Of a DNA stretch of 64,000 bases, positions 1 through 64,000 are shown piece by piece. Numbering within the stretch: the stretch's first letter is position 1; the number at the start of each line of letters is the position of its first letter. The stretch lies in assembly GCA_963920575.1 (NCBI GenBank), contig OY986970.1, positions 15,087,588-15,151,587 on the forward strand, read 5' to 3'. The notes under the pieces were generated by a model. That model searched no databases. It worked only from the letters and a program-made list of their open reading frames with translations, and was not told where the DNA came from. The translations under genes and the position numbers were made by a program. Source of the stretch: Narthecium ossifragum (Eukaryota > Streptophyta > Magnoliopsida > Dioscoreales > Nartheciaceae).

Positions 1-259
1 CTTCGGCCTTACCTTCTGGAGTACTTTGCACAACTTATTTCCAAAGTCGACCCCCTGCGGTATATCCTAAAGAAGCTAGTCCTCTCCGGACGACTTGCAA
101 AATGGGCTATGTTATTGTCCCAGTTCAACATAACCTACGTCCCACAAAACACTGTTAAAGGGCAAGCCTTGGCGAATTTTCTCGCTGCTCGCCTGATGCC
201 AGATGACTTGGCCATAGAAGATGACATGCCAGATGAAGAAGTCTTCATGCTGACATCCA
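1..259 (+). pseudogene. Ty3 pol fragment: RT C-terminus and RNase H connection
   Basis: Open from base 1 in frame 1. It shows the end of the reverse transcriptase (PLRYILKKLVLSGRLAKW) and the linker QNTVKGQALANFLAAR before RNase H. This is the part of Ty3 pol that tethers the polymerase to RNase H; the catalytic polymerase motifs are outside the window. The reading frame runs on to a stop at 325-327, but residues after about 259 are translated LTR: solo LTR S1 begins here. The protein continues, in the same frame, at 2657. Not functional. Confidence 0.8.
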
Positions 260-1216
260 ACAGTCGCGCCCTGGCCCAGGAAACCCATCCCGGACAGGGA
301 CACGAGGGGGAAACCTACATCTACTGACAACCAACAGCGGAGACAGACTACAATAAACAAAAGCGGAAGTAAAGTTAACAACTACTAAGACAAACGTTAT
401 ATACAACAGAGTTATACAAATTTACAACATTTACACATATAACAAAAAGGAATTACATCTTCAGAGATCTCCGCGTAAGCACAAACGAAGCCGTCCTGGC
501 CCTCAAACATGATCAGCTGGCGACGCGCTGCCGCAAGACGAACACCGGTGGCCCGCAGGAGAAGCGCTGGTACCTGCACCTGCAAACAAACGGTCCAGGT
601 AGGAATGAGCCAAAGCTCAGCAGGGTTCTACTCTACGACTCTCATAAGGAAAGGCGACACCAACCGTACAAACTCTATGCCAAGTGCTGAGGCCTGCCAA
701 GGATCCCATAAATCCCGTCAATAACCCGAAGGGTGCCTGTCCGACGGCCACAGTTCAGGGGTGGGCTTACTCCGACATTCCCTGACACCGGGTGGACAAC
801 GACGCTACCAGTAGGACACCCCTCTCCAAGCGGGATCTCCAAGCTTGTCGGACATCCGAGGTTACGACAACCATCTCCCAGCACTCAAAGCATAGAGCCA
901 ATACGTCCCTAAACTCCAGTTCAAAGGTTAAGTCTAACCCGGGAACTCACCCGTCCCAACGTTATCCCCTCAAGGTCCTCACCCAAGCCGACCTCTCCTG
1001 TCTCAACAGGGAGGACCCCAACCCAGGTAGGACAACCCTAAACGGGGTAACGTCAACCACAACTTAGCCTTTGAACCTGGAGTCCTAGGGACAACCCCAA
1101 CCCACAATCAACCTATCATGCCTATCATGCACAAAGCAATAAACAATATAATAAAGAAAGCAGTAAGCAAGCACCAAGCAGGGGCACACCTTCGGCCCAT
1201 TTATACTAAACACTCT

Positions 1217-1236
1217 CGAGGGTCATGACTCCCTCG
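1217..1236. other. Conserved hairpin of S-type LTRs
   Basis: CGAGGG (1217-1222) pairs with CCCTCG (1231-1236) across a short loop, just after the conserved words GGGCACACCTTCGGCCC and TTTATACTAAACA. A degenerate second copy lies at about 1265-1350. The same position in other S LTRs pairs with different bases: CCAAGGG/CCCTTGG near 29069, GGGAGT/ACTCCC near 44405, CGGGG/CCCCG near 55559. The role is unknown. Confidence 0.5.
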
Positions 1237-1472
1237 ATTCACCACAAAGCAGTAACAGAAGCATCCAGATAATTGTAAGCAGTAAGGGCATACATTCAGC
1301 CCATTTAATCTACACACACCCAGGAGTCACCACTCTCCCGGTTCACCCACAAAGCTGTAAACATTCAGCAGTTAACAACTATACAACTAAGCAAGTCAGA
1401 AAGCCGGACACAAAACCAACGTAGCAAGCCCCGCGGGCAAAACCGCTTCAAACCGCTTCCAACCAGCATTTG

Positions 1473-1750
1473 GATCGATCCAACTAGCCTTGGATCGATC
1501 CAAGTCACCCTTGGATCGATCCGGCTAGGGGAAAAGCGAAGATAAAACCCATTACCGATCGATCTGGCTAGCCTCGGATCGATCCAACACACAGTTGGAT
1601 CGATCTGGCTAGTCAAACTCACAGCCATCGTTCAGGGGGCCTCGGATCGATCCAAACTCACATTGGGATCGATCCGACTGCCCCCCCCCCCGGAAGACGA
1701 ACCAACAAGAGTGCGGCTTCGATCGATCCGACAAGCAGCACCGATCGATC
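1473..1750. repeat. Phased GATCGATC palindrome array in S1 (inner cluster)
   Basis: Ten GATCGATC cores start at 1473, 1493, 1514, 1557, 1577, 1598, 1645, 1667, 1721 and 1743. Steps within groups are 20, 21, 20, 21, 22 and 22 bp, and the first gap is 43, or two steps. Several cores have palindromic flanks such as TTGGATCGATCCAA. In the inferred direction of transcription this cluster lies downstream of the promoter. Confidence 0.9.
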
Positions 1751-2319
1751 CCGCTCGACCAAAGGTCGCTCCGAGCAGAGCCTCTGGCCAGCGTCGACGG
1801 CGCCCTTGGCCGGAAAAATAACGCCAATCCTCACCAAACTTGGTGGGCTGGTAGCCAAGAGAAAAGGGAAGCTACTCAAGGCCTCCAAAACCGAGAAAAA
1901 CACCAACGAGACGAGGAAAACCGATGAAGACCAAAACCGGATTCAAGCCACCAAACCATGCCAGAGTCTAAAGTAGGAACCCTACCTCCACAGCACAGCT
2001 TCAACCCAAGAAACAGAGCCTCGGGTCTTCCTCACGCCGCTACGAATCCCGACGAGCCTCCAACCTCCAGAAACGGTGACCGGAGAGGGAAGAACGGCGA
2101 CGAGGAAGCTCTCAGCCGAAACAGGGGAAAGAGAAGCAGAGCCGTGGAAAGAAAAGAGAAGCAGCGAGAGAGAAGGGAAGGAGAGCGGAAGCCAGATAAG
2201 ATTGGGTAAAAGGAGGGGAAGGGGGTAAGCAAAGTCTTCCCTCCCTGACAGGGGAGGTGACGGCCGTCCAGGTCGTCCCGTCGAACTCCATCGACGAGGC
2301 TCTCACTCGGGAAGGGTGA

Positions 2320-2445
2320 GATCGATCCGCACTTGCTTGTCGGATCGATCCGGCTAGCAAGGCCAGATCGATCCGCCCAAGGGGTGCGATCGATCCAACT
2401 TCCTGGCGTTGAACGGGCGATCCTCTTGGCCAGGAAGGATCGATC
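2320..2445. repeat. Phased GATCGATC palindrome array in S1 (promoter-side cluster)
   Basis: Cores start at 2320, 2343, 2366 and 2388 (steps 23, 23, 22), with a half site at 2419 and another full core at 2438. On the minus strand the array precedes a CT-rich stretch (2030-2240) that looks like a transcribed leader. It therefore occupies the promoter side of the LTR. Confidence 0.85.
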
Positions 2446-2656
2446 CCTCTACGCAGAAAGCTAGACTTGGGTTAAAATCTAAACCCAAGCCCGGATCTTT
2501 CGATCCCGGGTCCACCTAGCCATTCTACTCAAACACAAACACCAAAACAAGGCATGTGTGTGCACAAGCGGGTGAAACAAACCAACAAGGCGTAATTTAC
2601 CAAATTGCCCATGCGGTCAACGATGAGCCACAGGAATAGAGGAACGGGTCCTCACA

Positions 2657-2863
2657 ATCCTGAGAGATGTACTTTGATGGAGCTTGCAGGCGCTCAGAAG
2701 CGGGAGCAGGGATAGTCTTTGTTACTCCAACACAAGCCATAATCCCATATTCTTTTGTGCTGACTTCAGCGTCATCCAACAACATGGAGGAATACGAAGC
2801 CCTCGTCATCGGATTGGGGATAGCACTGGAAATAGGGATGGATCCACTTCTCGTTGGCATATA
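2657..2863 (+). pseudogene. Ty3 pol fragment: RNase H N-terminus
   Basis: The conserved RNase H start (MYFDGACRRSEAGAGIVF, then NNMEEYEALVIGL) is readable. The first catalytic Asp is in YFDGA and a Glu is in EEYEA. The codon just before, normally Trp in this family, is TGA at 2661-2663, so the frame would be broken even without S1. After EIGMD at about 2843 the domain ends abruptly and integrase sequence follows. The rest of RNase H and the integrase zinc finger and core have been deleted. Confidence 0.75.
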
Positions 2864-3440
2864 AGGTCACGGCCAACGGGCAAGCGGAAGCCTTTAACAA
2901 AGTCCTATGCAAATTCTTAAAGAAAGTCGTCCACAACAACAAAAAGAATGGCGCGAGAAGCTTCTGGAGAACCTTTGGGTGTATCGCACCACGATGAAGG
3001 CTCCAACGGGGGTAACCCCTATTCGCTGGTTTTTGGCAGAGAAGCTGTACTTCCTCTCAAAATCCAAATTCCTTCCCTCAGAGTCGCTATACATGAGAAT
3101 CTGACGGAGGACCAAGCAGCAAGATTAAGGCTTGATGAGATCGACAGCCTTGAAGAAAAGCGCATCGAAGCTCAGGCAAACATGGAGATGTATCAAGCGA
3201 GAGTTTCTAGAGCCTTAGACAAAAAGGTGAAACGCCATTCGGAAGTCTCGTCCTTGCTGTAGAAGAACCCATGGTCGTCACCAGTAGAACCCAAGGGAAA
3301 TTTGATCCTAAATGGGAAGGGCCTTTCATAGTTCAAAGAGGTCCATACCAATGGAGATTATAAAATCATTTCCCTGGATGGCGAATATGCCCCGCCACCG
3401 ATGAATGGGAAATTTCTCAAAAGATATTATTCCTAAACAT
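2864..3440 (+). pseudogene. Ty3 integrase C-terminal fragment
   Basis: The end of the integrase core (TANGQAEAFNK) is followed by WREKLLENLWVYRTTMKAPTG, SLVFGREAVLPLKIQIPSLR and a long helical tail. The tail leads to a degraded strand of the C-terminal barrel (KFDPKWEGPF at about 3298-3327). The frame shifts near 2945 and again after 3262. Catalytic Asp residues are missing with the deleted N-terminal part. Its job was insertion of the cDNA; this copy cannot do it. Confidence 0.75.
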
Positions 3441-5670
3441 GTACGCTCCAAGCTTCATGAGCCTAAACTGATAGCATATTCCGCTCCGAGCTTCAAGAGC
3501 CTAAACTGACAGCACAAGTAAAATATCTTGCATATTCTGCTCCAAAAAAAAAAACATCCTGCAAAAAGAAGAAAAGGTTACTACATGTATGGCAACCAAA
3601 ATTGCTCCAAGTATATTCACAACAAAACAAGCAAAAATGGAAAATAAAACTAGCAACAAAGGAAAGCAAGGAAACAGCAAAAAAAAAAGAAAAGCGGAGA
3701 AGCAGAATAAAAAAAACAGAGGAGCAATGCGACATCGACACAAAGCTCCACATATCCACACCGCCACGCGCCGCTCTGGCAGAATCCCTAGCAATGCTCA
3801 TGCCCTCCTTCTGCGGTCGAGTACATCCTCAAGCTTCACCTCTTCGCCGGCAAATTGAAGTTCATCGGGATGCTCTGCTTCTCAGCCAAAGCCCCACACA
3901 CAGTCAAGCTCCTCCGTCTCCGCCGACGTTGGCCATCCTCAACATGAGCCATCAAAGCCCAAATCTCTGTTGGAACTCCATCTTCTTCTCCGGCGAGGCC
4001 CACCACGGCGTTGTTCCCTCTTTCCCGCTCCGTCAAGAACTCCGCAGACCCGACATCAAGATCCTCCAATGCCACCACAAAGCGTCGCCCGTCGCCGCTT
4101 GCTCTGTTTCCGGCTCCCGCCACCAAATCCCGGTCGGACATCTTTACCATGACGATGCCGACCTCCTTTCCTTCAAACCGTGACCGCCATAAACATGCCA
4201 TCGACAAGAGTTCGTCGTGTCGGAGATGCGGCTCTCGCTGTGCCCGATCTGTTCTGGCTCCACACCAGCAAGACATCAAACTTCCACACGCCAACACCTC
4301 TTGTGAGCTACGCCAAACTCAAGAGCTCGCCGCTAAGTTCTAAACCTCTGCAACCAGCGCTTGTGAAAGAGGGAAAAGTCCTGAAAGTATCCGACAGTCC
4401 TCCAAAGCCCCTTGCAGTAACTATCACCCTAAGTTGATGGTCTTCCAACAGCTAGTTAATGAGCTCCAGAGCATCGGCTGGCAACTTTGGCGGTGTCTTC
4501 ATGGTTTCGTCGGCATACTCTGCGTCGGCTTCATACCACATTAAGTTCGATGGATAACTCCAGCAATTAGGTCGCGATGGGATCTACTCGATCGTTTTCA
4601 AGGGTCTAAGCCCAAGCATTGTGAAGCAACCTCAGCAAGTCCCTCACAGGTTCTTTAGCATATTCCACTACGGCCATGGACACCAAGTCCTCCCAAAGTA
4701 ATCGCAGAGCATCCACATACTACCAAACTGCTGGCTTGCCTCTTCCAAAGATGCCAAGCTTAAAAAATACCACCAACGACATCCTCCAAAAGCACAACAG
4801 ATGAAAAGAAAGGCATGCAAAAAAAAAACAGAGCTTGTAATGCAATCAAAAGGGCATGAAGGGAGAAAAGAACATGCAGAAACATAGAACAAAAATAAAA
4901 AGAACACAAACATGGGTTGCAATCGATGGAAAGCAAAACACATCAAGTCCTGGCAGTCAAGGAAAGCTTGCGACAAATCAAAATATAAGAACAAAAAAGA
5001 GAACAAAGGGGGGAGGGGCCTAGATGAAAGAAGGTTTCAAGCATTCGTTGACGACCTCCCGAATCCTTGCCGCTATCTCCTCCGCCAAAAGCCAAAATCC
5101 CTCTACTGCAAGATCCCTTGAAAGGAGATAATACGTATGCTCAAACCCTAGGACTATATATATATGGGATCACATAGATGGGATTGAGGAATCCTGCCTT
5201 TTTGGAATCATTAGCCATGTATGGTCCATATACATTTTGACCAAACAATAATTGGCCATGATAGAGGGGTGTCTGCTCATCTACTCAAATTAACCACAAA
5301 AGAAGAACGTGGACAACGGCTGCTCACGCATGTACACATAGCATGGGTGAGAAAACACTATTGCTAAAAGATCCGATGAAATCCATCCCACATCAGGATC
5401 AAAGCCTCGCCGTTGTTGCCTGCTGCCACCACCTCTGGTACATTGCCTCCGAATAGCCATCAACGACACCAAGGCTTCACAGAGCCCATCTCCTTCAAAT
5501 CGATGCTCTTCCAAAATAAAAGGTCAAGATTGTCACCAACACAAAGACTCTCGCGGTCACACATTTTATCCAAATATCTCGCGCCTCACATGAGACGATA
5601 TCGGTGATCAAAGTATGACACTCTTTCGAGCCCTACGAGTTCAAATTACATAACTTTCACACGTAGGCCT
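3441..5670. other. Pol-to-LTR spacer of the Tat element
   Basis: Non-coding on the plus strand. At 3427-3510 a block of about 40 bp (GCTCCAAGCTTCATGAGCCT, then its variant) is repeated. A-rich tracts follow at 3545-3720. The GC-richer part 3830-4450 carries a broken antisense frame, listed separately. 4450-5670 is anonymous, with a TATATATA tract at 5157. Confidence 0.5.
3836..4297 (-). pseudogene. Antisense ORF in the Tat spacer, function unknown
   Basis: A 153-codon minus-strand frame, with neighbouring minus-strand frames on both sides that look like continuations broken by frameshifts (for example DALELIN and VIVTARGF read at about 4380-4480). The longest readable block includes FEGKEVGIVMVKMSDRDL and FVVALEDLDVGSAEFLTER. 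Tat-lineage elements are known to carry extra antisense ORFs between pol and the 3' LTR, and position and strand agree. I recognise no domain. It could also be chance openness of a GC-biased stretch. Confidence 0.35.
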
Positions 5671-5682
5671 CGAGGGGGCATC
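5671..5682 (+). other. Polypurine tract of the Tat element
   Basis: CGAGGGGGCATC lies directly before the LTR start TGTTGACACC. A G-rich tract here is the expected primer for second-strand cDNA synthesis and fixes the left end of the 3' LTR at 5683. Confidence 0.65.
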
Positions 5683-6989
5683 TGTTGACACCGATTTTGA
5701 CTAAGGGTGGAATTCGTAATATTTATGAAATTACCTTTGTCACATACGTACATGCCTTGGATATTTTACAAAGGCATGACAACATTCGAAAACATATTTA
5801 AAATGCTCTATACATGCTTTCTTGACTTTGGAAATGGCAAAGGAAATTTTGGGAACTTTGACTAAATATACATGGTTAAACTCCCTAATATATCTCGATT
5901 CGTCTTACAAGGTTTTGACGGCATCCTATATAAACCAAATGACGTTTCGATAATTTTCACCCCCGTGGGGGTATTTTGGTCAAAATATAGACCTAAACTC
6001 CAAATTAACCCTTTATGATTTTGACATCATTCTACATACATAGAGGGGTATTTTGGTAATTATAGCCTTCAGGGGTATTTTTGAAATTCTGATAAAGAAC
6101 ACATAAATTCAGATATTTCATAATTCTTTCATCAATCCTTAGATGGTTTTGACAGTATCACACATAAACCGTCAAATTCAAGGTAATTTTCCAAATCGCC
6201 CATGATAAGGGTATTTTGGTCATATGCAACTCTCAGGAGATGATTACATTCACACATCAACCATCGACGTCCCGTCCACCTCGAGGGTATTTTCGTCCAA
6301 AATATATATGGACAACACATGAGCCACAACCAAAGGGGTATTTTGGACATTTATCCCCCAGGGGGATTTTGGTAATCTTACCTCAACCCTTAGCCTTAAG
6401 GGGTGTCTTGGTCAATTCACACACTCAGGGATATAATTGTCTGAAATCTGACCATTCCGCCCTCCAAGGTATTTTCGATACATATGACTGGTAAAAGGGT
6501 ATATTTGTAAAATTCCTACAGATATCCCGGACCGGAGTAAATATTCACAAACGTTGTAAATCTGGACAAATATCCAAATAATTCGGATTTAAATAGACAT
6601 GAGAAAGGAGAAATGTTCAAATCACAACAAATTTGAAAATTTGAACATCACTTTCGAATTTCAAAAAAACCTACCATAGCTATTACATATCATATAAAAA
6701 CGAGATCAGCCAAATATAGTTCGCCGCACAACCCATGCCATATATAAAATCAGCCATCACCAAATATGGCTGGATGCATGGTCATATGTCCTTATATGAA
6801 GGATCCACATCCATCTAAGGCAAGAGAGATCCCTTTGATCAAGGATCTACGATCTCATCCCATATAAGCACATGCATGCCTCATCCCTATAAATAGAGTG
6901 GGCTGGCAAAAAAACAGGGAGGGAGAGAGATGACCTGGTCGGAGGACACTGGTGGAGCACGTCATCACCGTGATCCCGCCCGAGGAAGA
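5683..6989 (+). repeat. Tat 3' LTR, left part
   Basis: Starts TGTTGACACC after the polypurine tract. It is cut at 6989 by element P1 and resumes at 16078. It is AT-rich with a family of GGGGTATTTTGG repeats (5965-6510). A possible TATA box, CCTATAAATAGAG, lies at about 6886-6898, followed by GGGAGGGAGAGAGATG. The last five bases, GAAGA (6985-6989), are the duplicated target of P1. Confidence 0.6.
5965..6510 (+). repeat. Dispersed GGGGTATTTTGG repeats in the Tat LTR
   Basis: About ten degenerate copies of GGGGTATTTTGGTCA occur at about 5967, 6044, 6072, 6209, 6285, 6335, 6361, 6400, 6467 and 6497, all in the same orientation and mostly 30-75 bp apart. They fill the segment upstream of the putative TATA box, where retrotransposon enhancers usually lie. 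Confidence 0.7.
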
Positions 6990-8425
6990 TGATCGCTCGC
7001 AAATGCGACGTTAAATCAGATGCAAAACGCAATTTAGAATTTATAATCCTTCAATCAATACTACTCTACAAACGTAGAACAATGGTGAGATCCGGAGTCG
7101 AACCACAGGGAAAGATTGTTTAACAAAAGAAGAAATCAAATTAAATCTCTAAACTCAAGTCCTAAGGTGAAGAAAAGGAGTTTCAATGGTTTTGTTATCT
7201 AAGGAATTAAATTACAGAAAAAGCAATGAAAAGGTTGGGATAAGTCAATGAGAGAAAACCTAGGGATTACTCAATCCACTCTAATTTCACCTCTTGTATT
7301 CTCTAGTATCCTCTTGTTCTCTAATCTAGACATATAGAATCACGGCTTCTTAAGCTCGCATGAATCCCTGAAAGAACGCTCATGTTATCCTACGGCATAG
7401 TCTATCTTCGCTTAGCATAGACTGACTTCGGACTTAACCTGAGTACAATCTATCTTTGCTTAGCATAAACTATCTCAAAGGCATGCACAAAAGCGACATT
7501 AAAATCATCCTACGAATCTCTACCATCAAGCACAGCAATCAAGTAGGACTCAAAATACGTCAAGAAACTCTGTTTCCTCAACTCTTTATAAAATAAAACC
7601 ATATTCATAGGATCATGTCTTTGAAAAGATAACAAGAATCAAACTAGAAAATACAAAGAAGATCTACTAAAGCTTCATGAGATCCCTAAGTATAGAATTA
7701 GCTACCCATCTTTGTGATGGAAGCCTTAGATTCGATGAATAACGATTGGGATCCACGTTGTAGCTTTATCTTCTCCATAGAATCCTCCAAACCCTAGTTC
7801 TCTCTTTTCTCTCTATGGGGACCTCCAATTTTCGGCCAGCAAACACCTTCTTATAGGTGTATTCTCGGAATTAGGGTTTTAGTTTGAGTTGGACCTCAAG
7901 TGCAACTCGGATTTCCTAGTTTAAGTCTGACAGCCTCTTCCGGTCGCGACTGGGTTCAAACCGTCCAGAATTTGAGAATGAGTCAAACACAAAAGATGTA
8001 GATTTGGAAGTCTTCTGTCAGATTTCGAAGATTTTATAACATTTGGACTTATTTGAAGTATTTGGTGAATATTCTCCCGCACGTTGACGGACCAGTCTTC
8101 CAGCAGCTAAATATCTTCATCTTCTTCAAAACTGCTATCCATCCATCAGGAATCTATGAAAGTGTCTAACATGTAAGTTGTACGTCTTTATGTCTTCTAC
8201 ATGTCATCCAAATTTTAGATTATTTGAACTTAATAATAATTTCTGGTGAATATTATCCTAACAGTCGACAGAGTAGTGTATTTCAGCATATTAAGCCTTT
8301 TCTGTAATTTCTAGCTTGAATATTCATTAAACCTGAAATCAACTAACAAACTATCAAATACAAACACTCTCGACCTAATAAAGGTAAATTAAGGGGTTTA
8401 ATTATGAATATTTGGTGACTCATCA
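6990..8425 (-). repeat. P1 3' LTR
   Basis: Same sequence as 14637-16072 with scattered substitutions, and the same family as P2's LTRs on the opposite strand. A likely TATA box on the minus strand (CACCTATAAGAAGG) is near 7845-7858. A tandem pair of short hairpins lies at 7399-7471. Confidence 0.9.
7399..7471 (-). other. Tandem pair of 7-bp hairpins in P LTR (P1, left copy)
   Basis: On the minus strand, AGTTTAT/ATAGATT (7447-7471) and AGTCTAT/ATAGACT (7399-7423) each enclose an 11-nt loop of the form GCTAAGCRAAG. Starts are 48 bp apart. The right LTR has the pair at 15046-15070 and 15094-15118. See the findings for covariation with the other copies. Confidence 0.6.
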
Positions 8426-8439
8426 CACCCCCCAACTTA
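8426..8439 (-). other. P1 polypurine tract
   Basis: Plus-strand CACCCCCCAACTTA, that is TAAGTTGGGGGGTG on the coding strand, immediately next to the 3' LTR. The same tract precedes the 3' LTRs of P2 and R. Confidence 0.75.
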
Positions 8440-8968
8440 CACTTTGCTAGTCCTCGAGCAAAGATAATATAAAACTAAGCAATAAATCTAACTAGCCACT
8501 TTCGTAGGTCTCACGATGACACTTAGCATGTGCAACAAGCCTTTAAACCCCTGAGTTACCCCAGTGGAGGAGTTATAGTCTCCTGAGGGTTTTCAGGGAT
8601 AACACCCACAAACATCTACACATTTCCTTGAATATGTCATTAGAAATCAATTGTGATATTCATCAACTCTAATGCATGAAATAGAGATCATATCCATGAA
8701 TATACCCTTCAACTCATAGTCACATAAAAACATAGTAAATCAAAACATGTCATAACATATTTCCAACACTTCAACATATTTAATCATGATTAAAAATAAC
8801 TTTAACTCTCCTGTGTGTGAATGGGGTTTCACATGCTTCAGAGCATCAATTATATCTAAACACTTCAACTATTCAAGATCACAATCATATTCAAGCACAT
8901 ATCTTCCACTTATCACATAGCAATATCTGTTTTTTTTTTCTTTTTCTTTTCTTTTTTCTTCTTAGGAG

Positions 8969-9128
8969 TTTCAACTGTTTTACGCGAACACCACGCTGGC
9001 TAGGCACACTGCCCGGTTACTAAGTTGAAAACCCCTTTTTTTCTTTCTTCTTTTTTTTCAGGAAATTCAACCGTTTTACGTGAACACCACGCTGGCTAGG
9101 CACACTGCCCGGTTACTAAGTTGAGATC
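8969..9128 (-). other. Tandem pair of a structured 60-bp motif (P1)
   Basis: Two copies, 8969-9029 and 9061-9128, separated by a T-rich tract. On the coding strand each reads CAACTTAGTAACCGGGCAG, a middle part with two small hairpins, then GTTCGCGTAAAAC and a closing arm. The first copy closes with TTTCAACT/AGTTGAAA. The motif lies in the 3' non-coding region about 550-700 bp before the 3' LTR. P2 has one copy and R has two. Confidence 0.65.
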
Positions 9129-9954
9129 CTTTTTTTTTTTTTCGCATACTCAGATAATTGCATGTGTTCATGTATTTTCTGTGTCATGGTATAGAATTGT
9201 AAATCTATCCTAGTATCATGTTTAGAATCTAATCTCAACCTTTTAACATGTGAAAGTGAACATGTGCATTAGTATGTCAAGCTATCCTTAGATCATGGTA
9301 AAAGTGTTAAAGTATAGAAATAATATCATGTATAGCAAAAATTTACTAATTCTTATATGACATACAAGTCTCAGAATAATTCATAAAATAAATTTCTAAA
9401 ACATGCACCTTTGTCAAATCATATCATAATTTTATTCTCTCGACATAATTCAAGGGATGTATAATATTTGGTTACCCTAAAAAAAAATATGAGCATGAAA
9501 TTTATGAATGCTACCCCCCAACTTAAATGTAATTGTCCCCAATTACACTAAGTCATAAAAATAAATAAATAAAAAATAAGGGGTAGAGATAACCATAATG
9601 AATGCCTCAGAAATAGATTTCTCTCTCTTCCAATTTTAGCTTACGCACGACCATCATTGAATAAATAGTTCCTTCCCCACCATAACCTGCCACATGAATA
9701 TATACCTTTCCAAAAAGATCAAATATAACAAATAAAAGTCCAAAAAGGTATTAGAACCATAGAAAATTTCTGGAGAGACTCCTTTGTAATAGCATGATAT
9801 ATCAACCTTGTACAAGCATTCAATCCACAAAAATTAAATTATAGACATGAAAATATTAAAATACAGAAAATTATTCATGCACAACACCAAAAGTATTCAA
9901 CATCCATAATATCATCCTGATTGAAGATCGGGACCGTGCGATCGGAAATTGAAG

Positions 9955-10476
9955 CTATGGAACACCTGGATCGTGTCCGGGTAACCATCGGACGGCTGGA
10001 AGCTCACCGGAGGTGATCAACGGTGAAACGGCGTTGCCTGAGGACGGGAAGGTGACAGGAAGAATCGTTGAAGGCCAAGGAAGTGACTGGTGTGGTTTGA
10101 TCAATGAATGGTGGCCTTCAGGTGGCGGAACGGCGGTGGACGGCGCGGAGGGCGATGACGTGTGGAAATGGATTCCGATGATCGGAGCTCCAATCAAGGG
10201 CGGGGACGATTGAGGAAGGATCGTAGAAGGCCAATGAAGTGGTCTATGGGGTTTGATTGAAGAATGGGGCTTCCAGACGGCGGATTGAGGGTGGTCGGAA
10301 AGGTGGAAACCGACGGCGGATGAAGTCGATGATCCCGGCGGCAAGGAGTTGTTTTGATTGTGGAGGAAGCTTCGTGGTGGCCTGAGGAAGGTTATGGAGG
10401 TGGTTTGGGGCGGTGAGCGGCCGTGAATGGCGGCGCCGACGATGGCCGAGGGCCTCGCCGGCGTCGGAGGAGACAA
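9955..10476 (-). CDS. Proline/serine-rich ORF of P1 (173 codons), function unknown
   Basis: Starts MSPPTPARPSAIVG and is rich in Pro, Ser and His. It sits in a GC-rich island (9950-10640) in an otherwise AT-rich element, between the 64-residue ORF and the 3' region, where some Athila elements carry an envelope-like gene. I see no signal peptide or membrane segment. P2 has a related shorter frame at 24673-25029 sharing HGRSPPQTTSITFLRPPRSF. It may be a protein, or the non-coding remnant of a captured host sequence. Confidence 0.35.
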   Translation of the reverse strand: MSPPTPARPSAIVGAAIHGRSPPQTTSITFLRPPRSFLHNQNNSLPPGSSTSSAVGFHLSDHPQSAVWKPHSSIKPHRPLHWPSTILPQSSPPLIGAPIIGIHFHTSSPSAPSTAVPPPEGHHSLIKPHQSLPWPSTILPVTFPSSGNAVSPLITSGELPAVRWLPGHDPGVP

Positions 10477-10753
10477 TTTCGAAGGAAGAGGAGGACGGAG
10501 TTCAAGAGGTAGAAGGTTAGCGGAGGTTATGGTACTGGTTTGGAGGGATGAGGGCGGCCGGAGAGACGGCGATGGGTGGCGGTGGTCGTCGGCTCGGGGA
10601 CGAGCTGACGAGCCGGGACGATGAGCCGCGGGTGAAGGAGAGAGCGGGAGGAGAGAGAAAACTTAAAGAAAATTTGGAAAAATAGAAAAAAGACGAGGGA
10701 AAAAAAACATGGAAAATCCTAAAAATTTAGGAAAATACGAAAAAATTATAAAA

Positions 10754-10778
10754 CTTGGGTTGCCTCCCAAGAAGCGCT
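10754..10778 (-). other. Conserved CTTGGGAGGCAACCCAAG hairpin (P1)
   Basis: On the coding strand GCGCTT is followed by CTTGGGAGGCAACCCAAG: a 6-bp stem (CTTGGG/CCCAAG) with loop AGGCAA. It lies just downstream of the 64-residue ORF. Related hairpins occur at the equivalent place in P2, Q2, R and Q3. Confidence 0.7.
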
Positions 10779-10818
10779 CAATTTTGAGTCATTCGCTAGA
10801 CTTCCCGAAAAGGTGCAA

Positions 10819-11013
10819 TTATAGCATGGATCCGTCAATCCGACGGCATCGATCACCCCACTTAGAATAAATTCCACCATATAATGCATGAAACCAAACC
10901 CAGCCCCACAATAAGTTCAATATTTGATGATGTAGGCCAATAAGTTCTTTCCTCCCCACACGTGAACTAGAGACTCCACCCTCTATGAATGGCAACCTAT
11001 CATCATGTTTCAT
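10819..11013 (-). CDS. Conserved 64-residue ORF, function unknown (P1)
   Basis: Starts MKHDDRLPFIEGGV, has a tryptophan-rich hydrophobic centre (LLWGWVWF) and ends DGSML. P2 carries a homologue of exactly the same length (24099-24293), with about 14 substitutions, several conservative. Here its ATG overlaps the gag-protease stop as ATGA (11010-11013), an arrangement that can couple termination to re-initiation. I recognise no family. A small membrane-associated or accessory protein is possible, but it could also be the remnant of a longer frame. Confidence 0.5.
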   Translation of the reverse strand: MKHDDRLPFIEGGVSSSRVGRKELIGLHHQILNLLWGWVWFHALYGGIYSKWGDRCRRIDGSML

Positions 11014-14000
11014 CTCGGTCTACGGTATGTGTCCCTCATAATGTTGGAACCCGGAAGTGAACATGGAAGGGATTTCGATCTCAGAATGGGTGTAGGCAAT
11101 GACGATGGTGCAAATATAGGTATAGGAGGAGGTGGTGGCTCAAGTTTAGAATATACTGACACATCTATGCAAAAGTGTGTGTCAACATAATAAACACGAA
11201 CTTGTCCAGGATCTGAATCAGGTGCTAGAGTAAGAGATAACGGTGGAAGGGGCTCAACCACCCAAGAAATAGTTTCGGGCAAGATGTGTGGTTTGATGTC
11301 ATCTTTCGATTGTGCAGTGCCCAGATTAACATCATCATCATATTCAGAAGCATAGGCATTCAAAATATTAGACATAATGTCATTCTTTAATTCAACATCA
11401 TCATCCTCAGAATCATACTCATCCCAAATTATAGATAATCTATCATCATGCAGTTTAAGATCATAATCATCATCTTCAGAATCATACTCATCCCAACTTG
11501 TAGGCAATCTATCATTATGCAGTTTAAGATCATAATCATCATCTTCAGAATCATATTCTACCAGAGTTTTAGACAATCTTTCATTGTGCAATTTAAGATC
11601 ATAATCCTCATCGTCATCAGAGTCATAAGTCCTCGAAATTCCAGATAATCTATCAGTCATTATAACATGAGACTTATCATCAAAGCAGTCAATCAAACTA
11701 TCAACATAGAAGCATTCATTCTCACGCTCAGGCAAACATGTAGTCTTAAAGATGTTCAGTTTAACATGCATATTACCAAAAGATACATCCATGACACTAA
11801 TTCGACACTGAATATTGGCATTTGCAGTGGCCAAAAAGGGGTGTCCTAAGATGATAGGCACAGTTTTCCTGCAGTGAACAGCGTGTTCCATATCCAAGAT
11901 GACAAAGTCGACAGGGAAAAAGAAGTTGTCCACCTTAACTAATACGTCATGTACGATACCTCTAGGGGTCTTAATAGACCTATCAGCTAATTGCAAAACA
12001 ACCGAGGTCGATTTCAGTTCCTCCATCCCAAATTCCTTATAAAGGTAATAGGGCAAAATGTTAACACTGGCTCCTAGGTCAAGAAGGGCACCATCAATCA
12101 GGTAGTCTCCTATGCAACAGGGTATGGTAGGGGTACCAGGGTCCTTTAATTTGGGTGGCGTGTCATGTCTCAAAATCGAACTAACTTGTTCAGGTAAAAT
12201 GATTTTCTTGTCTCTGTTGGGTTTTGTCTGGCGTTTATGAGTGCACAGATCCTTAAGAAATTTGGCATATGAAGGGATTTGACGAATGGCATGAAGCAAT
12301 GGTATGTTGATGTTGACCTGTTTGAAGAATTCATGGGCGTCCTCTACAGCTCTTCGGGCTTTGATAGTTGGATAGGGATCCTTAAGGGCCGCAGGAAAGG
12401 GTACCCTAGGTGTATACTTGGAAGGGTTAGATTCCCTAGAATCAGAGAGGTTGGAATCAGGTGGGTTGTCTGGGTCACCACCGTCCGTCCGATTGATCGG
12501 TTGGAATACCGATCGGTCGGCTGACGGCCGATCGATCGGAACTGTGTCAGATCCATCGGTACAGGTTCGTTCCCCTACATGATTGTCAACGGTTTTTCCA
12601 CTTCTAAGGGTCACTACGGCCTTGGCACTTTCAAAATTTTGGCTTTCTACGTGGTGTAGGCCTCTTGGATTGGGTAAAGATTGACTCGGTAGGTGCCCTT
12701 CCTCTCTTCTAGTCATGTTGTTAGATAGCTGCCCAACTTGTTTTTCTAAATTTGATACGGATTGAATCGTTGAAGATAAATTGTTTGTCAACAAGGAGAC
12801 ATCACTTTTGACAGTTGAAATTTCGACCTTCATGGATGACATGTCCCTATTGAAATCACCTCTCATCTCTAAAAGTGTACTCATGATTGAATTTAAAGTG
12901 GGCTCAGTTGATGATTCAAGAGGAGGAGGTTGAGAGGTATTCTGTGGATAATGTGAAGAGTACCCAGGGTTTGGATTTGCAGAAGGTTTAGGTAGGTATT
13001 TGAAAGTAGATGTATTAGATGTATTGTTTTGGCCTTGAAAGTTACTTGACTGTTGTGGCTTTCAACTAAAATTAGGATGATTTCTCCAACATGGATTGTA
13101 GGTATTAGAATAAGGGTTGTTCTGAGGTTTTGAGAAACCATATGTGGTGTTGGCATGTTCCTGATCAAAGTCAAGAAAATTGGAGGCCAAATGACAATCA
13201 GTAGTAGAATGTTCAGAACTAGAACAAAGGGCACAAAAGTCAGGGGAAATCTGAATTGGAGGAGTCAAGGATTGGCCAGTTTTAAGTTGGTTAAGATCTT
13301 TGGTTAGGAGGGCTACTTGTGCAGAGAGACTTTGGAATTCAGAAATTTCATGAATTCCCTAAGAATTACGAATAGTAGTAGACCGATTCCTAGAAACTGA
13401 GGCGTTATGTTGTGAGTTTTCAGCAAGGTTGTCGTACATTTCCCAAAGAGCAGTCCAAGGCTTACTAAGAACAACACCCCCGCAGCAAGTTTCGACCATC
13501 GTCCTATGACGATCAATAAGACCATTATAAAATGAATGGGCTAACTGCCACTCAGGTGCCTCATGATGAGGACATTCTCTAAGAAGATCTTTAAACCTTT
13601 CCCAAGCTTCATGAAACATCTCATCATCGTTTTGCTTAAAAGATATGATCATAGTGCGATAGTTTTGGGTTTTGATGATAGGGAAATATTTTTTAAGAAA
13701 AGCATCTTGAAGTTGATCCCATGTTGCAATCGAGTTTGATGGTAAAGTATGAAGCCAATGTTTAGCCTTGTCTTTCAAAGAAAAAGGGAAAAGCTTGAGT
13801 CTAAAGGCATCATCATTAAAATGTTGGAGTTTGAACATGGAAAGAAGTTCAAGGAAGCTGACAATATGACCATAAGGATCCTCATTCTCATGCCCATAAA
13901 AAGAAGGTAAAGCTCTAATCCAATTGGGTTTAATCTCATAATGAGTAGCATTAATAGGAGGTGGATTAATACAGGAGGCATATGTGAAAGGTCCAGGCAG

Positions 14001-14228
14001 AAAATGATTCCTAATTGGGCCTTCTATATGGTTATTGTTCTCATTGTTCCCCTCATTCCCATTATTATTTCCTTGCATCATGGTGTAGAAAGAATCAAGA
14101 GGTAGTTCAGGAATATCAGCTTGTGAAGATCTTTGACGAAATTACTCTTGGCGGATGGATCTAAGAGTGTTTTCAATCTCAGGATCTAAAGGTGTCAATG
14201 AAAAACTTAATGATCGCCTACCTTGCAT
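11010..14228 (-). pseudogene. Athila-like gag-protease of P1, three in-frame stops
   Basis: One continuous minus-strand frame from MQGRRS (14228) to the stop at 11010. It is interrupted only by TAA (about 14142-14144), TAG (13359-13361) and TGA (13062-13064), with no frameshift. Order: gag core (HYEIKPNWIRALPSFYGHEN, then WDQLQDAFLKKYFP), zinc knuckle (CALCSSSEHSTTDC, CX2CX4HX4C), coiled-coil-like segment, aspartic protease (ALLDLGASVNILPY, IILGHPFLAT) and a C-terminal acidic repeat region. The DLGAS active site is usual for Athila proteases. Gag would form the virus-like particle and the protease would mature it. The chain ends without RT. Confidence 0.85.
11395..11640 (-). repeat. Tandem acidic-repeat codons in P1 gag-protease
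   Basis: A unit of about 72 bp encoding EYDSEDDDYDLKLHNDRL is repeated about four times with small changes. P2 has about three units at 23470-23690. The repeats follow the protease and make the C-terminus strongly acidic. Confidence 0.8.
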
Positions 14229-14614
14229 ATACTGTCAACCACACACCACAAAGAAAAGAAAAAGGAAACAGAAGTTTCGGAGGAGAGGAGAAAACCACGG
14301 AATGCCACAACAAAAAGTACAAGTTTAGGTGAAGAAAACGTACCTGAGTGACGCGTGGCCGATCGATCGGGAAGATGGCCGATCGATCGGTAGGCCTTCC
14401 GATCGCTCGCCTGGTAGGCCGATCGGTCGGTAATCCGAGTTGCAGAGAGCTTCATCTAAAAAAAAAACTGTTGCTTTAATGCTACGAAAATTTCGAGAAT
14501 TGTCAGAAAAATTCCTAAAAGTAAACGAAAAATAACTGAAAATAAAAACCTAACTATGCCTAGAAAAAGAGCAAAGAGAAAAATCAGAAACTTCTTTGAA
14601 AAATCAAAATGTTT

Positions 14615-14631
14615 CCCCTGAAACGGCGCCA
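14615..14631 (-). other. P1 primer-binding site, degraded tRNA-Asp type
   Basis: The coding strand reads TGGCGCCGTTTCAGGGG five bases inside the 5' LTR. Plant tRNA-Asp would pair with TGGCGCCGTTGCCGGGG, so this site has three mismatches. Q3 has the exact sequence and P2 has one mismatch. Confidence 0.75.
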
Positions 14632-14636
14632 AAAAT

Positions 14637-16072
14637 TGATCGCTAGCAAATGCGTCGTTAAATCAGATGCAAAACACAATTTAGAATTTATAATCCTTCA
14701 ATCAATACTACTCTACAAACGTAGAACAATGGTGAGATCCGGAGTCGAACCACAGGGAAAGATTGTTTAACAAAAGAAGAAATCAAATTAAATCTCTAAA
14801 CTCAAGTCCTAAGGTGAAGAAAAGGAGTTTCAATGGTTTTGTTATCTAAGGAATTAAATTACTGAAAAAGCAATGAAAAGGTTGGGATAAGTCAATGAGA
14901 GAAAACCTAGGGATTACTCAATCCACTCTAATTTCACCTCCTGTATTCTCTAGTATCCTCTTGTTCTCTAATCTAGACATATGGAATCACGGCTTCTTAA
15001 GCTCGCATGAATCCCTAAAAGAACGCTCATGTTATCCTACGACATAGTCTATTTTTGCTTAGCATAGACTGTCTTCGAACTTAAGCTGAGTACAATCTAT
15101 CTTTGCTTAGCATAAACTATCTCAAAGGCATGCACAAAAGCGACATTAAAATCATCCTACGAATCTCTACCATCAAGCACAGCAATCAAGTAGGACTCAA
15201 AATACGTCAAGGAACTCTGTTCCCTCAACTCTTTATAAAATAAAACCATATTCATAGGATCATGTCTTTGAAAAGATAACAAGAATCAAACTAGAAAATA
15301 CAAAGAAGATCTACTAAAGCTTAATGAGATCCCTAAGTATAGAATTAGCTACTCATCTTTGTGATGGAAGCCTTAGATTCGATCAAGAACGATTGGGATC
15401 CACGTTGTAGCTCCATCTTCTCCATAGAATCCTCCAAACCCTAGTTCTCTCTTTTCTCTCTATGGGGACCTCCAATTTTCGGCCAGCAAACACCTTCTTA
15501 TAGGTGTATTCCCGGAATTAGGGTTTTAGTTTGAGTTGGACCTCAAGTGCAACTTGGATTTGCTAGTTTAAGTCTGACTGCCTCTTCCGGTCGCGACTGG
15601 GTTCAAACCGTCCAGAATTTGAGAATGAGTCCAACACAAAAGATGTAGATTTGGAAGTCTTCTGTCAGATCCCGAAGATTTTATAATATCTGGAGTTATC
15701 TGAAATATTTGACGAATATTCTCCCGCACGTTGACGGACCAGTCTTCCAGCAGCTAAATATCTTCATCTTCTTCAAAACTGCTATCCATCCATCAGGAAT
15801 CTATGAAAGTGTCTAACATACAAGTTGTACGTCTTGATGTCTTCTACATGTCATCCAAATTTCAGAATATTTGAACTTAATAATAATTTCTGGTGAATAT
15901 TATGCTAACAGTCGACAGAGCAGTGTATTTCAGCATATTAAGCCTTTTCTGTAATTTCTAGCTTGAATCTTCATTAAACCTGAAATCAACTAACAAACTA
16001 TCAAATACAAACACTCTCGGCCTAACAAAGGTAAATTAAGGGGTTTAATTATGAATATTTAGTGACTCATCA
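14637..16072 (-). repeat. P1 5' LTR
   Basis: Partner of 6990-8425, same length, TG...CA ends. Holds the tandem hairpins at 15046-15070 and 15094-15118. Right flank GAAGA (16073-16077) repeats the target. Confidence 0.9.
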
Positions 16073-16077
16073 GAAGA

Positions 16078-17112
16078 CCCGCTGTCTCCGTCGCCGTCCT
16101 TCACCGTCATGCACAACTCCAAGCTCACGGCGTTAAAACCTACATCCAGTGAGGTTTCTCCGGCGCTTCATCATGAACGGCGTGGCTAGATCCTCACCGC
16201 CGTGCACAACCACGAAGCCTGCTGAACCAAACCCCACATCCGGCGAAACCCATATTCTGCCGGCATCACCCACTTTGGCGCCTCACCATCAACCCCGCGT
16301 CTGGCGACAACAAAGAAAGGTGGAGAAGGAGATCGACCGGCGATCCTCTCGGGCGATCAAGTAGGAGGAGCACCCCGGGCGCATCCTCATCGTCGATGAC
16401 CGTTCGCAGCCTCAAGCACGCGACATCGAGCCCACACTCAGCGAGGTCTTGGACGGCGTTCCCCATCTCAAGCACCCCGCGCATCCGGCATCCCCATCGG
16501 ATCCGTCACCCACCACCGTGCGTAGCCTAAACCTCACGGCGACATCAACACCCATGTCCATCGAGATCTCATCCAGCGAGATCCGTCACCAGCCGTCCGT
16601 CGCCATTCGCTCACAGCTCCAAGGTCCGGCGAGTTCTTCTTCAGCGACTTCCTCTGTTCTAGTTGGCGATTCCCTCTGTCCTACGCTCCTCTAGTTCCAG
16701 CCGGCTTCATCGAGTCCAGTTGCCACGGCGATGGAGGTCGGATGCAAGCCTCCCAAAAACTTCGACGCTCGGACGGCCCAGCCTTCGACGCTCAGACAGC
16801 ACTCCTTCGACGCCACCAGCTACGACGCGTGAACAATATCAGCTTCAACGCTCAGGCGACACTCCTTGACTCCACCAACTTTGACGCTCGGACAACGCCT
16901 TCCCTGTTCCAGCTGCTACATCTTCACGGAAACAATTGGACCTTGGACGGCTCTTCCCAAACTCCGGTGGACTTGAAGCCCCGACGACAAAAACATCCTG
17001 CATGGCGATGAACGTGGTGGTCCAAGAGCTCACGTCATTTCATTTTCCTTTTATTATTATTATTATAGGAAAATATTTATTTTTTATTGGATCTAGAATC
17101 GGAGGTATTCCC
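16078..17112 (+). repeat. Tat 3' LTR, middle part
   Basis: Resumes the Tat LTR after P1 and is cut at 17112 by Q1. It is GC-rich and CT-rich, as expected for a transcribed leader. At 16755-16895 a unit like CTTCGACGCTCGGAC is repeated about five times. An (ATT)n run lies at 17052-17066. Open frames here are short and repetitive, and I do not call them genes. Confidence 0.5.
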
Positions 17113-18055
17113 TGATGTCGCTCAAATGTGTCACGCACAGCGGTCGCGGTGCAATACAGCATAAGAGAGGTCGAATCCCACAGAGAGACAAGCAGGAAAG
17201 ATCCAGAAATACAGATAATAATATATTAAAGACAGTCAAGAAAGCTAACTAAACTAAATTAGATCAAAGGATAAATGATAATGTAGGATTAACTAAAGAT
17301 ATCAGGCTTTTGATACGGCTAGGCTTCAGGAATCACTTCACTCGGATTTAGGCTCTTCTCTTCTCAATGGTCCATATAATACTCAGTTAAGGGATTCACA
17401 TCCCAATCGCCTTAACTGGAAGATATAGAATTATGAATCTGATAAAATATAAATGTCTCTTCCTATGATTGGTTCTTCCTTTTTATAGTTCTAACTTCAT
17501 CCAACCAAACCTAAGAATACACGATACCGGCTGTCACTACAGGCAACGCGCAACAAAAGTTCATCGGGACAAAGCCCTAACTCTAACCGGATCTCTAAGA
17601 ATACACAATACCAACTCTCACAATCGGCAATGCATAGCAAAGATCTCACAGTATAGAGCCCCAACCTTATCTAATCAGATCCCTAAGAATACACAATACC
17701 AGCTGTCACTACGGGCAATGCATAGCAAAGGTCTCACGAGACTCGGTAGGAGAATCGAAGGAGATAACTATGGGATCACAATATCATAAAAGAAGCATGA
17801 CTGGATTTATAATAATGTTTAACCACAAAGCAATCTGTGAAGATCCAATACATAAGAAGAGTTTAACAATAAAGATTAAAAACTATGAACCATTGTTGGA
17901 GAAGAAGCCCCAGTACTCGCTAGATCATCCGTCCGCCATGCCCGTGGATTACTCGGCTATGGATGGAGATGTCATCATCTTCTTCCTCTTGAAAAAGTCC
18001 TGAAAAGAGCCTCCAAAAACGTCCAAGAAGTCCCCCTCAAACCCTAGAAAGAGCC

Positions 18056-18065
18056 CTATTTATAG
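18056..18065 (-). promoter_or_regulatory. TATA box of Q1
   Basis: CTATAAATAG on the minus strand. The palindrome array begins about 65 bp upstream of it. The same TATA neighbourhood (ATAGGRCTCTTTCTAGGGTTTG) is seen in Q3. Confidence 0.6.
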
Positions 18066-18128
18066 GGTCCAAGAATTAGTAAACTCGGATTAGATCAAAA
18101 CCGCTGATTTAATTCACTGGGAACGTCC

Positions 18129-18472
18129 GATCGATCCCCCTCGGGATGTTGGATCGATCGGTCTCTTGAAATCTCCAATCTTCTCTTTACGCCCGAGTCC
18201 GATCGATGGACGGATCGATCGAATCTGCTCCTCTAAAAAGCATACGTTCTGTCACCATTTAATTCCCAAGTCCGATCAATCGAATTATGAGTGTTGGATC
18301 GATCGGTTGAGTAAAAATCCGCGGTTTTTGGCTTTTTCCGAGTCCGATCGATCGGACCATTAGTGTCGGATCGATCGGACCCTATAGGAGGGATGGATGG
18401 ATCGATCGGACCATGTTCAGCCAAAAAACACATGTTCTGTCACGATTCTGCGTGGTCCGATCGATCGGCGGA
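18129..18472. repeat. Phased palindrome pairs in Q1
   Basis: Pairs of GATCGATC-type cores start at 18129/18152, 18274/18297 and 18346/18369, each exactly 23 bp apart; a further pair is at 18201/18213 (12 bp). More cores follow near 18401 and 18462. Flanks often extend the palindrome to CCGATCGATCGG. Arms carry occasional changes (GATCAATC at 18274). Confidence 0.9.
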
Positions 18473-18847
18473 TCGCTCGGACTTCCAGCTTATTTTCGGT
18501 TCTGCCCTTCAGACTGCGCCATCGGTACTAAAATTGCCGTAACTTCCTCTAGCAAACTCGGAATCACGAACCGTAAAATTCTACAGAATCTAGACTTCAA
18601 GAGCTTTCCAACCATATGTAGCACATCATCTGGTTCTTCATGAGAAGGTACAGATTAATTTTTGAAGTTGATCCATATACTCTTTTCAGGTTCTTTTAGC
18701 TCCAATTTCCTGCATTTTCCAAACAACCATGTGAAGCAACATATAGATATAAAAATAGTGATAAAGATGCTGATTAAGGATAATAATCTAGCAATTGAGA
18801 TGGTTATAAGACTGTTCAGAGTGCACTTTCATGCACTCATCATTCCC

Positions 18848-19069
18848 TACGGGGATGTAAATGATGGATTTGCTGACTTGGCGATCCAGGGGTGTGGTGC
18901 CTGCAATTTCCTTACACGAAATTAAAAATGATTTGCTCGGAAATAAAATAGAAATCTCGTCCCAAGGAGATCGACGTTTTATCCACGAACAGTCTCGGGC
19001 CCCATAACCCATCCATGTCCCAAGGGCTCCTGTCATGAACCTCTCTCTTGAACATGTTACCAAGATCAC
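18848..19069. repeat. End of Tat LTR and stump of S2 LTR
   Basis: 18848 to about 18905 completes the Tat LTR (GGTGTGGTGCCTGCA). After it, 18906-19069 matches the middle of S-type LTRs: TTGAACATGTTACCAAGAT also occurs in similar form near 55000. So the Tat element had inserted into an S LTR whose left part lies outside the window. The exact junction is uncertain. ATCAC (19065-19069) is P2's target. Confidence 0.5.
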
Positions 19070-19639
19070 TGATGAGTCACTAAATATTCATGATTAAACC
19101 CCTTAACTTAGCTTTGTTAGGCCTAGAGTGTTTGTATTTGATAGCGTGTTAGTTGATTTCAGGTTTGATCATGCTTTGAGGAGAAATGCAAGAAATTCGA
19201 TTAATATGCTGAAATACACTGCTCTGTCGATTGTTAGCACAATATTCACCAGATATTATCCTTAAGTCCAAATATTCTGAAATTTGGGTGACATCTAGAA
19301 AACATCAAGACATACAACTTTCCTGTTGAACACTTTCAGATATTCCAGATGAATTGATAGTAGTTTTGAAGAAGATGGAGATATTTAGCTGCTGGAAGAC
19401 TGGTCCGTCGACGCTCGGGAGAATATTTTGCAAATATTCTAGATAAGTCAAAATATTATAAACTTTTCGGGAGAAGACAGAAGACTTCCAGATCTACATC
19501 TTTTGTGTTGGACTCAGTCTCAAATTCCGAACCGGTTGAGCCCAGTCGCGATTAGAAGAAGCTGTCATGGTTGGACCAGGAATTCCGAGTTGTACTTGAG
19601 GTCTAACTTAACCCTAAAACCCTAATCCGGGAATTAAGA

Positions 19640-19647
19640 TATAAAAA
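19640..19647 (+). promoter_or_regulatory. TATA box of P2 5' LTR
   Basis: TATAAAAA about 570 bp into the LTR, followed by GGGTTTTGTGGCTGG. The same box lies at 27531-27538 in the 3' LTR. Transcription would start about 30 bp downstream. Confidence 0.6.
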
Positions 19648-20014
19648 GGGTTTTGTGGCTGGAAAACGGAAGGCCCCCATAGAGAGAAACAGAGGAATTC
19701 AGATTGGAGAAGAAGACGGAGATGCGGTGTGGATCTCTAACCTTCTTCATCGAATACATGGATCTCATCCAAAAGATGAATGGCTAATCTTCTAGATCTA
19801 GGGTTCTCATGAAACTCTAGTGTAATTTTCTGTATTTTCTAGTTGATTCTTGTATTTCTTTCTCATAAACATGATCTTATGGATTTGAATTTATTGATAA
19901 TAGAGTTGATGGAAGTATTTCCCTTGACGTATTTTGTGTCCTACTTGATTGCTGTGCTTGATGGTAGAGTTCCATAAGATGGTTTTCATGTGGTTTTTGA
20001 CATGCTTTTGAGAT

Positions 20015-20087
20015 AATCTATGCTAAGTAAAGATAGATTGTACTCATGCTAAGTCCGAAGACAATCTATGCTACACAAAGATAGGTT
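20015..20087 (+). other. Tandem pair of 7-bp hairpins in P LTR (P2, left copy)
   Basis: AATCTAT/ATAGATT (20015-20039) and AATCTAT/ATAGGTT (20063-20087) close 11-nt loops GCTAAGTAAAG and GCTACACAAAG, with starts 48 bp apart. The 3' LTR has them at 27906-27930 and 27954-27978. They lie in the transcribed leader. Confidence 0.6.
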
Positions 20088-20504
20088 ATGCCTTAGGTAG
20101 TCATCAACTTTCTTTTAGGGTTTCATGTGAGCTTAAGAAGCCATGATACCATAATATCTAGAGAAGAAGCAAGATGATAGCTAGAGGATACAGGAAGTGA
20201 AGCTAGAGTGGATTGAGGGATCCCTAGGTTGTTTCTCTCATTGATCTACTTCAACCTTTTCATTGCTTTTTCAGTAGTTTAATTCCTTAGATAACAAAAC
20301 CATTGAAACTCCTTTTCTTCGCCTTAGGACTTGAGTTTAGAGATTTAATTTGATTTCTTCTTTTGTTAAATAATCTTTCCCTGTGGTTCGACTCCGGATC
20401 TCACCACTGTTCTACGTTTGTAGAGTAGTATTGATTGAAGGATTATAAATTCTAAATTGCGTTTTGCATCTGATTTAACGACGCATTTGCGAGCGATCAA
20501 TTTT

Positions 20505-20522
20505 TGGCGCCGTTGCCAGGGA
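20505..20522 (+). other. P2 primer-binding site, tRNA-Asp type
   Basis: TGGCGCCGTTGCCAGGGA begins five bases after the LTR. It differs by one base from the sequence complementary to the 3' end of plant tRNA-Asp (as I recall it). It primes first-strand cDNA synthesis. Confidence 0.85.
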
Positions 20523-20705
20523 AACATTTTGATTTTTCAAAGAAGTTTCTGATTTTTCTCTTTGCTCTTTTTCTAGGCATAGTTAGGTTTTTATTTTCAG
20601 TTATTTTTCGTTTATTTTTAGGAATTTTTCTGACAATTCTAGGGATTTTCGTAGCATTAAAGCAACAGTTTTTTGGAGAAGAAGCTTTCTGCAACTCGGA
20701 TTACC

Positions 20706-20773
20706 GACCGATCGGGCTACCAGGCGAGCGATCGGAAGGCCTACCGATCGATCGGCCATCTTCCCGATTGATC
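20706..20773 (+). repeat. Palindrome array in the P2 leader, exact 20-bp step
   Basis: Four GATCGATC-type cores (GACCGATC, GAGCGATC, GATCGATC, GATTGATC) start at 20706, 20726, 20746 and 20766. They lie between primer site and gag start, in the untranslated leader. Confidence 0.85.
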
Positions 20774-20896
20774 GGACGCGCGTCACTCAGGTACGTTTTC
20801 TTCACCTAAACTTGTGCTTTTTGCTGTGGCATTCCGTGGTTTTCTCCTCTTCTCCGAATAGTCTGTTTTCTTTTTCTCTTTTTGGTGTGATCTTGT

Positions 20897-23800
20897 ATGC
20901 AAGGCAGACGATCCGTACATAATCCGTTGGAACCTTTGGATCTAGAAATAGAGACCACACTTCGAGCTGCTAGAACCTTAACACAAAAATCTCTAAGTAA
21001 ATATCAGGAAGCCATAAGCAACTTGCAATCCTTAATGGCTGAACACGAGGAACATGTCATTGACCCTAATGATAATATGGGTAGGGTTGGAAATGATCAC
21101 AATAATAGAGAAGTCCCAATTAGGAATCACTTCTTACCTGGACCTTATACCTATGCTTCTTGTATCAACCCACCTACCATCAATGCTACCCATTATGAGA
21201 TTAAGCCTAACTGGATTACAGCCTTACCTTCTTTTTATGGGCGTGAGAATGAGGATCCCTATGGACACATTGCTAGCTTTCTTGAAATCCTTTCTATGTT
21301 CAAACTTCAGCATTTTAATGATGATGCCTTTAGACTCAAACTCTTCACTTTTTCTTTGAAAGATAAGGCTAAACATTGGCTCCAAACCTTAGCTCCAAAT
21401 TCGATTTCAACATGGGACCAACTTCAGGATGCTTTCCTTAAGAAATATTTCCCGATCATTAAAACTCAAAATTATCGAACCATGATTATCTCTTTTAAGC
21501 AAAATGAAGATGAGATGTTTCATGAAGCTTGGGAAAGGTTTAAGGATCTTCTTAGAGAGTGTCCCCATCATGAGGTACCTGAGTGGCAGTTAGCCCATTC
21601 ATTTTATAATGGTCTTAATGATCGTTATAGGACAATGGTCGAAGCTTGCTGCGGAGGTGTTGTTCTTAGTAAGCCATGGACTGCCCTTTGGGAAATGTAT
21701 GACAATCTTGTTGAAAATTCACAACACAATGCCTCAGTCTCTAGGAGTCGGTCTACCACTGTTCGTAATTCTCGGGGAATTCATGAAATTTCTGAAGTCC
21801 AAAGTCTCTCCGCACAAGTAGCCCTCCTAACTAAAGACTTAAACCAGTTGAAAACAAGCCAATCTCTTGCTCAACAATTGCCTAATACTTCTCTTGAAAT
21901 CTGTGCCCTTTGCCTTAATTATGGTCATCATATCACTGATTGTCATCTGGCCCCCAATTTCCCTGACTTTGTTCAGGAACAAGTTAATGCAACTTATGAT
22001 CTTTCCAAACCTCAGAACAACCCTTATTCGAATACCTATAATCCAGGTTGGAGAAATCATCCTAATTTTAGTTGGAAGCCACAACCGTCAAGTAACTTTC
22101 AAGGGCAAAACAATCCAGCTAATACTTCTACTCTCAAGTACCCACCTAAATCTTTTGCATATCCAAACCCTGGGTACTCTTCACATTATCCACAGAATAC
22201 CTCTCAACCTCCTCCTCCTGAATCATCAACTGAGCCCACTTTAAATTCAATCATGAGTACACTTTTAGATATGAGAGGTGATTTCAATAGGGACATGTCA
22301 TCCATGAAGGTCGAAATTTCAACTGTCAAAAGTGATGTCTCCTTGTTGACAAACAATTTATCTTCAACGATTCAATCCGTATCAAATTTAGAAAAACAAG
22401 TTGGGCAGCTATCTAACAACATGGCTAGAAGAGAGGAAGGGCACCTACCGAGTCAACCTTTACCCAATCCAAGAGGCCTACACCACGTAGAAAGCCAAAA
22501 TTTTGAAAGTGCCAAGGCCGTAGTGACCCTTAGAAGTGGAAAAACCGTTGACAATCATGTAGGGGAACGAACAAGTACCGATCGATCGGACACAGTTCCG
22601 ATCGATCGGCCGTCAGACGACCGATCGGTATTCCAACCGATCGATCGGACGGACGGTGGTGACCCAGACAACCCACCTGATTCCAACCTCTCTGATTCTA
22701 GGGAATCTAACCCTTTCAAGTATACACCTAGGGTACCCTTTCCTGCGGCCCTTAAGGATCCCTATCCAACTATCAAAGCCCGAAGAGCTGTAGAGGACGC
22801 CCTTGAAATCTTTAAACAGGTCAACATCAACATACCATTACTTCATGCCATTCGTCAAATCCCTTCATATGCCAAATTTTTGAAGGATCTGTGCACTCAT
22901 AAACGCCATACAAAACCCAAAGGGGACAAGAAAATCCTTTTACCTGAACAAGTCAGTTCAATTTTGAAATATGACACGCCACCCAAATTAAAGGACCCTG
23001 GTACCCCTACCATACCCTGTTGCATAGGAGACTACCAGATTGATGGTGCCCTTCTTGACCTTGGAGCCAGTGTTAATATTTTGCCCTACTACCTTTATAA
23101 GGAATTTGGGATGGAAGAGCTTAAACAGACGTCAGTGATCTTGCAATTAGCTGATAGGTCCATTAAGACACCTAGAGGTATAGTAGAAGATGTTTTAGTT
23201 AAAGTGGATAATTTTTTCTTTCCGGTTGACTTTGTTGTCTTAGACATGGAACCTGCTGTCCACTGCAAAAAGACTGTACCAATTATTCTAGGACGTCCGT
23301 TTTTGGCCACTGCTAATGCCTGCATAAATTGTCGAACTGGTGTGATGGATGTTTCTTTTGGTAATATGCATGTTAAATTGAATATCTTTAAGATTGCCTG
23401 TTTGCCTGAGCATGAGAATGAATGCTTTCATGTTGATAGTTTGACAGACTGCTTTGATGATAAGGCTCATGTTATAATGAATGATAAATTGCCTACAATT
23501 TGGGATAAATATGATTCCGACAATGCTGATAATGATGCTAAACTGCATGATGATATATTGTCTACGATTTGGGATGAATATGATTCTGATGATGATGATT
23601 ATGATCTTAAACTGTATGATGATAAATTGCCTATAATTTGGGATGAGTATGATTCTGAGGATGATGATGTTGAATTAAAGAATGAAATTTTGCTTGATAT
23701 TTTGAATGACTATGCTTCTGACTTTGATGAGGATGTTAATCGGGACACTGCACAATCGAAATATGATATCAAAACACACATCTTGCCCGACCAATCACTC

Positions 23801-24085
23801 GATCGGCATACTGTGAAGACAAAAACTATTTCTGGGATGGTTGAACCCCTTTAACCGCTATCTTTTACTCCCGCACCTGTGATAGATATGGGCCAATTGT
23901 GTGCTTATTATGCCGACACTCACCTTTGTACAGATGCGGCAGTATATCCTAAGGTTGAGCCACCTCCTCTTTTCTCTATCTCTGCACCATCATCACTGCT
24001 TTCACCGCGTCTTTTATCTATATTTGACCTTTCACTTCCGGTTCACCCGATTGATAGTTTCACTATTATGGAGGACACACTGTAG
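20897..24085 (+). CDS. Athila-like gag-protease polyprotein of P2
   Basis: Frame opens MQGRRSVHNP and runs 985 codons to TAA at 23852-23854. The same frame then continues to a TAG at 24083-24085, where P1's protein also ends, so the TAA is probably a late nonsense change. Domains by residue: gag core about 75-260 (WDQLQDAFLKKYFP), CCHC knuckle about 335-349 (CALCLNYGHHITDC), coiled-coil-like stretch about 455-515, protease about 715-830 (LLDLGASVNILPY, PRGIVEDVLVKV, IILGRPFLAT), acidic repeats about 858-930. It forms and matures the virus-like particle. The end abuts a 64-residue ORF rather than RT. GATCGATC palindromes at 22580-22646 are translated as PIDR peptides. Confidence 0.9.
22580..22646 (+). 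repeat. Palindromes inside P2 gag coding sequence
   Basis: CCGATCGATCGG-type cores start at 22580, 22600, 22623 (partial) and 22639. They fall in a low-complexity linker between knuckle and protease and encode SDTVPIDRPS and QPIDRTD. P1 has the same linker at 12490-12565. Confidence 0.8.
23470..23690 (+). repeat. Tandem acidic-repeat codons in P2 gag-protease
   Basis: Three degenerate units encode the pattern KLPTIWDEYDSDDDDYDLKL. They correspond to four units in P1, so copy number differs between two elements of one family. Confidence 0.75.
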
Positions 24086-24098
24086 ACCGGGGTGCAAG

Positions 24099-24293
24099 AT
24101 GAAACATGACGATAGGTTGCCTTTTATAGAGGGTGGGGTCCCTAGTTCTATTGTTGGGAGGAAAAACTTTGTTAGCCTACATCATCAACTACTTGATTTA
24201 CTGTGGGGTTGGGTTTGGTTTCAAGCATTATATGGAGGAAATTATTTTCAGTGGGGTGATCGATTCCGTCATTTAGACGGATCCATGCTATAA
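24099..24293 (+). CDS. Conserved 64-residue ORF, function unknown (P2)
   Basis: MKHDDRLPFIEGGV at the start, LLWGWVWFQALYGG in the middle, DGSML at the end; same length as the P1 copy. It starts 13 bases after the gag-protease TAG in another frame. No known domain. Persistence of an open frame of fixed length in two diverged elements argues for past selection, but only two copies are available here. Confidence 0.5.
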   Translation: MKHDDRLPFIEGGVPSSIVGRKNFVSLHHQLLDLLWGWVWFQALYGGNYFQWGDRFRHLDGSML

Positions 24294-24335
24294 TGGCACC
24301 TTTTTCGGGAAGTCGAGCGAAAGACTTAAAATTGC

Positions 24336-24359
24336 GCGCTTGTTGGGAGGCAATCCAAG
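24336..24359 (+). other. Conserved hairpin downstream of coding region (P2)
   Basis: GCGCTTG, then TTGGGAGGCAATCCAAG: stem TTGGG/TCCAA with a G-U pair at the loop, loop AGGCAA. Same place and shape as in P1, Q2, R and Q3. Confidence 0.7.
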
Positions 24360-24479
24360 TTTTACATTTTTTCCCATATTTTCCTTAATTTTTAGGATTT
24401 TCCATGATTTTTTTCATTTTTTTTCCCGTCTTTTTCCTATTTTTCTTTATTTTCTTTATTTTCTTTGAGTTTTCTCTCT

Positions 24480-25333
24480 CCTCCCGCTCTCTCCTTCACC
24501 CACGGCTCATCGTCCCGGCTCGTCAGCTCGTCCCCGAGCCGACGACCACCGCCGCCCGTCGCTAACTCTCCGGCCGCCCTCAACCCCTAAAAATACCACC
24601 AATACCTCCGCCAACCTTCCACCTATTCATCCTCGTCCTTCATGTCCCTCGCCACCTTCTTTTCCGACGCCGGTGAGCCCCCCCGCCGTCGTCTTCACCA
24701 CCATTCACGGCCGCTCACCGCCCCAAACCACCTCCATAACCTTCCTCAGGCCACCACGAAGCTTCCTCCACAATCAAAACACCTCCTTGCCGCCGGGATC
24801 ATCGATTTCTATCGCCGTCGGTTTCCACCTTTCCGACCACCCTCAATCCGTCGCCTGGAAGCCCCATACTTTAATCAAACCCCATAGGAAGCTTCCTAAC
24901 CCTTCTGCGATGCTTCCTCAACCCTTTCCGTCCTTGATTGGAGCTCCGACCATCGGCTTCCAATTCCGGCAATCATCCTCCTCCGCGCCGATCACCTCCG
25001 ATCAGCCACTTAGAAGGCACTATTCTTAGATCAGAGGTCACTGGAGGACTCCTTAGACATCCACGATTCTTCCTGTCATGGTCCTATCCTCCGGCGATGA
25101 GCTTTCACCGTCGATCCGTCGTCGGCGAGCTCTCAGCCGTCTGATTCTTCTTGGACGTGATCCAGGTGTTCCAAAGCTCATATTTTCGATCGGACGGTAC
25201 AGAACTTCAATCAGGACCATAATCTGTATAGTCAAGTTATCCAGACATCCCAGAGCATTCACGGGTGTTCACTTTTCCCTATCTCCGCTAATTTCGAATT
25301 TGATCTCGCCGCGGGCTGCAGACCATGGATGAG
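24480..25333 (+). other. GC-rich island with proline-rich frame (P2)
   Basis: A GC-rich and CT-rich block in an AT-rich element. The frame 24673-25029 (118 codons, MSPPAVVFTTIHGRSPPQ) is related to P1's 173-codon frame but shorter, and parts of the homology continue in other frames. The composition resembles a plant promoter-leader or first exon. I cannot tell whether it is coding, captured, or regulatory. Confidence 0.4.
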
Positions 25334-26170
25334 AACGACCATCCTGCGGATTACAAATAATTTGATGCTCTGCTTGGATATTTTGGTTCTTTATTTCCTT
25401 ATCTGTGATGTCTAGATGATTAATTTTGATGTATTCTCTCCGTTACTATTTATCTGTACATGTTATATTTTTATGTGATGAATGTTTGTACGGATTAATA
25501 TATCATGAAAATACAAAGGAGACTCTGTCGAAATTTTCTACGATTCTAATACCTTTTTGGACTTTTATTTGTTATATTTGATCTTTTTGGAAAGGTATAT
25601 AATTGTGGGACAGGTTATGGTGGGGAAGGAAGTATTTATTCTATGATGGTGGTGCCTAAACTAAAATTGGAAGAGCGAGAAATCTATTTCTAAGGCGTTC
25701 ATGATGGTTATCTCTACCCTTTACTTCTTGCTTTATTTTTGTGACTTAGTGTAATTGGGGACAATTACATTTAAGTTGGGGGTAGCATTCATAAATTTCA
25801 TGCTCATATATTTCTATTTTTATTTTCTGGTAACCAAATATTATACATCCCTTGAAATATATCAAAAGGATGAAATTATGATATGATTTGACAAAGGTGC
25901 ATGTTTTAGAAATTTATTTTATGAATTATTCTGAGACTTGTATGTCATATAAGGGATGGTAAATTTTGCTACGCATGACACTATTTCTATACTTTAACAC
26001 TTTTATCATAATTTAAGGATAACTTAACATATCCTAATGCACATGTTCACTTCCACATGTTAAGGGGTTGATATTAGATTCTAAGCATGATACTGGGATA
26101 GATTTACAATTTTATTTCATTACACAGAAAATACATGAACACATGCAGTTATCTGAGTATGCAAAAAAAA

Positions 26171-26241
26171 GGGATTTTCAACTTAGTAACCGGGCAGTGT
26201 GCCTAGCCAGCGTGGTGTTCGCGTAAAACGGTTGAATTTCC
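26171..26241 (+). other. Structured motif, single copy (P2)
   Basis: GGATTTTCAAC...GTTGAATTTCC ends pair. Between them are GGCA-GTG-TGCC and CCA-GCG-TGG hairpins and the invariant GTTCGCGTAAAAC. Same motif as 8969-9128 and 46434-46600. Confidence 0.65.
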
Positions 26242-26259
26242 TTACAAAAAAAAAGACTA

Positions 26260-26400
26260 GTTATGATTTGTAGCCTTCATGGTTTGAGCATTAGAGTCTG
26301 AAGAGTGTTCTACACTTAGTGCCCTAAAACCGTCTGGTTTGGGAGTCACTGGCTTGAACCTCGTTACATGGACCATGAAGAAAGCTTAAGAAATCATAAC
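26260..26400 (+). other. Long imperfect stem-loop in P2 3' region
   Basis: GTTATGATTT (26260-26269) pairs perfectly with AAATCATAAC (26391-26400), and CTTCATGGT (26275-26283) with ACCATGAAG (26372-26380). Inside are AGTGT/ACACT and AAACC/GGTTT hairpins, and GGTTTGAGC can pair with GGCTTGAACC. It stands where P1 and R have the second copy of the structured motif. It could be a small inverted-repeat insertion, but no target duplication is visible. Confidence 0.55.
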
Positions 26401-26947
26401 ATTGCACATGTTATATAAAAAAAAAGAAAAGAAAAGAAAAGAAAAGAAAAAAAAACAGATATTGCTATGTGATAAGTGGAAGATATGTGCTTGGATAGGA
26501 TTGTGATCTTGAATAGTTGAAGTGTTTAGATATAATTGATGCTCTGAAGCATGTGGAACCCCAATCACACACAGGAGTGTTAAAGTTAGTCTTAATCATG
26601 ATTAAATATGTTGAAGTGTTGGAAATATGTTATGACATATTTTGATTTACCATATTTTTATGTGACTGTGAGTTGAAGGATGTATTCATGGATATCATTT
26701 CTATTTCATGCATTAGAGTTGATGAATATTATGATGGATTTTTAATGATATATTCAAGGGATTGTATAGATGTTTGTGGGTGTCATCTCTGGAAACCCTC
26801 ACGAGACTATAACTCCTCCACTGGGGTAACCCAGGGGTTTAAAGGCTTGTTGCACATGCTAAGTGCAATCGTGAGACCTACAAAAGTGGCTAGTTAGATT
26901 TATTGTTTTCTTTTTATATTTTCTTTGCTCGAGGACTAGCAAAGTGT

Positions 26948-26960
26948 AAGCTGGGGGGTG
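26948..26960 (+). other. P2 polypurine tract
   Basis: AAGCTGGGGGGTG directly before the 3' LTR. Preceded by the conserved words GCTCGAGGACTAGCAAAGTG shared with R and, in variant form, with Q elements. Confidence 0.8.
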
Positions 26961-28390
26961 TGATGAGTCACTAAATGTTCATGATTAAACCCCTTAACTT
27001 AGCTTTGTTAGGCCTAGAGTGTTTATATTTGATAGCGTGTTAGTTGATTTCAGGTTTGATCATGCTTTGAGGAGAAATGCAAGAAATTCGATTAATATGC
27101 TGAAATACACTGCTCTGTCCATTGTTAGCACAATATTCACCAGATATTATCCTTAAGTCCAAATATTTTGAAATTTTGGTGACATCTAGAAGACATCAAG
27201 ACGTACAACTTTTATGTTGAACACTTTCAGAGATTCCAGATGAATTGATAGAAGTTTTGAAGAATATGGAGATATTTAGCTGCTGGAAGACTGGTCCGTC
27301 GACGCTCGGGAGAATATTCACCAAATATTCTAGGTAAGTCCAAATATTATAAACTCCTCGGGAGAAGACAGACGACTTCCAGATCTACATCTTTTGTGTT
27401 GGACTCACTCTCAAATTCGGAACTATTTGAGCTCAGTCGCGATTAGAAGAAGCTGTCATGGTTGGACCAGGAATTCCGAGTTGTACTTGAGGTCTAACTT
27501 AACCCTAAAACCCTAATCCGGGAATTAAGATATAAAAAGGGTTTTGTGGCTGGAAAACGGAAGGCCCCCATAGAGAGAAACAGAGGAATTCAGATTGGAG
27601 AAGAAGACGGAGATGTGGTGTGGATCCCTAACCTTCTTCATTTTATACATGGATCTCATCCAAAAGATGAGTGGCTAATCTTCTAGATCTAGGGTTCTCA
27701 TGAAACTCTAGTGTAATTTTCTGTATTTTCTAGTTGATTCTTGTATTTCTTTCTCATAGACATGATCTTATGGATTTGAATTTATTGATAATAGAGTTGA
27801 TAGAAGTATTTCCCTTGACGTATTTTGTGTCCTACTTGATTGCTGTGTTTGATGGTAGAGTTCCATAAGATGGTTTTCATGTGGTTTTTGACATGCTTTT
27901 GAGATAATCTATGCTAAGTAAAGATAGATTGTACTCAGGTTAAGTCCGAAGACAATCTATGCTACTCGAAGATAGGTTATGCCTTAGGTAGTCATCAACT
28001 TTCTTTTAGGGTTTCATGTGAGCTTAAGAAGCCATGATATCATAATATCTAGAGAAGAAGCAAGATGATAGCTAGAGGATACAGGAAGTGAAGCTAGAGT
28101 GGATTGAGGGATCCCTAGGTTGTTTCTCTCATTGATCTACTTCAACCTTGTCATTGCTTTTTCAGTAGTTTAATTCCTTAGATAACAAAACCATTGAAAC
28201 TCCTTTTCTTCGCCTTAGGACTTGAGTTTAGAGATTTAATTTGATTTCTTCTTTTGTTAAACAATCTTTCCCTGTGGTTCGACTCCGGATCTCACCACTG
28301 TTCTACGTTTGTAGAGTAGTATTGATTGAAGGATTATAAATTTTAAATTGCGTTTTGCATCTGATTTAACGACGCATTTGCGAGCGATCA
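26961..28390 (+). repeat. P2 3' LTR
   Basis: Partner of 19070-20499, same length. TATA box at 27531-27538. Ends GAGCGATCA before the ATCAC target copy. Confidence 0.92.
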
Positions 28391-28395
28391 ATCAC

Positions 28396-30436
28396 CCTAA
28401 GGACTAACAGGGGAACAGTACCATGCAGGATCACCCTTACCCAGCAGGGATACCACTGCCTGGGGACCACGTCGGGAACACATCGATTACATCCTTAGCA
28501 CACGGTCGGGGAGAGCGACACGACCTCTAAACCTCAAACAATATAATATTCCAGTCCGACTACCTAATAATCCTCGAATGATATCAAACATAATCATTGA
28601 TGACAATCACGTCCTAATCTTCGACTACCCGAACCCCGGTCCTAGGGCTAGATCCGGGCTACTTGAGAACCCCGGATCGATATATCGAAACCATCACCTA
28701 CCACCTAGCCTAATGCTTCTAATGCAAATCAAATGCATGCATTGCTCAGGCACAGGTATACATGAATAGTAGCATGCAACAATATGCCAAGACAACATAC
28801 ACGGGCTAGGCGAAGAATCAAGCTTGCCGGAGGGTAATCATAGCATGGGTCTAAACTACAATAATACAATATTATAATGGAGCCCATGGGCCGTAAACAA
28901 GCAACAACACATTCTATCAAAATTTCGGCATTACGACATCGTCCGCAGCCGTCAACCGCAATTTCTACAACGGGGGCACAACCCCGCCCACGCAATCACA
29001 ACAACAACAATAAATATAGTGTATACAATCTAGGGCACACCTTTGCCTCGTTCAATTATCTAAACATCCCAAGGGGCACAACTCCCTTGGTTCAACCACA
29101 AGCTAAGTATACATGTAAATAAGCATGACATGCAATTAATTGCTAATTACACAAGGATGATTTATATCTAACTAAACATGCCGAAAATCAAACAATTAAT
29201 CATCTAAAAACCACCAATTAGAACATGCTAGCCCTCGAGATCTCTAGGAATACCAATCGCATGAATCCCGAAGCATCAAACACGATAAAACATCGAAAAT
29301 CCACTAATAAACTAATTTCTGGATTTCTACATTAAACCCTAGTTAAAGGTGATGAAATCTTAACAATTCGACGTCCAAACGACGTCGAATTGGGAATCAA
29401 ACTTGGGAAAATGTATATTAACATACTAGGAACACGCAGCCCAAGAATCATATGTAATTGATGTCTAAATTCCACATATATTATTAATCAATTTCTTAAT
29501 CTTTGTTTCGTATCAGTTTAGAAAACAATTCACCACAAATCTTATATAAATCTAAAAATTAGGAAACCAGCCGCAGTCGAAGAACAGAGATCGTGATAGT
29601 TTCACGAGATCGTGCTCACACAGCTCACAAACCGAGCTTCAACACAACTGTTCATCGAAGAATAGAGATACGATACAATCCGAGAATAAATGCTTAGAAA
29701 ACCCAATTAAATCACAATCAAATCCTAAGAACATCTACCAGATGAAGAACATGCATCAAGAGACTAATTAGAGCATAGAAATCAACTAATCCAACAAACA
29801 AACCCTAGATCTAGCATATCCTAAAGATCAAGGTAGAAACCCTACCTTCACACGCTAATCCACTGCTAATCCACCTTGATCCGCCGTCCTCTGTCGAAGC
29901 CTCCGTCTCCAGCTCGTCGGAGAGCCGCCGGAGGCCTCCCACAACCGCAGCTGTCATCGCCGGAGAAGGAAGAGAGGCCGCGGGAGAGAGAAAAGGACGG
30001 AAGGAGAAGGGAGGAGGTGGCCTCGCCGCCGCCTCCAGGTCGCCGGGGAGGAACAGAGGTTGCCGTGGAAGAGAGAAAGGGAAGGAGGAGGGAGAGAGCT
30101 CAGGGAAGAGGAGCTCTGGCCGGATCTGAGGAGGGGGAGCTCGAAGGAGACGACGGGCGGCAACGGTGGCGAAGGAGCTCCGGAGAAGAGGGGAGAGGCC
30201 GGCGTCGTCGCGAACGAAGGAGAAGAAGAGAGGGGGTCGGGCGCGGGGGAAGAGCAGGGGAAGAAAGAGGAAAAAGAGAAAGAAAGGAAAAGAAAAGGGA
30301 CAGAGAAGAGAGAGGGTTATGCCACCTAAGTGGCTTAGCCGGTTCAGACGAGCCAATTGATCGAACTGGATCCGATTTGACTCCAAATTATGATCTCGTC
30401 GCAATCTCGTCCGGATCTGTCAATCCCGAACGCTCC
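28396..30436 (-). repeat. S2 LTR, middle part
   Basis: Continues the S-type LTR begun at 18906 after P2 (CACCCTTACCCAGCAGGG also seen near 55040). It contains the family hairpin at 29069-29090 and a GC-rich purine tract (29880-30300), which on the minus strand is a CT-rich leader. Long plus and minus frames in that tract (for example 29876-30529) are repetitive Glu/Arg/Lys or Ser/Pro/Leu and are not called genes. Cut at 30436 by S3. Confidence 0.6.
29069..29090. other. Conserved hairpin of S-type LTRs (S2)
   Basis: CCAAGGG (29069-29075) pairs with CCCTTGG (29084-29090). Homologous position to 1217-1236 with a different base composition of the stem. Confidence 0.5.
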
Positions 30437-32874
30437 TGTCGCGCCCTGACCCGCGAAAGCCCAACCGGGCCGGGCGACGCGAACCGGAACCTACAAAACG
30501 CGGAAAAGAACGGCAAGGGTTCCCTCTAACCTATTGGTCTCTCTAACAGTTCACCAAAAGCACCTTCAATTAAAACAACAATAATAAGCAAAACCTCGAA
30601 CCACAGATTATAAACTCAAAGTGTTTAATATACAAATCCTCGGAGAGGAGAAGATTCAAAGTACAACATTACTCCCGTAGGAGACTAACTAACATAGGGT
30701 AAAAGCAGTAAACGATCACCACCTCTCAAAGTCCAACAGGCGCTGCCGCACCACCGACCAACTGCCCGGTAGGGGCCACAGAAGAGGAACTGACGCCTGC
30801 ACCTGCAAAACGCAGCCCCGGGTAGGTGTGAGCACTAAGCTTAGTAGGGATCTACACTACGCCACACAGAAGGAAGACGGAAACACAACAGTGTCGCCCT
30901 CAAGCCAGACTCGAGTGAGCTACAATGGTCCCATTACCATTCACTGGTGATCTCTAGGCATATCCAACCATGGTCACCCCAACGAACTGGGCCCATCCTG
31001 GATAAGCCTAGTGTCGCAGGGTTCCAGCTGTGGTCGCCCAACTCGTCATGGGCCCACACTGATGCCCCTACTGGCAGGAACGGACACTGCCCAAAGAATA
31101 AGACCCGTCACCGGTGGCATCCTCAACACCTGACTTGAGGCCGACACGACCTCTACAATCATCAAGCATCAGGTGTACCAGTCCTCTAAGCCTATCATCG
31201 AATAGACTGGACACCACAATTCAAACCGGGTCCAAACTGCCCAACCCCGGTCCTAGGGCTAAGTCCGAGCTTCCAGCCTCGGGACGGCGACCCAAGGATC
31301 ACCCACGCCCTAACCAATGCAACTAATGCACAAATCAACAATGCATGCTATGACATACACAGATAAGAAGCAAAGCATGCAACAGTATGTCAAGCATCAT
31401 ATAAGTCTACTGGATCGCTGCAGCGGTACTACCAACCGCTGCCAGCCGATCCGCAGCGGGTCCCGGCATTACGACGGTACCACGACCATCAACCGCGAAC
31501 TCCTGCAACGGGAAGCAACCCCGAAAACCGCTGATGAACAGTAAACAATATAATATTATATTCAAACACCCAAAACCACCACTTAGGGCCAAATTGATCC
31601 CGTCGATCCGACGTCCAAACGACGTCGGATTCAAGATCCAACTTAGTCACCAGTAGTTGTATATACCAGGATCAACATATCCAAACTCCAGGATCATCCA
31701 ACGGTTGGATTAACGGGAAAACGCTAGTGAAAACCACTAATCAAAACTAACTTTCTAATTAATTGCTGCAACGCAGCCCTCCAGAAAACAATTCATAACA
31801 AATCGTAAACAAATCGGAAAAATACGAAATAAGATGGAATGGAAAGATAACGAAGAGATCTACAACTCTTATGTTTATCTCAACCCAAGATCACGTACAG
31901 GCCGGCCGGACAATACGCCGCAAGCCTGCTGTTCTTCAGGAACAGCAGAAAAACAGAGAAACCGAGCTTAATCATGCATAAAACCTACTCAAATCTCAAC
32001 TGATTAACATGAAACTTAAATTAGTAATTCTAATAAGCATAAAGAATCCAACAAAATAAGGATCAACAAGATCCAACGGCTAGATCACGAGAAACCCATT
32101 AAAGAACATCAGTAGGTAGAAGAACCTACCCAACAGCGCATTCCTCGGTTGATCCCTCGCAAACCAGTCACCAACACGACTCCAAACCACCTCAACAACC
32201 TTCCTCTCGTCGCCACGAATCCAACAAGCTTTGGACCGTCCAAATCGGTGGCCGGAGGAGGGAGAACGGAAGAAAAGAAGCTCGCCGGCGGAAGAAGAGA
32301 AGAAACAGAGCACCGCGGGAAAGAAGAGAAAGAAGGAAGAAGAAGAGAGGAGAAGAGAAGGGAAGAAGGGGGAGGAAAGCCTGGGGGAAAGCCGGCGAAG
32401 GCGGGGAAAAGCTGGGGGAGGGGAGAGAAAGTCCTCCCCTTCTGACAAGTGAGAGCGATGGCCGGCTGCCGTCATCGCTGAAGAGAAAAAAAGCCACCGA
32501 CTGTTTGATCACGAGTCCGATCGATCGCTCCAATGAGTGATCGATCGCTCTCGAGCCGCAAACAGCCCAAAGACCTTCTGCACTAAGCGATCGATCTCCA
32601 AAGCATGTCAGATCGATCTGGCTAGCAAGGCCACATCGATCTCATTAGCAATCCAGATCGATCTCCTTCGCCCAGAAAGGCAAACTTGGGCTAAAACACA
32701 AGCCCAAGCTCAGATCTTCCGATCTCGGGTTCACCTAGCCATTCTAACAAACACTAACACAAACAAGGCCAGTGTGTGCACACGCGGGTGTGAAACAAAC
32801 CAACAAGGCGCAATTTACCAAATTGCCCTTGCGGTCTACAACGAGCCACAGGAGTAGAGGGGCAGGTCCTCACA
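30437..32874 (-). mobile_element. Solo LTR S3
   Basis: TGTCGCGCCCTGACCC...GGTCCTCACA, with exact GCTCC duplications at 30432-30436 and 32875-32879. Phased palindromes at 32519-32663; purine tract 32270-32440 (a CT-rich leader on the minus strand). The frames in that tract are low-complexity. No coding sequence. Confidence 0.88.
32519..32663. repeat. Phased GATCGATC array in S3
   Basis: Cores start at 32519, 32539, 32589, 32611, 32634 (CATCGATC) and 32656; steps within groups are 20, 22, 23 and 22. On the minus strand it lies upstream of the CT-rich leader. Confidence 0.88.
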
Positions 32875-32879
32875 GCTCC

Positions 32880-33097
32880 TACTGGATCTATTCAATCACG
32901 TACATCAATGAAGGCCGTGTGTGCCCTACGTGGGTGTGAAACCGACCGCCAAGGCGCAATTAAGCAAATTGCCCTTGGGGTTCAAAAACAGTGATGCGAT
33001 CAACCGATCTCAACCCAAGGCCAACCGGGCCAACTCCAACCAAGCCAAGCCCTCGACCTAATGCGGTCGGACCAGGTTGGAGGAACGGGTCCGCGGT
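32880..33097 (-). repeat. S2 LTR, right end
   Basis: Resumes S2 after S3: GGCCGTGTGTGCCCTACG, GGCGCAATTAAGCAAATTGCC and GAGGAACGGGTCC match the ends of S1 and S6. The very last bases diverge from CTCACA, so the end is eroded or recombined with the inverted piece that follows. Confidence 0.55.
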
Positions 33098-33399
33098 GTG
33101 GGGGCGCCTGGCAGAGTCTGAGGAGTGGTGATTTTCTGTCTTTCGAACCTTGGTTTAGTTAGCCTCCTACGGAAGTGTATAAATGTTTGTAACTGATTTT
33201 CCCCACTTTGAGGTTTTGTAGACTTGTACTTTGGAATTTTAATCTTTGAGTGTGAGGTTTCTATTGATGTTAGAATTGTTAATTGAGGGTGTTTAATGAA
33301 TTTTTTAGGGAGACCAGTAGGTTAGAGGGAACACTTGCCATAATTTATGTAGTTAGTTAGGTTCCGGTTCGCGTCCTCGGCCCGGTTGCGTGAGACTTG
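33098..33399 (+). repeat. S-type LTR terminal piece, inverted relative to S2
   Basis: GGGAGACCAGTAGGTTAGAG and GGTTCCGGTTCGCGTCC are the reverse complement of the TGTCGCG end of S3 and S7. It abuts the chromodomain fragment, whose minus-strand frame reads into it and stops at 33357. Confidence 0.6.
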
Positions 33400-33710
33400 T
33401 CTAGGTCCACCTGGAGAGTGGGTCTCGGCCCATGGTTGGGCATGGGTTCGGCTAGCCCAGGTTGAGCTTGGTTCTCAACCGTATCATCCCCTCCACCTTC
33501 GAAAAGTTCCTTGTCCCCAAGGCCGAAGTCAGGATAATGATCCAAGAAATCCGTGAACACCTCCCATATTGCTTCGGCTAGACTATGGCTCTTCCAATGT
33601 ACTAGAACTTCTTCTAGTTGACGGGGAGGCTGCCGATGGTCGATGATAGCCTGGGGATATAGCTTGGGATGATCTTCTGACGGGTCCAGAATCTTGGTGA
33701 CGATGGGTAC
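33400..33710 (-). pseudogene. Chromovirus integrase tail with chromodomain
   Basis: The minus-strand frame holds EEVLVHWKSHSLAEAIWEVF, then HYPDFGLGDKELFEGGGDD, the usual end of a plant chromovirus integrase. The chromodomain directs integration to modified chromatin. The two aromatic positions of the motif are Trp-rich as expected. The protein is missing everything before about 33710, where an S-type LTR begins. A remnant. Confidence 0.7.
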
Positions 33711-35148
33711 TGTGAGGACTCGGTCCGACCGCGTGAGGTCGAAGATCTGGCCCGTCTGGCCCGATCAACCCTCGGTTGTGTTTTTGTGGTTGGTTTCACA
33801 CCCGCATTGTGCACACACGACCCTTTTGATTGATGTATGTGCTAATTAGAACCTTAGGCGGGCTTGGGTTCGAAGGACCGAAGTCCGAGCATGAGGGCGA
33901 TCGGGTCAGCTACTGTAGCAGGTCAGTGTGGAACCCGATATAAGACCCTTCCCCTCTTCTTCTTCTTCTTCTTTTTCTTCTTTTCTTTCCACTGTTCTTG
34001 CGATCCCTTCCCCATCGGAGAGCTTCGTGTGCGTGAGAGAGAGGGAAGCAGCTCCAGCGAGCTTGGAGGCTTTCCTTGGTGAGGGCCTCCTCTCCTTCCT
34101 TCGTTCCTCTTGTTTTCTCTGTTTCCCGCCGCCCGACTTTTCTCTCCCTGCTTTTCCTTCTTCTCAGGCGATGATTGTGGGCAAGGGAGTGCCTGGCGGA
34201 CTTCGGCAGCTTCCCCGACGGCTTGGAGGCATCCCACGGCAAGGGAGGAGGTGGATTAGCAAGGTTGACGGTGGATTAACCAAGGACTAGCTTAGCATGG
34301 GTAGGGTTCTTGACCTAGGACCTTGATCAAGTGTTAATATGTGTTTGAACCTTTAACTCTTTGATTTCTTCTTGCAAATTAATGCTCCTAGGGTAGTTCA
34401 ATTACTTTCTTGAGTTTGGAATGAATTGATTTGGATTTTAGTTGTATTTAAACATGTTTTTCCCCGATTTTATTGAAGTTCTGTTCTTCGATGAACAGTT
34501 GAGCTCAAGCCTTTTTTTTGAGCTGTCTAAACTTGATTTCTGTTATTGTTCTACATAAACTTTGTACATTGATGAGTTAGCTTTCAATTACAACTAGTTT
34601 CATGATTTTTAGAGCTACATAGAATTTCTGGTAAATTAAATGGTCTGTCTGTGTTGAAGGAGGACAATTAGCTTAATTGGTCTAATTAAGTGATTTTTAA
34701 TTATTCGATTAAGTTGATTCTTGGTGGAGATGATCTTAATGATCTTAGGAAGAGATCTACGAAGTTTGGTTTCAATTTGAGTTATTTTTCAAGGATTTAT
34801 ACATGATTTAGAGAATCTGAATTCTTACTGAAATTATAGGGTTTGATATAGTTTCGTTTATCCGATTGATCCGGTTTTTGGATATGTGATTCGGGGTATG
34901 CCATTGAGTGGGCATATCAAGTTTCATATCAATCGGACGGCTAGATAGAAAAGATTTTTCCAAAGTTTGCTATATAAATGTCTGATTTCAATAAATCGAC
35001 TATTTTTAATGTTATTCCCCTGAAGTGCGTAGAATAAATGGGCCTTAAGTAAGCCCTCAGCTTTGAATAAAATATTATTAAAATCGTTTCTTTGGTTATT
35101 TAATTGTTTAGGTGGGGTTGTATCCCGTTGTAGGCCTGAGCGCCCTTT
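33711..35148 (+). repeat. Truncated S-type LTR
   Basis: Starts TGTGAGGACTCGGTCCGACC, the reverse complement of the CTCACA end. CGATATAAGACCC at about 33937-33949 followed by a CT-rich leader (33950-34160) supports plus-strand transcription. It ends within the sequence before 35149, where a Q-type LTR takes over; the TGTCGCG end is missing. No gene. Confidence 0.55.
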
Positions 35149-35884
35149 TATCCCCCCTCAATCCCTAGAAACAGTCCTATGTATAGCTTTAAGTGTCTCC
35201 ATCCTCGGATTAGATTTGAGCCGTTAATTTTCTTCACTGCGAAGGTAAGACCGATCCTTCCATAGGTGTAAGATCGATCCTTTGATATCAACATCTTCAA
35301 TTTCTGTCTACGCCCGAGGAAGATCGACCATTTGAAAGAAGAATGATCGATCCTTCTCTGTAGGATGGATAATAGGATGGATCCTTCGATAGGAGAAAGA
35401 TCGATCCTTTGCATTGGCGATTTTCTCAATCTTCTCGAGTGAAAGGAGGATCGATCCTTCTATGATCATCTGAAAAGTATGCGTTCTGTCAGGTCTGTCT
35501 GCATAAAAGGATCGATCCTTTTAGGGAAAATGATCGATCTTTCTTTCCTGAGTATTTACTGTTTTGCCATCCAGACTGCGTCATTGTTACTAAAATTGCC
35601 ATAACTTCCTCTAGAAAACTCGGAATCACGAACCGTAAAATTATCCAGAAACTAAACTTCAAGAGCTTTCCAACCATATATGGCACATCATCTAGTTCTT
35701 TATCAGCTGGTACAGTTTAATCTTTAAAGTTGATCCATATACTCTTTTCAGCTTCTTTTCGAACTTAAGGACTTCAATTGCATCCTAAATCAAAATATAA
35801 GAATAATGAGTGTATTTAGGTACCAAATAAGCACAGGAGACTAAGTATTAATGGATAGAAATATAACATTATGCATCATCATCA
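35149..35884 (-). repeat. Q2 3' LTR (truncated)
   Basis: On the minus strand starts TGATGATGATGCATAATG, as in Q3. Palindromes at 35249-35520 lie upstream of a TATA-like CTATACATAG (35177-35186). The rest is lost at the junction with the S-type LTR. Confidence 0.8.
35249..35520. repeat. Phased GATCGATC array in Q2 LTR
   Basis: Core pairs at 35249/35272, 35322/35345 and 35378/35399 (steps 23, 23, 21), with further cores near 35450, 35508 and 35531. Most are flanked to read GGATCGATCC or AGGATCGATCCTT. Confidence 0.85.
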
Positions 35885-35899
35885 AATTCCCCCACACTT
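35885..35899 (-). other. Q2 polypurine tract
   Basis: Coding strand AAGTGTGGGGGAATT next to the LTR, identical to Q3's tract. Confidence 0.8.
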
Positions 35900-37216
35900 A
35901 GCTTTTGCTCGTCCTCGGGCAAAACTAAAATTCACTCTACTCAACATATCAAGGTTGCAACGGCATCAACAAAGAACAATCAAGCTCTTCACAACTCATA
36001 ACATATCATGAACAAACATTTTTAGACAACTTAAAAATCAATAAACACTCAACTCTCATGTGTTTGAAGGGTGTGTATTTTACTCAAATTCATTCCAATG
36101 AAAATGATCTACCATAAGCTTGCATATCTTCTCATTCCCCACCACTAGAATCACATGCATAACATGAATCATAAGGACTTCAAAAGGTTATAATGGGGTC
36201 CAGGATTAAGGTGGGAAATATTTGGGAATGTAGCTCAAAAGGCAATGGAACTAATGGAGCAAAAACACATCAATCATACATGTATAACCAATCACTCCAT
36301 TCAACAACTTCCTCAATTTGGCTTTAACATACTCAAACCATATAACATTACTAAATTGGCAAAGAGATTGCTCATAGGAATAATTTTTAACCGAAATAGG
36401 GAACAATCTTTTGCAAAAGCTTCCACCTTTGTAGAAATCATACATAAATATACCCCTTTCTTGGAGTATTAGGAGGATTCAGAAACACGTATAGTAACAT
36501 GAAAAATAATTTCCTCCTTCAATCTCTTTTCTTCTTTTCTTTTCTTTTTCTTTCCTTTTTTTTCAATCATAGCCATACCACAAATCCAAACACCCCCACA
36601 CTTGAAACTTGCACACCCATACCTGTCATAATGATGATCAATGCTCCACTAGTTTTATGGCTTGGGTAACGGTATTGTTTTTTCAGGTTTAAAGCTTGTA
36701 ATGTGGGTTAACAATGAAGTCAATAAAGCTCAAAGATGTTTAGTAAAAGGAAAATTTAATCACAAGGTAGGCTATTTGGCTTATGTAGCTTATAACAAAG
36801 ATAGCCTTAATCATGTTCATGTATGCTTGTGTCAATGTGATCTCGAATAGAATCAAAGCAAGTTTTAGAGAAACAAATCCATAGAAGAATATCTCTCATC
36901 AAAGAAAATAGTGAGACTGATATGAATGTTTCAGTCTAAAGGCTCAAAATCTCATTAGCTTTTGTCTAGTAAATTTAGTCACTACCATCTCAAGGAAAAT
37001 AACTCAACTAATTAATTCTAAGTCGCAAGATTACTCGTTCAATCATGTTATGAATATGTCAAGCTTAACTAGTTCTCGCTCATGGCAAATGCAACCTAGA
37101 TCTCCTCCCCCACACTTGAAACTGACATTGCCCCTAATGTAAGGTGGAATGCAAAGAAAAGGTAAATATAACTAAAATGGAAATGCGAAAATAAAAAGAG
37201 AAAGAAACGAGCTCCC

Positions 37217-37240
37217 CTTGGGTTGCCTCCCAAGCAGCGC
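37217..37240 (-). other. Conserved CTTGGGAGGCAACCCAAG hairpin (Q2)
   Basis: Coding strand GCGCTG then CTTGGGAGGCAACCCAAGG, 40 bp after the pol stop. Perfect 6-bp stem. Confidence 0.75.
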
Positions 37241-37280
37241 CTTTGTTTGTTGTCATTGGCTCGACTTCATGCTTTGTTCT

Positions 37281-37790
37281 TTAATAAGTATAAATCGGCT
37301 CCGCAAGGTCCAATTTTTCCACCTTTACTGTTTGAACGCCTTCATAGAAAGGTTTAAGTCGATGGCCATTCACCGTGAACATTTTGGAAGTGGCTAAACT
37401 TTGAATTTCAACTGCACCATGAGAAAAAACATTAGTAACAATAAAAGGTCCAATCCAACGAGAACAAAACTTACCTAGAAACAAGCGTAGGCGTGATTGG
37501 TAAAGGAGGACTTTTTGACCAACTTTAAACTCCTTTCTAGAGATCATCTTGTCATGAAAAGCTTTTGTCTTTTCCTTGTAAATCCTAGCGCTCTCATAGG
37601 CATCGTTGTGAATTTCCTCTAATTCTTGTAGTTGCAACTTCCTATGTTCTCTACTCTCATCCATCTTCATGTTAAAGCTCTTGATAGCCCAATAAGCCTT
37701 ATGTTCTAACTCAACTTGAAGGTGACATGGTTTCCCAACCAACAAACGATAAGGTAACATACCGATGGGTGTCTTATATGCAGTTCTATA
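37281..37790 (-). pseudogene. Athila integrase C-terminal part
   Basis: Minus-strand frame 37281-37817; the true pol part starts at 37790, left of solo LTR S6. It reads [18 protein letters not shown], the helix [17 protein letters not shown], the barrel ([22 protein letters not shown]) and ends [12 protein letters not shown], as usual for Athila. The first nine codons of the open frame belong to the LTR. Integrase inserts the cDNA; the core lies at 40228-40540. Confidence 0.85.
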
Positions 37791-39060
37791 TGTCACACCC
37801 CGACCCAGAAAACTCATCTAGGACGGGACGTGAGGGTTCCTATCACTATTCACATCCAACTGGCGCGATACATTTGCAGAAAACAGAGATAAACTTAAAC
37901 AATTTAAACTCCAGACAAAAAGTTGTAACTCAATTTATAAAAACATCAAGTTTTAATGTTTAAACATCTTATACAATTTCTTATCAAACTCCTCCAAAGA
38001 AAAGATATTATACATGGAATCCTAAAAGTCCTCGAAAAATGTTTATAATTTACAAAACTATCAAAAGGACAACAGTCATCCTGCAGCAACCTCAAACGCC
38101 TCTGGAAGTAGTCGCGCCGCCAAAAGCTGATCCCGCCGGCTCTACTAACGAAGAACTGGTGCTTGCAACTTCAAACACAGCCCGGGTATGAGTGAGCGAT
38201 AAGCTCAGTAGGGTTCTATTCTACGGCACACTGAAAGGAGGACAACAACAACGATGATGTCTCCCCGCTCAAGCCTAAGGAATGCCACGGGGTCCCACGA
38301 CCCCTATCGACTCCCCAAAGGATCCTATTTTTCTAGACCGACCACACTGGGAACATCAACTAACACGCTAGGAGGAACAAGAATCAGAACTAGTAGGATC
38401 ACCGTTACTCAGCGGGAAACCACTGCATGGGGACCATGTCAGGGACATCGACAACCATCCTTAGCACTCGGCCTTGAGAAGACACCACAACCTCTAAACC
38501 TCAAAGCAAAGATCATAGCCAACTATAGCACATCCTCAATAACATGAGATTCCAATTATACAATCACGTCCTAATCCATACTACCCAGCTGTGGTCTTAA
38601 GGCTAGATCCAACCTACCCGGAGCCTTGGATTGGTGATCAACCAATCGCCCGCCTAACCTGATATGCCTCTAATGCATACAGTGCATGAACCTATGCCAA
38701 CATCTATCCTAGATGTCTCTATTTGCCACAACATCAATTGTAGGTTCCACAGTTATACAATAGCCCTCGGCACTCGCCGGCAACGGGCTAAGGTTCCACA
38801 ATACCTCGTTAGCTAACACTCATAGTTAGCTAACGGCTAGGGAAGCAATCTTCATTTAAACTACTAACCAACCAAATATTTAAATGCGAGTCAAAATGTA
38901 AATTCGCTAAAAAGGTAAGTACGCGATTCAATTCTCAATCTCAATAAAAATCCCATGAAAACCCCGTGATAACAACATGCATGCTTCCTAACATGATTGG
39001 ACATCTATCATGAATGGAAATCAATCAAAGGAAACCAGAAAACACTGCTCAGGAGCTCAC

Positions 39061-39420
39061 GGTCGATGCGACGGTCGATCCGACGGTCGACTGTGACGCC
39101 ATGGTCGATGCGACGGTCGACCGTTAGGTGAAGTGAAAAAAGGAAAAAGGACCCGCGGTCGATCGGCACATCGACTGTGGGAGGTCCAAAACGCGACAGA
39201 GCCTGACGATCGATCCGACGGTCGACTGTTAGGTGGAATGGAAAAAGGGAAGGAGCCCGCAGTCGATCGGAACATCGACCGTGGGTGACCCAAAACGAGA
39301 CAGAGCCTGACGGTCGATCCGACGATCGACCGTCAGGCCAGAAAGAAGCGTTGTCGGATCGACCGTCAGGCCAGAAAGAAGCTTATCAATGCTTGACGGT
39401 CAATCCAACGGTTGATCGTC
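39061..39420. repeat. GGTCGA array with 12-bp step in S6
   Basis: GGTCGA cores at 39061, 39073, 39085, 39103 and 39115 (steps 12, 12, 18, 12), repeated in degenerate blocks to about 39420. Blocks read GACGGTCGATCCGACGGTCG and alternate with the inverse ATCGACCGT. A near-identical arrangement occurs in the copia solo LTR at 58474-58805. Confidence 0.85.
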
Positions 39421-39935
39421 GAGTCTAATGCACAGTTCCTTAGAACAGTGTCGGAAATCCAATTTCTTGGATTTGAATTATCAAATCTTGTTGGAAAACA
39501 ATGAAACTTTGCAGGCATGATACGAGAACCGATTTTGATGGTTAAATCTCAAATGTAGGTCTCAATGACCGAAAACCGACAAAACGACGATAATACGAGA
39601 ATCGTCCGATAAAATACGGAAATCAAACGGTAGGAATACTCGAAGCAAGCTATAACAGTTATGCAATAGGCTACACAACATTCTACCAAGTATTCCTACA
39701 TCGAAATCACAATAAACCTATCCTAGGAGAACCCGATCACAAGATCGAGGTAGAAACACCTACTTGATCAAGTAGGGAAGCTCCTCCACGCGTCCCCCAA
39801 GATCGATCGCCAAGATCCGCTCCTCGAAGATTGCGCCTCCAAGCCCTAGCTCAGCCGGTAGGAGAGAGAAAGAGAGGGAGAGGGAGGCAACAACAGGAGA
39901 AGAAGGAAAATAAAGAGATAGAGAAAGGGTCAGGG

Positions 39936-39944
39936 TATTTATAG
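39936..39944 (-). promoter_or_regulatory. TATA box of S6
   Basis: CTATAAATA on the minus strand, with a CT-rich leader after it and CGATCGA-type motifs (39965-40010) 20-70 bp upstream. Supports the minus-strand direction of S-type LTRs. Confidence 0.6.
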
Positions 39945-40227
39945 AGATCAGAAACCATCTCGGCAGTCAAATTCGATCTTTCCCGATCGAGCTCCGATCT
40001 TTCGATCGAATGCACCCTTAAGGTTCTAATCATTCACATACATCAATCCAAGGCCGTGTGTGCAACGCGGCTGTGAAACTGACCACCAGGGGGCATATTT
40101 ACCAAAATGCCCCTGGGTCGAAAACTACCATACGATCGCCTGATCGTACCCGATGCGGAATCAAACCAACAGAAAAATGGCCCTCGACCCACGCGGTCGA
40201 GCCAGGTCAGAGGGACGGGCCCTCACA

Positions 40228-40540
40228 CTATATGCCCACAAAGCATCATCCAAATGCAAACTCCAATCTTTTCTATTTGGATTTACCGTCTTTTCAATGA
40301 TGGACTTGATCTCTCGATTTGACACTTCCGTTTGCCCACTAGTTTGCGGATGATAGGCGGTCGACACCTTATGGGTCACATGGTACTTCCTTAGCAACGC
40401 CTCCACAGTTCGATTGCAAAAGTGCGTGCCTCGAACACTTATGAAAGCTCTTGGAATTCCAAACCTAGATCATATGTTAGACTTAATAAAATCTGCAACA
40501 AGATTAGAATCATCAGTCCTGGTAGCTTTAGCTTCTACCC
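40228..40540 (-). pseudogene. Athila integrase core fragment
   Basis: Minus-strand reading from 40540: VEAKATRTDDSNLVADF, then [37 protein letters not shown] and [12 protein letters not shown]. The second catalytic Asp (normally in ISDRGTHF) reads Val here, a stop (TGA at about 40471-40473) precedes it, and the catalytic Glu of TEVSNRE is present. The rest of the domain is lost beyond the P-type LTR. Confidence 0.8.
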
Positions 40541-41452
40541 TGATCGCTCGCGAACGTGTCGTTAAAACATTGCAAACTCAATCAAATATTAAATTTATAA
40601 TCCTTATTCAATCACTAAACTACTAGGTAGAAAAGCGGTGAAGTCGGGAGTCGATCCATAGGGAAAACATTGGAAACTGAAATCAATTCTTGAAACCCTA
40701 AAACTAAGAAAAAGAATCAAAGATAGAATAGATTTATCTAAACTAATAAATAAAAGAGATAAAAGGTTGATCAATTTGAATCAATGGAGTAGTTACTTAG
40801 GAATTACTCAATCCGCCCAGTTTCATTATTAGTCTTCTCTAGTTATCATCTTGTTCCATTTTCTCAACATTATGAATCATATGACTACAAGCTCACATGA
40901 ATCCCTAAAATAAAGTTAATGTTCCCTACGGCATAACCTATCTTTGCTTGGTATAGATTGTTTTTGGTCCTATGATTACATTAAATTATACTACTCCTAA
41001 TGATCGTGGCACAACCTATCTTCGCGTAGCATAGCTTATCTCAAAGGCAAACCAATAACTTCATGAAAACCATATCATAAATCTCTACAATCAATCACAG
41101 AAATTATGTAGGACTGAAAGTACGTCAAGGGAACTCTGTTCCTTCAACTCTATTAACAATAAAACAGTATTTATGAGATCATGTATCGAGAAGTTTGCAA
41201 CAATCAAACCAAAGAAAAACCAAAACTATACTAGGGTTTCATGAATAATCCTAAGTACAAGAATTAGCAACTCATCTTTTGGATGAAAGCCATCGGGTTG
41301 GAATAGGAAGCTGTCACCATCCACATCCTCTCCGTCTTCTTCTTCCTCCTCCAAAGATTGTCAAAAAGATGCTTATTTTCGGCCAGCCAACACCTTCTTA
41401 TAGGTGTATTCCCGGAATTAGGGTTATGGCTAGGTTGGACATCTAGTGCAAT
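40541..41452 (-). repeat. P-type LTR fragment
   Basis: Starts TGATCGCTCGCGAACG, the reverse of the usual 3' end, and is alignable with P1's LTR up to about GACATCTAGTGCAA (41452), where it breaks off. Tandem hairpins at 40935-40959 and 41013-41037. No target duplication partner found. Confidence 0.7.
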
Positions 41453-41983
41453 GTTTATGATGAGCTTGATGGTTGTGTGAATGAGGTAGTGCCTCCTAAT
41501 ATTGATGATAATGCTTATGATGCTCATGTTACCAATGTTTATGATGCAAGCAAAGATGAGGTTCCTTTTGGAGTTTTACCGGTTCGGAGGATTATTGATG
41601 ATACGTTGATTTGTGAAGAGGATGAATCGGTCCTTCCGGTGTTTCTTGATGATAATGGTATTGATGAATGCATGCATGATTTGATACCTCCCGTGAGTCA
41701 TGATGATGTTATTATGCCGGTTTATAAAAGCTTTCCATGAGCACATACCTAATATTGGGGATGAATCATTTGATTTCAACTTGCCGATTCATGAAGCTTT
41801 TCATGAGGACATACCTTATTTTGATAATGATTCATGTGATATTGTGTCGCCGGTCTACGAAGGTTTTTCTGAGAATATATCAAGCCTTGAGTAGGATAAT
41901 TATTATGATATTAATTTGCCGGTTCAAGAAGCTTTTTATGAGGAGTTACCTAAACTTGATGCATATATTGATGAAGTTTAATG
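41453..41983 (+). pseudogene. Acidic repeat protein remnant of R
   Basis: Starting mid-frame (VYDELDGCVNEVVPPNIDD) it reads acidic, Pro-containing units: PVYKSF, LPIHEAFHEDIPYFD, SPVYEGFSENISSL, LPVQEAFYEELPKLD. The unit is about 24 residues, seen four times. There is a frameshift near 41738, a stop at 41893 and a final stop near 41981. By position and character it corresponds to the acidic tail of P1 and P2 gag-protease, but the sequence is different. Confidence 0.5.
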
Positions 41984-42153
41984 TAAAAATCACATGTCGG
42001 TCTTTGATGGGATGGATGATGTCTATGATGACTTGGAGGATCCTTGTGAGACCTCCTTTAGGAAACCTCACTTCGAGCCTCTACCCTTTACTTCATCTAC
42101 ATTTCTTGAACATTGTGAGGTACCGAACCTTGTTTTTCCGAACTTCTTAGGTC

Positions 42154-42711
42154 ATGCTGAATTTGATTGTGGCTTCATCAAAGACTTATATATGTAAGAC
42201 TTCTTGTCTTTCAAGTACTTTGTTTGTTACGAACAGTCCCTTCTTCTTTGATGAAGCATCTTTGCATAGCTTTACTCTTCTTCGGACCATGTATTTCTAT
42301 ACTTTAAATCATCGGCCGCCAAAAGACTACTTGATGATGACTCTATTTATTGAAATCCATGGCTTGAAGGACGACAATTGGCCAATACCTAAAGCTTATA
42401 ATGAATTATTTGCCATGAATTCTCCTTTCTTCTTTGATAAAGCATGTTTGCACCTCATCTCCATCTTTAAATGCATGTATTTCTATACTTTAAACTATAG
42501 GCCACCAAAAGCCTATTTGATGATGGACAGATTTATTGAAACACATGATTTGCAGGAATGTGATTGGCCACTGACTAAAATTTTTAATGATTTCATTACC
42601 TGGGACCTGTCTTTCTTCTTTGATGAATTTTGTCTGCATGCCTTCTTCAATCTTCAATCTATGTACTTCTTTACATGGAACCACCGACCACCCAAATTCA
42701 ATTTTAGTTGA
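42154..42711 (+). CDS. 185-codon ORF of three about 60-residue repeats, function unknown
   Basis: Repeats begin NSPFFFDEASLH, NSPFFFDKACLH and DLSFFFDEFCLH. Each has MYFYT or MYFFT, then RPPK, and the first two continue YLMM...FIE.H and end near WP. The third is truncated after RPPK. The unit is rich in Phe, Tyr and Leu with invariant His and Trp, resembling a small fold rather than low complexity. Just downstream comes the conserved hairpin, so it occupies the place of the 64-residue ORF in P elements. I recognise no family. An upstream frame overlaps its start, so the true start is uncertain. Confidence 0.45.
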   Translation: MLNLIVASSKTYICKTSCLSSTLFVTNSPFFFDEASLHSFTLLRTMYFYTLNHRPPKDYLMMTLFIEIHGLKDDNWPIPKAYNELFAMNSPFFFDKACLHLISIFKCMYFYTLNYRPPKAYLMMDRFIETHDLQECDWPLTKIFNDFITWDLSFFFDEFCLHAFFNLQSMYFFTWNHRPPKFNFS

Positions 42712-42744
42712 GCTTACATTGTGTCGAGCTCGAGACGTTAAACC

Positions 42745-42770
42745 AAGCGCTTGGTGGGAGGTAACCTATC
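42745..42770 (+). other. Conserved hairpin downstream of coding region (R)
   Basis: GCGCTTGGTGGGAGGTAACC: stem GTGGG/CCTAT uses two G-U pairs, loop AGGTAA. Same place as in P1, P2, Q2 and Q3. Confidence 0.6.
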
Positions 42771-44554
42771 TCTTCTTTGCATTTTGACTAGTTGTTTAAA
42801 AAAAAATATTCTTTACATGCTTGCTTGTTTTCGAATTATTTACATGTTTGATTTTGATGTGTGTCAGTTGCTCTTTGATTCATTGTTTGATAATGTCGTC
42901 ATTGTCGTTGTTGAATCTTTGTGTTGATCGTTGAATTGGCTGGATTGGCGTGTTCTTGTTGTGGTATTTTGATGCCTAGGGAGCCTAGTATTCATGTATG
43001 AGGTGCTAGAGGTGAAGTTCTAGGTTTTCAGCCTAGTTTTGTGTTGTTGTGCGCAAAAGATCGATCTTCCGAGTGTTGAAGATCGATCTTTTGTTGGGTC
43101 ATTTTTAATAGCTGAGCTTGGACAAATATGATCGATCTTCAATCTTCAATCCCTTGAAGATCGATAATGTTTGTACATTTGCTGCTACAGAGAGTGGGTA
43201 TAGAGAAGATCGATTGTCGCGCCCCGACCCGCGTAGGCCCAACCGGGCCGGGCGACGCGAACCAGAACCTAACCTATTGCGAAAATTTTGGCGAGGTTTT
43301 CCTCTAATCGTAGTGGTCTCCCTAGCAATTCATAATCATTATGTATTATACAAACAATCACAAACCTCAAAACGCTGAACTGGATATAATACAAATCCTC
43401 AAAACAGGGAAATTATACATTTAACACTCCCGTAGGAGACTATCTATAACAAAAGGGTAAAACTGAGATCGCCGCTCCTCAAGTACTACCAGACGCCGCC
43501 ACGTCACCAAACACCTGCCCGGTAAGGGCGACCGAAGAAATGCTAGCGCCAGCACCTGCAAAACGCAGCCCGGGTAGGAGTGAGCACTAAGCTCAGTAGG
43601 GATACTACACTACGACACTCACAAGGGAGGGAACACAACAGTGTTACCCCCAAGCAAAGACTGGGTGTACACAGGGGTCCCATAACCCCATCACGTGTCC
43701 CTGAAAGGTGGCCTCAGTCATGGTCCCCAGCCGAACTGGTCACATGCTGGGTCGCCCTCAGCAAGGTAGGAAACCGGCACAGTAATCTCACTAGCAGGAA
43801 ACCAACACTGCTAGGCGGGCAACCAACACCGCTGAGTAGGCACAGCCTCTATCAAAGAGACAGTGAACCGGACACCGGCTACACCTCAACACTCGGCTCG
43901 AGGCCGACACGACCTCTAAACATCAAACCACATGTATTCTGGTCATCTAACCCTATCATCAAAAAATGACGGAACACTACAAATCGAGTCCTGGACCACG
44001 CTACCCGCAACGGTCCTAGAGCTAAATCCGGACTACCCGAAAGCCCCGGATCGGCGATCAACCCATCACCAACGTCCTACACAGATGCAACTAATCCACA
44101 AGGCAATGCATGTTATGAGCACACGCAATAATATACAGATAAACATGCAACAGTATGTGATTATATATCAAACAGGGTCTGGGCACGGCACCCTACCGGC
44201 CCGGGGTGGTGAACAGGTAAATAAGGTCTAGGAGCTGTTACAGTGGTACCACCACCAACTGTCAGCAGTCCACCACAACACCTGCATCGGGAAGCAGCCC
44301 CGCAAACAACAGCTCACAGATATCAAAGATAAAGCCCTCGGCGCACGCTGACATGGAAGGCTAAGGAAAGCTGTAGGGCTACCCGCCCGTTTATTCTAAA
44401 CATCCCGGGAGTCATCACTCCCCCGGTTCACCATTGCCCCTATTATAGGGCTAACATGCTTAAATAAATATACAAGATATAAGACAGTAAAGAAAATGAT
44501 ACATGCAAAGCCTCGCGAGCAAAACAAGATGAATTTCTCTCTCTGCCGTAGACG

Positions 44555-44887
44555 GATCGATCATTCTCCCCAAGGGCCGATCGATCCTACTAATGGCAGA
44601 GAACAATCTCTCCATATCGTGTCGAGTAAGATCGATCCATCCCCCCAAGGGTCGATCGATCTTACTCGTGATAGGGAACATCCTCACTGCCGTGCCAAGG
44701 AGGATCGATCCTTACCCCCAAGGGACGATTGATCCTACTCGCGACGAGGGGGATCCCATGCTACCCAAGGCACAAGGATCGATCGTCCTCACTCGAGAAT
44801 GATCGATCCTGCTCGGGTTTAGCATGACCAACAAAGAAGGATCGATCCCTCTCACAGAGGGATCGATCGCGATGGGTTCTCCGGCAA
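44555..44887. repeat. Phased palindrome pairs in S7 (inner cluster)
   Basis: Pairs at 44555/44579, 44630/44654 and 44703/44727, each exactly 24 bp apart with CCCCCAAGGG between the members; further cores follow to 44871. Pair two reads GTAAGATCGATC...GATCGATCTTAC, an inverted repeat overall. Confidence 0.9.
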
Positions 44888-45213
44888 CCCTCCGGCGAGA
44901 AATACCATCGGAAAACTCAACTAAATCCCACCAAAACCTGGGATCTAGTAGTACGAAGGACCACGAGTCCAAAACCGGTGGAAATACTACAATCTAACAA
45001 GTGTATATCAAGATCTAAGCAAAAGATCACAGACAACCGGAATTTTTTTTCCAAAAACCTGGAAGAATTGTAGGTAGGATCCCTACCTATGCAATAGCAA
45101 CTTCAATCCCAGCTGCTAGGCCTTGTATCGTCCACAACCTCTTCGAAATCCAGAAAATCTCAGCTCAAGAACTCGAATTTCAAAAGAGATTCAAGGAAGA
45201 AGGTTACGTCCGT

Positions 45214-45220
45214 TTTATAG
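45214..45220 (-). promoter_or_regulatory. TATA box of S7
   Basis: CTATAAA on the minus strand. The first palindrome is about 22 bp upstream of it. Confidence 0.6.
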
Positions 45221-45242
45221 ACAAACGAACCGACCTAAGCGC

Positions 45243-45357
45243 GATCGATCCGTCCAAGAGAGCGATCGATCCGTCCCAAGAGGAACGATCGATCCTTCTC
45301 AATGATCCGACTTCCTGGAATTGACCGATCGATCCTTCTAGCAAGGAAGGATCGATC
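45243..45357. repeat. Phased GATCGATC array in S7 (promoter-side cluster)
   Basis: Cores at 45243, 45264, 45287, 45327 and 45350; steps 21, 23, 40 and 23. Directly upstream of the minus-strand TATA box. Confidence 0.88.
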
Positions 45358-46433
45358 CGTCTTTCGCAGGAAGCTAGACTTGGGCTAAAACTTAAGCCCA
45401 AGCCCGGATCTTTTGATCCCGGGTCCCACTAACCATTCTAGCCAAACATTACCACAAACATGGTCAGTGTGTGCCCACGCGGGTGTGAAACTAGCAGACA
45501 AGACGTAATTTACCAAATTCCCCTTGCGGTCCACGAAGAGCCACAGGAGTAGAGGGACGGGTCCTCACATCGATCCTCACCATAGTGAAGTTTTTATACT
45601 CATTGCTCCACTTTTGTACATGGTTGACATTTTTGGTTGGAGATCGACCCTCACCATGTTGATTTTGGCTTTGGGGGTGTGCCCCGTGTGTATGTGGCAC
45701 TATATATGTGGATGTGGATGTACTGTGGATGTATATTATCAAAATTTGTAGCCCCTGTGCTTATTGAATACATAGAGGAGATGCTGCCCAATGTTTCTCT
45801 AAGTTTTCATGCTTCTTCTATTCTTTACTTCTTTGCCATCATGGGGTATTTCTTCTACTATGTTCCAGGGTCTCTATACTATGGTATGCATATTGTTGCG
45901 ATGCATTACGACATCACACATATACTTGGTTTTCATGCTTCACCTTGCTCAGCAAATACGGTTTTACCTATCACCAAGGTTACAGTTTCATTAGAAGCAT
46001 CATCAGGTTATCTCTATCATTTACCTTATTTCCGTGCTTGAGGACAATCCCGCTTAAGTTTGGGGTAACATTCATAAATTTCATGCTCATGCTTAATTTT
46101 TTGATAATCGACATTATACATCCCTTGACATATGGTAAAAGAATGAAATTATGATATGAGTTGATGAAGATGCATGTTTTAGAAATTTCTCTTATGAATT
46201 ATTCAAAATTTATGTCATATAAGATTTAGTAAATTTAGCTATGCATGGCATTATATGTGTTGGTAAGTGTAAGACTTGAAATTAGATTCTAAGCCTGAAA
46301 CAAAGATAGATTTATAAGTTTAGATTCTAAGCCTGAAACAAAGATAGATTTATAATTTTATGACATGTCGCAGAAGATAGATGAACACATGTAATTTTCT
46401 GTTCGCAACAAGTATATGTGTTGGTAAGTGTAA

Positions 46434-46600
46434 GACTTTCAACTTAGTAATCGGGCAGGATGCCTGAACAGCATGTTGTTCGCGTAAACCTGTTGAAAGT
46501 CCTTATGAATAAAAAGAAAAGAATAAACATAATTTCATCATAGTAACCGGGCAATGTTCCTGATCAGGAGATGTTGTTCGCGTAAAACGGGTGATTTTCC
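46434..46600 (+). other. Tandem pair of the structured motif (R)
   Basis: Copy one (46434-46501) is closed by GACTTTCAAC/GTTGAAAGTC, a perfect 10-bp inverted repeat, with GGCA-GGA-TGCC and ACA-GCA-TGT inside. Copy two (46534-46600) is closed by TCATC/GGTGA with one G-U pair. Both keep GTTCGCGTAAA. Upstream, 46262-46350 has a separate direct repeat (TTAGATTCTAAGCCTGAAAC twice). Confidence 0.65.
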
Positions 46601-47110
46601 TTGTGGAAAAAAAGAACAGTTATTGTTATGTGATAGTGGAAAATATATGCATGCTTAGAATTGTGATCTTCAATAGTTGAGTGCTTGGATATAATGGATA
46701 TTCTGATACATGTTGAACCCAATTCACACACTGGAGAGTCAAAGTTATGTTTGAATCATGATTAAATATGTTGAAGTATTGGAAGTGTCTTATGACATGT
46801 TTTGATTTACTTTACTCTTATCTGACTATGAATTAATAAATATATTCATGGATATTACTTCTATTTTATGCATTGGAGTTAATGAATATTGTAATTAATT
46901 TCTGATGATATGTCAAGGGGATGTATAGATATTTGTGGGTATCATCATTGGAAACTCTCAGGAGGCTATAACTCCTCCACTGGGGCCATCCAGAGGTTTA
47001 AAGGCTTGTTACAAATGCTAAGTGTAATCGTGAGACCTACGAAAGTGGCTAGTTTGATTTCCTGCTTTATTTTTACTTTTGTCTTCCTTTGCTCGAGGAC
47101 GAGCAAAGAT

Positions 47111-47417
47111 CAACTTGGGGGGTGTGATAAGACGTGAAAAGTGCACAAATCACCCTTTTAATTGGGTTTCATTAGTCTCCTAGCAATGCTATTTTGATTG
47201 TCTTCTCCCCATTTAAGGTATTAGGACCCACAACGAAGATTAGATCAAGTTTAGTGCTAAACCGAACAAATAAAGAACTTGATAGGAGCAAAGAAGTAAA
47301 AGGAGTAAAGATGGGCCATCTTTGACATCAAAACTGTACCTTCTCAGGAGGAACTAGATGATGTGCCATATATGGTTGGAAAACTATTCACGTCTAGTTT
47401 CTGGAGAAGTTTATAGT
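47111..47417 (+). repeat. R polypurine tract and start of its 3' LTR
   Basis: CAACTTGGGGGGTG (47111-47124), then TGATAAGACGTGAAAAG. The LTR contains a segment close to Q LTRs (GAACTAGATGATGTGCCATA) and is cut at 47417. Confidence 0.7.
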
Positions 47418-48208
47418 TGATCGCTCGCAAACGTCGTCGTTAAAACATTACAAACTCAATCAAATATTAAATTTATAATCCTTATTCAATCACTACACTA
47501 TTAGGTAGAATAGCGGTGAAGTCGGGAGTCGATCCACAGGGAAAACATTGGAAACTGAAATCAATTCTCGAAACCCTAAAACTAAGGAAAAGAATCAAAG
47601 ATATAATAGACTTATCTAACTAATAAACAAAAGAAATAAAAGGTTGATCAATTCAAATCAATGGAGTTGTTACTTAGGAATTACTCAATCGGCCCTAGTT
47701 TCATTATTAGTCTTCTCTAGTTATCATCTTGTTCCCTTCTCTCAACATTATGGATCATATGGCTACAAGCTCACATGAATTTCTAAAAGAAAGTTAATGT
47801 TCTCAACGGCATAACCTATCTTTGCTTGGCATATATTGTCTTTGGTCCTACGATTACTTCAAATTATACTACTCTTAATGACCTTGGCATAACCTATCTT
47901 CGCGTAACATAGCTTATCTCAAATGCAAACCAATAATTTCATGAAAACCATCTCATAAATCTCTACAATCAATGACAGAAATCATGTAGGACTGAAAGTA
48001 CGTCAAGGGAACTCTGTTCCTTCAACTCTATTAACAATAAAACCATATTCATGAGATCATGCGTCGAGAAATTTACAAGAATCAAACTAAAGAAAAACCA
48101 AAACTACACTAGGGTTTCATGATATTCCTAAATACATCAATTAGCAACTCATCTTTTGGATGAAAGCCATCGGGTTGGAATAGGAAGCTATCAACATCCA
48201 CATCCTCT
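47418..48208 (-). repeat. P-type solo LTR, left part
   Basis: Starts TGATCGCTCGCAAACG and is close to the fragment at 40541. It is interrupted after CCTCT (48204-48208) by Q3 and continues at 54390. The two flanks of the whole LTR (ATAGT and GGCTA) do not match, so either the duplication has decayed or one side is rearranged. Confidence 0.75.
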
Positions 48209-48552
48209 TGATGAGAATGCATAATGTTATATTTTTACCCCTTAATACTTAGTCTCCTGTACTTAATTAGTTCCTAAATACACTCATTATTCTTACATTT
48301 TGATTTAGGATGCAATTGAAGTCCTTAAGTCGAAAAGAAGCTGAAAAGAGTGCATGGATCATATTTAAAGATTAATCTGTACCTGCTCATGAAGAACCAG
48401 ATGATGTGCCATATATAGTTAGAAAGCTCTTGAAGTCTAGTTTCTGGGGAATTTTACTGTTCGTGATTCCGAGTTTCCTAGAGGAAGTTACGGCAATTTC
48501 AGTACCGATAGCGCAGTCTGGATGGCAGAACAGTAAATATGCTGGAAAGTTG

Positions 48553-48845
48553 GATCGATCCGACACCCCGGTGGGATCGATCCGACTATGCAGAATCGTG
48601 ACAGAACATATATTTTTCGGCTGAACATGGTCCGATCGATCCATTCATCCATCCTAAGGTGTCCGATCGATCCGACACCTAAAGTTCGATCGATCGGACT
48701 CAAATAGCCAGAGAAGGTGGATTTTTACGCATCCGATCGATCCAGCACCCATAGATCGATCGATCGGACTCGGGCATAACTAGAAATTGAAGATTTTTAA
48801 TGAGACCGATCGATCCGACACCCCGAAAAGGATCGATCGGACTTT
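48553..48845. repeat. Phased palindrome pairs in Q3 LTR
   Basis: Pairs at 48553/48575, 48665/48688, 48735/48758 and 48808/48831, spaced 22, 23, 23 and 23 bp, plus a single core at 48634. The 3' LTR keeps the same set at about 53131-53420 with point changes, while spacing is retained. Confidence 0.9.
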
Positions 48846-48900
48846 CCCAGTGAAGAAAATCAACGATTGTGATCTAATCCGAGGGTGGATACACTTAAGA

Positions 48901-48910
48901 CTATAAATAG
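48901..48910 (+). promoter_or_regulatory. TATA box of Q3 5' LTR
   Basis: CTATAAATAG, about 60 bp after the last palindrome. The 3' LTR has CTATAAATTG at 53481-53490. Confidence 0.65.
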
Positions 48911-49807
48911 GACTCTTTCTAGGGTTTGAGGGGGGATTCTTGGACACTTTTGGCTGCTCTTTCTCCTCCTTTATATTTTTTCTAGGTTTTATCTTGTTTA
49001 TTGGAATCTTTTGAGGATTGTTCTCAATGGCCCTGCGTGGCTAAATCTTGATCCTTGGTCGAGGAGACTGAAACCTCGGAATCAATGAAACTGTGAGATC
49101 TAATTTATTTTTATTGTTCAGTTTATAGATGAGTATTGAATGTTCTTCTGTTATTAAATATTCATGATTGTCTTGTCTAATTGCTAGGAGCGCTACTAGT
49201 TTATTATTCATTGCGATCTACTGCTAGGTTGGATATCAAATCCGGAATTGTTTGATCCCTCTAATCTACGAAGCAACTAGGGTTTAATAATCTACTGCGT
49301 TTAAGAGATTGTTAGGTCTTAGGAAGAATATTTGACTAGATTAAATGCAACCGCTTGTGCTTGTGTTGTTTAGCTTCATCGATCTCCCTATTCTTAACGC
49401 TGCTACTAAATTAAATCTACAGCGCTTGTCTTACGTTGTCTAGTAGTTAGGGTTGATTAGATCGCTTGTTTCTAATTAATTATGATCGAGGAGAGCTTCG
49501 AATTTAATTCGGACGGTGAATATTCATGGTATGAATTGATTGATACTTGCATCTATGATCAGTTGTTGGATTCCGATGGTGGATGTTGACTCAAACCAAG
49601 GTTTGTTCTCTTAATTCAACTTGTTTTCTTCGTTTTAAATTATTTCTTTATTGGTTTTCCTCACGTTTAACACCCCTCCATCTTTGTTCACTAAGCACAA
49701 AACTAGGCTAAACACTCTTCGTGGGATCGACTCGTACTCGCACTACTACATTTATTTTAACGAGTATTGGTTTTATTTTTGAGTGCCTGCAACAACACAT
49801 CAAATTT

Positions 49808-49825
49808 TGGCGCCGTTGCCGGGGA
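49808..49825 (+). other. Q3 primer-binding site, tRNA-Asp type
   Basis: TGGCGCCGTTGCCGGGGA, a full match to what plant tRNA-Asp would pair with. Starts six bases after the 5' LTR. Confidence 0.88.
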
Positions 49826-49912
49826 GTGATTCTAGTTGATTTTTGTGCTTATAGTGATCTTTATTTTCATCAAAAAAAAAAAAAAAATTTATAGCTTCTA
49901 TGGTTTGAATGT

Positions 49913-51094
49913 ATGGCCAATTATAATATGCCACCGGGTGACATATGGAATGATGATTTGCCTTTTGGTTATGGACCCGTTTACAATAATGACACATATG
50001 GTTTCTCGAACCCGGCCTATGATTCATATTCATATTCTTATAATTCGAATTGTAGAGATCATACCTACCCTAGTTGGCAGTTTCATGATTTCTCAAACCC
50101 GGCCTATGATTCAGATTCATATTCTTATAATTCGGATTTTAGAGATCATACCTACCCTAGTTGGCAGTTTCAAGCATCTTTTCAAGAGATTCTGAAGGAA
50201 ATGGAAGAAAATACTAATTCCTTAAGAGAAATGCGTATTTCTTGGGAGGAAAGATTTTCTAGGGAGCGTGACAAAACTGAGAACCTCTTCATTGCTCAGT
50301 CACAAATGCAAAAAGAGCCACTAATAATTGACCAAGTTAATGTGAGTCACTCTTTTGATTAAGAAGTTAATAGATATGATTCTATACCTCATGTTTGTAA
50401 TGATAATACTTGTGATGCTTTTGTTTCTGATGATAATGATATATGTCATACTACTTGTGATTCTTTGTCGGTTCATGAAATTAATGATGATATTTCACTG
50501 ACTGCTACGGTTGGAGATGCTTTGGGGGAATTTCTACAAAATGCAGATGAAGAAGCTGTCCAGTCTAGGCCAATCGACCGCCGAGAACACAAGGAGCACT
50601 TATTCGAAGAACCTCCTCTCGCTGAAGTTGAAAGCATTCCTGTTACGCCGCGAGGTATATTTCCTGTGACTATTTCTTCTTCATTAGTGGTTAAAACGGA
50701 GATGACCTTAGTAGATATTTTCATATCTCGACGGATTTATTTTCGATCATGTAATCTTGACATCTTTGACAATCCGAACGACGACATTATTAATAGTTCA
50801 ATGAATGATTCGATTATAGTTGAGCATAATGTTGACTCCTTTCTTCCTGATCACCATGATGACATGCATTTTTGTTTGAGAGATCTAGCTATCTTGTTTA
50901 CTGGTGTTAGTATGGAAAAGCTAACTCTCAGTTTTGAAAAATACCTCTTGGACTCATATGCTAAATTAACCTTGGTGGCATTATTGAGGTTAAATATTCA
51001 GATTATAGCACCCAGTGATTTGGCATACCATCGTGTTAGAGAACGGCCACCAAGGGCACGATTAAAACTTTTTCTATTATATATAGTAGTTTAG
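49913..51094 (+). pseudogene. Residual gag-like frame of Q3, one in-frame stop
   Basis: A single frame from MANYNMPPGDIW to the stop at 51092, broken only by TAA at 50360-50362. Residues about 20-85 hold two copies of a 38-residue unit with SNPAYDS, YSYNS, RDHTYPSWQF. This resembles the post-knuckle linker of P gag (YGFSKPQNNPYSNTYN, WRNHPNFSW). A coiled-coil-like, Glu-rich part (EILKEMEENTNSLREM) and an acidic C-terminal half follow. The gag core, knuckle and protease are gone. Whether the product ever functioned is unknown. Confidence 0.55.
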
Positions 51095-51328
51095 TTTGCT
51101 TTATTTACTTTCTTGTGTGCTTAAGAGTTCTTGAATTATTTTTAGGTTGTATGCATGGATGGTTGCTTTTGTTTTGCTTTGCTTTGCTTTTGTTTTTAGG
51201 TGATCGAGCATTCCCTATCATACCTGAAGAATTCGCCCAGCCATGGTGATCATGGAAATTCAAAGTTTGGCAACTCCCACAGTATTCAAGGAAGAAGCAT
51301 GAATTTGAGCCAATGATAATAAACAAAC

Positions 51329-51352
51329 GCGCTGCTTGGAAGGCAACCCAAG
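51329..51352 (+). other. Conserved hairpin downstream of coding region (Q3)
   Basis: GCGCTGCTTGGAAGGCAACCCAAGG: stem CTTGGA/CCCAAG with an A-C mismatch next to loop AGGCAA. Confidence 0.65.
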
Positions 51353-52771
51353 GGGAGTTCGTTCCTTTCTCTCTTTTTTTTGGCATTTCCATTTTAGTTA
51401 TTTTTGCTTTTCTTTGCATTCCACCTTACATTGGGGACAATGTCAGTTTCAAGTGTGGGGGAGGAGATCTAGGTTGCATTTGCCATGAGCAAGAATTAGT
51501 TAAGCTTGGCATATTCATAACATGATTGAATGAGTAATTTTGCGACTTAGAATTAATTAGTTGAGTTATTTTCCTTGAGATGGTAATGACTGAATGAGTA
51601 GACAAAAGCTGGTGAGATTTTGAGCCTTTAGACTGACACATTCATTTCAGTCTCACTATTTTCTTTCATGAGAGATATTCTTTCATGGATTTGTTTCTCT
51701 AGAACTTGCTTTGATTCTATTCGAGGTCACATTGACACTTGCAGACATGAACATGATTAAGGCCATCTTTGTTATATGTTATATAAGCCAAATAGCCTAC
51801 CTTGTGATTAAATTTTTCCTTTTGCTAAACCCCTTTGAGCTTTATTGACTTCATTGTTAACCTACATTACAAGCTTTAAACCTGAAAAACAATGCCATTA
51901 CCCAAGCCATAAAACTAGTGGAGCATTGATCATCATTATGACATGTATGGGTGCAAAAGTTCAAGTGTGAGGGTGTTTGGATTTGTGGTATGGCTATGAT
52001 TGGTGATGTGGAGTTTATTTTTCATACTTAATTTGTGAGTATGTTGGTTCTGGAAAAAAAAAAAAAAAAAACAAAGAAAGAAAGAAGAAAGTGAAGGAGG
52101 AAACTGTTCTCATGCTACAATATGTGGTTATGAATCCTCCTAATACTCCAAAAAAAAGGGGTATGTCTATGTATGATTTCTACAAAGGTGGAAGTTTTTG
52201 CAAAAGATTGTTCACTATTTCAGTAAGAAGTATTCCTTTGAACAATCTCTTTGCCAAGGTCGTAATGTTATACTTTTTGATTATGTTGAAGCCAAATTGA
52301 AGAAGTTGCTGAATGGAGTGATTGGTTGTACATGTCTTATTGATGAATTTTTGCTCCATTAGTTCCATTGGCTTTTGCGCTACATTCCCAAATATTTCCC
52401 ACCTTAATCCTGGACCCCATTACAACCTTTTGAAGTCCTTATGATTTGTGTTATGCATGTGATTCTAGTGGTGGAGAATGAGAAGATATGCAAGCCTATG
52501 GTAGATCACTTTCATTGGAATGAATTTGAGTGAAATACATACCCTTCAAACACATGAGAGTTGAGTGTTAATTTCCGTGAGGGTCTACTTATTTAGTATG
52601 CTTCATCTTCAAGTGAAAATGCTTATTGATTGATTTTTAAGTTGTCTAAAAATGTTTGTTCATGATGTATTAGGAGTTGTGAAGAGCTTGATTGTTCTTT
52701 GTTGATGGCGTTGCAACCTTGATATCTTGAGTAGAGTGAATATTAGTTTTGCCCGAGGACGAGCAAAAGCT

Positions 52772-54384
52772 AAGTGTGGGGGAATTTGATGATAATGCAT
52801 AATGTTATATTTTTATCCCTTAATACTTAGTCTCCTGTACTTATTTAGTTCCTAAATATACTCATTATTCTTATATTTTGATTTAGGATGCAATTGAAGT
52901 CCTTAAATCGAAAAGAAGCTGAAAAGAGTGCATGGATCATCTTTAAAGATTAATCTGTACCTGCTCATGAAGAACCAGATGATGTGCCATATATGGTTCG
53001 AAACCTCTTGAAGTCTAGTTTCTGGGGAATTTTACAGTTCGTGATTCTGAGTTTCCTAGAGAAAGTTATGGCAATTTTAGTACCGATGGCGCAGTCTAGA
53101 TGGCAGAACAGTAAATATGCTGGAAAGTTGGATCGATCCGACACCCTGGTGGGATCGATCCGACTATGCAGAATCGTGACAGAACATATATTTTTCGGCT
53201 GAACATGGTCCGATCGATCCATCCATTCATCCTAAGGGCTCCGATCGATCCGACACCTAAAGTTCGATCGATCCGACTCAAAAATAGCCAGAGAAGGTGG
53301 ATTTTTACGCATTCGATCGATCCAGCACCCATAGATCGATCGATCGGACTCGGGCGTAACTAGAAATTGAAGATTTTTAATGAGATCGATCGATCTGACA
53401 CCCCGAGATGGATCGATCGGACTTTCCCAGTCAAGAAAATCAACGATTGTGATCTAATCCGAGGGTGGATACACTTAAGGCTATAAATTGGACTCTTTCT
53501 AGGGTTTGAGGGGGGATTCTTGGACACTTTTGGCTGCTCTTTCTCCTCCTTTATATTTTTTCTAGGTTTTATCTTGTTTATTGGAATCTTTTGAGGATTG
53601 TTCTCGATGGCCCTGCGTAGCTAAATCTTAATCCTTGGTCGAGGAGACTGAAACCTCGGAATCAATGAAACTGTGAGATCTAATTTATTTTTATTGTTCA
53701 GTTTATAGATGAGTATTGAATGTTGTTCTGTTATTAAATATTCATGATTGTCTTGTCTAATTGCTAGGAGCGGTACTAGTTTATTATTCATTGCGATCTA
53801 CTATTAGGTTGGATATCAAATCCGGAATTGTTTGATCCCTCTAATCTACGAAGCAACTGGGGTTTAATAATCTACTGCGTTTCAGAGATTGTTAGGTCTT
53901 AGGAAGAATATTTGACTAGATTAAATGCAACCGCTTGTGCTTGTGTTGTTTAGCTTCATCGATCTCCCTATTCTTAACGCTGCTACTAGATTAAATCTAC
54001 AGCGCTTGTCTTAGGTTGTCTAGTAGTTAGGGTTGATTAGATCGCTTGCTTGTTTCTAATTAACTATGATCGAGGAGAGCTTCGAATTTAATTCGGACGG
54101 TGAATATTCATGGTATGAATTGATTGATACTTGCATCTATGATCAGTTGTTGGATTCCGATGGTGGATGTTGACTCAGACCAAGGTTGGTTCTCTTGATT
54201 TAACTTATTTCTTTGTTTTAGATTATTTCTTTATTGTTTTTCCTCACGTTTAAAGCCCCCCATCTTTGTTCACTAAGCACAAAACTAGGCTAAACACTCT
54301 TCGTGGGATCGACTCGTACTCGCACTACTACATTTATTTTAACGAGTATTGGTTTTATTTTTGAGTGCCTGCGACAGCACATCA
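52772..54384 (+). repeat. Q3 polypurine tract and 3' LTR
   Basis: AAGTGTGGGGGAATT (52772-52786), then LTR 52787-54384 ending GACAGCACATCA before the CCTCT target copy. Confidence 0.9.
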
Positions 54385-54389
54385 CCTCT

Positions 54390-54977
54390 CCATCTTCTTT
54401 TTTCTTCTCGAAAGATTGTCAAAAAAATGAGAAACTCGGCTGGAACAACCCCTTTATATAATAGAATCCCTTAATCCCAGAATTAGGAGTTATAATTCAA
54501 CTTAAACTTTAATTTTCCTAAATTCCATGTTGATGACGTCATCAGAGCGACCGATCGGACTCAGATCCGATCCATCACTCAAGTCGGTCTGACTCGGTCC
54601 TCACTGCCACGTCATTAATTAATTTCAGCTTTTCTCAAATTTCAGCTTTCATAGATCCAACTTTGCTTCAAAACGGATGCCAATTTATAGAGAATCTCAG
54701 AAAGTATTCAACATGACAGTTGTAGGTCTTGAAGTCTTCTTTCATCTCCTAGAATCGCAGAATATTTGGAGTTTTGTAGAATCTCTGGTGATTTATTTCC
54801 AAACAGCCGATGAAGCAGTCTTTTTGCAGAATTTAGTGATTTTTGGCCAAATTTCTTGTATTTCTTCTCAAATCTTACTTAAACCTGAAATCAAACAATA
54901 GGATATCAAATACACCTACTTTAGGCCTAACAAAGGTAATTTAAGGGGTTTAATTAGGAATAATTAGTGACTCATCA
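54390..54977 (-). repeat. P-type solo LTR, right part
   Basis: Resumes the LTR of 47418 and ends TAATTAGTGACTCATCA. On the minus strand TATATAAAG (54453-54461) is a likely TATA box, and a palindrome cluster (GACCGATCGG, ATCCGATCC at 54547-54590) lies about 90-130 bp upstream of it. Confidence 0.75.
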
Positions 54978-56453
54978 GGCTACTATCATGAAACCTATCT
55001 ATTGAACATGTTATCAAAAGGTAGCGGAACAATCGCATGCAGGATCACCCTTACCCAAGCAGGATTCCCATGTCTGGGGATCGCGTCAGGAGCATATAGA
55101 AAACCATTCTTACCACTTGGCCTTAGAGAATAGACACGATCTCGAAACCTCAATAACATTACAATTGTAGCCAACTAGACATTTACCTCGAGAGTACAAG
55201 GATTCAACAGTACAATCACGCCCTAAACCTTACTACTCAGCCTCAGTCCTAGAGCTAGATCCGAGCTGCCCAAGCCCTCGAATCAGCGACTTACCCATTA
55301 CCCACACCTAACCTTGAATGCCTCTAATGCTACAATGCATGCACCTATACAAGCATCTAGCCTACGTGTCACTATTTGTCACATCAACAATTAATAGTTC
55401 GAAATAAAGTATATTTAGATTATACTACTCTCGACGCAACACCGGTAGCCAATCAACAAACAACAGTATACAAACATAATCCTACAGGGCACACCTTCGG
55501 CCCATTTATTCTACGCAAGCAAAAAGCACACATTCAGCCTATTTATTCTTCACATTCCCGGGGGTCATCACGCCCCGGTTAACAATATCCCTTATTGATA
55601 GCGCTCGACCCCACATATGGGTCTAGATATATATGATACATATTATAACATGATTGAATAAGATCAATTTATCAAATCTACGCAAAGGAGTCTAACAACT
55701 TCAATATGGCATAACATTCAATTAATTCAACGAATTGACATGAAATTTGATATTCCTACTCATTTTGATACACCGAATCACATATCTGAAAATTAATTCA
55801 AACGGGAAAAGAAATTAGATAAAACCCCTAATTTTCGTTGAAAATAAGATTTAGTAAAAAGGACCATAAATACTTTGAAAATTTCTCGGATTGAAACCAA
55901 AACCTCCTGATCAGTCCTAATGATCACTAGGATCAACATATCCAAGGGTCAAATCAATTGGATATCAATTTGCCACTAAAGTTTCCAATTTTAACTCATT
56001 GTTATGTTTCAGCACTGTCCAGTGAATAATTCACCATAAATCATAAAGTAAGAAATTAGTAATATTTGGAAGTAGACTCAGAAATCTACAACTTTTATGT
56101 TGAAGATTAGTCAAGGTTATGCGCGTACAAGACTGGATTGGAGCTTAAACACACCAGTTTTAGTAAAAACAGAAATTCGGGAAAAATCCGGGAAAAGATG
56201 CATAAATCCCGATTAAAATCACTAACAAATCCTATGAAATTTCAATTAGTTGATAAACAAGTATAGAAGAACAACTAAGACAAGAGAAATCAACTATGCT
56301 ATGGTTAAACAACCAGCGAACGCCTAAACAAGGGTTTAGGTGAAGGGAGGCGATTCATGCCTAGCCACTTGGGATCGATTCTAACTTTGGTTAGATCTAT
56401 CCCAAGCTATAGTTTGTGCCTAACCAGTTGGGATCGATCCCAACTTGCATCGG
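54978..56453 (-). repeat. S-type LTR fragment (S8)
   Basis: Matches the middle of S2 (TTGAACATGTTAT, GCAGGATCACCCTTACCC) and S1 (GGGCACACCTTCGGCCC). Family hairpin CGGGG/CCCCG at 55559-55577. At the right, GGGATCGAT-type motifs at 56370-56440 are the promoter-side array. Both ends are truncated. Confidence 0.65.
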
Positions 56454-56885
56454 TGATGAGCACAATATAGAGTGTGTATTTGTACTGATCTAACCCCTAT
56501 TTGATACCCATTTGTGCATTAAAGTGACCCTTTATAGCTTTTATTGTGCACTTTCACTACTTGTGGCCATATAGCACCCTCTTTGCCTAAGCAAGGCTTT
56601 TATGATAATTTTATTGTGTTCAAACTCTTGCTTTATATGTGTTACTACATGTGAGTGGGGTATTGTGTACTCTGTAAACTTGTATTGGAAAAGTCTCATA
56701 CTCAATAATGAGTTTTGATTCGAAACTGTGATTTGAGTTTTTATGCGTCTTTGAGTACGGGTGTTCCATACTGTGGTTTTTATGCCCACGCATGTGTAAT
56801 ATGGTGTTTAAAATTGGTTGGTGGAGTTTTCGGTGAGTTTCGGGTCATAGGTCAAAATTCAGCTTCCAACCTCATTATAGGATTT
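56454..56885. other. Unclassified stretch, possibly an LTR start
   Basis: Begins TGATGAGCACAATATAG, which resembles Athila-type LTR starts, and contains no reading frame I would call. It is bounded by the S fragment and the copia LTR. No partner copy in the window. Confidence 0.3.
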
Positions 56886-57405
56886 CATGTTTTTAGGGGT
56901 TGACCGCCAGCAACGTGCAGAGTAAAAAACTAGCCGTTGGAGAGTTGTCGGGAGCCGTTGGAGCTTGTTTTTGAGCTGGTTGAAGGCCAGGTATAAGTAG
57001 TTTGCTTGTGTAAACTTGCCATAACTATTATTGATATTTCTGAGATAATTTGTGCAAGTTTTAGAAAGAGTTTTCTACACTAAGAGCAATCAAATAGTTG
57101 TTGGGAGTGATTGTTAGGTTACCAAGCCCTCGGAAGCTTGGAGAAGAAGCTTGTAAAGATTTGCAAGTAGTGGAACCTCAAGCAAGACCTTGAGAGAAGT
57201 GGACGTTGATCAAGAGATGGGTCGAACCACTATAAAGTCAGTGCAATCTCTCTAACCTTTCTTTCACATATTCTTGCATGCTGATTTACTTTTGTTTCAT
57301 CTCATTTACAAGCATTTATGGTCTTAGATTTTCTCTACCTAAGTTTTCCAGTAATCTAGTTTTTCAAAAGAGTCCAATTCACCCCCGCCCCCTCTTGGAC
57401 TTTCA
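56886..57405 (+). repeat. Copia 5' LTR, truncated at the left
   Basis: From TTGACCGCCAGC to CCTCTTGGACTTTCA. TATAAGTAG at 56992-57000 is a likely TATA box. The paired phrase CCGTTGGAG and the ending CCCCCTCTT are shared with the solo LTR at 58353. The expected TGTTAG start is missing. Confidence 0.6.
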
Positions 57406-57407
57406 AT

Positions 57408-57420
57408 TCATATCAGAGCT
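57408..57420 (+). other. Copia primer-binding site, initiator tRNA-Met type
   Basis: TCATATCAGAGCT just after the LTR. The usual sequence is TGGTATCAGAGC, so the first bases have changed. Confidence 0.65.
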
Positions 57421-57469
57421 AGGTCTCTATTTTAGTGGCGTAACAATCCTTAGAGGATCCTATCTAGAG

Positions 57470-58352
57470 ATGGAAAACGTAGAGGGACAAGCTACCAATA
57501 GGCCACCATACTTCAATGGATTGAATTATACCTATTGCAAGACCAAAATGGAAGTATTCAACCAAACAATGGATTATGAAGCTTGGCGGGTCATAGAGGA
57601 TGGACCTAATGTTCCAATGAAAATAGTCGAAGGGAAAGAAGTCTTGAAAACTAAGAGTGACTACATCACAACCGATCTCAAAAACCTTCAAACGAATGCC
57701 AAGGTAAAAAGCTTCCTATTTTGTGCCCTTAGCTCTAGTGAATTCAATAGGGTCTCGGCATTCAAATCAGCAAAAGAGATATGGGATAAGCTCAAGGGTA
57801 CATATGAAGGAACTAGCCGAGTTAAAGAGTCTAGAATTAGTATGGTTGTGCATGAGTATGAACTCTTTTGCATGAAGAATGATGAAACCATTGGTAAGAT
57901 GTTTACACATTTTACTAACATATTAAATGTGCTTGAATCTCTTGGAAAAGTTTATGCTAACATTGAAGTTGTGAGAAAGATACTTAGGTCTCTACCGAAG
58001 TCATGGGATCGTAAAGTGACGGCGATCGAAGAAGCCAAGGATCTATCTAAGTTGTCACTTGATGAGCTCATGGGTTCACTCATGACTTATGAGATGACCT
58101 TGAAGAGAATCAACGACGAAGGAGACAAGAAGAAGAAGGTTGTTGCGTTCAAATCATCGAGCAAAGAGTCATCGGATTCAAGTGAAGGAAATGATGATGA
58201 AGAATTGGCGATGATCTCAAAGAGAATGCAAAAGATCTTCAAGCGCCAAGAAGGAAAGAAATTCTTCAAGAAGAAATTCCTCAAAGGTGAAAAATACAAT
58301 GCTACTTCTTCTAACTCAAATGAAATTATATGTTATGAGTGTAAGAAGCACG
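57470..58352 (+). pseudogene. Copia gag, N-terminal part
   Basis: ATG at 57470 (MENVEGQATNRPPYFNGLNY); the open frame extends upstream to 57278, but that part is LTR and leader. Gag core: ALSSSEFNRVSAFKSAKEIW, then KILRSLPKSWDRKVTAIEEA and LDELMGSLMTYEM. A Ser/Glu-rich linker, a Lys-rich stretch and the first half of a CCHC knuckle (CYECKK) follow. The solo LTR splits the knuckle at 58352. Gag would package the RNA. Confidence 0.85.
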
Positions 58353-58473
58353 TGTTAGCCCATATATTATTTTGATGATGTCAATATATAATTGATGATA
58401 AAACATGGATTTAATATTATTATCCCTTAAATTGGAAAGCATTAAAATCATATTTAATGAGTTTTTGTACTGA

Positions 58474-58805
58474 CGGTTGATGTGACGGACAATGCATGGA
58501 TCGACCGTGGGGTTTGGCGGTTGATGCGTGGATTGACCGCGAAAGTTTTTCTTGGGAATATAGGCTGACGGTCGATGTGACGGTCGATGGACCGATCGAC
58601 CGTGGCCTATGTGACTTGGCTCAAAGGAGCGACGGTCGATCGGTGCATCGACCGTGGGAAGCGGTTTTCTAGACAGAGGTTGACGGACGATGTCACAGTC
58701 GATGGGACGGTCGACCGTGAGGCTTGATGGTCGATAGGTGGATCGACCGTGGCTCATGGAAAGCCTGGCGGACGATGTCATGGACGATGCGACGGTCGAC
58801 CGTGA
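58474..58805. repeat. GGTCGA array with 12-bp step in the copia solo LTR
   Basis: Cores at 58474, 58487 and 58499, then 58570 and 58582, and further blocks at 58632-58660, 58681-58712 and 58769-58801. Blocks read GACGGTCGATGTGACGGTCG and close with ATCGACCGTGG. Lies 85 bp and more upstream of the TATA box. Confidence 0.85.
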
Positions 58806-58888
58806 GTCCAGAAAAGAGACGTTAAAGAGCCGTTGCAGGAGAAAGAAATAGCCGTTGGGAGGCTATTTGGAAGGGTTGGAAGCTCAGC

Positions 58889-58896
58889 TATAAAAG
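58889..58896 (+). promoter_or_regulatory. TATA box of the copia solo LTR
   Basis: TATAAAAG followed by AGAAAGTCCAGCAAAC. The palindrome array lies immediately upstream. Confidence 0.65.
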
Positions 58897-59390
58897 AGAA
58901 AGTCCAGCAAACTTGCCAAAGACTTAGAGGGAGCTAAGAGATTATTGTAATCATATTCTAGCAAGTTTCTTTCGCTTATTAGTGAGCTAAACCTTTGTAA
59001 AACTACTTCAAGTGTGAAGTAGACATTAAGAGAAATATCCAAGAGAGAGCTTGAAGAGATTATATGGTTGCCAAGCACCCGTAAGCTTGGTGGATAGGTT
59101 GCCAAGCACCCGGAAGCTTGGTGGACAACTTGTAAGAGGTCTTGCAAGTAGTGGAACCCCATGGAGTGCCTTGAGAGAGTGGATGTAGGCAAGGTTTGCC
59201 GAACCACTATAAAATCTGGTGCAATCTCTCTATCTCTCATCTCTTATCATCCTTGCTTTAATATAGATTTTCTTCTCCTATCATTGCAAGCATATTATTT
59301 GATCAGACTCCTCCTACTCAGATTTGCTTAATTGATTTCATTATTTAAAGCCTAAGATAAACCCCACCCCCCCCCCCTCTTAGAGCTTCA

Positions 59391-60224
59391 GCACGGACAC
59401 AACAAGTTTGATTGTCGTCAACTCAAGAAGCCTACAAAGGAGTTTTAGAAAAAAAAAAAGCAATGATGGCTACTTGGGAAGAAAGTGATGTGGAGACCTC
59501 ATCCGATGAAGAAGAACAAGAGGTAGCCAACATATGCTTGATGGCACACGGAGATGAGGAAGAAGAGGAAAATGAGGTAGAAGATGAGCTTGCATTTGAT
59601 AAACTATTTGATACTTACCATGCCTTAGCTAGGGATTTTAACTTTCCTAAAAAGAAATACTATGCTACTTGTAAGGACTTGAAGAAAGTAAAAGAAGAAA
59701 AATTAGATGCCATGCATAGGATTGGAACCTTAGAAAAAGAAAACAAATGCATGCTAGACAACAACTCTTGTGACACACTTCAGGAGGAACTCAAGGACAC
59801 TCAATATGAGCTCATCATATTGAAAAACACAAACTATGATATGCAAAGGGAACTAATCTACTTGAGGAAATCCAAGAGAGATCTCACTCTTGAGGTTGAT
59901 GACTTAAAAATCACTCAATCTAAATTCGTGAAGAGTAGAGATAAGCTAGATGAGATCCTTTATAGCAAAAGGAGCTCTTTAAACAAGGAAGGAATTCGCT
60001 ACAACCCTAGGAAGATGAACAACCAAAAGAAGACTAACTTTGTTAAAGCTTCTTCTCATCCTCCTAAGGTAGCACAAGCACCCACTTGCCACTATTGTTG
60101 CACGACAGGTCACATTGCACCTAGTTGTTATCTCATGAAACATGCTAGTGCTAAAACCTTTTTGACACCTAAGCATGCTACATCTACTTTTATTTCTAGA
60201 ACTAATGCTAAAGGACCCAAATAG
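59391..60224 (+). pseudogene. Copia gag, C-terminal coiled-coil part
   Basis: Continues the knuckle after the solo LTR (HGHNKFDC) and then shifts frame at the A-run 59450-59460. The open frame continues MMATWEESDVETSSDEEEQE, an acidic stretch, a long heptad-like helix (about residues 80-190 of the frame) and a second CCHC knuckle CHYCCTTGHIAPSC. It ends NAKGPK with TAG where relatives read on into IWIPK, which indeed follows at 60225. Typical of SIRE gag. Confidence 0.8.
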
Positions 60225-60869
60225 ATTTGGATACCAAAAATCAAGACTTGAGTTTAATTTGTAGAAGTGCTTAAGATCCAAGATCAAGACAAATTCAAAA
60301 GTCAAACGGTGGTACCTTGATAGTGGATGCTCAAGATACATGACTGGTATAGAGTCATGTTCTCCACATTTCAAGCCAAGGATGGAGGAGTTGTGACTTT
60401 TGGAGATAATGTCAAAGGAAAAATTATCGGAATTGATAATATTGGTAAAACTTCATGCATCAAAATTCAGAATGTTTTTTTAGTAGAAGGCTTGAAACAT
60501 AACTTACTAAGTATTAGTCAATTGTGTGATAAAGGTAACAAAGTCATTTTTGAAAATTCAAACTGCTATGTTAAAAATGCTATTAGTGATAAAATCATGC
60601 TAGTTGGTCATCGTGATGGTAACGTTTATACATTTTATCTTAATGATCTTGTTTGCCATGATGACATATGCCTTAGTGCTTTAAATGATACTTCTTTGTT
60701 ATGGCATAGGAGACTTGGACATGCTCACATGAATTTAATTTCCAAATTCTCTCGAAAAGAGCTTGTTCTTGGAATTCCCAAGATCAAATTCGAGAAAGAT
60801 AAGATTTGTGATGTATGTCAAAGAGGAAGGACCTTTTTAGACCTAGTAAACCAATTACTTTTGTGGTAG
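60225..60869 (+). pseudogene. Copia protease and integrase zinc-binding region
   Basis: WYLDSGCSRYMTG (about 60312-60350) holds the protease active site DSG, with a frameshift inside. The open frame from 60327 then gives GGVVTFGDNVKGKIIGI and VEGLKHNLLSISQLCDKG (protease end), and LLWHRRLGHAHMNL...CDVCQRG, the HHCC zinc-binding unit of integrase. It ends at 60867 where part of the next segment is deleted or shifted. Confidence 0.8.
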
Positions 60870-61492
60870 CTCATATGGTTTTGTTTTAGTAGATGACTAC
60901 ACTAGATACACATGGGTGATTTTCCGTGCACACAAAAGATGAAGTCTTTGAGGAATTCACCAACTTTTGTAGAAGAGTCCAAAATGAAAAAGGTATTATC
61001 ATTACATGCATTAGAAGTGACCATGAAGGAGAATTCAAGAACTCCCATCTAGCAAAGTTTTGCAATGACAACGGGATTGCCCATAACTTCTTATCACCAA
61101 GAACCCCTCAAAAAAATCGTGTTGTTGAAAGGAAAAATTGGACCCTACAAGATTGGGCTAGAACTCTATTATGTGAGAATAATCATCCTAAATACTTTTG
61201 GACCGAAGCGATTAATACTTCTTGCCATGTGATCAATTTAGTCGCATTGAGACATATTTTGAAGAAAACTCCCTATGAGCTTTGGAAAGGAAGAATTCTG
61301 AATATTAGTTACTTTAGAGCCTTTGGTTGCAAGTGCTTTGTCTTGAACAATGACAAGGATAATCTTAGAAAATTTGAAGCTAGATCCGATGAAGGAGTTT
61401 TCCTTGGATACTCGAAGAGAAGCAAAACTTATAGAATATTCAATAAGAGGACCTCGGTGGTTGAAGAATCAATGCATGTTACATTTGATTAA
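60870..61492 (+). pseudogene. Copia integrase core
   Basis: The first catalytic Asp is in VDDYTRYTWV (60890-60919); the frame then shifts. The second frame (60926-61492) has the second Asp in IRSDHEGEFKN, the catalytic Glu in VVERKNWTLQ, and the C-terminal region FRAFGCKCFVLNN...GVFLGYSKRSKTYR. All three catalytic residues are readable but in two frames. Confidence 0.8.
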
Positions 61493-62369
61493 ATGATTAT
61501 AGGTCCTAGTAAAATTAATGATGAAGATGATGAATTTCCTAATGACAAATCAAAAGATCTAGTAGATGAGACCCAAAACGATGTTGAAGAATTGAATGAT
61601 AGATTTGAGAAAATCCCTTGAAATTACTCCTAGTGATCAACATCGTGATTTGCCAAAAGATTGGAAATATGCATCCTCACAACCAAAGGATTTGATCATT
61701 GGTGAACCATTAAAAGGAATCTAAACTAGATCTTCATTAAATGCATGTGTCAATCTAGCCTTCCTATCTCAAATTGAGCCCAAAACGATTGAGGAAGCAC
61801 TAGAGGATGATCATTAGATCTTAGCAACACAAGAAGAGTTAAATCAATTTGAAAGAAATCAAGTTTGGAACTTGGTACCTAGACCTAGTGATCATCCCGT
61901 CATTGACACTAAATGGGTGTTTAGAAATAAAATGGATGAATCGGGAATAATCACAAGGAATAAAGATAGACTTGTTGCAATAGGCTTCAATCAACAAGAA
62001 GGAATTGATTTTGATGAAACTTTTGCACCGGTAGCTAGACTTGAGGCAATAAGACTAGTTCTAGCTTTTGCATCTTACAAAGATTTCAAGTTATATCAAA
62101 TTGATGTCAAAAGTGCATTTTTAAATGGTTTCTTAAAGGAAGAAGTTTATGTTGAACAACCCTCCGATTTTGAGGATCACAAGTTAGGGGATCATGTATT
62201 CGAGCTCACTAAAGTCTTATATGGATTGAAACAAGCTCCTAGAGCTTGGTATGAAAGTTTTAGCAAATTCTTGATGGATAATGATTTTTATAGAGGAAAG
62301 ATTGATACTACTCTTTTTACAAAATCAAAAGGAGAGGGCCTTTTATTAGTTCAAATGAATTTGAAATGA
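61493..62369 (+). pseudogene. Copia reverse transcriptase, N-terminal part
   Basis: 61493-61870 is the linker, with several stops and the motif [20 protein letters not shown]. The open frame 61872-62369 has [25 protein letters not shown] with the first catalytic Asp, and [13 protein letters not shown]. It breaks off where YVDD should follow: an inserted copy of downstream sequence (62357-62387) shifts the frame. Confidence 0.85.
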
Positions 62370-62511
62370 GTTTGATCGGTGAACTAAATTTATGTGGATG
62401 ATATCATCTTTGGATCTTCTAATGAAAAGCTATGTGAAGAATTTACCTCTTGCATGCAAAATGAATTTGAAATGAGTTTGATGGGTGAACTAAATTATTT
62501 ATGTGGATAAT
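62354..62511 (+). repeat. Short direct duplication at the RT active site
   Basis: AAATGAATTTGAAATGAGTT and the following ATSGGTGAACTAAATT occur at 62354-62391 and at 62459-62496. The second is the normal location (relatives code for MSLMGEL here). The first is inserted just before TTTATGTGGATGATATC, the YVDD codons. After the second copy TTTATGTGGATAATA stands where relatives encode a different sequence. Confidence 0.8.
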
Positions 62512-63344
62512 AAATCATGCAAACTCGAGGAGGGATCTTTGTTAGTCAAGCCAAATACACTAGAGACCTACTCAAGAAGTATGATTTTGTCCAATCAAAA
62601 ATTTATATAACCCTATGTGTACAACATTCAAATTAGACAAGGATGAAGATGGGAAACCCGTTTATCAAATATCTTATAGAGAGATGATTGGTTCTTTACT
62701 CTATTTGACCGCCAGTAGACCGGACATCATGTTTAGTGTTTGCCGTTGTGCTAGATATCAATCTTATCCTAAGTAATCTCATTTGGTTGCGGTCAATAGG
62801 ATCTTTAGCTATCTAATAGGAACCCAAAACTATGGTTTGTGGTATCCTAGAAGATCATCTTTTGATCTAATTGGCTACTCCGATGCGGATTTTGTCGGAT
62901 GTAGGCTTGAAAGAAAAAGCACAAGTGGTACATGTCACTTTCTTGGGCATGCACTTGTTTTTTGCTTCTCCAAGAAACAAAACTCAGTTGCTTTATCCAC
63001 CGCCGAATTACTTTGGATACATCGTGGCTGGCAGTTGTTGTGCACAATTACTTTGGATGAAAATCCAATTGATAGATTACAACATACATTTAAACAAAAT
63101 GCCCATTAGATGTGACAACACTAGTGCCATAAGCCTATCCAATAATCCCATCTTACATTCTAGAATAAAGCAGATAGAAATTCGACATCATTTCCTTCGT
63201 GATCACACACAAAAAGGAGATATTGCACTTGAATTTGTTAGCACGAAGCATCAAATTGCGGATATTCTGACCAAACCCTTGAGTGAAGACAGGTTTCCAT
63301 ATCTACTAAGGGAGCTTGAGATGTCCAATGGATGTCCAAAATGA
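62370..63344 (+). pseudogene. Copia RT C-terminus and RNase H
   Basis: After the duplication: YVDDIIFGSSNEKL and SQAKYTRDLLKKYDF in successive frames, with stops at 62508 and beyond. RNase H runs over two overlapping frames (62783-63109 and 62871-63344): DLIGYSDADFVGC, RKSTSGTCHFLG, ALSTAE, IRCDNTSAI and HIEIRHHF-like IEIRHHFLRD, ending LTKPLSEDRF. Catalytic acidic residues are readable. Frame break at about 63010. Confidence 0.8.
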
Positions 63345-63770
63345 AAAGCTAAAAGCAAAAGGTATAGTCAGCTCTTTATCTGCTTTTCATATCATATCCT
63401 ACTTGAGTGCTAATTTTTTGTAAGTTGAGTGATTTTCATGATTAATGAGTTGTTTTTAGCTCATAATATTTAGCTATACATGCAAAGTTCTATGATGTTT
63501 TGATTTAAAAATGATTTGTTAATTGAATTTCAAATTTCATTTTCTGGAACTCACGGTCGACCGTCAGGAAGTCTAGATCGACCATGAGTACAGTTTTGTT
63601 TTCACATATCGCGCTTGAGGGTCGATTTCCAACTTTTGAGGATCAACCGTGAGATTTTTATTATACACAAATCGTGCGTGACGGTCGACCGCCAACTTCT
63701 GAGGGTCGACCGCCATGGATCGTGTGACAACTTAAGTGAGGGGTTTTTAGTCATTTTCACGTCTCCCCAT
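63345..63770 (+). other. Post-pol region of the copia element with paired GGTCGACC sites
   Basis: No reading frame. Three pairs of palindromes stand at 63555/63576, 63620/63641 and 63683/63704, each exactly 21 bp apart. They read GGTCGACC or one-base variants and precede a TATA box at 63771. Confidence 0.8.
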
Positions 63771-63777
63771 TATAAAA
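63771..63777 (+). promoter_or_regulatory. Possible internal promoter after pol
   Basis: TATAAAA, followed by CCCCACCCGAACAAACA and a CT-rich leader with the direct repeat CTCCTCTGGTTCGA (63804 and 63850). About 150 bp further a reading frame starts. This looks like a complete plant core promoter inside the element. Confidence 0.5.
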
Positions 63778-63919
63778 CCCCACCCGAACAAACATTTATC
63801 TTCTCCTCTGGTTCGACCTTGCCCTAGCCCCTCTCCATCGACCGTAGCTCCTCTGGTTCGATCGTGCCCTACTCCTCTCCTTCGTCCGTCACACCTCTCG
63901 TCTCAAAACCCTAACCTAG

Positions 63920-64000
63920 CCTCGCACCAAGAATGCCGGACCTCCTCCACCCCAAGCTCCGACTCAAGCTGATAAGAGGAAGAAGAAAGCTACAGAAATG
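63920..64000 (+). CDS. Start of a post-pol ORF (runs off the window), function unknown
   Basis: The frame from 63920 reads PRTKNAGPPPPQAP then ADKRKKKATE, proline-rich then lysine-rich. It is preceded by TAG (63917-63919) where an ATG would be expected. A different frame has ATG at 63933. SIRE elements carry an extra, envelope-like ORF after pol, and this is the right place. Only 27 codons are visible. Confidence 0.3.

What the first reader, a model, noticed from the sequence alone, without database searches (positions are those of the whole stretch)
1473..63711. Arrays of GATCGATC palindromes phased at two helical turns in unrelated retrotransposon families
Seen: the same dyad core recurs with start-to-start steps of 20-24 bp in S1 (20,21,20,21,22,22 and 23,23,22), S3 (20,22,23,22), S7 (24,24,24 and 21,23,23), Q1 (23,23,23), Q2 (23,23,21), Q3 (22,23,23,23), P2 leader (20,20,20) and the copia post-pol region (21,21,21). 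The elements belong to Ty3 and Ty1 and share little else. Flanking bases vary but usually keep the dyad (TTGGATCGATCCAA, CCGATCGATCGG, AAGATCGATCTT, GGTCGACC). Sequence between cores is not conserved across families. Inference: sites for a dimeric DNA-binding protein spaced on one face of the helix, acquired by or exchanged among many elements of this genome. I know of no described system of this kind.
Basis: partly seen in the sequence, partly recalled or inferred. Interest (0 to 1): 0.92.

Follow-up and report, generated by a model that had tools for sequence, protein, structure and literature searches.

The report
Paired palindrome arrays in retrotransposon promoters
In the bog asphodel genome, unrelated jumping genes carry the same tiny DNA palindrome in pairs about two helix turns apart, often beside their promoters, and the bases next to it change together across a whole array, as if the arrays track changing control proteins.

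Summary
The window holds 82 GATCGATC against about 1 expected. Its genome matches Narthecium ossifragum by matK. It has 77,874 GATCGATC pairs at 16-24 bp but 4,788 at 25-33 bp; reversed-pattern controls 27 and 56. In 20 loci of 10 kb the mode is 22 bp, with a 71-bp super-period. Arrays lie in unrelated LTRs: an Athila-like Ty3 type and a 2.2-2.4-kb type of undetermined lineage; some sit at fixed distances from TATA. A copia family has the variant GGTCGACC before an extra 3' ORF. New here: each array keeps one flank 'dialect' (GATC|CTT, CAA, TCC, TTC, ATC, GGAC) on both half-sites. Between homologous LTRs flanks switch together at all dyads, while the core is kept more than other sequence and linkers stay alignable. 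Best reading: promoter-proximal sites for dimeric DNA-binding factors whose specificity changed repeatedly. Closest known: Sirevirus 'repeated motif' boxes, palindromes upstream of TATA and of the env-like gene (PMC2829016), which that paper calls Sirevirus-specific. So a new variant of a known kind. Binding is untested; the factor is unknown.

The parts
48553..48838 (+). Array of 10 GATCGATC (GGAC/CGAC dialect) in U3 of the 5' LTR of element D (48209-49802, TGATGAG..ACATCA)
48902..48911 (+). TATAAATAGG box 63 bp after the last dyad of the D array
49808..49824 (+). Primer-binding site TGGCGCCGTTGCCGGGG of element D (tRNA-Asp label recalled)
53131..53418 (+). The same array in the 3' LTR of D (52787-54384; LTRs 96% identical)
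18129..18466 (-). Array of 8 dyads (GGAC dialect) in a D-type LTR piece (18004-18697), TATA at 18064 (-)
35272..35539 (-). Array of 6 dyads (CTT dialect) in a D-type LTR (35150-35885); an integrase piece similar to a Citrus Ty3 polyprotein lies at 37281-37817 (-)
43215..45569 (-). S-type LTR (TGTGAGGACC..GGGGCGCGACA) between 5-bp repeats ATCGA
45243..45357 (-). S array 1 (5 dyads), upstream of TATA at 45219 (-), 24 bp away
44555..44868 (-). S array 2 (9 dyads, steps mostly 24 and 49-51 bp) downstream of that TATA
2320..2445 (-). S array 1 in the S LTR that starts at 2656 (-)
1473..1750 (-). Second array (10 dyads, CAA dialect, pair steps 20-22) downstream in the same LTR
32519..32663 (-). Array of 5 dyads in the S-type LTR that starts at 32874 (-)
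43059..43137 (.). Three dyads (ATCGATCTT type) of a sequence into which the S LTR 43215-45569 is inserted
14361..14388 (-). Two exact dyads (CCGATCGATCGG) in the leader of element A (6990-16072), between LTR and gag; two degenerate ones next to them
20746..20753 (+). Exact dyad in the leader of element B (19070-28392), with degenerate neighbours at 20 bp
22580..22646 (+). Three dyads inside the gag-protease ORF of B, in two reading frames, so not a peptide repeat
63555..63711 (+). GGTCGACC/GATCGACC dyads (steps 21,44,63,21 counting one weaker site) of the copia family, after pol and before the place where related copies have an extra 3' ORF
63771..63777 (+). TATAAAA 59 bp after the last dyad: putative internal promoter
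58499..58801 (+). GRTCGAYC dyads in a roughly 1-kb segment that interrupts the copia gag (58376-59411) and is absent from L017 and L022
39073..39364 (.). GRTCGAYC/GATCGATC array with a 104-bp tandem unit and GACAGAG (39195, 39299)

Best explanation
These are promoter-proximal arrays of binding sites for dimeric sequence-specific DNA-binding factors, built into LTR retrotransposons of several lineages. The functional unit is two palindromes 20-23 bp (about two helix turns) apart, repeated every 63-73 bp, upstream of TATA (58-65 or 22-24 bp from the last dyad where measured) and in some families also downstream of it or before an internal ORF. The inner bases (GATC|GATC) are common to the factors. 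The next 3-4 bases on each side are a family-specific half-site, and whole arrays have switched from one version to another as the factor used changed. Shown: spacing, location, symmetry, family-specific flanks, core retention, concerted switching. Inferred: that a protein binds, that it acts on transcription or silencing, and that it co-evolves. Undecided: whether host paralogues or element-encoded proteins are the factors. I lean to factors shared between lineages, because the same dialects (CTT, TCC, TTC, CAA) occur in both main LTR types.
For: Spacing peak far above within-array chance and genome-wide. Half-sites: in 49 distinct arrays of 4-13 dyads, flank identity within an array is .537 against .313 (maximum .323 of 500) when half-sites are shuffled among arrays (first run with duplicates, 52 arrays.535 and .310). 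Genome-wide the symmetric CTT site AAGGATCGATCCTT has 4,237 copies and the mixed CTT/CAA site AAGGATCGATCCAA 168. Concerted switching in D-type LTRs: 545 orthologous dyads in 135 of 253 pairs (those passing the filters) have flank (+-1-3) identity .502 against .696 for the rest; within-pair variance .0209 against .0550 (minimum .0484 of 1,000) permuted; orthologous linkers across dialects .66 identical (n=14), paralogous linkers .32 (n=57). Core kept: in 160 D pairs .570 of 2,108 aligned dyads are exact in both, against .220 for 8-mers of the remaining sequence. TATA distance: 13 of 18 D arrays 61-65 bp and 5 of 18 85-87 bp; copia internal promoter 58-62 bp in 8 of 8 copies with an array; S type 22-24 bp in 4 arrays.
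Against: No binding, expression or chromatin data. LTR pairs share ancestry, so permutation values are not probabilities. The pattern that collected the D set required a TATA box. Only 14 of 32 arrays have a TATA match within 160 bp pointing away (random .21), and five S first arrays (W 2320, W 32519, L009, L010, L023 2918) have none. In single comparisons the core is hardly better kept than far sequence: D5/L35 .87 against .81, L18/L35 .75 against .73. S1b/S45 flanks (.65) are only a little below far (.74). The A/B family has dyads in leader and gag and none in its LTR. The link of spacing to dialect is weak. Facing inner flanks of pairs show a small extra complementarity (+.050.024-.077) and flanks within a dyad a slight deficit (-.024, -.039 to -.009) that a simple dimer-site model does not need.
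Confidence: 0.66

Rival explanations
1. Element-encoded regulator: the factor is made by retroelements, for instance the PF20167 (Transposase_32) protein encoded 3' of pol in the copia family from its own array-bearing internal promoter, and binds LTR and internal arrays, as Tas does in foamy viruses (recalled) or VANC in VANDAL transposons. Other elements use it, or relatives of it, in trans.
For: Among 10 loci fetched around PF20167 matches, 5 (L072, L073, L075, L076, L077) have paired GRTCGAYC-type dyads upstream of the ORF; those, the window, L017 and L022 have a TATA-like box 58-62 bp after the last dyad. The copia LTR of L022 also has TCGA dyads. Eight loci without a stop in the domain were fetched; 6 of them have the 409-aa ORF (the other two, L083 and L084, are other lineages), with a basic stretch, the domain, and a C-terminal helix modelled at low confidence. 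VANC motifs form tandem repeats that co-evolve with VANC (PMC5735166, abstract and passages).
Against: No DNA-binding fold shown: the model is poor (pLDDT 36.9), no sequence match in the PDB, no homologue found by search. No PF20167 ORF was linked to GATCGATC arrays; L070 has one GATCGATC and two scattered dyads only. The other 5 of 10 loci lack a paired array. Dialects shared between lineages argue against one factor per family.
Confidence: 0.2
2. RNA or cruciform hairpins: the paired palindromes are selected as stem-loops (GATCGATC-N-GATCGATC) for packaging, RNA processing or siRNA production.
For: All 28 adjacent window pairs tested fold, several with 11-13 bp stems; facing inner flanks are more complementary to their own partner than to others of the same array (+.050.024-.077; no such effect across the long gaps or within dyads).
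Against: The effect is small, and any two copies of a palindrome can pair. Isolated dyads have symmetric flanks as well (.46 against cross-array .30, 67 dyads). D arrays lie upstream of TATA, so they are not at the start of the transcript (U3 is copied only at its 3' end). TATA distance and helical spacing are not expected of RNA.
Confidence: 0.1
3. Mutational tandem-repeat turnover: arrays are satellites made by slippage or unequal exchange, and flanks are alike within an array by descent only.
For: 71-bp tandem units exist (73-bp unit at 44555); plant Ty3 elements of the Retand lineage often carry family-specific tandem repeats (PMC11963269, passages).
Against: Orthologous linkers across dialects are .66 identical, paralogous linkers .32: linkers were not homogenised while flanks were. 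The core is the same in unrelated LTRs.
Confidence: 0.12
4. Assembly artefact: GATCGATC is also the ligation junction of DpnII-type Hi-C or Chicago libraries.
For: The junction sequence of a Chicago library is GATCGATC (PMC5288721, passage); this assembly used Arima Hi-C (PMC12351241, passages).
Against: Contigs are PacBio HiFi; Hi-C was used for phasing and scaffolding. Dyads are at homologous places in diverged LTRs and inside an open gag ORF. The GGTCGACC variant cannot arise so.
Confidence: 0.01

Closest known systems
Sirevirus repeated-motif (RM) boxes (Bousios et al. 2010, PMC2829016; abstract and passages read)
   Same: Palindromic short motifs, at least 8 and up to 32 copies per element, in the LTR upstream of TATA and again 5' of the env-like gene; [quoted passage not shown] different palindrome per family; one of them (Vitis) is CGGTCGACCG as in the copia family here, another (Tnd-1) ACAATCGATTGT with the ATCGAT core.
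   Different: There in 13 Ty1/copia Sireviruses, described as Sirevirus-specific and absent from classic copia elements; all but Tnd-1 have a CGG-CCG core. Here GATCGATC arrays are in Ty3-type elements (D, A/B) and in an LTR type of undetermined lineage (S). In the passages seen I found no mention of pairing at two turns or of concerted flank switching.
VANC anti-silencing proteins and their motif arrays in VANDAL transposons of Arabidopsis (PMC5735166; abstract and passages read)
   Same: Short motif repeated in noncoding parts of a transposon, differing between related families, explained by co-evolution with a binding protein; VANC6 motifs also occur in an unrelated element (AT9TSD1).
   Different: DNA transposons; motifs YAGTATTAY and AGTTGTCC are not palindromes; the protein is known and binding was tested; the motifs are said to have evolved by tandem repeat formation.
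Foamy virus Tas with its LTR and internal promoter (recalled, no call)
   Same: 3' ORF from an internal promoter with sites for a regulator also present in the LTR: the layout of the copia family here.
   Different: Vertebrate retrovirus; no sequence link; regulation not shown here.
gypsy (mdg4) insulator of Drosophila with about 12 Su(Hw) sites (recalled, no call)
   Same: Array of sites for a host protein in retrotransposon noncoding DNA.
   Different: Zinc-finger sites without dyads, downstream of the LTR, one family.
HIP1 palindrome GCGATCGC of cyanobacteria (recalled, no call)
   Same: One 8-bp palindrome in very many copies in a genome.
   Different: Dispersed through the genome, no arrays at promoters.

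Membership tests
Sirevirus RM box (for the GATCGATC arrays) | Palindromic motif in at least 8 copies per element | tested here: inconclusive
   Arrays have 4-13 exact dyads; the S LTR at 43215-45569 has 5 + 9 and each D LTR 10-11, but other LTRs in the set have fewer than 8 exact dyads
Sirevirus RM box (for the GATCGATC arrays) | Cluster in the LTR a short distance upstream of TATA | tested here: met
   D type 61-65 or 85-87 bp in the 18 of 19 loci that have dyads (set chosen for a TATA box); S type 22-24 bp in 4 arrays; 14 of 32 arrays overall within 160 bp
Sirevirus RM box (for the GATCGATC arrays) | Core CGG-CCG | tested here: not met
   Core is GATCGATC with changing flanks
Sirevirus RM box (for the GATCGATC arrays) | Host element is a Ty1/copia Sirevirus | tested here: not met
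   D: primer site TGGCGCCGTTGCCGGGG and, beside L35, an integrase piece 68% identical to a Citrus Ty3 polyprotein. A/B: gag of family PF03732. For the S type the lineage was not determined (primer site TGGTATCAGAGC at one LTR end)
Sirevirus RM box (for the GGTCGACC copia family) | CGG-CCG palindromes in LTR and 5' of the env-like ORF | tested here: met
   5 of 10 PF20167 loci lack them
Sirevirus RM box (for the GGTCGACC copia family) | Sirevirus lineage by reverse transcriptase, multiple PPTs, integrase signal | not tested
   No tree was built; only copia-type gag (PF14223) and pol similarity between copies
VANC-type target array | Element-encoded protein that binds the motif and removes DNA methylation | not testable with these tools
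   Needs protein and methylation experiments
VANC-type target array | Motif differs between related families in concert | tested here: met

The most novel reading that the evidence does not exclude
A shared regulatory network of retroelements: one family of dimeric regulators, encoded at least in part by retroelements (candidate: the 3' PF20167 ORF made from its own array-bearing internal promoter), recognises paired palindromes with a common core. It has split into about ten half-site specificities, and unrelated Ty1 and Ty3 elements tune whole arrays to one of them, switching by concerted flank change.
Probability: 0.18. Interest if true: 0.92.

Novelty: new variant of a known kind. Interest (0 to 1): 0.7.

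Why it matters
Tens of thousands of paired sites in homologous promoter copies of one genome hold a readable record of how a regulatory site changed specificity: conserved core, concerted flanks, and the same versions in unrelated elements. That makes a hard question (how cis sites and their factor co-evolve, and who encodes the factor) directly testable by DAP-seq and reporters. It extends palindromic repeated-motif boxes, described as Sirevirus-specific, to Ty3-type elements. It may also matter in practice: software that trims Hi-C reads at GATCGATC would cut real sequence in this genome.

Tried and rejected
Structure of the 409-aa ORF: model too poor to use, so no fold search was made. Homologues of the 3' ORF piece L017:3104-3991: none; PDB: none. 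Literature: 'GATCGATC' with 'retrotransposon' (17 papers listed; passages opened for three: a Chicago junction, a primer, a made-up example) and with 'transcription factor, motif, binding' (20 of 107 listed); 'short palindrom' with LTR retrotransposon (listing); Athila with palindromic or repeated motif (listing); Sirevirus palindromes (listing); VANDAL and anti-silencing (listing); Ogre, Athila and tandem repeats (listing); 'putative plant transposon protein' with retrotransposon (none). I saw no report of GATCGATC arrays in Ty3 elements in these listings; most listed papers were not opened, and subscription papers are not held. Within-dyad symmetry beyond the array dialect: not found (-0.007; -0.024), so left and right flanks are like two draws from one family half-site. 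Spacing against dialect over 71 arrays: R2 .274 against .130 permuted, below the 99.9th percentile (.349), so only suggestive; within S p=.04, within D p=.21. A profile grouped by dialect agrees with concerted switching but is circular. Never answered: TTGGATCGATCCAA, the S-block pattern (60, 64, 71, 73, 75, 77, 81, 83, 85, 87, 89), a GGTCGACC pair pattern (105, 107, 112). Rows dropped before counts: the second D LTR (53131-53411) in most flank tests; L002-L008 (overlapping L001); identical flank strings. In some searches the locus L044 was still counted although it lies inside L009; one search repeats the counts of 63 and 67 without it and without the second D LTR (49 arrays; 40 of 96 pairs).

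Full report
WHAT IS THERE. The window is plant DNA made mostly of nested LTR retrotransposons. It lies in a 379.4-Mb assembly of 150 contigs. A maturase K piece of that assembly is 100% identical over 95% of the query to Narthecium ossifragum, next best 89%. The published genome has 378.87 Mb and 13 chromosomes, assembled from PacBio HiFi reads (PMC12351241, start of abstract in a listing and passages). GATCGATC occurs 82 times in the window against about one expected.

THE SPACING IS GENOME-WIDE. There are 77,874 matches with two GATCGATC 16-24 bp apart, 4,788 with 25-33 bp, and 27 and 56 for the reversed patterns. In 20 loci of 10 kb at round coordinates (200 kb) there are 142 dyads, in 14 of 20 loci, against 10 of the reversed word CTAGCTAG; pair distances peak at 22 (33 pairs), then 71 (16), 23 (11), and 21, 63 and 93 (9 each), 49 (8). 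Steps of 19-24 are 58 against 12.4 expected by placing dyads at random within the same 21 arrays, maximum 24 in 2,000 trials. The basic unit is a pair about two turns apart, repeated at about 71 bp.

WHERE THE ARRAYS SIT. D type: element 48209-54384, LTR 1.6 kb, primer site TGGCGCCGTTGCCGGGG, array in U3, TATA 63 bp after the last dyad. Its homologue at 35150-35885 lies near an integrase piece 68% identical to a Citrus Ty3 polyprotein; the name Athila-like is recalled. A pattern for the block between array and TATA finds 953 + 971 copies. Of 19 such loci read, 18 have dyads, and the last dyad ends 61-65 bp (13) or 85-87 bp (5) before TATA; the pattern itself demanded a TATA box. S type: LTR TGTGAGGACC..GGGGCGCGACA of 2.2-2.4 kb. 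One S-type LTR end (L018, 81-88% identical to the window copy) is followed directly by TGGTATCAGAGC; its pol was not identified, so its lineage is open. In four S arrays TATA lies 22-24 bp after the first array; five other S first arrays have none. A second array lies downstream. In a clustering of 52 arrays by sequence outside the dyads, 32 fall in the S cluster, 8 in the D cluster, then clusters of 4 and 3, and 5 single arrays (two S arrays counted twice). S, D and copia LTRs show no BLAST similarity to each other but one 52-bp match between S and D at the arrays. Over all 32 arrays of the window and the sample, 14 have TATA within 160 bp pointing away, random expectation .21.

THE COPIA FAMILY. 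The window's copia element has GGTCGACC-type dyads after pol with steps 21, 44, 63, 21 and TATA at 63771. The window ends where, in the related loci L017 and L022, an extra ORF with Pfam domain PF20167 follows. PF20167 gives 1,028 candidates in the genome, of which 150 were scored and listed. Of 10 loci around such matches, 5 have the same paired dyads upstream and 5 do not. In all 8 copies with an array (window, L017, L022 and these 5) the last dyad ends 58-62 bp before a TATA-like box, weak in L073. Of 8 further loci, picked because the domain had no stop, 6 have the 409-aa ORF and 2 are other lineages. This layout is that of Sirevirus RM boxes before the env-like gene.

DIALECTS. In arrays of four or more dyads the bases next to GATC tend to be the same on both sides and along the array, but differ between arrays: GGAC or CGAC, CTT or CTA, CAA, TCC, TTC or TTT, ATC or ATT, CNTC; some arrays are mixed. 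In 49 distinct arrays within-array identity over four flank bases is .537; shuffled .313, maximum .323 of 500. CTT and TTC arrays occur in both LTR types, as do TCC and CAA. Genome-wide AAGGATCGATCCTT has 4,237 copies, mixed AAGGATCGATCCAA 168; the count for TTGGATCGATCCAA did not complete. Within a dyad the two flanks are no more alike than any two flanks of the array: each half-site is a draw from a family half-site, as for a symmetric dimer.

CONCERTED SWITCHING. In homologous LTRs of different dialect the linkers align but the flanks are near random. Identity of core, +-1-2 bases and far sequence: D5/L35 .87.31.81; L18/L35 .75.28.73; S45/S32 .90.25.80; S1b/S32 .97.38.76; S1b/S45 .95.65.74; same-dialect D5/L18 .95.81.75. 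So the flank drop is clear in four of five, and the core excess in three of five, different-dialect comparisons. Pooled over 160 D pairs.570 of 2,108 aligned dyads are exact in both, against .220 of 8-mers of the remaining sequence. Over 96 homologous pairs of distinct arrays, flank identity ranges from .08 to 1.0 and is more than .25 below the rest in 40. In the D set (23 sequences; 135 of 253 pairs pass the filters; 545 orthologous dyads; pairs not independent) mean flank identity is .502 against .696, and flank change is all-or-none per pair: within-pair variance .0209 against .0550 permuted, minimum .0484. Orthologous linkers across dialects are .66 identical (n=14), paralogous linkers within an array .32 (n=57), so whole repeat units were not exchanged.

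HAIRPIN QUESTION. All 28 adjacent window pairs fold as hairpins, as any two copies of a palindrome would. Facing inner flanks match their own partner slightly more than other partners of the same array: +.050 (.024 to .077) over 182 pairs; across long gaps -.017 (-.055 to .022); within dyads -.024 (-.039 to -.009). So there is weak coupling between the two sites of a pair. I take it as a sign that the pair is one unit, or of mutation by template switching in quasi-palindromes; it is too small to make RNA hairpins the main reading.

OTHER MOTIF. The long gaps carry GACAGA in 18 of 89, shuffled expectation 1.1, at offset 8-10 or 18-22 from a dyad; several of these gaps are from homologous LTRs. 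The copia LTR of L022 has GACAGAGG as well.

VERDICT. The best reading is an array of sites for dimeric factors in retroelement promoters. Sirevirus RM boxes are the closest known thing and probably the same kind of device. Their presence in Ty3-type elements with another core, the pairing at two turns and the concerted change of half-sites are what is new here. Binding, activity and the identity of the factor are open. On re-checking I dropped the claim that the S type is Ty3, removed duplicates and added the weaker comparisons; the odds did not need to change.

Noticed in passing
window 43215-45569: The S LTR is flanked by 5-bp repeats ATCGA, i.e. it is inserted into a GATCGATC-type dyad of another array (43059-43209); whether elements prefer dyads as targets was not tested (the S LTR in L023 has TTAAG).
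   Followed up: partly
window 6990-16072 (-) and 19070-28392 (+): Two related elements with LTR pairs (97% identical) and gag-protease but no reverse transcriptase or integrase similarity found inside with four Ty3 polyproteins: probably non-autonomous.
   Followed up: partly
window 48209-54384: Element D is inserted (repeat CCTCT) into an LTR of another element (47418-48208 + 54385-54978).
   Followed up: no
L017:3104-3991, L022:72-1388, L078-L082, L085: Copia family with a 409-aa 3' ORF: basic N-terminus, PF20167, C-terminal helix; intact copies exist, with a putative internal promoter before the ORF.
   Followed up: partly
39195, 39299, 48600, 53178, 58672 and gaps of many arrays: GACAGA(G) recurs in the long gaps between dyad pairs of unrelated families.
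   Followed up: partly
genome-wide: GATCGATC is the junction sequence of DpnII-type proximity ligation; trimming reads at it would cut genuine repeats in this species.
   Followed up: no
window 58376-59411: A roughly 1-kb segment with its own GRTCGAYC dyads and TATA (58889) interrupts the copia gag and is absent from L017 and L022; copia sequence 57115-57254 is repeated at 59095-59232.
   Followed up: partly
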